Shown one piece after another: positions 1 through 36,243 of a stretch of 36,243 nucleotides of DNA. Position 1 is the stretch's first letter, and each line of letters starts with the position of its first letter. The stretch spans positions 1 to 36,243 of the forward strand of contig AJFK01000369.1 of NCBI GenBank assembly GCA_000467715.1, in the 5' to 3' direction. A program made the position numbers and the translations under genes. The DNA comes from Hysterium pulicare CBS 123377 (lineage: Eukaryota; Ascomycota; Dothideomycetes; Hysteriales; Hysteriaceae). Under the pieces are notes generated by a model. It searched no databases, was not told where the DNA came from, and saw only the letters and a list, made by a program, of their open reading frames with translations.

Positions 1-585
1 TTGTAGGCGCTACCACCACAACACCCTCGGCTTCGATGCCTACCTGGCCTAGCAATTGCAGTAGCATACGTCGAGAGCTTACCGGGCGACGGGCTTCAGC
101 TTCTGCCTGCGGGTGCAGTCGTGCTATCGTGCCGTTGCGCGAAGAGGACTAGGTTGAGCCAAAGTAAGTCACCCCCGAACGTCCGCCACCGTCAGCATGG
201 CAAGCAACACTCGCAGCGACTGCTGAAGCCGGCGAGCTTTCGCAACACGTTTGCGACGCGCTGCCGAATAGGGGAGAAGACATCTACTCACCTCCGGTTG
301 CTCTCAGCGCTGGCGATGACGTTGACAACAGTTTGCGGAGTCCGCAACGTGCCTGCGCCATCTCCCAGTCATTGCTGACATCTCCGAAAGGTGCTGACAA
401 GATATGCAGACCTCCTACGACATGAACTGGCTGCTTCCGCAGCGTGCCATCGCCAGCTACCCCCCGCCGAGGTGAAGGGGCGGACTTGATCGAAGCAACG
501 ACGACACAATCCGACTTCTTCGGGGGTAAGTAGAGATTGCGGACATGCATCAACAGTTGTAAAGCTTACTTTTGCAGTAGATTAG
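1..585 (+). pseudogene. 3' part of a plus-strand gene with an in-frame stop
   Basis: I do not recognise the product. One frame is open from base 7 to a strong donor at 164 (AAA then GTAAGT), resumes at 217 after a CAG acceptor, and continues with C/G-ending codons to a second donor at 525/526 (GTAAGT). A TTTTGCAG acceptor at 577 then gives the end Val-Asp-stop at 583-585. Frames agree across both introns (53 and 52 bp). The problem is TGA at 423-425, inside a stretch whose codon use looks coding on both sides (Cys-Arg-Pro-Pro-Thr-Thr before, Thr-Gly-Cys-Phe-Arg after). I found no intron that removes it and keeps frame. A second frame at 2-52, ending Phe-Asp-Ala-Tyr-Leu-Ala-stop, also has good codon use and may instead be the end of a gene entering from the left. 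Decayed gene or mis-spliced model are both possible. Confidence 0.4.
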
Positions 586-1300
586 TTAGATACTTGACAC
601 CGGTAGCACCTTAGACCCTCTCGGCTCTCCTCCGCGGCTTATTTTGGATGCACAGATCGGCCGAAGGATTCCGCATAGCTTGTAAGTCAGCAGCCGTTCC
701 ATAACAACTTGCTTGGTTACTTACTTCTAAGCAGAATAGAAATCGTTTAAACCTCCTATGCCGACTTAGATCACGGCAACCTCCATACACATATAACCTC
801 CACACTTGCACCATCTACTTTAAGACTTGTAAGTAGAGCAGCTTCTACACACGCAATACATCTTCAGGGATACTGACCACGACAAATGATATAGATAAAG
901 GATGGAATGCGGCCTCCCTTAAAATCTTCAACCCCCTAATTACCCCTCTCGATCGGCATCAATCTAGCCCAAATCCGAGTCAGCATGATAGCCTGGTACC
1001 CCTATATTAGCAGGCATATAATAATAAAGCAACATACCTTCGGCGATAGATATTACCTGGATACCTTAGGGAATAGCAAACGACGATGAGGCATCAGCGC
1101 ATCAATCACTGGCCTCATCTTGCAGCCAGATCACAAGATAAGATAAGCCTTATCGGACACCGCCAAGACCCTTATCGGATAAATACTTCCTAACCCTTTT
1201 GGGTCAAGCGTATTCCTTGTATAAGGAGCATGCATATGCAGCATGAGAGTGGATAATAGAGCTTGAGGTGGATAGAGTTAAGGAAAGGTAGAGAAACAGA
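586..1300. other. intergenic, intron-like GTAAGT signals, no clear gene
   Basis: Two further plus-strand GTAAGT donors lie near 680 and 826, each followed within about 60 bp by an AAG or CAG acceptor. This would fit an untranslated spliced end of the gene to the left. A minus-strand ATG frame at 611-814 (67 codons) contains its own GTAAGT...CTGAC...AAG cassette, but its codon use is not convincing. From 900 to 1300 the sequence is AT-rich with nothing I can support. Confidence 0.3.
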
Positions 1301-1538
1301 GGTAGGTTAGTTGAGGGTAAGTCTCTCTTATCCATTCGTTAGCATAGTTGTTTCCCACGGTTCCATCGGTCTCAACGCCTCATTCTTTCGTCAGCATTTT
1401 CGGCATCCGAGCTTTAATTGCTTTATTTACGCACTTACGTCTATCATATCACTTGGTGTACGTTATTCCGTCATCATAGGAGAGCCTTTAGTTGGAGGGG
1501 CTCACTGGGGGTACGCGATGGCTGGGGCTGCCCTCCCA

Positions 1539-2303
1539 ACACCCATGGTGTCTGGTATTCCATCGCTTTTGACATTTTTCCGGATCCAATGGAACTCCGA
1601 GGATCATACTCGTTGTCCTAGATTCTTCATGTCATCGCAAATATCTTATAGTCACCTCGAGGTAAGCTTACTTTAGAATCGTTGACTTTCTTCTGCGAAC
1701 CCAGCACCAATGGTGGCCTGAAGGATCCTTTCTCCTGCTTTCTTGCTCTTCCTACCGAGTCCCAATGGGACTTCGAGAACTCATCTTCTATGCTCGTAAT
1801 TTTCACACAAGCACCAATGGCTCTTGAAATATCCGCTACTTTTTCGCAGTTTCTGCCAAGTCTCTATGGGAGTTCGAGTACTTCTCCGAGATATCTCCTG
1901 CACGTCATCGTCAATCTTTATAGAACTTGAGAAGGTAAGTTCGCTTTAGATTTGATGTTTTTTCGTCTTCAACCGCGCACCAATGGTGACTGATGTAGTC
2001 GCTTCGCCTTTGCTTTTCCTGCTGCCGAGTCTCCATGGGCTTTCGAGAAGTCATTCATTTCATCCAATCATACCATCCCAGCGCCAATGGCGACTGATGT
2101 GTCCCTCTTTCTACCGTCGGTATAGATTCAGCTTTTCGAGGTCCAATGGGCTTCGCGTATTCAATCGTTGCTCGAGCCAGCGCCGATGGCGACTGAAGTA
2201 CTACTACCACCTCTTCTCCGGACCCCATGGGTCATCGAGTAATCCTCTCGGCAAATCCAGCACCTATGGTGACTGAAGTATGTTCTCTGGGACCCAATGG
2301 GTC
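1539..2303. repeat. array of imperfect palindromes centred on CCAATGG
   Basis: About a dozen short inverted repeats share the core CC(A/T/G)ATGG but have different arms that still pair. Examples are CACCAATGGTG (1705 and 1978), GTCCCAATGGGAC (1759), CGCCAATGGCG (2082), CGCCGATGGCG (2181), CACCTATGGTG (2261), GACCCCATGGGTC (2221) and GACCCAATGGGTC (2291). Two contexts alternate on the right side: ACTGA(A/T)GT after the CACC/CGCC type and TTCGAG or TCATCGAGT after the CCC type. Spacing is 51-54 bp on the left and shrinks to 30-45 bp on the right. Similar elements recur at 4060, 4112, 4484, 4529 and 5132. Ordinary ORFs running through the array are not supported by codon use. Confidence 0.8.
1661..1676 (+). 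repeat. intron-like header, copy 1
   Basis: The 16-mer GGTAAGCTTACTTTAG is matched at 1934-1949 by GGTAAGTTCGCTTTAG (13 of 16 identical). Each looks like a 5' splice donor run directly into a 3' acceptor and precedes a block of the CCAATGG palindromes. It may mark the start of a repeated module about 270 bp long. A true intron of this length would be too short to splice. Confidence 0.4.
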
Positions 2304-2447
2304 ATCGAGTATTCATCTTCCTATACTCTCTGGTCATTATCATTACCAACCTTGGAGCTACTCAAACAAGTAGGCATGGCAGTATATCTGAGGGATTTAC
2401 CCGAGCGTCTCTCCGGAGATGTCTTAAAGTGTAGCGTTTGCTACGTT

Positions 2448-3215
2448 GGTTCCACATCGGCAAACTCCATAACGCGACATCAGCAGGCTATGTCAAATCT
2501 AGTCAGCGCTTTCTCATAGATGGAGCAGTACTTTCACTCCTTACTCTCGAGCTTGATGCAAGGACAAAACTTATCTTGTGGGCTTTACCAGGGGTTTCTC
2601 TAAATGTGGCATTCTTGTTATCACATCCACGGTTCCATATCGGCTTGCTTCATACCTCGATGTCGGCAGACTACGTCAACTCTGGTCAGCGCGATCGTTA
2701 TGGATGAAGTATCCTCATGCTTCTTGCTTTCGAGCTTGAAGCGAGGGCAACTTTTTTTGGTGGGTTACTGGGGTATTAGAGCATAGTATTGAAGGTGGCA
2801 AGTTCAACCCATCGAAAGCCCTATCGTCGTCTGCTTCGACATTCCACGAAGGCATTGAGGGTATTCTGGGGGCTTTGAATAGGTGAGGGTCTAGGACTTG
2901 AGGAATGAAACTGTAGGGTATCGAAGGTGGCATTTCCTACCCATCGAAATTCCTATCGTCGTCAGTCGCCGCTTTCGAACGAAGGCATGATCGTTCTTCT
3001 GAGGGCTTTTAAATACTACACGAGGGTGATCTCTTCGGGCCTCCACCCATCGAGACTCCTATCGTCGTTCGTGTAAGCATCCAACGAAGGCATACTGGCA
3101 TCTGGAAGTTTCCTTCTTTGGAAGACGTAACTCCATGCTTGTCATTGGTTCCATATCGGCAGGCTCCACGTCCGCGACAACGGCAGGCTACGTCAACTCT
3201 AGTCAGCGCGTTGTT
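2448..3215. repeat. dispersed repeat, three copies of about 70-100 bp
   Basis: Copies start at about 2448, 2631 and 3147 with GGTTCCA(C/T)ATCGGC. Each continues through a segment containing GGCAGACTACGTCAACTCT or a close variant, then GTCAGCGC. Between copies 2 and 3 lies a different repeat family. The copies are degenerate and interrupted by stops in every frame, so I read them as noncoding or decayed. Confidence 0.7.
2808..3095. repeat. second repeat family, three copies
   Basis: Copies begin at about 2808, 2940 and 3046 with CCCATCGA(A/G)A followed by CCTATCGTCGT, and carry CGAAGGCAT some 40 bp later. Spacing is 132 and 106 bp. They sit between copies 2 and 3 of the neighbouring repeat family, so the two are interleaved. 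Confidence 0.7.
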
Positions 3216-3360
3216 ATGGGTAGAGCGGTTCTTCGGTCGCTTGTTACGGGGCGTTTACCTGTTAGATGGTATTCGCTACCGGCTTTCGATCAGGACAAAC
3301 CTTAAAGTCCTGTTGGCGTATGTCGGCAGGCATCTTTGTGGGCATTGTTGGGATTTTATT

Positions 3361-3525
3361 GGTGTAAGCGGAAGAGTATTGGGACTTTGGACTTAGAAGT
3401 ATAAGCGGAGAACTATTCGGACTGCGTACTTGGAGGTATAAACGGAGGAGTATTTAGAGCGCGTGCTTAGAGGTATAAATGGAGGAGTATTCGGACTTTA
3501 AAGGTATAAGTGGAGGAGTGCTAGT
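3361..3525. repeat. tandem repeat, period about 37 bp, five copies
   Basis: Units start at about 3361, 3398, 3434, 3471 and 3502. Each opens with GGTATAAGCGGAGGAGTAT or a variant and ends in a GGACTT or TTAGA stretch. The last unit is shorter. Confidence 0.75.
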
Positions 3526-3579
3526 CATCGACATAGATCGTTTGAAGGTAGGTTAGTAACATTGACTGCAAAGGTAGGT

Positions 3580-4345
3580 TATATGGTGAGTCCTTTTTAC
3601 CCTTTCTTTTCAAGTCGCCATCAACAAAAGTCTTTCTGCTTTTTTCGCATATCTTCTCTGGTTTCCGTTATGCGGTTCAACCTATTCATGGTGTTATCCA
3701 TCGTCCTTTCCGTCGTCTCTTTCGTCGTCTCCTCAATTTCCGTAACCTTTGCTTCGGGAGCTAGTCAACCTTTCCGTCATCTAAGTCTCCTGGCCTATGG
3801 TCAGTGAAGTATTCGGTTCGATGAGACGTCCGCGAGTCCTTTCAAATTTTCAGCAGCTTCATACTAGTTTCCACCATGCGGTCGAACCTTATATCTTCTT
3901 CTCCGTTAGACTTCTCAAACCTTTCCGTTTTTTTCTTTAGACTTCCGCCGACAATTCTTTCGTCTCTCAGCCTCGCGTGTCTTTCGTGTCTCAGTCTTTC
4001 GTGTCTTTCGTCTCTCAGCCTTTCGTGTCTTTTTGTTCTTTTCTTATGTTGATATGCCTCCTAGCCAATGGTTAGCGAAATATTCATTCCAGCACTCAGT
4101 CTTTCAAATCTCCAACCAATGGTTGGCAAAGTACTATCAGCCTTACTATTTCGGTCCGACGTGTCCGTCTCTTTGCCAAAGTCATTCGTACTCATCCAAT
4201 ATGCTTCTTCCTTCATCTCCGAAGTACTGTTGAAGTTGTCTGTTTCCGTATTATCGTTCCGCTGTTCTTCTTTGCCTTTTTGTTTAGAATAGTCAAAACG
4301 GTAGGTCCAATAGAAACGGTAAGTCAGATAGATAGACACGGTAGG
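3580..4345. repeat. pyrimidine-rich low-complexity stretch
   Basis: The plus strand is strongly enriched in T and C, with reiterated TTTCGTCGTCTC and CTTTCGTGTCTCAG words, densest at 3690-4035. Two more CCAATGG palindromes lie inside it (4060 and 4112-4126), and AACGGTAGGT/AACGGTAAGT words repeat at 4295-4345. Open frames across it are composition artefacts. Confidence 0.6.
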
Positions 4346-5575
4346 TTTCCTGTCGTTCCGCTACCTGCATATAAAGTCAGTCATAGTCTTTTTCTTTCCT
4401 TTGATTCATTATCGCATAACTAATGTCCTTCAAACATTTCCGTCGACTAAATTTCTCGTCGCTTAATGTTGCCTTTTCCAGCGTCAATGGCGACTGATGT
4501 ATTCCAAGAAGCTCATGCATATGCCGACCTCCAATGGAGCTTCGAGTATCCATCCTTTCACACGATCGTCTCTGCTATTGAGCCTTATGCTTCATGATTT
4601 CCTCAAGTCTCATCTTTTTAAAGCTCCTGTGAGTCCTCTTTAAGAGTTTCTTCAATCTTCCTTAGTTATGATCGCCTTGTTTTCCAACTTCCAAAGCCGG
4701 CATTTATAGGGACACGGTAAGCCTAGTAGTAATGGTTTGGAGAAAGTCCTCGTCGGTATAGGTAAATTTGAGTCCGTCGCGAATCGTTGTCGAGACCATC
4801 GCTGACATTACATAGGTGGTGGAATATCTCAATCGTGGCTACAGGTATATAGAACGGGGTCGGGAGCGCAATTAATATATCGGGCGGGCGCTTTCCGTAC
4901 GGCTGGATTCATCCACAGTATTGGTAAGCATTCTCAACATCAGATAGACGAGGATGATGGGATTACTTACATCTTGAGGCAGGCTATTCTCATCCACGAC
5001 GGCACCACTCACGTCCACTCGGCAGGGCCGAGGGCCAAGAGAAACAACATCCCATTCAGTTAATTAGCTAAGGGTAGCTCTCGGTCATAGCTGATCGGAA
5101 ACGCCAGCTGCGAGGGAACTATGATGTGCATAAGGACCAATGGGACCTATCCGTCCGGATCCGAAGAGAGACATACCCAAACATCCCACCTCTAATCTTG
5201 CCATGGTCATCCTTATTCATAAATCCCCGGCCTAACTTACCTGCTTCAACCACTAGCGCTTTTCTATGGATAGGGCTTCCGCACACGTCGAACCTCGATC
5301 GTGCTCAATAAGCGACGCGATAGATACAACGTTAAAGGCGTAGTATCCATTTTTCCCTATGCCATCGATACAAGTATCCCTAGGAGTCATACAGAAGCAG
5401 CAATCCCAATATCCACTAAGGCGGAGACCTCGACTTCCGTCCAACACATAGTATGCACAGCGGTATGTCCGTATTGGTATATCCAGCTGTGCACGCGATA
5501 TCCAGTCCAGGTGTTGGCGGGATCCCACACCTCCAAGTGGAAGGTCTTTAGGTAGCGCTGTCCAGGATACTTCAG
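4346..5575. other. intergenic; isolated palindromes, no supported gene
   Basis: Two more palindromes occur at 4484 and 4529, and a longer imperfect one, AGGACCAATGGGACCT, at 5132-5147. A minus-strand frame at 5253-5630 is open for 125 codons, but its start and codon use do not convince and it ends in the simple repeat at 5581. I see no splice pattern or recognisable product. Confidence 0.4.
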
Positions 5576-5580
5576 AGGCG

Positions 5581-5620
5581 TATAGGTGCGTATAGGTGCG
5601 TATAGGTGCGTATAGGTAGG
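5581..5620. repeat. 10-bp tandem repeat, four copies
   Basis: Four consecutive TATAGGTGCG units; the last reads TATAGGTAGG. It is isolated, between DNA with no clear genes. Confidence 0.9.
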
Positions 5621-6474
5621 AAGTGGGCAACCGGATCGCGGAACGCAGGGAAGTTGATGCAGGGAGGCATAGACATTCCTGATAGGATGGGATGCTCGTG
5701 GGGCTGCATCTTACTGCTGGTGTGTCTATATTAGTATGTGTAAGAGGGAGGATGTAGTGCTGTGGTCCTGTTAAGCATGCGGCATTGGCTTGCCTCTATG
5801 CTATACACCTATTGCTTGTGGTCAGCGATGTTACTTCGCCCTATACCGCTGGCTATCTTACCTTGATGCCAGCATCCCGCTGGCATCTATGCAGACTAGC
5901 ATCCATGCGATGCTGCTTTGGCTGTATTCTCACCTCCTCTTATCTCGTCTCTAGGTAACCGTATGTGGGTGACGGTATTGGTTTCCTAGAAGCTGGAGTA
6001 TCCAGAAGAACTTTTGGGTGAAGTTTTGGCAGAAGTCCGATTCTGGACTTTTTTGGATCGATCCGGCGATTTTTTGACTCAAAATCGTAGTTGGAGAGGT
6101 CCGCCGCGGGTGTGGGGAGTCGCAGATGGAGATATGCATCTCCCAGCGAGTTAGGAGAAGCTTTCCTACTTCTTCCGCAGAGTCAGTAATGGCCAGCGAA
6201 CTGAGAGAATGACGGATACGTACTAGCCAACTCCTGTCGCTCGCTTGCCCTTGGGGCAGTGGGCAAGGCTGCTGCGTACGGGCTAGAGTGGGTTCGCATA
6301 AAGTGTGATCGTATACAGAGGGTAGAGGACTCCCTTGTAGGGGCTATTACTCTCCGCCGCAGAGTTACTATGGCAGGTGCAGAGTCTCACGTCCTTTGTC
6401 ACATGAAACTCATGACGACGAGTTCGTCGGTGGCTTCGAAAAGCTGGAAACATGCCGTCGTGGTTTACGAGTAG
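5621..6474. other. intergenic, nothing supported
   Basis: There is no frame with coding-like codon use and no consistent splice pattern. Short ATG frames on both strands are shadows of one another. Confidence 0.4.
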
Positions 6475-7740
6475 TGTGGTGCTTGGTTGATCGTGAGGAA
6501 GAGGCCGAAGAACTCGTTATGGGGCTGCCGCTGCACGCTCGTGAGGTGCATTGTGGGAAGTCTCGTCCTCTTTATCGGTCAGATCCCATGAAAAGAGGAC
6601 TTTCGAGGGCTCTTGAGGCCTCTTGAGGGCTTTTGCGTACCAAACAGGAGAGAGTGTTTCGTTGAGGGTGAGGAAGAAGTAGAAGATCCTTTCAAGACGG
6701 GCCGGATGCCCTGCGAGCGTGGGACATCCAGGGTAAATACCGCCTTCTTTATCGCTCGGAACTCATGAGAATGGGATTGTAGAGGGTTCCGAATGGCATG
6801 AGGAAAGTCGTCCCGCACCGAAAAGAAGATGGTGTTTGGTAAAGGGTGATGATGGAGCAGAAGATCCTTTCATTGCTAGCCAAACGCCGCAGATGATGAG
6901 AAGCCATAAGCAAACATCACCTTGTTGTTCGATCGAGGACGATGGAGAAGAGGCCATAGAGCGACTTGGACCGCCCGAGGATGGTCTTGATGTACTAGCA
7001 AGAAGCTGGTGTTCGGGCGAGTGTTCGGGCGAGGCAGGACAAGGTGTGGAAGATTCTTTAATGGACGATCGAAAGCGTAGGAAGCGAGACACCTCGCGGG
7101 CAATCTCACTTCCTTTGTGGCTTCAAGCTTTCAATGAAGTTATCGTAGATCGACACGAGGAGCGTTGAAGCTGTCGCGTTGCAGCAACAAGAAGGTGGTG
7201 CTGGGGTGCAGGAGCGGAAGTTCCTTTTATGGACGATCGAAGGCTTAGGAAAGTGAGACGCCTCGCCGGCAGTCTCGATCCTTTGTGCCTTCAAACTCTC
7301 GATGAAGATATCGTAGATCGACATGAGAAGCTTTGAAGCTGTCGCGTTGCAGCGACAAGAACATGGTATTGGGGTGAGGAGGAACCAGGAGCGGAAGATC
7401 GTTTTATGAGCGTCCGACGCGTCGACGAAAGTGAGATCCCTCAAAAGGAATCCCACCTCCTTTATTGCCCCGGCGGCTCGAAGAGGGCGTGGTAGAAGGG
7501 TAGGAGAGGCATCGCAGATGTCACCGTGCAGATGTTGTTGTGGTGAACCAAGACAAGGTGTGGTAGAGCATCCAAGGATGATGGAAGGTCAGCGAAGGTG
7601 AGATGCCTCGCGAGCACACTCAGGTCCTAAAAACCTTCTTGTCCTTGAAAGAGCATTATTGCATGGCATGCAAAGCATCTAAGAAGTCGTGGTGCAGAAG
7701 CACGAAGTTGCTGTTGTGGTATGGTAGAGGATGAAGTTGC
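6475..7740. repeat. satellite-like array, period about 172 bp, eight units
   Basis: A GGTG-T--GG-TGA-like anchor occurs at about 6475, 6652, 6828, 7001, 7187, 7357, 7530 and 7702, so the spacing is 170-186 bp. A second anchor, GAAGATCCTTT or GGAAGTTCCTTTTATGG, recurs near 6510, 6680, 6857, 7048, 7216 and 7393 at the same interval. The best match is between units 7048-7215 and 7216-7392, which share TGGACGATCGAA and CGTAGATCGACA. Because many units are near 174 bp (58 codons), one minus-strand frame stays open through two of them (7106-7456) and encodes repeated Cys-Asn-Ala-Thr-Ala-Ser peptides. Stops recur elsewhere, so I favour noncoding satellite DNA over a repeat protein. Confidence 0.8.
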
Positions 7741-7833
7741 AAAGAGGTTACATGAAGCTTCGGCCACCCACATGCAACCACGAGAGGCGCGACGCCAGCG
7801 TTCAGGGGCACGGGTACCTGCAGTAGTGGATTG

Positions 7834-8154
7834 ATGAAGCTGTCAGCTTCAGTAACGTCTGGAGGCTTCCGTGAGCACGCGCAAACGATCCTCAACCCCG
7901 ATCGCCGAGTCCAAATCGTGGATTTCTGGTTCTTTGCATACATCTCGATGAAGGGTGTCAAGAAACGATTCATTTACGGCTCACGAGAGGCGTTTCAAGA
8001 AGCGCATCCCCTGGAAGCCTGGGTTGGCCTGCTTACAACAGTATGGCTCCGATCATATCCGATGGCATTGGGTCAACAGCCCTCAGTTTCATATTTGTCC
8101 CAAGGATACCTACCTGGTCAGAGTCATCCCAAGATAGACTCATGGTCACACTAG
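7834..8154 (+). CDS. hypothetical protein, 106 aa
   Basis: I do not recognise the product. The ATG frame has good codon use, with many ATC, GTC, CTC, TAC, GAC and CGC codons, which separates it from shadow frames around it. The protein is mixed and fairly aromatic, with Val-Asp-Phe-Trp-Phe-Phe near residue 32 and a basic Lys-Lys-Arg-Phe at about 45. I see no coiled coil, signal peptide or membrane segment. It runs opposite to the main gene cluster. Its last codons lie inside a block that is duplicated at about 9420-9535, so the C-terminus may be shaped by that duplication. An upstream exon is possible; none is obvious. A second ATG frame overlapping from 8043 has poorer codon use. Confidence 0.45.
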   Translation: MKLSASVTSGGFREHAQTILNPDRRVQIVDFWFFAYISMKGVKKRFIYGSREAFQEAHPLEAWVGLLTTVWLRSYPMALGQQPSVSYLSQGYLPGQSHPKIDSWSH

Positions 8155-8420
8155 AGCTTACAATGGGCTTCACCAAGTGCAATTGGTATTCAGGAATTAG
8201 GTGGCTTGAAGAGCAAATGTGCATTCGCACCTATATACTGCATACCTTGCAATCACGGAGTCCTTTTTCCGCATTGAAATATGGACATGAACCTTGTAAA
8301 ATTCCTCCCTTAAAGGTCGCCATACCCCGCCGTCAAAAGAAAGCAAAATGCAAAATGCAAAATGTAAGTGCTGCCGAGGGAGAGACGATCTTGTATCGTA
8401 GAACATGAAGTATCCGTCGA

Positions 8421-9210
8421 TCAGTCCTCCAAGGTACTTGGAAGATTGTAGTGCGTCTCTAGCGCCCGAACTCGAGCGCGCAGCTTATTGAGTTCCCTCT
8501 CTTTTGCGGCGAGTCCTATCTCTAAGGTCTCCGTACGTAAAAACTCTGAGAATCTCGACAGATAATCTCGACGAGTCGTTAGCCTTCGTATTGGATAGTG
8601 GTTTCGCGGGACTTACTGGTTCTACGCCTCTTAAGACCAAGTCCTCCGCCGCCAGTTTTAGTAACACCCACGAGCCGATTCAAAGCTTCGGTTGTTATGG
8701 GCTGCTCGGAGAATTTGACCTTGTTGTCCATTTCGAAGAATTTCTGGCTGGCAGAGGTACTGGCTGTCGCGATCGTTTCGATGGTATCCCAATCCGAATT
8801 ATGTTCCGTTTCCAGAGCTCGATATGCTTCGTGAATTTCCACTATAGCAGCTTTGTGTTTTGTGAGAGTGTCTTCATTTTCGGCAGCTGGAGACATCTTA
8901 GCACTGGCACGTTGCTTATCTGGAATGCATATTCGAAAGTCCTCTTACCTTCCCTCTCACGGCCTTCTTGGCACTTTTTCAGCTCCCGTTTCAGAACATG
9001 CACCTCTTTAGCCAGACTTTTAGTGCGTTGCGTAGGTGCATTGGAGTTTTCGGTGTCCGAGGAAGTGGTATCGTCACTGTTGCTGTCGGAGGATGTGCTG
9101 AGATTGTTGTCATCGACCTCGCCGATGTTGTCGCCAGAGTCTTCGACGATGTTGTCACAGGCCTCGATGCTCTCGAGGATAGGCGCTTGGTTGCCTTCAG
9201 TTGCTTCCAT
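8421..9210 (-). CDS. coiled-coil family protein, 218 aa, three exons
   Basis: Exons are 8949-9210, 8617-8886 and 8421-8545. Both introns are phase 1 with strong signals (GTAAGA to CTCCAG, 62 bp; GTAAGT with GGCTAACG branch to CTCAG, 71 bp). The N-terminus (residues 1-60) is acidic and disordered, rich in Asp, Ser, Asn and Thr. A Lys/Glu-rich helix follows (Lys-Glu-Val-His-Val-Leu-Lys-Arg-Glu-Leu), then a middle helix and a Gly-Gly-Gly-Gly linker. The last exon is a regular coiled coil with Leu-Arg-Ala-Arg-Val-Arg-Ala-Leu-Glu, ending Ser-Thr-Leu-Glu-Asp. This end matches the end of the neighbour at 9702-10064 (Leu-Arg-Glu-Arg-Val-Arg-Ser-Ile-Glu ... Ser-Leu-Glu-Gly), which supports the last splice. 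The chosen start is the first ATG of the acidic frame. The function is unknown; a scaffold or partner-binding role is inference. Confidence 0.75.
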
Positions 9211-9227
9211 GTTGTCAGAATGTGGTA

Positions 9228-9420
9228 TGGTCGAGATTTCGTCAAGGAACGAAGATGAGTGTGGGCGAGAAATACCCCTTTCACGTTAAACAGCCGAACT
9301 TCTTCACCACGTGTTCCAACGACGTCATTTTGATGGTGGGGCAATTTTGATTCATCTATCAAGTGCATGGATGAGGTTATGGGTCAATTGGACATGTTGA
9401 GCCTGGCTTTATGTCTGGCT
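9228..9420 (-). promoter_or_regulatory. upstream block shared with the gene at 11452-12093
   Basis: About 190 bp just before the start codon is closely similar to 12120-12310, in the same position relative to the next three-domain gene. Shared words include GATGAGTGTGGGCGA, CAACGACGTCAT and TTGATGGTGGGGCA. CGACGTCA at 9320-9327 resembles a CRE/ATF half-site pair. A TATTTC box follows GGGG near 9270. Confidence 0.6.
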
Positions 9421-9424
9421 TCTA

Positions 9425-9701
9425 TATGGACTCCTGGTCACGGGCTGGAGCTCACGATAGGCTTCGCCATGTGGAAATTGTCTTCAAGAATGGGATTGCC
9501 CGAGAAGCCGATGTGCAATTACATCTACGTACTCCGTTCAGTAAACATCTAGAGTGTTTCCTTATTTCCGGCTGTATAAGCCACCAGTTCCGCCAAATCC
9601 TCCCTCAAAGCTTGTCATGCCTGCCGGAGTTCTAAAGAAGGAAATATTAGAAAGCAGGAAGCAAACAGTGCTGAGAGAGGCACTTACACCCATCGTTCAA
9701 G
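9425..9701. other. intergenic with duplicated segment and intron-like cassette
   Basis: 9420-9535 is similar to 8130-8240 (GACTCCTGGTCACGGGCTGG versus GACTCATGGTCACACTAGAG, and further on). On the minus strand, GTGTAAGTG near 9690 followed by TTTCTAATATTTCCTTCTTTAG near 9640 forms a convincing intron just after the stop of the next gene, so it may be a 3' UTR intron. Confidence 0.4.
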
Positions 9702-10064
9702 TCAACCCTCCAAGCTGTTTTCAATATTGTCCCGGGCCTCAATTGAGCGAACTCGTTCCCGAAGTTGATCGCATTCCTGAGTTTTCTCCTCAAGGGCTGT
9801 GCTCAACTTCTCTATAGCCGCCGACATCAAGTCCTCCGCAATCTTCGTTTCCTCCATGGCTCGACCGTAGAGCTTGGTGTTTTGGTGTTGAAGATCTTCG
9901 ACCCGAGTCTGCAAAACCGCCTTTTCTGCCTCGCTCTGCTTGTATTTTGCCTTCCAGTCTACCGCAGGTTGCTGGTCGGTTGGCTGGGCGGGATCTTGAA
10001 GGCGAGAGGGGCCAGAAGAAGCTGTTGCTGGCGAAAGTTGGGTGTTCGTTTGGTTTGACGACAT
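9702..10064 (-). CDS. coiled-coil family protein, 120 aa
   Basis: This is a single-exon frame. Residues 1-35 are disordered, rich in Ser, Thr, Gln and Pro. From about residue 36 (Asp-Trp-Lys-Ala-Lys-Tyr) to 115 the protein is one long amphipathic helix with heptad spacing and many Glu, Lys and Gln residues, so a dimeric coiled coil is likely. The C-terminus (Leu-Arg-Glu-Arg-Val-Arg-Ser-Ile-Glu ... Ser-Leu-Glu-Gly) is clearly related to the end of 8421-9210. The start chosen is the ATG in CACAATGTC, the context used by several neighbours; an upstream in-frame ATG would add 24 hydrophobic residues across the TATA box region. TATTTAAAGT lies at 10121-10130, 57 bp upstream of the start. No signal peptide is seen. 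Function unknown. Confidence 0.8.
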   Translation of the reverse strand: MSSNQTNTQLSPATASSGPSRLQDPAQPTDQQPAVDWKAKYKQSEAEKAVLQTRVEDLQHQNTKLYGRAMEETKIAEDLMSAAIEKLSTALEEKTQECDQLRERVRSIEARDNIENSLEG

Positions 10065-10120
10065 TGTGAGCGTGAGTAGAAAAGTGGTGGTGGAGGTAAA
10101 GGAGGGGGTGAGGCGGACGT

Positions 10121-10130
10121 ACTTTAAATA
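10121..10130 (-). promoter_or_regulatory. TATA-like box
   Basis: TATTTAAAGT on the minus strand, 57 bp before the ATG of the coiled-coil gene at 9702-10064 and directly after GGGG. Confidence 0.5.
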
Positions 10131-10550
10131 CCCCAAAGCGTCATCGGCACGCTTGCCCGGAAAAGGAAGTCTCGCAGAATGTCGGTGTGAGAACTGTCAA
10201 GCTCTCAGAATTGTACGGCAGTAGCTTGAATGGCCATTTGGGAGTAAAACTGTCTCCAATAGCTTAGAGCAGGCTACGTTGACGGGTCTAAAGTCACTTC
10301 AAGGAGGTCTGAAGAGCAAGAAAGATACGGAAGATTTATCCTTGGAGTCAAGGATGTAGTAAAACTCTCAGGCTTCCATTCTGGATTGAAGAAAGGACAT
10401 AGAGAGCCAATTCCCCTCATCAAAACTCCCATACCTGCAAAACTCCAATACAACCATGCTCTCAAGGACGGAAAAGCTGATTATCATGCTTCTCACAGCT
10501 CAATCGTTCCATGCCCCCCGACCACTCCTCCAGCTAGGCCCTATCCTCCA
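10131..10550. other. intergenic, nothing supported
   Basis: The upstream region of the gene at 9702-10064. Short frames on both strands lack coding-like codon use. Confidence 0.4.
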
Positions 10551-11050
10551 TCATGCTTCTTCTCTTTCTTCATCTTCGTCGTCGTCATCCTGTAGAAAGA
10601 GAACGTCAGTATACAGCCCTATCTAGGGTTTGGGAAAGGGATGTAAACCTACATCCTCTGCTCTACTCCACAGACAGCATCCTCTTGAGCAATTTGCTCT
10701 TCTTCCTCTACTCCCTCAAAGCCATCTCCAAATCCCTAATCCTCCTCTCCCTCCTCTTCACCTTCTTCTCCACCTTCTTTTCAACCATCAACCGCTTGAC
10801 CTTGACCTGGGCCTTCTTTATGACCCCATATCTCTCTCCAGCCGCATTGGCAGCTTTTTCAGATGCTCCATCCACAACTCGGCCAGCTCCTCGGCGTCTT
10901 CCGCCCGCTCGCGATCTCACCGTTCAGAAACTCAATTTCGGCAAGGAGCCGAACGAGGGAAGTTGGTCCATGCTCGCACGTTCACATTCTAGCTCCCAAA
11001 TTGGGCTTCGAGAGAGACTAGGGGATGCAGATGAGTGTCCTAGATCACAT
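10551..11050 (-). pseudogene. probable decayed coiled-coil gene
   Basis: The minus strand is purine-rich and reads as Glu/Lys/Leu-rich helix in different frames in turn: Trp-Glu-Leu-Glu-Cys-Glu-Arg near 10990, Leu-Leu-Ala-Glu-Ile-Glu-Phe-Leu near 10940, Ala-Glu-Asp-Ala-Glu-Glu-Leu near 10905, and Lys-Val-Glu-Lys-Lys-Val-Lys-Arg-Arg near 10770. I found no introns that join these, so small indels are the simplest reading. A good intron does exist near the end: donor GTAGGT at 10652, branch ACTGAC, acceptor CTACAG at 10590. Behind it one frame gives an acidic end starting Asp-Asp-Asp-Asp-Glu-Asp-Glu-Glu, like the acidic tails of other members. The strand bias of composition could also create helix-like frames by chance, so this is uncertain. 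Confidence 0.35.
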
Positions 11051-11451
11051 CAGGTGGGCTTCATTTGGCTAGGTATGGGAAACCTAACTGCGGTGATCCA
11101 GTTCTACTGAAGGGTGCCTATTCTTTTGAACCCACCTTGTTACGGATTGGGCGAGCAATCACCATAGTTCACGACACGCAACTCGGAAGAATGAGAGAAT
11201 AGTAAAGGTTGTGAGATTGATCATGTCGCCCAAGATGTATCGTCTTGCTAGTCCGTCGAGCAGACTTCGATTAGGGAAGAAGGCAAACCATTACGTACAG
11301 AGTCAGAAACTATGGCTGAAACCAACTGGCTATGGTGGCTAGCCTATACTTTAGCCAAAGCCTATCCAGAGCAATATAGAGAAGCACTTGAGGGTAGGAT
11401 GAGGAGAGGCAGATATCGCAAAGGGGGAGAAGTTGCGGTATCCTATTGATA

Positions 11452-12093
11452 TCAGTCCCCAATTCCACGAGAAGGTTTAAGAGACTTCCAAGGCAACCAT
11501 CCGTCAAGCCCCCAATCCGCCGGATCCCATTCCTGCGGCATAGCTTCGAACATGGCCTTCAAAACCTCAAACTCCCGTTCCAGTATTAGGAGCCGTCGTT
11601 CAAACTCCTGCTGGCTCATGGGCTCGCTGGATTGCGGAGCACGGTTGAATGTTGAAAATTCGCCAGTATTTGGGGCATCTGAGAAGTTTGGGTGACGTTC
11701 CTCCGGCTGGGCCAACGCCTGGGAACGTGTGGAGTCCGAACGAGCTGCTTCGAGATGCCGCTCGGGTAGTCCCGACCTCATAAGTGGTACTTGAGCAGCT
11801 TGGACAGAAGAGCGCGAGACTTGTTGATTGTGGGGGGTCGATCCGGCAGTCCCATTCGGCGGGTCAATGTATACGGCTGTCGCAGAAGAGTCAACACGTT
11901 AGCTGTTTGCCGATCTAAATGCGTAGGGATCAATTATAAACATCCTATTACCTATCCTCCTTCTCCTTCGTCTCTGCCGCTCGCCTACGTTCTCCGTAGC
12001 AGGTAGTCGAGGACCTTTAGGGTCGGGCACGGCGGGTTCCTTGGAGCCGCCGTTGCTGTCGACTGCAATATTGGTGGTTTTGCTGCCAGGCAT
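11452..12093 (-). CDS. family protein with short coiled coil and Trp-rich acidic tail, 188 aa
   Basis: Exons are 11952-12093 and 11452-11876, joined by a 75-bp phase-1 intron (GTAATA, branch GCTAACG, acceptor GACAG at 11877). The frame agrees with the ATG further down in exon 2, which supports the splice. Residues 1-38 are disordered and basic at the end, with a run of six Arg near residue 41 that could act as a nuclear localisation signal. Residues 50-130 are Ser/Gln/Pro-rich. A short coil, Glu-Phe-Glu-Arg-Arg-Leu-Leu-Ile-Leu-Glu, lies at about 136-155. The tail holds Trp-Asp-Pro-Ala-Asp-Trp-Gly-Leu-Asp-Gly-Trp-Leu, an acidic-aromatic pattern typical of transcription activation segments. That role is inference. 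The upstream block is shared with 8421-9210. Confidence 0.75.
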
Positions 12094-12119
12094 TGTTGGG
12101 AGATTCGAGTTTGGAAGTC

Positions 12120-12310
12120 TTGTTGTGGAGCGAAGATGAGTGTGGGCGAAATATGCCCCCTTCACGTCACACGGCCGAGCTTCATCACAACCCCCTACTC
12201 CAACGACGTCATATTGATGGTGGGGCACGGGTGAGGGGGAATTATCATCTATCAGGTTCACGATGCAGGGCGTGGCTCAATTGGGCAAGTTGAGGCTGGA
12301 TTCAAGACTG
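12120..12310 (-). promoter_or_regulatory. duplicated upstream block with CRE-like site
   Basis: Copy of 9228-9420. CGACGTCA lies at 12204-12211. The minus strand reads GGGGGCATATTT near 12155, a possible TATA element. The minus frame through the block stays open in both copies and keeps Ala-His-Thr-His-Leu-Arg-Ser, which may be a shared upstream ORF or simple nucleotide conservation. Confidence 0.55.
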
Positions 12311-12365
12311 GCTTTCACATTCCGATCGATATTGGGACAGGCTACGGAGTGTTTTCAACATTGCT

Positions 12366-13057
12366 TCAAATCCTGTCATGATCGGCACCGCCGTACGAAA
12401 TGCCTAAGAGCTCCGTCCGCCAATGACCGCACCCGAGAAACTCTAAGAAGAGCATACTGATAAACTTGAGAACCTTGTCAGAGACAAAGAAAATGTCTGC
12501 ATCTCCTCCGACAAGTACGTACAGTAGCCGAAAGATTTGTTGATAAAAGAATGCCGTTGTCAGGAATTGGAATGTGTGTGCATGTAGAATGATATCTTGT
12601 ACGGGCGCCGATAAGTTGGAGAGATCGAATGTGGCGACGTTGCAAAAGGCTGCTGCCAATGTCAGTCGTTGTCATGTCAGACACAATATGCATAACACGT
12701 ACCTGCCAGCGACATTGTCCTGCCAACCCATGCGCTTCTACAACCCCATACGCCGATACAAGAGGTTATACCTCTCCTCGATTTCTGTGCTGCTTCCAGG
12801 GCGCTTTTTTGGTCAACTTGAGCCGTCTCCGGGGTGGATTCAGCTGCTTCGTCGCGTTTTGGAGAATCGAAAAGTTGGTCGAGTGCAGACGCTTTGTCGA
12901 TCTCCGAAGCTTTGGAGGGTTCGGAGGCCATGTCAGGCGGCGAGGCTTCCTTGGTTTGAAGGTCTTTTGTTCCGGCGGCAGGAACGGATGGTCGGGTGAC
13001 GAAGCGAAGAGATGCTGGTATAGTCGTGTTTGCACGAACCGGTATCTTGGAAGACAT
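12366..13057 (-). CDS. family member, N-terminal exon secure, 3' end uncertain
   Basis: The ATG at 13057 sits in CAATGTC context and TATAAAC lies about 60 bp upstream. Residues 1-85 are disordered, rich in Ser, Pro, Glu and Lys, with Asp-Gln-Leu-Phe-Asp-Ser-Pro near residue 56, typical of the family. After Ala-Leu-Glu-Ala-Ala-Gln-Lys the model is unclear. One reading uses donor GTACGT at 12702 and acceptor GGCAG at 12653 (50 bp, phase 1, branch GACTGAC), joining exon 12703-13057 to 12366-12652, 213 aa. That second exon is hydrophobic and Phe-rich, unlike other members. Alternatively the A6 run at about 12805 marks a frameshift, because another frame then gives a better helix (Glu-Glu-Arg-Tyr-Asn-Leu-Leu-Tyr). 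The same intron end is duplicated near 13550-13610. I trust the N-terminal exon only. Confidence 0.45.
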
Positions 13058-13312
13058 TGTAATGATGGGGATTCTGGTTGATTGAGTTGACAGGGAGAAA
13101 GCAACAGAGGAGGGGTTTATATGCAAGCAGCAACCGCAGCGCTAATCCGAAAGCGGTCACGTCCAAGGCGTCGGGCTCTGTTGTCCCACCGTTTATATCC
13201 GACGATATTTTCAAACGGCAACTTGAGCTAGAAAGACGAGACAGAGATAATGTCTCATGAGTACTAGTCTTTGTCGGTATTAAGCACGGTTCAGATTGGA
13301 ACCGCTCCTCAT

Positions 13313-13567
13313 ATGGCAAAGCAACGTCACAGCATCAACACTCGTATAAGAGTCTATGAGTCTAAGGTTTTTTTGGGCATTGGCATCTACATCAGCCTGA
13401 AAGTGGTAGTCTACGATGGCGAAGCCATACAAGGGGGGAAATCGCCACGAGACCAACAGTACCAAGCAAAAGAAATTGACATTAGAAGAGGCTCATTTGT
13501 ACGGCTGCCGAGAAAGTCAGAGGCAAAGGATAGCATACTGATAACGATCGGAAAATTGTCCTGCTAA
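13313..13567 (+). CDS. possible small basic protein, 84 aa
   Basis: This is a plus-strand ATG frame with fair codon use and many Lys and Arg residues (Ile-Arg-Arg-Gly-Ser-Phe-Val-Arg-Leu-Pro-Arg-Lys near residue 58). No domain is recognised. Its last bases overlap sequence that, on the other strand, resembles the intron end of the gene at 12366-13057. It could therefore be a chance frame over a decayed minus-strand copy. Confidence 0.3.
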   Translation: MAKQRHSINTRIRVYESKVFLGIGIYISLKVVVYDGEAIQGGKSPRDQQYQAKEIDIRRGSFVRLPRKSEAKDSILITIGKLSC

Positions 13568-13620
13568 TGTTAGTCATGACGTTAAGCAGCATATTTACGA
13601 AGTTTGTTAAAGGCCCTGCC
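13550..13620 (-). repeat. decayed copy of the 12653-12715 intron region
   Basis: On the minus strand ATGACTAACATTAGCAG near 13560 parallels CGACTGACATTGGCAG near 12655. Upstream, TTAGCCGGCAGGGCC parallels TCGCTGGCAGGTACG, so the copy has lost its GT donor. This suggests a second, decayed relative of the 12366-13057 gene at about 13280-13800. Confidence 0.45.
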
Positions 13621-13884
13621 GGCTAAGAACATCTGCATAAGTCATAGAAAGAGGAGTATTTGAATAGTATAATCTGTAGTAGACCTAAAAGAGACCTGCA
13701 TTCATCACAGCCATATCCATAGGGGAGCGGGTACCACCTATCATCATTCTTGCTCTCACAGGCCGATCGATCTGCTTGCTCCTCATCTATCGACTAATTG
13801 TTGGTCCTGCCAAGTGTTGAATGCCTCAACGTCTGTCATGCTGGTTTTGCCCCTCAGGCCTGCAGTTATGGAGAGAAGGATCAG

Positions 13885-14586
13885 TTAGGAAGAGGCGTTG
13901 CTGTCGTGGACCGGAGGCTTCCTTGGCTTAGCACTACCGTCATCCACGCCCAAACTATCGAAGCCGAAGCTTCGAAGAGCGTAGGCATTGAAGTCGTTGT
14001 CATCAGGGCTGGTTTCGGAACGAGCGTCTGCCTTTGCGGTCTCCTGATCTGTACGCAGTGGTTGCTTGTCGCCCGCCCCCTGAATTTGGCCTATTTGCAC
14101 TTCGTTAGATGTGCACCTCCTGTTTCCTTCCTGTTCGGACACGATCATGACTTACCAGTACGGAAAGAGGGTTGTGCCTCGGGCCGGCTGATTTCGGTCT
14201 CCGCTCCGGTTGTCGTGGCTTTGTTGCTGGCAGCCGCTTCTTCAAGGCTGTTTGATTTGTTAGTCGTGCTTCATGATTGGATTAGATATAACATACCGTC
14301 GAATTTTCGCACTCTGGTCCTCAGCTTGCTTCTTGGCGGCAAGGAGACTCTTTTGAAATATCGCCTCGCGGGCTTCAAGTAGGTAGATGCGGGTCTTGGA
14401 CTCCTGTAGTTCGTTTTCTGCAGTATGCGCACGGGCGAGAAGTAGGCTGTTCTCGTTACGAAGTCCATTGACGATGCCGCGATGAAATGCCAATCCTACA
14501 GTGGGACCGGTATCATCACCAGCTGTCGAGGAGGTGTTGCTGGGGACGGTATTGAATTGGTTGGGGTTGCCGCTATTGTTATCCAT
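13885..14586 (-). CDS. coiled-coil family protein with acidic-aromatic tail, 195 aa, three exons
   Basis: Exons are 14297-14586, 14156-14247 and 13885-14090. Intron 1 is phase 2 (GTATGT, branch GACTAAC, 49 bp) and intron 2 is phase 1 (GTAAGT, branch TCTAACG, 65 bp), the same phases as in 20123-21034. The N-terminus (1-30) is Asn/Ser/Thr-rich. A coiled coil runs from about 35 to 100, with Leu-Leu-Leu-Ala-Arg-Ala-His-Thr-Ala-Glu-Asn-Glu-Leu and Ile-Tyr-Leu-Leu-Glu-Ala-Arg. A polar linker follows. The tail contains Asp-Asp-Asn-Asp-Phe-Asn-Ala-Tyr-Ala-Leu and Phe-Gly-Phe-Asp-Ser-Leu-Gly-Val-Asp-Asp. The tail is similar to that of the adjacent gene at 15153-16103. The promoter element at 14683-14701 is shared with 17599-18249. 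Function unknown; transcription-related partner binding is inference. Confidence 0.85.
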
Positions 14587-14682
14587 GGTAGCGAATTCAA
14601 TCTCAATGAAGGGTGCTGGTGTTGTGAACAGCGTATGGGGTGGTGGTGGTTTATAAGTTCTGTTACGCGGGTGACGTGCTAT

Positions 14683-14701
14683 GCCAAGCCCCTCAATAAA
14701 C
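14683..14701 (-). promoter_or_regulatory. shared TATA plus GGGGCTTGGC element
   Basis: The plus strand reads GCCAAGCCCCTCAATAAAC. It matches 17 of 19 bases of the element at 18346-18364, and both sit about 100 bp before an ATG of a coiled-coil gene. In coding orientation the TATA-like part comes first, then GGGGCTTGGC. Confidence 0.6.
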
Positions 14702-15152
14702 TTACCGCCCCTTTGAGTCGGTGTTAAAACGACCGCTATTGCTATTATGCTTTTGACGGTGAGAAGCTAGTGGAGCGTTGTAAGCAATCTACGAGGGTAC
14801 CAGGTCAGACCATCTTGCAAATTAGTGGTTACTGAGATATTACATGGTGATTTCGAGGTCTATAAACTCTAGCACGATATTCTACTGCTCAATGAAAACA
14901 TATTAAGGCGACAGGTTCCGTAGGGGCTTCGAATTAAGCAGCGTTCAAACCGTTGCAAAAAGACTCGATTGAGTGATCTTCCTTCCGCGTAGACCAGTCC
15001 ATATACGCCACCTTCTTCATGATATCATGCTGCTCATCTCCGCTCGAATAAAATGTTTTCCTGAAATACTGGCTCCTCTTTATCATTGGCCGGACGAATA
15101 CGATCTTCGAGCGGTTCGTCTTTCAGAGTGGGACGGATAAGCGTGAACCAAA
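14702..15152. other. intergenic, nothing supported
   Basis: Contains the far upstream part of the gene at 13885-14586 and the 3' flank of the gene at 15153-16103. No frame has coding-like codon use. Confidence 0.4.
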
Positions 15153-16103
15153 TCAGAGATGAAAGTTGGTATAGTTGAGCTGAGGGGCCATCGTCTGAAT
15201 GGCATCACCAAGAAACACACGGCTGATAGTAGCTAGATCGGCTTCATCGACACCAAAGCCGCCCAGATCCAATCCGTCCTGCTCAAAGTCATACAGTCCG
15301 TAGGCATCAATCTCACTAGCTTCGTGGCCGATATCGTTGGTGTCATCCTTGCACTCTCCCATACCATCTCCACCACGGTTCATGGACTCGTTCTCTCCGA
15401 CGATATGTACGTTCTCTGTTCGGATATTGTTAGCACTCGCTTTATCCAGGCATGTTGACCTCGAACCAAATAGCGACTTACCGCCAACAAGATCGCGTGG
15501 GCTTTCCACAAGGCCACCACCTCCTGGGAGTGCGATGGTTGGATCTACCTGAAGGTCTGTAGAAGATTGAAAGAATTGAGAGACTGTCGACCAAGGGATC
15601 TGCAATGCCCGTAGCAGGTCAATGATCGGGAAAGCGACCTGAACTGAATAGAGGGCTCCTAAGTCGAACAGGTCTGGGTTGGCGTTGACTTGTAAGACTT
15701 CTAAGCCGTTGTTTCCAGCGTGCGCAGTTCCAGAGAGAATGTTTCCGTAAGCTGGATTGTATTTCAATTCCATGCGCGATTCTTCATCAGAATCGAAATA
15801 TCCGTCGCAACGGACGCGCATGTTCGCGGAAGGACAATGGACCGTTGGGGCTTGTGGGTCAAAAGCGCTCGTCGCCGGAGGAAGGGCATCTGTCAGTCCT
15901 TGGTTGAAGGAGTTGGAATGGTCCGGCAAATATGCATCCCACCCCATATCGCTTAGTTCTGCCTGACTTCTGTCCTGCCGTGTCCAGTTCCAAGGGAGCT
16001 TGGAAAGAAATGCAGGCGGTCGACGTTCGAAAGGATGGTCATTGTATGAATTGAAGTTGGCTTCGTTGCCAGAAGATGCGGCTTGCTCCTCCTGATAGTC
16101 CAT
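15153..16103 (-). CDS. acidic-tailed family-related protein, 294 aa spliced
   Basis: This is the longest gene here. The frame is open from 16103 to 15153 (316 codons), but it contains a near-perfect intron at 15416-15481: GTAAGT, branch GTGCTAAC, acceptor GAACAG, 66 bp, phase 1. Because it is 66 bp and has no in-frame stop, both spliced (294 aa) and retained (316 aa) forms are translatable. The N-terminal 150 residues are disordered and rich in Asn, Asp, Ser and Pro, with Met-Gly-Trp-Asp-Ala-Tyr-Leu near 53. The middle has a hydrophobic stretch near 165-185. The tail has Ile-Asp-Ala-Tyr-Gly-Leu-Tyr-Asp-Phe and Leu-Gly-Gly-Phe-Gly-Val-Asp-Glu-Ala-Asp-Leu, related to the tail of 13885-14586. 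No coiled coil is obvious. It resembles an activation-domain-like protein, but no DNA-binding domain is visible. Confidence 0.75.
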   Translation of the reverse strand: MDYQEEQAASSGNEANFNSYNDHPFERRPPAFLSKLPWNWTRQDRSQAELSDMGWDAYLPDHSNSFNQGLTDALPPATSAFDPQAPTVHCPSANMRVRCDGYFDSDEESRMELKYNPAYGNILSGTAHAGNNGLEVLQVNANPDLFDLGALYSVQVAFPIIDLLRALQIPWSTVSQFFQSSTDLQVDPTIALPGGGGLVESPRDLVGGKSLFGSRSTCLDKASANNIRTENVHIVGENESMNRGGDGMGECKDDTNDIGHEASEIDAYGLYDFEQDGLDLGGFGVDEADLATISRVFLGDAIQTMAPQLNYTNFHL

Positions 16104-16711
16104 TAGAGGAAATATATCGTCAACGTGGGTTTGACCGAGTTGATTGGACTCTGTCGGAAATCAGCTTGGTGGGGAAGAAGAAGGAGAGAGTAGTTGCGGA
16201 GCAAGACGCTGAACTCTGATCTCGATGTACACTTCCATTCACTGTCTACATGACCCACTTGACGAAAAGTTCGAATGGCGCGATAAATGATGCGTTGAAA
16301 CTGGGTTACCCAACGGCTTTAATCGGAAGCACGAGTTGCGGGGCCTTGGATCAAAAATTATGCACTTGCAAATCAAGGAGACTTGGGTCTTCATTGGAAT
16401 ACAGGAGATAAGGATTTATTCTTGGAAGCTATAGTCGAAGAAGCCTGCCATTGCAACCCTTAGACTTAGCAGCATTGCTAGTCCTCGTGAACCACGAATG
16501 CCATCATAGAAGTTCCACCACGAGGTTTAACTTAAAGAAAGACCTTGATTGAAGAGCCCAGAATTCCCTATCTTCGCACGTTCAATGTAGCTCAATTGTA
16601 ACTATCCACCGAAGTTGTAATTTTCCACCGAAGCGGTGGGATGCACCTAGCATATCGTTAGTAGAACGCTATGCTGAGTGCCGGAGAGCAAGATACCTCT
16701 TCAGATTTCGA
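16104..16711. other. intergenic, nothing supported
   Basis: Upstream region of the gene at 15153-16103. No supported frame or repeat apart from a local doublet of CCACCGAAG at about 16606-16635. Confidence 0.4.
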
Positions 16712-17115
16712 TCAAGACTCCGACTGACTCTGCTTGGTGGCAGAGCGCGTTGTGGGCTTGTTGTTAGAAGTAGCGGCCGGTGCCATCTTGGGGGTCGATT
16801 TAGCCTTGATCGCCTTGCCTTGAGGCGTATTCGAATTGGCAATGGTCTCTTTTGCGGCCTTATATCTTGTATCGTTGTCAGCCAGATGGCATTGGATGAG
16901 TTGACGGGGATGAGCGATATTACCAGTCATATCTAGGTGTTGATTTGCGTCCTCGTCTTGGAAGCACGGACTGCAGGCAATTGTAATGAGCCTTTTGGCT
17001 GAACCTGCGGCATTAGCACATACCGTACTCTGGACAGGCTTTCAAACCAAGATGGCCGATCGATTAGCCAAAGCAAATAGCTTATAGAGTAGAGTTTCCC
17101 GGAGGCTTTGTGCAC
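16712..17115 (-). CDS. small basic protein with a family-type phase-2 intron
   Basis: Exon 2 (16712-16970) is secure. Its codon use is strongly coding, and it encodes a helix-prone segment (Ile-Gln-Cys-His-Leu-Ala-Asp-Asn-Asp-Thr-Arg-Tyr) followed by a Lys/Thr/Ala-rich basic tail ending in Ser-Gln-Ser-Glu-Ser. If translation starts at the internal ATG (16930) the product is 72 aa. Upstream, donor GTATGT at 17023 and acceptor CTGCAG at 16971 make a 53-bp phase-2 intron that joins in frame to an exon ending Ser-Arg-Val-Arg near 17024. That exon is open to about 17115 but has no ATG, so its start is unknown. The donor type and phase are those of the coiled-coil family. The basic tail suggests nucleic-acid contact, which is inference. 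Confidence 0.55.
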
Positions 17116-17482
17116 TCACAACAATGAATTAGATCCTTCTAACCAAAGGTCCAGGATTGTTTGCAGCCTCGTGGACGTGATACAGACTCACAGCCTCCAA
17201 GAACAAGCCCATGAGGAGCCGGATAGGAGCTTTCATTCCTCCGGCTCCCAGAGACCATCCCGTCAGCTCACCACTCCTAGTCCGACAAATCTTTCTATTC
17301 CTATACCCGTGTTGATGCGTAGTAAGCAGATCATAGTGGGCAATCACGATCCTGCAGTTCATATGCAGACCCAGCTTCTCGAGTGCTCGCAGACAGCTCG
17401 GTGCAATCTTGAATATATGCCTCCTTTTGAGGACGATAATGGCAAAGCTGCATTCTTGATCCTATGTACATGTAACATTTAG
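17108..17482 (+). CDS. possible plus-strand exon
   Basis: A plus-strand frame open to TAG at 17482 has plausible codon use and a Ser/Pro/Gln-rich sequence with a late acidic part (Pro-Pro-Phe-Glu-Asp-Asp-Asn-Gly). It has no ATG near its left end; the first in-frame ATG is internal. CTTCTAACC...GTCCAG at 17139-17155 could be the acceptor that starts the exon. A competing minus-strand ATG frame (17129-17362) with a GTGAGT donor also exists. I cannot decide between them. Confidence 0.3.
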   Translation: MCTHNNELDPSNQRSRIVCSLVDVIQTHSLQEQAHEEPDRSFHSSGSQRPSRQLTTPSPTNLSIPIPVLMRSKQIIVGNHDPAVHMQTQLLECSQTARCNLEYMPPFEDDNGKAAFLILCTCNI

Positions 17483-17598
17483 CAACAACTCGCTACTGAT
17501 TACTCTTTGGCTGTTACCGTCGAACATGCAAACATGATAGGTGTTCCATCGCGCCTTCCATCGTTGCGACGTCGCGCAACGAGCTGTCAATTGTTGGG

Positions 17599-18249
17599 TT
17601 ACCGTCCACGGAGTTGCCGAAAAAGGTTCCGCCAAATAGATCCTGATCGACGATTGTTCGTATCCATCATGGCGCCGGCCGGCTCAGTGATGGTATTGCT
17701 ATCGGAATTGATCTCATTCTGCCTCTCATCAGAGTTGCCGAAGAGGCCGGACGTAGTGTTGGCCTCAACGTTACCCAAAGATGTCGTCGAGGCAGTAAGC
17801 TGCGCGCGTGGATTCTCGTAGGGGGTGTTCTTCTCGTAAATAACGACGGGTCCGTCATTCGTCATTGTCGTTTTCAAGGACCAAGATGACTTTGGAATGG
17901 CTGAATCAGCTTCATTCGGCTCGGTTTTGAGACTATGCAAGAACGTTAGCCAAGTTGAGATGAAGGTCTGCGCTGCGCGGCAGACGTACTCCCGTAACTC
18001 TGCTTCTAACAGAGTAACTCGCTGCGTAGCAGCTACAAGAGCATTGTTGCTCTCGAGATCTTTGATCCGTCGTTGCAGGCCATGAATCACTTCGCTTTGA
18101 TACATGATGACCTCTCTGTAATCCCCCGGAGACATCGAATCAGGTAGAATGATGCCGGTGAGGCCATCGTTAAGGTGGTGCCGAATTGAATTCTGTGAGT
18201 TGTCTTGTGAGGAAACACGAGGGGTAGAACTGCTGTTGATGTCCGCCAT
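17599..18249 (-). CDS. coiled-coil family protein, 197 aa, paralogue of 20123-21034
   Basis: Exons are 17990-18249 and 17599-17932. The intron (17933-17989) has GTACGT, branch GGCTAACG and acceptor CATAG, is phase 2, 57 bp, and has no in-frame stop, so retention keeps the frame open (216 aa). Residues 1-45 are disordered. The coiled coil at about 50-86 includes Leu-Gln-Arg-Arg-Ile-Lys-Asp-Leu-Glu-Ser and Leu-Leu-Glu-Ala-Glu-Leu-Arg. This matches the paralogue's Arg-Val-Arg-Glu-Leu-Glu-Ala-Glu-Leu-Arg with the same intron position. After the intron both have a related linker with Thr-Asn-Asp and Pro-Tyr or Thr-Tyr. The paralogue's acidic tail is mostly missing here; only Leu-Phe-Gly-Asn-Ser-Asp-Glu remains, and the protein ends basic (Phe-Arg-Gln-Leu-Arg-Gly-Arg). 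I chose the second ATG to match the paralogue. Confidence 0.85.
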   Translation of the reverse strand: MADINSSSTPRVSSQDNSQNSIRHHLNDGLTGIILPDSMSPGDYREVIMYQSEVIHGLQRRIKDLESNNALVAATQRVTLLEAELREYVCRAAQTFISTWLTFLHSLKTEPNEADSAIPKSSWSLKTTMTNDGPVVIYEKNTPYENPRAQLTASTTSLGNVEANTTSGLFGNSDERQNEINSDSNTITEPAGAMMDTNNRRSGSIWRNLFRQLRGR

Positions 18250-18345
18250 TTGTGCGGCAGAAAGGCTTGAGAATTGTGTTTTGATTTGGACGCGATGTAA
18301 AATTGGTGTGTTTATTTGTTCTGTGGGCAATGAGTGAAGCTCTTC

Positions 18346-18364
18346 GCCAAGCCCCTATATAAAC
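18346..18364 (-). promoter_or_regulatory. shared TATA plus GGGGCTTGGC element
   Basis: The plus strand reads GCCAAGCCCCTATATAAAC, so the coding strand carries GTTTATATAGGGGCTTGGC, about 97 bp before the ATG at 18249. It matches 14683-14701 at 17 of 19 bases. Confidence 0.65.
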
Positions 18365-18843
18365 CTCTATCATCTGCGTGTCGGCCTTTGACTGTAGATC
18401 CCGATGTCGCACAGGGAGACCAATTAGAATCGAGTTGTGGAGGCCAATATTGATTTCTGTGTAATTCGCAAAGGAGCTGTTTGCCGGGCAAAAAGGCTCA
18501 CCAATGCACTATGAGAAGCTTTGCGGGCCGGCCGTGCGTACAGTTTATTTTTTGGGTACAGTTAGGCAGGGTTCACTTCGGAATTTTCACCATTCAAGAA
18601 TGAGTGCATAATATCGTGGGAAAGTCACCAATAAACCGTATAAATTCAGCAGTCCTGACTACATTTTGCATAACCAGATCGGGGTCATAAAAAGGTGTTG
18701 AAAAACATGAGATTCACCCTTCCCGCTCAATACTCCACGCAATCATCCTAATCTGAAACCAGAATCAGGGGAGAGAAATAGAGCCACCAGCAGAAGACAT
18801 AATGCACCACAGATCCCGTAAAACGTGCTATCTGAAAGGAGTA
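18365..18843. other. intergenic, nothing supported
   Basis: AT-rich upstream flank of the gene at 17599-18249, with no coding-like frame. Confidence 0.4.
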
Positions 18844-19160
18844 TTACACCCTCACACTCTTGACAGAAAACACACTAGCGATGCTATCAGATCCATCGAT
18901 AGGATGACATTCCTGTATAATGGAGGATAAACAGCAAGAGGCGGAGTTGTTGGCACCGCGGCGTGGTGTATCGATCGTCCGTTCTTGGCCGCCGGCTTCG
19001 AGTATGCGCTGTTGCACGGGTCCATCCGGCATCTTCCAAATACTCATTCAATGAGGCTTACAGTTCAACCTTCGAACTCTCCTTACGTCCCGGTCAATGT
19101 CCGTGATTCCACCTTTGAAATCCTCATATTGTGCGGGACAGTAGTTGTTGCATCTTCCCT
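18844..19160 (-). CDS. 3' end of an unrecognised gene, two exons visible
   Basis: Exon 19087-19160 (Cys-Asn-Asn-Tyr-Cys-Pro-Ala-Gln-Tyr-Glu-Asp-Phe) joins exon 18844-19008 by a 78-bp phase-0 intron (GTAAGG to AACAG). Codon use is good in both. The second exon contains Ile-Leu-Glu-Ala-Gly-Gly-Gln-Glu-Arg and a Cys-Cys pair, and ends Lys-Ser-Val-Arg-Val. An in-frame ATG at 19047 lies inside the intron of this model and would give an alternative 67-aa protein. The 5' end is not found: CACCGCAG at 19161 looks like another acceptor, so at least one more exon lies upstream. Confidence 0.4.
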
Positions 19161-20122
19161 CTGCGGTGGGTTCAGCCTGTCACATACAGTCAAGTAGTGG
19201 ACAGGATTGGACACGATGTCGTCAAACAAGTAGAATTAGAAGCTGAGGTTCTAAACTATAGAGAGGGTGCGAGGAACTAGAAGTTCCTGCTAAGACTATG
19301 CTGACTAACCATGTCCGTGCACGATACATGACACAGCCATAGTCACTGACAAGGAGGGTAGAGAGGCACATTCTTGGAATAGGCTTTTGTTCAATTGGCC
19401 AGCCCGGTAAGAACTGCTGGATTGAAATCGGCTATCTCGTCAGACAAGACCATGAATTGCTTGGATCACTGTGCCGAGTTCTGTAGGAGCTTCATGGAGA
19501 AAGGCTAAGGGTGGCGATTTCAAAGCAACTTCATCTGTGGAAACAGTCTAGACAGAGTTTCAGCAATAGCGTATCTCGATTGTGTACAAACTCTCAAGCG
19601 GAGGTGGTCGACGGAAGCGTAAAGTGAACAACTCAATAAATGTAGTCGCCGGAAGCTTACGCCTTCGAGAATGAATAGACTAGACCCTAAACGAGAGAGT
19701 TTCAAAGCTGTCGAGAGTATGGTGACCCAGCATCGGCCTCTCAGCCTTCAAAGCTCGATACGTAGACGAATGGCTGCGAACTATCATTAGTCCCTTTCCC
19801 ATAAACCGATCCTTGTGCTCACCGGCCGTAGACCTACAAGGGGAGCGCTCCACCTATCCCGTCTAGTTGCGAGGCAGATGCGTCTCGTGAGGCAATGGTA
19901 ACCTATAACCTTTATCAGTCTTAGCTTCAACGCGTCTTTGGAAACTCGTCGCTGGCAACGGCACGACAGAGACTCAGATTTGAGAAAGGTAATCCCAGAT
20001 TCCATTTTCGGTTCTATGCACATGAAGGTCCTCTCGCCCCTTAGTCTTGTGGCAGCCAAACACACAATTGTATCCTGTCATGTCATCACACCTTCCATGC
20101 TTGGCTTTTTCTTATTACTAGA
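19161..20122. other. intergenic or undetected small exons
   Basis: A minus frame near 19520-19600 (Arg-Tyr-Ala-Ile-Ala-Glu-Thr-Leu-Ser-Arg-Leu) has helix-like coding character next to a GTAAGC donor at about 19660. It may be an exon of the gene ending at 18844. Nothing else is supported. Confidence 0.3.
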
Positions 20123-21034
20123 TCATAAGAAGCTTCTAGTATCATCAAAGACGAAGTCGTCGGAAGAACCTCCCCCCAGTGGCGCCCCATCAAAGGCGTT
20201 ACCGACGAAAGCGTTGCCGTCTAACGTGCTGGCATCACACAGGGGATTGTTGAGGTCTGATCTGCCGAATACAGAATTGTCGTACATAGCTTGATCGAAA
20301 GCGCTCTCGTCAAACATGGGGGCTTCCAGCACTGGGTCGAAGCTACCGTTTCCGAAGAGGTCGACACCGGTATCAGTATAGTCGGTATTCATATTGAGGT
20401 CCATGGTGGCGTTGTGTATGCTAGGCTGCGGGATGTCATCTGTATTCCTCAGTCAGGCAGAGTTCATGATCTAACTTAAATCCTTGAAAATCAACGGCTT
20501 ACTGAAGTTGTACGGTGGCGGGCCCCAGATTCTCCTGCCAAGGTGTGGCAACGGTGTCGTTAGGGAATCTACGGGCATCCATTCCTCTGGGTCATCGACG
20601 TCGGGTTGCCCATGGACATAAGTCATGGAGTTGTCGCGGACGATAATATAATTGTCATTTGTGTTTGTGCCCAACACGGGTTGCTTTCCCAGAGCAACTA
20701 GAGACTTGGGTTCATTGAGGAGTCCTTTTGCCCTGTCGAAGAGAATTAGCTCAGCTATTGGAGGTTCACATCGCCTCGTAACGTACGCCCTGAGCTCTGC
20801 TTCCAACTCCCTGACACGCTGGTTCACCGCGAGAAGAGCCCTACCCGATTCGAGTTCGGTTATACGTGCGCGGAGTTCAATAATCTCCTCCTGCTGCCGG
20901 TCGATGATTTGTTGATGGTGCACGCAGGACGCTGAGGGGGGTTGTATGGTGTTTCTGGGGACTGAGCTTTGGATGGAGAGATTTTCTTCTTGTAGGGTGT
21001 TGTGGGAACCAGGATTGTAATACTCGTTGGCCAT
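20123..21034 (-). CDS. coiled-coil protein with acidic-aromatic C-terminal domain, 264 aa, three exons
   Basis: Exons are 20787-21034, 20503-20732 and 20123-20439. Intron 1 is phase 2 (GTACGT, 54 bp, no in-frame stop) and intron 2 is phase 1 (GTAAGC, branch CTGACTGA, acceptor TACAG, 63 bp). Frames agree across both. Residues 1-35 are disordered (Asn/Ser/Gln). A coiled coil runs from about 40 to 83 with Ile-Ile-Glu-Leu-Arg-Ala-Arg-Ile-Thr-Glu-Leu-Glu-Ser. The linker (84-160) includes Asp-Val-Asp-Asp-Pro-Glu-Glu-Trp. Exon 3 gives about 105 residues full of Asp, Asn, Phe and Gly in repeated patterns: Asp-Leu-Phe-Gly-Asn-Gly-Ser-Phe-Asp, Met-Phe-Asp-Glu-Ser-Ala-Phe-Asp, Asp-Asp-Phe-Val-Phe-Asp-Asp. 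It looks like an acidic activation domain, with no DNA-binding domain in the same protein. Closest relative here is 17599-18249. Confidence 0.85.
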
Positions 21035-21065
21035 GGTTTGATATGAAAAGAAGAGGATGGAGGGT

Positions 21066-21812
21066 TTATGTTGGAACTTGGTATGCTTGTGAGGGTGGTC
21101 GTAGGCACGGAAGCCCTTGAGCAACGGCGATGATCACGATCCTTGTCGCTGTTCCTGTCCTGTCGATCTCGGTTTGCTGCGAAGTGGATGTGTTTGTGTT
21201 TGGTGGGCTTGGGTAAAAGCTGTGAGCCGAATCCTTGATCAAATTGTCTCCGCTGTCAGTCAGTTGAACAATGAATGATGACGCCACTTTCTGGAAGGAC
21301 GGGTTGTTGTGGTGAAAGTCTAATGGGCAGACGTTCTGCGCTGCTAGTGCATATTGCTCCGCTTTGCACAAGCTTGGAGCAGCAGCACGAGGGCAAATGA
21401 GACTGTTGTAAGTCTATCCTGCAGTGATAACCCTTGCACAGTCATCGCAGCACAAATTTTAAAAGCGAGTACACAGATGCACAAGTATTGGTCACAGTTA
21501 CGGGTTCGATAATAGAGATTTTGTTGGGAGTTCTTCTATACCGAACACCATCGGTCTGTAAAGAGCACACCATTCTCTCCCACGTCAGGGTCCACACTGG
21601 TCTCTTTCATTTCAAGAAATCCTTTTGATAGTCGCCGCTCGCCTTCCTTGCAACATCCCCAGGCGAAGTTACAATGCGTTTGGGTTGCGCATCATCCAGT
21701 AAATCTGACCATTGCACTGGATCTGACCCAAGACTCCTTGTGCAAAGCCCGGCGTGCCATATGTTCCAGTAACAGGAAAAATAACATTATTATTAAGACT
21801 AATTTGAGCTAA
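21066..21812. other. intergenic with ATAAA-type promoter box
   Basis: The minus strand has CCAACATAAACCC at about 21064-21076, some 30-40 bp before the ATG at 21034. A minus frame at 21066-21371 is open for 101 codons but crosses this promoter and has poor codon use. The rest shows no gene. Confidence 0.4.
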
Positions 21813-22336
21813 TTAGTGGAATATTGAGGGAGATGTACGTTGGAGATGTATATACCGTTCAATTTCACAAGCGAGATACTCGCATGTGTTATCCAGATTT
21901 TTGTTCGCATTCTGGGACTCCGCAAAAGCGTTCTGGTAGACGGCGAGGTGTGTTCTCGTACTGTGGTGAATGCATTAACTTGGGGTTTATTGTGAGAATG
22001 AACCTGTATTTTCAATACATACTCCTTGTTGTGGACCTCCAAGAATTCCACATAGCGCCGGATGGACTTGCCATCATCTTGAGATTGCTTGATCTGAAGC
22101 GCTGAAGCATCCAGTCGGGTCTTCAGATCTTTTAGTTGGCGGTTGAGATCAACCTCCTGGGCAGCGTTTTGCTCCTTCAGTTTTCCGGCTTCTTCTTCCT
22201 TTGCTTTGACTTGAAGCTTGAGCTTCGAGTTCTCAGCTTCGAGTTTCGCCACTACCGATTGTGCGCCCAGGTTTGGCTTCTTGCGAGGGTATCGGCCATG
22301 TTTCTTCTGAATGCGGTGTCCAGATGGAGGTGCCAT
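21813..22336 (-). CDS. long coiled-coil family protein, 153 aa, two exons
   Basis: Exons are 22023-22336 and 21813-21960. The intron is 62 bp, phase 2, GTATGT donor, CACCACAG acceptor. The N-terminus is short and basic (Lys-Lys-His-Gly-Arg-Tyr-Pro-Arg-Lys-Lys), which could be a nuclear localisation signal. From residue 25 to about 138 the protein is almost all amphipathic helix: Leu-Glu-Ala-Glu-Asn-Ser-Lys-Leu-Lys-Leu, then Lys-Glu-Glu-Glu-Ala-Gly-Lys-Leu, and after the intron Leu-Ala-Val-Tyr-Gln-Asn-Ala-Phe-Ala-Glu. Reading through the intron gives 175 codons but destroys the heptads, so splicing is favoured. There is no acidic tail; the end is polar (Thr-Ser-Pro-Ser-Ile-Phe-His). Self-association is likely. 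Confidence 0.85.
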
Positions 22337-22399
22337 GGTGTCTTCGATGTTAGTAAAGTTGAAGATGTGGTTCGCAAAATTTGTGGGAAATTTTGTGTC

Positions 22400-23244
22400 T
22401 AAATATCGGCTGCAACGGTATGGCTAGGCCAAAACAGGTTTACACCGATAACTTATCAGCTCTTCACCCCGATACCGGGGACAACATTTGCTTAGACCTA
22501 TGCGATAGAAGCCGCCGTGATAAAATTCTTTTGTGTCTCCTGTCACGTCCAAAGTCGGCAAATTTCTTGGCGCCAGTTCAGACTCCTGAAAGCTTACATA
22601 ATCACGCGCGCAGATTTGGTCCCAATACGCTAAATCACGGATATCAGTGGATGTATCGTGGTCACGCTCTATAGCTCATATGGATGTCATAGGCGGCCTT
22701 TCCCAGAATGCGTGCCAACCAAAGCTCACTTGAAGGTCTTGTGCCTTGACGTAGATGTAGAAGTTGGGCACATTACCAACATGTCAATGCCGCTGATCAT
22801 GATTTAGTAAGAATTGGAGTTCGATTGCTATTTATGCAAACTTTTGGAAATGTACCCAACGCAAGTTGATTGATAGGCTTGAATGGGGGTTGGGCAAATT
22901 AAGTCAACCATACATCATGCATCACAGATCTCTGCAAGTTATAGTAGAGCTTGAATATATTCTATATAGCAGAGTGGAGAGAGTGCATGTCTATCCTGCC
23001 CGGAGCAACAAAAGAGCTACTCGCTTTCAGGAAATTGAATGGGTTTTGCTAATATGGCCTGATCCCATACCCTGCAAAGCCGTCATCGCACGAACAGAAG
23101 AGAATTGAGAGTTGTCCCAAGAAAGAAACATAATCATGTCCACTGCATATGGGAAAAAGTTAGTGTCCAGATGATGTGCCCAGATGGAATGTGAAATCAC
23201 CTGTTATCGACATTGATAGAACTCTCAACGACCTAGCGCCGCCC
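22400..23244. other. intergenic, nothing supported
   Basis: Plus-strand frames at 22381-22674 and 22866-23108 are open for 97 and 80 codons but have neither coding-like codon use nor recognisable composition. Confidence 0.4.
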
Positions 23245-23551
23245 TCAGAGACCTTCGAGCAAACTGTAAAGACTTTCAGCGCTTTGTACTTGTGGCTCCA
23301 AGTTATTCGTGCTTACTCATTGAGTAACTTCTTGAAGTAGTTTCTATTTTTCCGTCGCTGCTCAGACCTGGCTTCAGAATTGGCCAACTTTGCCGTCAAC
23401 TATGAATATGTTAGTAATTTTGCATGAGAGGCTTTAGCTTCAGCCTCATACTTACTTCGGCGATCTGGTTGTCCTTCGCGGAACAACCACGGCAATGCAC
23501 CTCAATCGGGGACGGAGGACGAACATTCGTGCGAGCGGCTGGAGTTGACAT
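23245..23551 (-). CDS. minimal coiled-coil family member, 65 aa, three exons
   Basis: Exons are 23456-23551, 23317-23399 and 23245-23263 (19 bp). Intron 1 is phase 0 (GTAAGT, branch TACTAAC, acceptor TCATAG, 56 bp). Intron 2 is phase 2 (GTAAGC, acceptor TTTACAG, 53 bp), in the family position after the coil. The start, Met-Ser-Thr-Pro-Ala-Ala-Arg, follows the usual style, with TATTTAAAC at 23664-23672. A Cys-Arg-Gly-Cys pair lies at about 20-23, close to the Cys-Pro-Asn-Cys pair of 25599-26035. The helix runs through Leu-Thr-Ala-Lys-Leu-Ala-Asn-Ser-Glu-Ala to Phe-Lys-Lys-Leu-Leu-Asn and ends Leu-Leu-Glu-Gly-Leu. It is too short and too spliced to be seen as a simple ORF. The last exon is the least certain part. 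Confidence 0.65.
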
Positions 23552-23663
23552 AACTCGAATGGTTGTGGATGAGAGTTGGGGAGATATACTGAAAGATACT
23601 GCTGGTCGAAGAATCGAGATTTGATCGTGGGTGTTTGGTGAAGAAGAGGAGGCCGGCCTCGCT

Positions 23664-23672
23664 GTTTAAATA
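23664..23672 (-). promoter_or_regulatory. TATA-like box
   Basis: TATTTAAAC on the minus strand, 113 bp before the ATG at 23551. Confidence 0.5.
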
Positions 23673-23699
23673 GAAATTGCGTTACCGCCAAGGCTCACC

Positions 23700-24182
23700 C
23701 CCTCCCCGGAGAGCAAATTATGGTCCATTATCCTACCAGATCAAGGCCTTTACTTGACCAAGGTAACCTCTACTCGCTATTGGCTTGAGCAGTTTGATGG
23801 CTCAGTGTTTTGCTATTGCAACTCGCTTTCACGCCAACGACGCACCGTCTAGCAAGGAACACGGGCACGCTTTACCGAGCGGGCCCGCCATGCATACACT
23901 TTTAGGCTCCTGAGCAACCACGTGGGTCAGCAATTCATCGCTTGTCACCCTCAATTCTTTTTCCACGCAGAGTCACGCGTAGAGCGAACAGTCAAACAGT
24001 CCATCAAATACGCATTCCACGATTACCAAAATACAATATTCATCTGGCCTTTGCCAAAGCAGACAAGAGTATGCTCCATTCATGCACCATAACCTCATCT
24101 TCCATTCGGGTTCTAAGTTTTTGGCTCGTCTCCAACACAAGAATGAGGCTAACGATACCACAGACTTCAAAACAACTCCATA
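23700..24182. other. intergenic, nothing supported
   Basis: Both strands have frames of 90-120 codons at 23942-24313 and 23973-24263, but they overlap antisense and neither has an ATG-led, coding-like profile. Confidence 0.35.
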
Positions 24183-24368
24183 ATGCCATTGACTATACAA
24201 GAAATCCTCCAGAGAGCCCAGCTCTGTTGGGAGCGCGTAGATGCCCCTGTACCATGCCACCATGCTGCTTTGCTGACATGTTTAGGGGATCCTCCACGCC
24301 TGCCAGAGAGTGACAGAACTACGGGCTCGGATGCTTGTAGGCGGCGATTTTCGCGTGGCAACGTCTGA
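24183..24368 (+). CDS. possible small protein, 61 aa
   Basis: This plus-strand ATG frame has a helix-prone start (Ile-Gln-Glu-Ile-Leu-Gln-Arg-Ala-Gln-Leu) and a Cys/His-rich middle (Pro-Cys-His-His). Codon use is fair. No domain is recognised. It sits just before the dispersed repeat at 24420 and may be part of a spliced plus-strand transcript that uses the GTAAGG donor at about 24471. Confidence 0.35.
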   Translation: MPLTIQEILQRAQLCWERVDAPVPCHHAALLTCLGDPPRLPESDRTTGSDACRRRFSRGNV

Positions 24369-24419
24369 CCTCAAGGACCGTTACATGTTGGTTATACCTT
24401 ACTGGAGAATCCAATGGTG

Positions 24420-24745
24420 TCGGTGGATGGGGCTAGCGTGGACGGAAATCCTGTTACAGCGCTCACAGCGTAAGGTTCATGGCTGTTGCGCGATGATGTG
24501 GCTAACGTGGAGGGACAGGTCGGATTTGCAAACGTTCAACTTGACGGAAATACGGTGATGCTGTACACGGGCGTTGTGGATGGTTATTGGAGTTGATTAT
24601 TGAGGGAACCAGAAAGGGACTATAGATATCTATATCCTTCTATGAATGCAGCAAGAGTCTACCGCAAGTTCCATCGCGTCGTCGAGTTCGTTCGTGCTGC
24701 ACTGAACGATTGAAGCTCCAGGGTGCGCACACAGTGGACCATGAG
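24420..24745 (+). repeat. dispersed repeat copy A
   Basis: Copy A of a segment also found at 30785-31130 (copy C) and, for its right half, 26415-26565 (copy B). Shared words include AGATATCT and TGCTGCACTGAACGAT followed by GAA-CTCCAG-G-GCGC. The left half keeps GTAAGGTTCAT, GGCTAACGT and a terminal AG, a plausible 49-bp intron, which is also kept in copy C as GTAAGATTCAT and CAGCTAACGT. Confidence 0.65.
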
Positions 24746-24833
24746 CATTACCAGACTGTAGTTTGAAGAAGTCGCATATTCATTCAATTCGAGGAATTAT
24801 TGTTCAAAAATGACCTATCGATGTGATGGTGCC

Positions 24834-25367
24834 TGACCATTTCCGCATATTCATCGCAAAGATGTTCCTTTATCGCGGAAAACAATTAAGGAGAATGCAG
24901 GAAAGCAAGAAACGTATTAACGCCATTACCAATCCTACGGCACCCCATCGCTCCCGGAAGCTGTCAACGTATCGAACAGCAGGGCTCCTAGCGTTGATAT
25001 CCTAGATTGAGGTACGCTGCCGTTACACCAGGGTCCGAATTTCGAGTTGGAGTTGCAACGGGAGATTCGTCCTTCCCCATAAGCGCATGCTCGAGCCTAT
25101 GTTTGGATTTGTTAGTATCATCAGCTCAGTCGTTCAACTTGATCCCGAGTGCTTCGCAACACTAGAAGCGAGGACGGAAGTGTTATTGTGGCCTCTTCAC
25201 ATTGGGAAGGCCATTTGGTCGGGCACGGATTCCTGGATCGAAGATGCAGAGATTATGGTTTTATGCAAGATTTGTGTCAAAGGACGATTTTTGAAGACTT
25301 GTCGGATCATTATTTTGAACCATTCTATGACCTCTTGACTCAATTCTATGTATCAAGAAATGGATAA
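24834..25367 (+). pseudogene. decayed plus-strand gene, last exon open
   Basis: One plus frame has coding-like codon use in patches from 24834 to 25367 but carries five internal stops. Its last part, from about 25149, is open for 70 codons and reads naturally, with Leu-Ser-Asp-His-Tyr-Phe-Glu-Pro-Phe-Tyr-Asp-Leu-Leu near the end, an acidic-aromatic pattern like other tails here. Earlier patches include Ser-Leu-Pro-Glu-Ala-Val-Asn-Val-Ser. Introns could remove some stops (GTACGC at about 25013, GTTAGT at about 25113), but I could not build one consistent model. Confidence 0.35.
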
Positions 25368-25598
25368 CATCTTCAGCCCCGTATAATCAGCTTGTACCCG
25401 TGATGCCAGAATGAGAAAACCCCTACCGACGCTGTCAACCATGTGCTTTTCCGCCTTGCCATTGTCTAGTTTACCAACATCCGATTACCACTTGTTGTCC
25501 GCAGAAAGCGCAGAAGAGACTATCGAAGTATTAGCGCTCTGTCCTGTACTATAATCATGAAAAATCATACCTCGTATTGGTGGAATCAGGTGGACGAC

Positions 25599-26035
25599 CT
25601 AGAGTTGTTTGCCGAGGTGGGCGATAGGGCCACCGTCGGCCTCGATTTGCTTTTGCTCGTATTCGTTGAGGCGCTTACGGAGTGCCGCTTTCTCTTCCTC
25701 CAGCCTGAAGCAAGGCTCATTAGCAAATCTCCTTTCTTGAGATCTCATGAAAAAGGATTAACATACTTCTTGATTTGCCGATCTCGGTCTTTGATGTCAT
25801 CCCTCGCGGCGTCTAAGTCCTCCTGGATCCGTTCAGACTTCAGCCGGTACGTCTTGGAGTCCTTTTGCTCCTGTTCTAAGATATGGTTGTTTTGCGAAAG
25901 GTCATTTTCCAGGACACTGATCTGCCTCTTCAAGTTTTCGTTTTCGGCGGCGATGGGGGCACAGTTTGGACAGGTTCGTTGCACCGCAGGCGCAAGTGGA
26001 CGACGAGGAATGCGGCTGGTTGGATGAAGTGACAT
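25599..26035 (-). CDS. coiled-coil family protein, 124 aa, two exons
   Basis: Exons are 25767-26035 and 25599-25704, with a 62-bp phase-2 intron (GTATGT, branch TGCTAATG, acceptor TTCAG). The N-terminus is short and basic (Ser-Arg-Ile-Pro-Arg-Arg-Pro) followed by Cys-Pro-Asn-Cys at about 23-26. The coiled coil covers about 30-112, with Glu-Asn-Leu-Lys-Arg-Gln-Ile-Ser-Val-Leu-Glu before the intron and Leu-Glu-Glu-Glu-Lys-Ala-Ala-Leu-Arg-Lys-Arg-Leu after it. The second exon's Glu-Lys-Ala-Ala-Leu resembles Glu-Lys-Ala-Ile-Leu of 32503-32853 and Glu-Lys-Ala-Val-Leu of 9702-10064. The stop at 25599 follows Gly-Lys-Gln-Leu. No acidic tail. The 156-codon frame on the opposite strand is a shadow. 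The chosen ATG starts the basic segment; an upstream ATG adds 60 residues with poorer codon use. Confidence 0.85.
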
Positions 26036-26890
26036 GATTCGCTCTTGGTAGTGGTAGTCAGGAAGGTTCTTTGATATGAGCTGTATGACAAGGTTCTTGT
26101 CACCGAAGGGCTGCTTTGTCGGGAGTTCTTTCGAGGATGTAAATGGTGAGGATTTGGGTAGTCGGGCGGGCGCGTTGGAAAGGCGGAGCACCAGGCGGTC
26201 ACGTGCTTTTAGCATTCATAGCTAGGTCCAAACGCCCTCTTTAACCTCGGAGGGCCATAGAAGACGTTGCTGAGTAAGTTAAATGCCAAGATTCTAGAAT
26301 GAAAGCTCATGTAAGGAAATAGCTTAAGCATAATGCTTTTGAGTGCCTAGGATTGATAACAAGCTGAGAAAGCTGCATCGGAGAGGCATAGTTGATTAAG
26401 ATTGTTTGATGTGTCTAAAAGAGCTTAAAGATATCTGAGTCCTCCTCATCTTGCATCAAGCGATGACCTTGCTTTGTATCACATCTCCAAGAACGATTGT
26501 GCTGCACTGAACGATGAAACCTCCAGAGGGCGCCCAAAGTAGACCAACGAGGTATCAGCAATATGATTCCTGGTTCCACATTGAAACACTGATAACATCC
26601 ATGAGAGCATGCTGACTACTGTAATGATACCTATCGCAGAATGCAAAAGGCTAAGATTAGGGATACTAAAGCAGTCTATGTTATAGCCACCTCCTAAACA
26701 GCGTCGCAGCCATCTGTCCCACTAATATACTGAAGCGGCGGTGACCTCTCATCTCTCCCTGTCCCACAGGGCAAGCCGTCTACTCATTACTCGTCTACCA
26801 CTTGATCTACTCCATACCATACCTCAGTTAGCCAAGGAAACTGAGTTGTGCTTAGGGCAATCTGTCCTGGAAATTAGGCTTCACAAGCTC
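26036..26890. other. intergenic
   Basis: Apart from dispersed repeat copy B, I see nothing supported here. Confidence 0.4.
26415..26565 (+). repeat. dispersed repeat copy B (right half only)
   Basis: Matches copies A and C from AAAGATATCTGAG through TGCTGCACTGAACGAT and CCTCCAGAGGGCGCCCA. The left half with the intron-like signals is missing. Confidence 0.65.
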
Positions 26891-27256
26891 TCACCAGGTC
26901 AGCGAGGAACCCTCAAGGATATATGATGAAGAATGCCTTTGGTCCCTATCTACATACAAGTGATGGCACCAAATATACCTGTACCGCAATCCAGCTACGA
27001 TATTCATCATTTGTCGCCTTTTGTCATTGCCCAACTCTAGTTGAGCCCATTCGTTTGATCGAAGACAATCCTGTTTACCAGTGTCGCTGAAGAAGACCGC
27101 TAGAATTTGATGAGCAAGAGCTGCTCCAGAGTTGGGAAAGGATCTCGTACTTAAGCATTTGATGGGATGTCCTTGGTGGCCGAGTGCATGATGCGCTGAC
27201 GGCTCAACGCTGCGGTCTACCGCCTTGACTGGTATGGTTTTCGTGGATATGTTCAT
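26891..27256 (-). CDS. possible family member, N-terminal exon
   Basis: The ATG frame is open for 121 codons. The N-terminus is Ser/His/Pro-rich, then a helix-like part (Trp-Ala-Gln-Leu-Glu-Leu-Gly-Asn-Asp-Lys-Arg-Arg-Gln) leads to Gly-Leu-Arg-Tyr-Arg. There a GTATAT donor in phase 2 (about 26979) would fit the family plan. The acceptor is not clear; CTGACC...GAGAG near 26890 or TTTCCAG near 26873 are options. An internal GTAAAC donor and TTCTTCAG acceptor near 27080 add ambiguity. No close relative in the window. Confidence 0.4.
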   Translation of the reverse strand: MNISTKTIPVKAVDRSVEPSAHHALGHQGHPIKCLSTRSFPNSGAALAHQILAVFFSDTGKQDCLRSNEWAQLELGNDKRRQMMNIVAGLRYRYIWCHHLYVDRDQRHSSSYILEGSSLTW

Positions 27257-27316
27257 GGCGACCGGCCTGATTAGCTGTCAGCAAGATGTACTCAAAATTT
27301 CGTTTGAGTTGAATAA

Positions 27317-28453
27317 TCACTGCCGAGGGTGTTTTCTGTCGGCTGCAAGCTCTGCATATTTCGCAATCAGTTCCCCCGTCGGCGGAAAAAACAGGGCGTA
27401 AAGCTCAACATTCATTTGTGCGGTATCTGTAGATCGGATCAAAGAAGAGGAGACGCGTTTCGTCAGGGTAGTCTCGGTCGAGAAGACGCTGAAATTGCAT
27501 GATGTCCCTCTGCTATGAAGCGAAGATCCCGAACCGGTCGAAGTACCGACAACTTGGTAGTGAGAAGGTTTGCTCTTGAGGAAACGGAAACGATAAGTCC
27601 GAGAAGGATCTCCTTAAACTCAGCCGGAAGGTGTTAGGGATGCGCTTGGAACTGGGATTCACGGGGTGAGACTGTCGTTAACGTAGGTGATGGTTGCATT
27701 TAATCTTGATAGCCATTGTTGCCGAAGTGCTGCTATTGCATGCCGGATCCAAGATAGCCACGGCCATAGCGCTAACAGAAGTGAAAGTTGCCGATGTGGG
27801 AATGGCCAAAGGGTATAGCTGCCTGTAGACGTGGAGCTGCTTGACGTAGTGCTGGTGAGCCCGGACGCTGACAATGACTGGAAAGGGCGCTTCTTTCTGA
27901 AGAAGAGCTTCTGGGTTAGCCGGTTTCCATCGTAACGCCTATACTGATGGGCTATCAGATACGAACTCGGTGTTGTTCTGCTCCAAGAGCTGGTTATAAC
28001 GAGTAGTTGTATCCATGTGCTGCGCGTGCAGGTAACAATCTAAGTTTGGAGGTTAGCGATCGTGACCATGGCATTATTGAGCTATGCTTGCAGGTTATCC
28101 TCGTGTAACGCACGCACGGCGCTCTTAGTGTCACCGTGTTGCTGGCGGCGTCGATATTTGCCCGGATTTCCAGCGTGCTGCGACTGAGCAAAATTGTACT
28201 GCAAAGTAGCTTCTGACTCTTAGTAGCGTTCATAGTCGTCTGTGGCTCCGGATCGCCATTCGGGAGGATGTTCGTTAGTCATATTCTGCAGAATGTTCGT
28301 TTTCGTCAGGTATGATTGTGTGTCTCCATGATTGTATGCTTTGTGGCGGGGATAATTGGGCTGCTTAGCTGATGTGGAGCGGCTACGCCAAGGCGACGAC
28401 GGCCTTTCACCACCGTACCACCGTACCGGTTTTATGCGTAGGTAACTTGGCAC
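27317..28453 (-). pseudogene. decayed coding region with several coherent frames
   Basis: Frame 1 runs 27659-28453 (265 codons) with three internal stops: TAA at 28220, TAG at 28082 and TAG at 28040. It reads as helix around them (Ala-Val-Arg-Ala-Leu-His-Glu-Asp-Asn-Leu-Gln-Ala, then Leu-Asn-Asn-Ala-Met). Each stop could come from a Gln codon by one C-to-T change at CpA. Frame 2 starts with an ATG at 28016 (Arg-Tyr-Asn-Gln-Leu-Leu-Glu-Gln-Asn-Asn) and is joined by a good 48-bp intron (27897-27944, branch GGCTAAC) to a coding-like exon ending at 27678, 96 aa. Frame 3 is open without ATG from 27613 to 27317 and ends Glu-Leu-Ala-Ala-Asp-Arg-Lys. These may be exons of one gene, overlapping remnants of duplicates, or both. 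Confidence 0.4.
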
Positions 28454-28563
28454 TGTTGTATAACATTATTTCGGTTTGTTTTATGTCCATAATTCTTCGT
28501 TACGTCATACCACGGCTAATGCCCTGAAAGAAGAGTACTTGGTTACGTAAGCAGACTACTCAT

Positions 28564-28785
28564 TCATCTGTCAGATGGATGAACTTGTATCCACGCTATA
28601 ATTGAATATAGTACAGGACCATTTTCGATAATATTTTGGCTATCTTTCGCTTCAATTTTGGGATTAGTTTCGAAGGATAAGCAAGCAGCATGTCGTTTCA
28701 GAAATTGCAACAAAACATCGCCTCCGAGCACTGTACAAGTGAACACTCCGATAGTTTTACCGGGAAGCCTTTTCGCTCTTTCCAT
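28564..28785 (-). CDS. possible small protein, 73 aa
   Basis: This ATG frame has mixed codon use. The sequence is basic at the start (Glu-Arg-Ala-Lys-Arg-Leu-Pro-Gly-Lys), hydrophobic in the middle (Val-Leu-Leu-Gln-Phe-Leu), and ends polar. There is no match to the family plan. It could be a chance frame in the 3' flank of the next gene. Confidence 0.25.
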   Translation of the reverse strand: MERAKRLPGKTIGVFTCTVLGGDVLLQFLKRHAACLSFETNPKIEAKDSQNIIENGPVLYSIIAWIQVHPSDR

Positions 28786-28863
28786 CCCCTAGTTCTCCAG
28801 TGCTAATCCACATCAAATACACATACTCCAATTCCCATTCATCGTTGATGATTGTAGTGCCCA

Positions 28864-29904
28864 CTAGTTCTTGCAGCCTGGTCGTTGGTCATACTTTCCA
28901 CTGGCCATTGAGATTTTTGCGTTGGGGTGTCTGTGACTAAGACTGACTTTGTGGACGGCTTCCCTCTCTGCCTCAATCCTATAAATGGATATTAGCCTTA
29001 CTTCAAGAAAGGCATATAAATACGTAGTATTCTTACCGAGCAGTTTCCTTCTTCGATCTGGCATTGTCCTCATGGTGAAGGTACAATGACCGCTGGTAGC
29101 ATACTCGTTCTGCGAAGACTACGGATGAACTGAATTCAGCAAGCGAATTCTGTTGATCATAAAGTGTCCATATAGCACAAGTATGTTACCTTATCTGCCA
29201 GTGAGTTTCTTCACAAGAGTCGTGGGAGATCCAGCGACCTCAAGAGACATCTTCTGAGGGGAAGGGGGAAGAGAAGCAGCATCGTGCAGGGTCGTCTCAT
29301 TGTCCTTCACAGCAGGCCCCGTGAGCTCAGTAACGCTGTCTACAGTAGTCTTTCTGGCCGGACTGGCAGCCAAAGCTGTCTGTGCTTCCATGCTGCCTTT
29401 CTCAGAGTGCTTGAGGAGACTTTCGTCAACATTCCACAGCCGTCCTTGCGATCCAATCTGGTCTTGGCTTTGTTGCGTTGTTGAACGGTAGGGTGCCTTC
29501 AGGGGATAGGTTGTTCGCCGTCGCTTGATCTTGGGCGAGTAGGACTGCCAGCATGTGAGTATTTGGACTTGCCATAGATTCGGCGGGAGGTATGGATTAA
29601 GGAGGATGGGAGTGGGTGTGAGTTACCGGACCTCACTCACAATTGGGATTGGGTTGTAGATGTCCGTATTCGAGCGATTCAGGTCGATGCGGCAGTTGCA
29701 GATGTGGCCGATGCGCCTAGGCTGAGGGAAGTACTCTTCGTCGGGGTCTCTAAAACAGCACCCGAATGTGCTTTTGAAGAGGCGGCAAGGCTGACAGCCT
29801 GAAAGTGCAGGATTACTCGCTCGCCGTAGGCATCCTCTGTAAAATTCTCGTTTCTGAGGATATTGGTGATAATTACGGAAAAAGATTTCTTTTGGTGTGC
29901 GTTG
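28864..29904 (-). CDS. multi-exon gene with basic, Cys-containing N-part and C-terminal coil; 5' end missing
   Basis: Four exons agree in frame: 29641-29904, 29215-29544, 29037-29149 and 28864-28978. Introns are phase 0 (GTGAGT, 96 bp), phase 0 (GTGAAG, 65 bp, weak donor) and phase 2 (GTAAGA, branch GGCTAATA, 58 bp). Exon 1 has Cys-Gln-Pro-Cys, Cys-Cys and Cys-Asn-Cys, then Asp-Ile-Tyr-Asn-Pro-Ile-Pro-Ile. Exon 2 is basic and Ser/Thr/Gln-rich (Lys-Ile-Lys-Arg-Arg-Arg-Thr-Thr). Exons 3-4 form a coil (Lys-Lys-Glu-Thr-Ala-Arg-Ile-Glu-Ala-Glu-Arg-Glu-Ala-Val). If the weak second donor is not used, exon 2 ends at a stop at 29191 and the coil is a separate gene. No start codon is found; CATAG at about 29905 looks like another acceptor. 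The Cys pattern might bind metal, which is speculative. Confidence 0.45.
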
Positions 29905-30246
29905 CTATGCCATTCCCCTCAATCAACCAGTGAACTACTTAGCCTCGACGAAGCCGCAATATGGGAACTGTTGGACATCCCTGGCGATAACCTGTCTCGA
30001 ACCTGTTTCCTTGCCCGTATTCTGAATCTGGAGGTAATGACGTAAAACTCTCCTTGAATTGTTGCGGAGTTTCGGAAAGTGCCTTTCTTTTCAGCTTGGA
30101 AGACGCAAACCATTTTTACATACTAGTCAATGGTCGAATGTCTAGTTTGGAATGTTCTCGAAAACGAGTAGACACGCCCTTATTCCCTCATGACAGTTTT
30201 GCTTACATGCAGGCTATCTATCACCGCTGGAGGGTTAACCTTGAGC

Positions 30247-30471
30247 TTATGAGAATTCCTTCAGCTCCTCCAGCTTTGAAGAGTATAGTGAGAACTCCTC
30301 TCGTTGGCCGAATCCGATCGCATTCTCTGCATCTTCTAGAAAGAGGCGCTCACGCATACATCCACTGTAACTCCTCGCGGAGGACCATACCGCTCAGACT
30401 CCCATTGGTCCTCAACAGTCCTACGTTTCCTACTGCGCCCTTCGTCAGACAGTCGATCCGGGTCCAGGCCG
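30247..30471 (-). CDS. possible exons of another coil gene
   Basis: After an AATAG acceptor at about 30472 one frame reads Leu-Asp-Pro-Asp-Arg-Leu-Ser-Asp-Glu-Gly, Arg-Lys-Arg-Arg and Ser-Glu-Arg with good codon use. It meets a phase-2 GTATGG donor in the family style. Another frame, ending at TAA 30247-30249, reads as helix (Phe-Leu-Glu-Asp-Ala-Glu-Asn-Ala; Leu-Glu-Glu-Leu-Lys-Glu). I could not join the two in frame, so either an exon boundary is missed or an indel separates them. The 195-codon frame on the opposite strand covers the same bases and may be its shadow. Confidence 0.3.
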
Positions 30472-30784
30472 CTATTGCTCAAGCGTCAACGGTTACACGT
30501 ACGAGACCTACCTCAAGAAGCCTAGGCAGGATGTCGGTAGAAGATGGATTTGTGCAAGATCTAAAAGAAAGGTACCGCGGGTCCAGCCTACCACGACCAG
30601 CCATTCAGAGCCTGAGCCTCGCATTTTTTGCTTCGGTTTGAATTCTACAAGACGGAGTTCTCCTGGGTTGGACGTTTACAGCATGTCCGAACTCGACCGC
30701 GCATGCATAGTAGGCGGGTGACAGCTGCATGCACGCGGCAGCCACTACTAGGGACGACACATCAGACGGCTGGAAACTATGGGG

Positions 30785-31130
30785 AAGGTGGATGAGACTG
30801 ACATGGAGGAAGGCACTTTTGCAACGCTCATAACGTAAGATTCATACAATTTGCGCAAGGTCACAGCTAACGTCAACGAAGAGTCTCAAACACCTTTGCA
30901 TTCGATTCATAGAAAATTGGAGGAGTCTAGATCTTGGGCTGAAGAGGTTCTTGGATTCTATTGCTGCAGAGACTGGAAAGAGACTGTAGATATCTGGGTC
31001 CTTCCTTCCGTACCTTGAACAACTGCCGTAGTTTCTTGGGCATCGCCGAGCCCAATCATGCTACAGTGAACAATTGAACCTCTGAAGAGCGCCCGGAGCT
31101 GGCGAAAAGAGTGCCGCAAGTGTTTTTCAT
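30785..31130 (+). repeat. dispersed repeat copy C
   Basis: Similar to 24420-24745 over its whole length and to 26415-26565 over its right half. A minus-strand frame at 30958-31158 (66 codons) lies in it and is probably a by-product. Confidence 0.65.
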
Positions 31131-31397
31131 TGATTCCACGAGAGAGATATAAACCCATCTGTTAAAAAGATCCGAGAAGCCTTAATGAAACCCTTTATTT
31201 ATAGATAGACTCCGCCTCATACCCTCCTCCAAGTGATCCGACAGTAAGAATTCCGGCAATAGAACCTCAAAGATCCGGAAGAGGCAGAGGATCGAAGTGT
31301 TGCTTTTCGCCTGGTCAGTAACCGCCTTGAGAGAAGGAATTCTTATCGTCATGAAACGTACCTTATGCCTGACTGGAATTCCTCGAGAACCCACAAC

Positions 31398-31833
31398 TCA
31401 CAAGCTCATGTCGAACATAGTATCATCATCGTCGGGTGGATTTCCTTGTGGTTCTCGATCATGCTCGACTCTAGTCATGTCCATTAGTCGCGTTCCCAAA
31501 CTTGAGGAGATCAAGGAATTACCTTGCTAGCTCTTCTTCGAGGTGTTGCCTGTAAGCCCTTTCCATTCTTAACATATCTGTCAAAAGGGTAATTTGATTC
31601 TGTAAGGTGCGAATTTGGTCACCGGCATTGGTGATCTCTTCGTGTATTTCGGGGCCCGGTCGTCCTGGTGCAACGAGGGTTGGAGATACTGAAGCAGAGT
31701 TGGTCGGCTCGGCGGAGTCCATTGGTGGATCGGAGTTGGCTGGCGTATCGGAATTGGATTGAGACATTGAGTTTGGATCTGGCTGGGATTCTGTTGACGA
31801 CTCCGGCTTCTTAGAAGTCTCATTGGTCGACAT
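31398..31833 (-). CDS. coiled-coil family protein with acidic tail, 127 aa, two exons
   Basis: Exons are 31523-31833 and 31398-31470, with a 52-bp phase-2 intron (GTAATT, acceptor GACTAG). The start, Met-Ser-Thr-Asn-Glu-Thr-Ser-Lys-Lys, lies in CAATGTC context, and CTATTTAAGT at 31901-31910 is a TATA-like box. Residues 1-60 are Ser/Pro/Asn-rich and disordered. The coil at about 65-103 includes Ile-Arg-Thr-Leu-Gln-Asn-Gln-Ile-Thr-Leu-Leu and Leu-Glu-Glu-Glu-Leu-Ala. The second exon is short and ends Asp-Asp-Asp-Asp-Thr-Met-Phe-Asp-Met-Ser-Leu, a compact acidic-hydrophobic tail. A good GTGAGT donor overlaps the stop region at about 31402, so an isoform with a further exon is possible. Reading through the first intron stops at once after Leu-Ala-Arg. 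Confidence 0.8.
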
Positions 31834-31900
31834 TGTCGATGAAAGTATCTGCTTTTTTATCGAAAGAATCAAGATGAAGTCAGCAAGTCGAAGAAACAGT

Positions 31901-31910
31901 ACTTAAATAG
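31901..31910 (-). promoter_or_regulatory. TATA-like box
   Basis: CTATTTAAGT on the minus strand, about 70 bp before the ATG at 31833. Confidence 0.5.
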
Positions 31911-32502
31911 ATGCCTGAGTCCGCCAAGGTAATCCTCTAGGCTGTCACACAGACCACTGACTACTTCCCCTTGACCGCCTGTCTCTGAGACGCTATTGCG
32001 CCATAGTGAGCTATCTTGGCCATTTCACCCCACCCATGTGGTAGATTGGTTGCCCCCTCGTTGATTCTAATCTAACTGTGTGGTTCTCTTAGAATGCCAC
32101 AAGAAAGCTTCCGGTCCGGTGTGGACTGGGCGGCGGAGATGATGGGGTACAAATCAGTCAGATCTTACACACAAAGAAATTTAGGTGGGATTTGAATTTT
32201 CATATCATTGGAAGCGACCCAATACTAAAGCAACCTAAAGAGGTTTGCTAATTCCTTTCCGCCAGAAAACTTCAAATCAAGGCATATGTCTACCTTCCCA
32301 TTTGCAAAGTAAATGCAGAACAGAAGGAGTCTATCCATCCCTCAATGATTATGCCATTAACAGGGCCGATAATCTTCATACAGTTTCCCACGGCCGCTGG
32401 CAAAGGTTTATGCTCAAAGGGGCCATTGATGTTTCGTGGTAGACTACTCTTTCGATCAGACTAGGACTGCAATAAAGGGTGGAATCTTGGATCTTGAATA
32501 CC
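31911..32502. other. intergenic; weak plus-strand frame
   Basis: A plus frame at about 32245-32442 is open without a credible ATG and has only fair codon use. No other feature is supported. Confidence 0.35.
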
Positions 32503-32853
32503 TCAGTGCTTGAAGTGGAGAGTGCCGCTATGCTTATATGAGTTGTAGTGTGGTACTAGACTCAGGCCCGCATTTGCCTCGGAGTTGTTTGCCTTGTTCT
32601 CCGCCCGGGCGCTGTGATGCGTATTAGAAAGGTCAGTGAGAGACATGGGACAGTGATCATACTCGTCCAGTTGTTTCTTTAGGATAGCTTTTTCAGCCTG
32701 AATACAGCTGACCCGGATTTTCTCCGATTCGACAGCAGCCTCGGCCCATTTGAGATCAACTTCCAAGATTTTGACTCTCTCGGTTGATGGACCTTTGTGA
32801 GAAGTAGGTCTGAGCTCCGGAGCCGAAAGAGCTCTTCTGATTGGCTGTGACAT
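32503..32853 (-). CDS. coiled-coil family protein, 116 aa or 99 aa if spliced
   Basis: The whole frame is open from ATG 32853 (CAATGTC context) to TGA 32503. Inside it lies a candidate intron at 32612-32662: GTATGA donor in phase 2, CTGAC and TCTAATAC branch signals, ATCACAG acceptor, 51 bp, no in-frame stop. Splicing removes 17 residues. The donor phase fits the family. However, the unspliced Leu-Asp-Glu-Tyr-Asp resembles Leu-Asn-Glu-Tyr-Glu in exon 2 of 25599-26035, which argues that this part is coding. Both forms may be made. Residues 1-25 are disordered (Arg-Pro-Thr-Ser-His-Lys-Gly). The coil covers about 27-66 with Val-Lys-Ile-Leu-Glu-Val-Asp-Leu-Lys and Glu-Lys-Ala-Ile-Leu-Lys-Lys-Gln-Leu. 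The tail is polar and His-rich. A GTTTAAAT box lies at about 32968. Confidence 0.75.
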   Translation of the reverse strand: MSQPIRRALSAPELRPTSHKGPSTERVKILEVDLKWAEAAVESEKIRVSCIQAEKAILKKQLDEYDHCPMSLTDLSNTHHSARAENKANNSEANAGLSLVPHYNSYKHSGTLHFKH

Positions 32854-32949
32854 TGTAGTAAGGGTTTAAAGAGGAACCGTGTAAGAAGTAGACGGTATTG
32901 TGAGAATTGGGTTGTTCGGAGCAGGACTCTTAATGCTGGTAACCTCAAA

Positions 32950-33857
32950 TGTTAGCAAAGAAAGAGTGTTTAAATGCTTCTGCCTCGTGGCCTTTCTTTT
33001 GCCTAGCCGGAATATATCCGCTCTGCGGTCATGCGTTGCGGCATTTGGCGAAAGAACACAAATTGAGCTGTTCCTCCTGGCGTGACTCCTTGGAAAGTGT
33101 GAATGACTTTGCCCTGCAAAAACTCTTGATAAACCTCTTGAATCCTCCTTCCTCTTTGGGTGCATGGCTTTCCCACCGTACTTTCATGCCTATGAGGCAG
33201 TTTTAGACCGTGAAACAGTCATTCAAATCGCACCTTAAATCCGAGTCATACCACCTGCTTTTGATAGAGCATGAAGGTCAAGGTGTTAGAAGACGGTGAT
33301 TAGCGCCGATTAGAGGTAACAAATTGATAGGGTACCCAAAGCATTTACTCTTGGTGAGAAAAAGCAGCTTGGTGTCAAATAAAAGACTAAGTCTACTGAT
33401 CTACTGGGAGTCACGTACCGTTACCCTGGAGTAGTTTGACTTGCAAATTGGAAGCGGAAAGAAGAGATCTGCCTGCCAATTGACGTTCCATGAAGAACCG
33501 TAGGATTGACCATTTTATGTATGAATTTTACCGGTGATAGAGAGCATATTTGAAAGTGGCTAAGAGAGAAACCTCTTTGGAAACAGAATTGTATTAGGCT
33601 TGAAAGGCCTAAACGTTCCGGAGGTGATCTGTCAATGCCGGAGAGTAGTTACCATGATAACTGATTAATGCCCCAAACACGTGAACCCCACCAAAATTGC
33701 ATCCATGTGCATGCGAGTGCTTTGATATATTTGAACCGTAGCATTTCCGATCAGAAATACCCTATTGTCATTGAAAGAGAGATGTGAAACTGTCCTTACG
33801 CTGGTTAGCCTACAGCCGTAACCAACTTAAAACCACAGGCCTACCTTTTCGCAATAT
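32950..33857. other. intergenic, nothing supported
   Basis: Contains the TATTTAAA-like box near 32968 of the gene at 32503-32853, and otherwise AT-rich DNA without coding-like frames. Confidence 0.4.
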
Positions 33858-34379
33858 TCAACGAGAATTTCTTAGGGTCATGCGCATGATGGTGTTTTTG
33901 GCTCTAAATTAGTGGATATTAGCAAATCGCTTTTCTTATGACTGTCGCTGATTAGGATGTACACACTCTTTAATCTCTTTGAGAAGCATATCATTCTTCG
34001 CCTTCTCCATGAAGAGTTGATGCTCCGCTGCATCCCCTCGGGCTTTCTGCGCGGCTAATTCTCGCCCAACCTCCTCGTCACGAGCGACTCGATTGTCCAG
34101 TGCTTCTTGCAGTTCGTCGGCCCGGGCTTCAGCGTCCTCGTACAATTGCCCGACGTGATTGTAGCTGTCGTCATAAGCAACTAATTGGCTGTTGAGATGT
34201 TCATTCTCGCGACGTTCAGCTTCGAGCAAGGCCTCATGATCACAGCAAGGTTGAGGAGGCTGTACCTGTGCCTGAGCACCAGAGGGCGATTCTTGTTGGG
34301 ACTGGGTGTCCGCATCCTGGGTGTCCGCGTCAGGAGGTTGATTGTGTGTATGAGATGGTGGGTGAGAATTGTTATCCAT
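33858..34379 (-). CDS. coiled-coil family protein, 152 aa, two exons
   Basis: Exons are 33967-34379 and 33858-33903. The 63-bp phase-2 intron has a GTGTGT donor (weaker than its relatives), a TGCTAATA branch and a TTTAG acceptor. Reading through adds only eight residues before TAA. The start, Met-Asp-Asn-Asn-Ser-His-Pro, resembles the start of 13885-14586 (Met-Asp-Asn-Asn-Ser-Gly-Asn). Residues 1-48 are His/Gln/Asp/Pro-rich and disordered, followed by Cys-Cys-Asp-His. A long coil runs from about 50 to 138 with Leu-Glu-Ala-Glu-Arg-Arg-Glu-Asn-Glu-His-Leu and Asp-Glu-Leu-Gln-Glu-Ala-Leu-Asp-Asn. The short last exon is basic (Arg-Met-Thr-Leu-Arg-Asn-Ser-Arg), not acidic. The chosen ATG drops 45 upstream residues that cross an AATATTTAG box. 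Confidence 0.8.
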
Positions 34380-34710
34380 GATTGATAGTTGAGAGGCGAT
34401 GACTAAATATTCGGAGGTATGAAGGAGTAAGGATTGATTTGTGCTGCAGATTAAACAGAGGGACGAGTATGTGTGCAACGGTGAGTCCGTATCGGTGCTA
34501 GCCGAATTAATCACGTGAACTGCCCCGTGATAGGTATCCTTCCACTGGTGAAGCTCAGATGTAGATTCTCTTCCTAACTTACGGCGCCATTTTTGGCATT
34601 ACCAGTTCAAGATCTTATTTATTTGGGCAATTCTTATAGACATAATTACGATTTTCAGTACCCCTATCCTCGTCCGCAGCTGATTTGCCTGATACTAATC
34701 TTTCCTAATA

Positions 34711-34850
34711 GATCTCCAAACCGTCAGGATCTAACCTTCATCGAAGAAGCAATCAGTCGCCAGCCCCACGGGCAAGTCGAAGACACCGGCACTATTTGTT
34801 CAGGTCCCATTAAACGTATCGGGAAAAGAGGTGAAATGCAGTTGGCCTGA
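34711..34850 (+). CDS. possible last exon of a plus-strand gene
   Basis: After TACTAATCTTTCCTAATAG, a good branch and acceptor ending at about 34710, one frame has coding-like codons to TGA at 34850 (Leu-Thr-Phe-Ile-Glu-Glu-Ala-Ile-Ser-Arg; Ile-Lys-Arg-Ile-Gly-Lys-Arg). The upstream exon is not identified; GTATCC near 34532 is a possible donor. Confidence 0.35.
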
Positions 34851-35458
34851 TCTATTTGAGAATGAAAGTTTGAAAGTACAGCATTCACAATCAGAAATAT
34901 AGATCCTGCCCTCATCCCGTCCATTACGCGGCGACGACCTATCTTTCAAGGGTGTCCCTCAGCTCGATCGTATCCTGCACACAGCGGCGACCTCTCTTTC
35001 TGGATTGTATAGAAAGTCAATCTAAATGCGTTCACCGCTAAGAACTCCGACGACTATGCTCTCAAAATGAGGCTCCATGTTTTTATCTTTTCCCTAATTC
35101 TAAGTCTCTATTCTTACATATAAGACTCTAGCCTAGAAAAAGCGAACTAAGCTCTAAATATTAAGGATTTTTGGTATTCAAGACCTCTTCAAGGCGGATA
35201 TCAGAATGACGGAAAGCAGCTTTCCCATATCAATCATCAAATATCAACCTTCGTACGTCTTAGGGTGCAGAGATTAGTCTAGCACTGGATACGGCAGCCT
35301 CATCCCATGATCCCGCCTTCCACAGCGTCTCGAAGGCTCCTGAACATGTTTCTGAAGCTTAAAAGAGGACTAAAACACAGAGTTTAATAAGGCATGCTCT
35401 AGAGCTAACAAGGCTAGACAGATCGAAGAGCTAAACAACAGGGTTTCAGTCGTGTTGT
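34851..35458. other. intergenic, one coil-like frame at the right end
   Basis: A plus frame at about 35365-35550 reads Ala-Arg-Gln-Ile-Glu-Glu-Leu-Asn-Asn-Arg-Val, a coil-like stretch, before a Ser-rich part. It may belong to the gene remains at 35459-35784. No other feature seen. Confidence 0.3.
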
Positions 35459-35784
35459 TTGTCTACCAATCATCCACCAGACACCTCCGCTCCCGCTCCT
35501 CGTGCTCCACTCTCACGGCCGGAACCTCCATCCATCATGCGGCGCAAAGGTAGAACGTACACTGTCAACGGCGGCAACATACCAAGAAAGCCTTCTGTCA
35601 AACCGTTATGGACGGTATGTTCAATCCGGATACTTCTGTGGAACTCCCTTTAAATAGGATGAAAGATGCAGAAAAGCAGATGTATTCAACGGACTTGCAA
35701 TTCAACTACCTAACCCCCCTCGGAGTCGGTATCATTTCCTCCTTCCATGATCACCTTTGCCATCAATTCCACATGCCCGTTTAA
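35459..35784 (+). pseudogene. plus-strand gene remains, possible lost start codon
   Basis: At 35459 the plus strand reads TTG-TCT-ACC-AAT, parallel to the ATG-TCG-ACC-AAT start of 31398-31833. It continues with coding-like codons (Pro-Asp-Thr-Ser-Ala-Pro-Ala-Pro) to a GTATGT donor at about 35617. A second frame, open from about 35558 to TAA 35784, has very good codon use (Val-Met-Asp-Gly-Met-Phe-Asn-Pro-Asp-Thr; Met-Lys-Asp-Ala-Glu-Lys-Gln-Met). The two overlap and I found no intron that joins them. Either the first is an exon with an alternative start, or the locus is broken. Confidence 0.35.
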
Positions 35785-35868
35785 TCGCCTCGATGACCAC
35801 ACTGGCCGTTGGAATTCCCTCCATGCCACGTACTGCATCAGCATACCCTCATGAAAACCCACCCTGTC

Positions 35869-36200
35869 CTATCCTTCCCATCTCTCAAAGTTCCGGACTT
35901 GGTGCACGGCTTTCGGGGACGTGCCCAACATGACTAGAACTATCAATCATCCGGTGATCTAGATTTCTTGGAGGGTTTACATACAGGTCGTAGAGATCTT
36001 GCCAATATTGAGCCGCGTTTTGTGCCTCCCGGAGCTGGCGTTCGAGCTATATCCGATTATCAACATTCTAGCCTATCGGCAGTCATAAAGCGCAGCAGAA
36101 TAGAATGTACACTTAAACGGGGCTACTCACATCGTTGAACTTGGCCTCCCGCTCCGTGCACTTGTTGCAGCTTAGCTGGAGCTGGATATGGGCAGAGTTG
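35869..36200 (-). CDS. coiled-coil family member, 5' part beyond the window
   Basis: Exon 36131-36200 is joined by an 84-bp phase-0 intron (GTGAGT to GATATAG) to exon 35985-36046. Its end is a phase-2 GTATGT donor, the family hallmark. The coil reads Cys-Asn-Lys-Cys-Thr-Glu-Arg-Glu-Ala-Lys, then Leu-Glu-Arg-Gln-Leu-Arg-Glu-Ala-Gln-Asn-Ala-Ala. The Cys-x-x-Cys just before the coil recurs in 25599-26035 and 23245-23551. After the intron there are two acceptors: GATAG gives an end at 35869 (Val-Arg-Asn-Phe-Glu-Arg-Trp-Glu-Gly) and TTCTAG gives an end at 35883 (Ser-Arg-Ala-Pro-Ser-Pro-Glu-Leu). The acceptor TTGATTGTTAG at 36201 shows a further upstream exon off the window. Confidence 0.65.
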
Positions 36201-36243
36201 CTAACAATCAATCAAGGCAATTATAGCCCTTAATCCTTAATTA

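Follow-up and report, generated by a model that had tools for sequence, protein, structure and literature searches.

A one-strand array of small coiled-coil genes, eight with a predicted phase-2 intron at one heptad step, in the fungus Hysterium pulicare

The window analysed here, the whole 36,243-nucleotide stretch of contig AJFK01000369.1 (C288) from Hysterium pulicare CBS 123377, carries a coiled-coil gene array on its minus strand between positions 8421 and 34379 (Table 1). A coiled coil is predicted by COILS (P21 at least 0.94) in 12 of the 14 modelled minus-strand genes, on a plan of a polar N-terminus and a short coil, and the same fraction (12/14) is retained when membership is judged by a coil P21 of at least 0.9; d and f, which lack a predicted coil, are the sole exceptions. 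A preliminary description had extended the cluster to 36200, which is too far, because an ORF and COILS scan of the window found no coil gene above 34379.

Table 1. Predicted genes, gene-like frames and upstream blocks of the array
Feature	Positions	Strand	Exons	Product	Remarks
gene a	8421..9210	-	9210-8949, 8886-8617, 8545-8421	218 aa	N-terminus acidic; last exon holds the coil (COILS P28 0.98); two phase-1 introns
upstream block of gene a	9246..9421	-			match to gene c upstream DNA
gene b	9702..10064	-	single exon	120 aa	coil by COILS, helix by AlphaFold2
gene c	11452..12093	-	12093-11952, 11876-11452	188 aa	phase-1 intron ahead of short coil (P21 0.96, P28 only 0.02)
upstream block of gene c	12127..12314	-			copy of block preceding gene a
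ORF d, gene-like	12677..13057	-			inside array, without coil; candidate member only
gene e	13885..14586	-	14586-14297, 14247-14156, 14090-13885	195 aa	phase-2 first intron inside the coil
gene f	15153..16103	-		294 aa after 66-bp intron	neighbour, candidate member only
gene g	17599..18249	-	18249-17990, 17932-17599	197 aa	phase-2 intron
gene h	20123..21034	-	21034-20787, 20732-20503, 20439-20123	264 aa	first intron phase 2
gene i	21813..22336	-	22336-22023, 21960-21813	153 aa	phase-2 intron; coil long
gene j	23313..23551	-	23551-23456, 23399-23313	60 aa	phase-0 intron in coil
gene k	25599..26035	-	26035-25767, 25704-25599	124 aa	phase-2 intron
gene m	31398..31833	-	31833-31523, 31470-31398	127 aa	phase-2 intron, weak signals, score 3.3
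gene n	32503..32853	-	32853-32663, 32611-32503	99 aa	phase-2 intron, score 5.8
gene o	33858..34379	-	34379-33967, 33903-33858	152 aa	phase-2 intron, donor GTGTGT, score 6.0

The density of coils on one strand of the window exceeds chance. Eight ATG-initiated ORFs in the window have a P28 above 0.5, all on the minus strand and each shorter than 190 aa; the control contigs, 181,682 bases in all, have nine, of which three are shorter than 200 aa. Among stop-to-stop stretches with a P28 above 0.9, the window holds nine, all minus and eight of them within the array, compared with five across 181,948 control bases of this genome. Six of the eight control contigs (C100, C287, C289, C20, C250 and C400) were chosen by number, while C134 and C334 were picked because they contain weak coil matches, which raises the control count; coils were scored with a COILS matrix rebuilt for this analysis. 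Structure prediction, which the preliminary description had proposed for each coil, covered two proteins and gave a long helix in both: AlphaFold2 places a single helix at residues 37–119 of b, with no helix before 37 and low confidence for residues 1–28, and a helix at residues 36–81 in exon 1 of h.

The N-termini of the array proteins are polar in residue make-up and, inspected by eye, none resembles a signal peptide. Plant-associated fungi commonly carry fast-evolving, clustered orphan genes, a pattern the array fits, and its products might on that ground be taken for secreted or host-acting effectors; given these N-termini, such a role is highly improbable.

A predicted phase-2 first intron, in the coil or at its end, is present in eight genes (e, g, h, i, k, m, n and o), such that eight of the nine introns compared are phase 2, with j (phase 0) the exception. 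In all eight of these genes the residue preceding the split codon occupies heptad position b. The chance of this agreement, calculated over cut positions having the observed kinds of codon and on the same eight genes in which the pattern had first been noticed, is 2.4e-6 (1.7e-5 without h). On an ad hoc score, splice signals are weaker in m, n and o (3.3, 5.8 and 6.0), and for the genes with strong splice signals the corresponding values are 6.7e-4 (e, g, h, i and k) and 0.0036 (e, g, i and k). Genes a, b, c and j depart from the shared plan: j has phase 0 and position c, a has phase 1 and position d, c has a phase-1 intron, and the reading frame of b contains no intron. The preliminary description had attributed one plan and a conserved architecture to at least eleven genes, with an intron near the coil end that is mostly of phase 2; the cluster, the coils and the phase-2 introns are all present, but the architecture as a whole is common to eight genes rather than eleven. 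The donor GTAYGT, described as usual, occurs in five of the nine introns compared, and the supposedly recurring (Arg/Lys)-x-Tyr-Val in five of the eight phase-2 genes.

At the level of primary sequence the genes are barely conserved, as had been proposed. Only 72 of 253 pairs scored high enough for shuffling, most pairs lie within the range of heptad-preserving shuffles, and only a handful stand out. The pairs g-h, a-b and b with z26212 (a gene on contig C590, see below) score above all 200 regional, heptad-preserving shuffles. Gene g is the closest relative of h, with identities of 53/57/35% by codon position, which is a coding pattern, and the last exon of a resembles the end of b (z 6.2). 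One of 200 shuffles reached the pair e-k (z 4.6), and one the pair h-j (z 3.0), a result that could arise by chance among so many pairs. Upstream DNA provides a further link: beginning about 35 bp before the ATG, a and c are 75% identical over 189 aligned columns (z 43), more alike than their coding starts, in a block that matched only two places in a genome search, and e and g likewise have upstream DNA in common (z 10). The membership of c is read from the upstream DNA it shares with a; d, f and j are candidate members by position and strand, or by hints.

The combination of few shared letters, a common rod-like coil shape and eight predicted introns at one coil step suggests one ancestor followed by fast change. 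The alternative that these are unrelated or newly born small genes, which gained coils and introns independently in a gene-poor stretch and whose coils look alike only because heptads arise easily, agrees with the scarcely conserved primary sequence, with most pairs falling inside the shuffles and with the failure of searches with h, or with b and z26212, to find homologues. The identical intron phase and heptad register in eight genes, the confinement to one strand, the shared upstream blocks and the similarity of g to h and of a to b nonetheless make independent origin unlikely. Phase and register, the latter seen before it was tested, favour descent by duplication, as originally proposed, in the eight phase-2 genes; sequence favours it for g-h and a-b (shuffles) and for a/c and e/g (upstream DNA). 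Orphan, clustered and fast-diverging genes, with a/c upstream DNA more alike than the coding starts, could also mark an allorecognition or selfish-element (spore-killer-like) locus at which copies diverge through conflict. This seems quite unlikely, as the codon pattern of g and h reflects protein constraint rather than an excess of amino-acid change, and the Pfam scans, in which no protein matched any family at cut-off, revealed no killer, HET or NLR domain of a known kind.

The preliminary description knew of no named fungal family with this plan, and Pfam and two protein searches gave none. No family reached its curated cut-off among 13 window proteins (c as its second-exon ORF, m as its first exon, a not included) or among five of the seven C590 coil proteins. 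A protein search with h returned 749 candidates, none at E 0.01, and one with an alignment of b and z26212 returned 252, none at E 10; literature listings showed no such coiled-coil family. One of the nearest comparisons is with bZIP transcription factors (PF00170), which the array proteins resemble in having short leucine-zipper-like heptads following a polar region, but from which they differ in having no visible basic DNA-binding region. Conceivably they are what remains of bZIP proteins after loss of the basic region, and serve today as dominant-negative zipper partners, considering that b matches PF00170 (E 0.03) at zipper positions 26–59 only and that z26212 has a weak match (E 1.16) in a bZIP-like ORF on C82. 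With 14.9 bits, b nevertheless falls short of the 27.6 that Pfam requires, PF00170 is absent from the matches listed for the other 12 window proteins (one list giving the best 25 of 27 families), and reading the 12 coil genes by eye showed no N-x7-R directly before the zipper, the motif of the bZIP basic region, leaving this origin very unlikely.

The family may extend beyond the window, since contig C590 carries another array like it. Seven small ORFs lie there on one strand between 26.2 and 32.2 kb, six with a P28 of at least 0.94; six of the seven are without a phase-2 donor having a scored acceptor. The link between the two loci, through b and z26212, is weak: a genome search with b places a long coil ORF on C131 (E 0.045) ahead of z26212 (E 0.08), and the reverse search from z26212 reaches b at E 0.63. 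Run against the genome, h, k, f, e, o and b gave, apart from matches to themselves, only g (for h) and weak matches on C334 (h), C134 (k) and C131, C590 and C249 (b). From C590, z30383 gave only a weak, stop-bearing match on C300, and z28888 gave no match in the genome. Two candidates for further arrays were rejected: the z26212 match at C82:25287 lies in an ORF that by eye reads as an ordinary bZIP, with no array in the surrounding 5 kb, and in C493, whose repeats recur on the left side of the window, the 6 kb examined are free of coil ORFs.

Taken together, the array is probably a lineage-specific, tandemly duplicated family of small intracellular coiled-coil oligomerisation proteins of a dothideomycete fungus. 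What is seen directly is clustering on one strand, together with predicted coils and, in eight genes, a predicted phase-2 first intron at one heptad step. The ancestor would have combined a polar N-terminus with a coil interrupted by a phase-2 intron and a variable C-terminus, and would have been copied repeatedly, the coding letters drifting while heptad frame and intron were retained. Lineage-specific tandem multigene families of fungi are likewise clustered on one strand, fast-diverging and without a named domain; in the array, heptad register and intron position are what is kept, not cysteines or a catalytic core. In Tetrahymena, expansions of LRR genes with 90-bp exons are described as tandem genes of young age whose introns show an extreme phase-2 bias, which the authors take to suggest clonal origin (PMC6564038). 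Tandem arrangement and phase-2 bias are common to both systems, but the ciliate genes belong to the LRR kind and consist of arrays of 90-bp exons, while the fungal array has one intron per coil and no repeated exons.

Within the cell, the helices of such a family could pair in parallel to form homo- and hetero-oligomers, and divergence at the coil edges might give each copy its own partner preference. In charge pairs scored in the intron-anchored register, self was favoured over other weakly (p 0.04; 0.07 without h), too weakly to be retained as a claim. If the family is real, its homology is nearly invisible in sequence and yet can be traced through intron phase together with heptad register, which would offer a way to trace orphan gene families missed by profile searches, and some orphan genes of H. 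pulicare would have diverged beyond recognition rather than arisen from scratch. The members would also be a natural paralogous set in which to study how duplicates come to differ in pairing specificity. A bolder and rather doubtful proposal is that the genome keeps at least two arrays, on C288 and C590, as nurseries for coiled-coil specificity, in which only heptad frame, locked intron and promoter are inherited, coding letters turn over almost completely and duplication yields new, mutually insulated oligomerisation modules.

The variable ends may carry the output, being acidic-hydrophobic in the C-terminal tail of h and in f and containing basic stretches in i, where the N-terminus is basic, and in c. 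Judged from composition, this output would most likely be tethering or gene regulation in the nucleus. An activation-domain rule rebuilt for this analysis finds strict tiles in f, h and o, which were not used as a family trait because the best tile of o sits in the coil. Among the individual proteins, a CxxC precedes the coil in j and k, and the m protein ends in DDDDTMFDMSL.

A simple intron score yielded models for fourteen genes on the minus strand of the window, lettered a to o with l omitted, and 12 of these, counting gene a through its full model, carry a predicted coiled coil (COILS probability P21 of at least 0.94), while coil prediction on the 14 genes found none in d and f. For each of the 11 coil proteins other than a, only 0 to 4 of 100 sequences with the residues shuffled score as high. 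AlphaFold2 predictions agree with the coil prediction for both proteins tried, with a single helix at residues 37-119 of gene b behind a low-confidence stretch (residues 1-28) and a helix at residues 36-81 of exon 1 of gene h. ATG-initiated open reading frames with P28 > 0.5 number eight in the window, every one on the minus strand and shorter than 190 aa, versus nine in 181,682 bases of other contigs of the genome (three of them <200 aa); stop-to-stop stretches with P28 > 0.9 number nine, all minus and eight within the array, versus five in 181,948 bases elsewhere. Two further minus-strand segments, a coil stretch outside the array and a basic, heptad-like segment recognized by eye, are perhaps decayed array members (see table).

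In eight genes (e, g, h, i, k, m, n, and o), a phase-2 intron lies within the coil or at its end, and an alignment anchored on that intron places I or L at position -2 (seven of eight genes), L at -6 (six), V or I at -9 (four), and L or V at -16 (seven), which is the 4-3 spacing of a heptad; seven of eight genes in one last-heptad column arose in 5 of 20,000 draws with random shifts. In the best COILS register, position b stands directly before the split codon in all eight genes, with segments of 14, 21, and 28 residues alike. With the cut free to fall at any codon that starts with an observed base pair among the 29 ending at the real one, the chance of a single heptad letter in all eight is 2.4e-6 (1.7e-5 without h) and for the five strong-donor genes (e, g, h, i, and k) 6.7e-4 (0.0036 without h), odds that are optimistic because the register was noticed on the same genes before the test and because the intron signals of m, n, and o are weaker (scores of 3.3, 5.8, and 6.0). 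The phase-0 intron of gene j follows position c, one base past the common site in heptad terms, and would fit a small shift, though as a single case. Gene a has two phase-1 introns, off the common site at position d, and gene c one phase-1 intron ahead of the coil. The preliminary description had the donor as usually GTAYGT and, when read unspliced, a recurring (Arg/Lys)-x-Tyr-Val; the former holds for five of nine donors and the latter for five of the eight phase-2 genes. The LRR expansion of Tetrahymena, in which phase-2 bias was taken by the study's authors as a sign of clonal origin (PMC6564038), offers a useful parallel.

From 253 protein pairs, 72 scoring at least 38 were compared with 200 shuffles each, preserving regional make-up and heptad class. 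No shuffle matched three of the pairs: g and h (z 10.6), b and the last exon of a (z 6.2), and b and z26212, an ORF on contig C590 (z 5.4). The pairs e-k (z 4.6; the introns coincide in the alignment), z28888-z30383 (both C590; z 3.6), and h-j (z 3.0) were each reached by one shuffle and are insecure because 72 tests were made; the remainder of the best 30 of the 72 are weaker. Over 92 aligned codons, g and h are identical at 53% of first, 57% of second, and 35% of third positions, and therefore the protein letters are conserved above the silent ones, indicating constraint without an excess of amino-acid change. DNA upstream of a and c shares 75% identity over 189 columns, reaching to ~35 bases before the ATG, and a genome search returned these two places and no third; the first 250 coding bases of the two genes do not rank among the ten most similar pairs, so upstream DNA has here outlasted coding DNA. 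Genes e and g have 62 upstream bases in common (z 10). Gene a is flanked by two copies of another sequence, a possible trace of a tandem duplication unit, and partial copies of a repeat lie between array genes.

A genome search with gene b gave a weak match to C590 (E 0.08), ranked behind one on C131 (E 0.045) that lies in a long coil ORF, and the reverse search from z26212 placed gene b second (E 0.63), so that the link between C590 and the window is suggestive only. C590 holds seven small or medium ORFs at 26.2-32.2 kb, with P28 of at least 0.94 in six (the exception, 29698, has P21 0.89) and starts that look polar or low-complexity by eye, preceded by a frame resembling a short-chain dehydrogenase and followed by a 1,115-aa gene with a BAG-like match just short of the Pfam cut-off (22.1 vs 23.4 bits). 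A phase-2 GTAAGT donor with a weak acceptor is present at the coil end of z26212, after position c and thus off the common site; no phase-2 donor with a scored acceptor occurs in the other six. It is possible that this donor and the intron of j are shifted versions of the same intron. We regard the C590 genes as a second array of this kind, which may also belong to the family in the window.

No Pfam model reached its cut-off in 13 window proteins or in the five of seven C590 coil proteins scanned, a protein database rich in dothideomycetes yielded no homologue when searched with h or with b and z26212 combined, and literature searches found no such family. What is shown, in sequence only, is the gene models, the coil predictions, and the register of the introns; the array would have arisen by tandem duplication of a single coil gene that carried an intron, with proteins that presumably oligomerise through the coil and work inside the cell. 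In the common register, charge pairing across the coil favors self over mixed pairs (mean 2.0 vs 0.25; p 0.04 or 0.07), which hints at possible insulation between copies. Acidic-hydrophobic tracts in h and f satisfy an activation-domain rule, as does o, but within its own coil, and basic stretches were seen by eye in i and c; based on the tracts of h and f and these basic stretches, our guess would be a nuclear regulatory or tethering role rather than secretion.

The genome comprises 37.2 Mb in 596 contigs, of which the window is one in full (C288, 36,243 bases). Among the 120 matches listed for a RICTOR/pianissimo homologue (contig C100), the closest named relative is Lophium mytilinum (82%), with one further sequence at 85% and other Pleosporomycetidae following; from the relatives of this one protein, the organism is a dothideomycete.

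In the left part of the window, small palindromes around CCAATGG, with stems varying on both sides (GTCCCAATGGGAC, GACCCAATGGGTC, GCACCAATGGTG), occur 12 times against 0.18 expected (single-base shuffles, maximum 2) and are absent from 8000-36000; they could represent hairpins in RNA or DNA, or else a degenerate repeat in a protein. Six stretches that match other contigs are dispersed repeats in this gene-poor part, and degenerate tandem repeats lie to their right.

Coordinates of features in the window and on contig C590
Feature	Contig	Position	Strand	Detail
CCAATGG palindromes	C288	1545-4534
Matches to C493, C250, C300, C338, C505, C264	C288	2626-2772, 3146-3227, 3359-3493, 3651-3689, 5088-5170, 5385-5677		73-88% identity
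Extra coil stretch	C288	3627-3734	minus	P28 0.96; 47-residue open stretch
Tandem repeats	C288	6479-7620		period ~168-178 bases
Copies flanking gene a	C288	8134-8239, 9426-9533		70% identity
Heptad-like segment	C288	10700-10870	minus	ends LEMALRE + stop
Gene j	C288	23551-23313	minus
Partial repeat copies	C288	24414-24741, 26499-26546, 30779-31004		few-hundred-base repeat
Array ORFs	C590	26212, 27125, 27875, 28888, 29698, 30383, 31190	one strand
z26212	C590	L039 1429-1794		donor one codon past common site
1,115-aa gene	C590	33715-37062 (L043 1617-4961)
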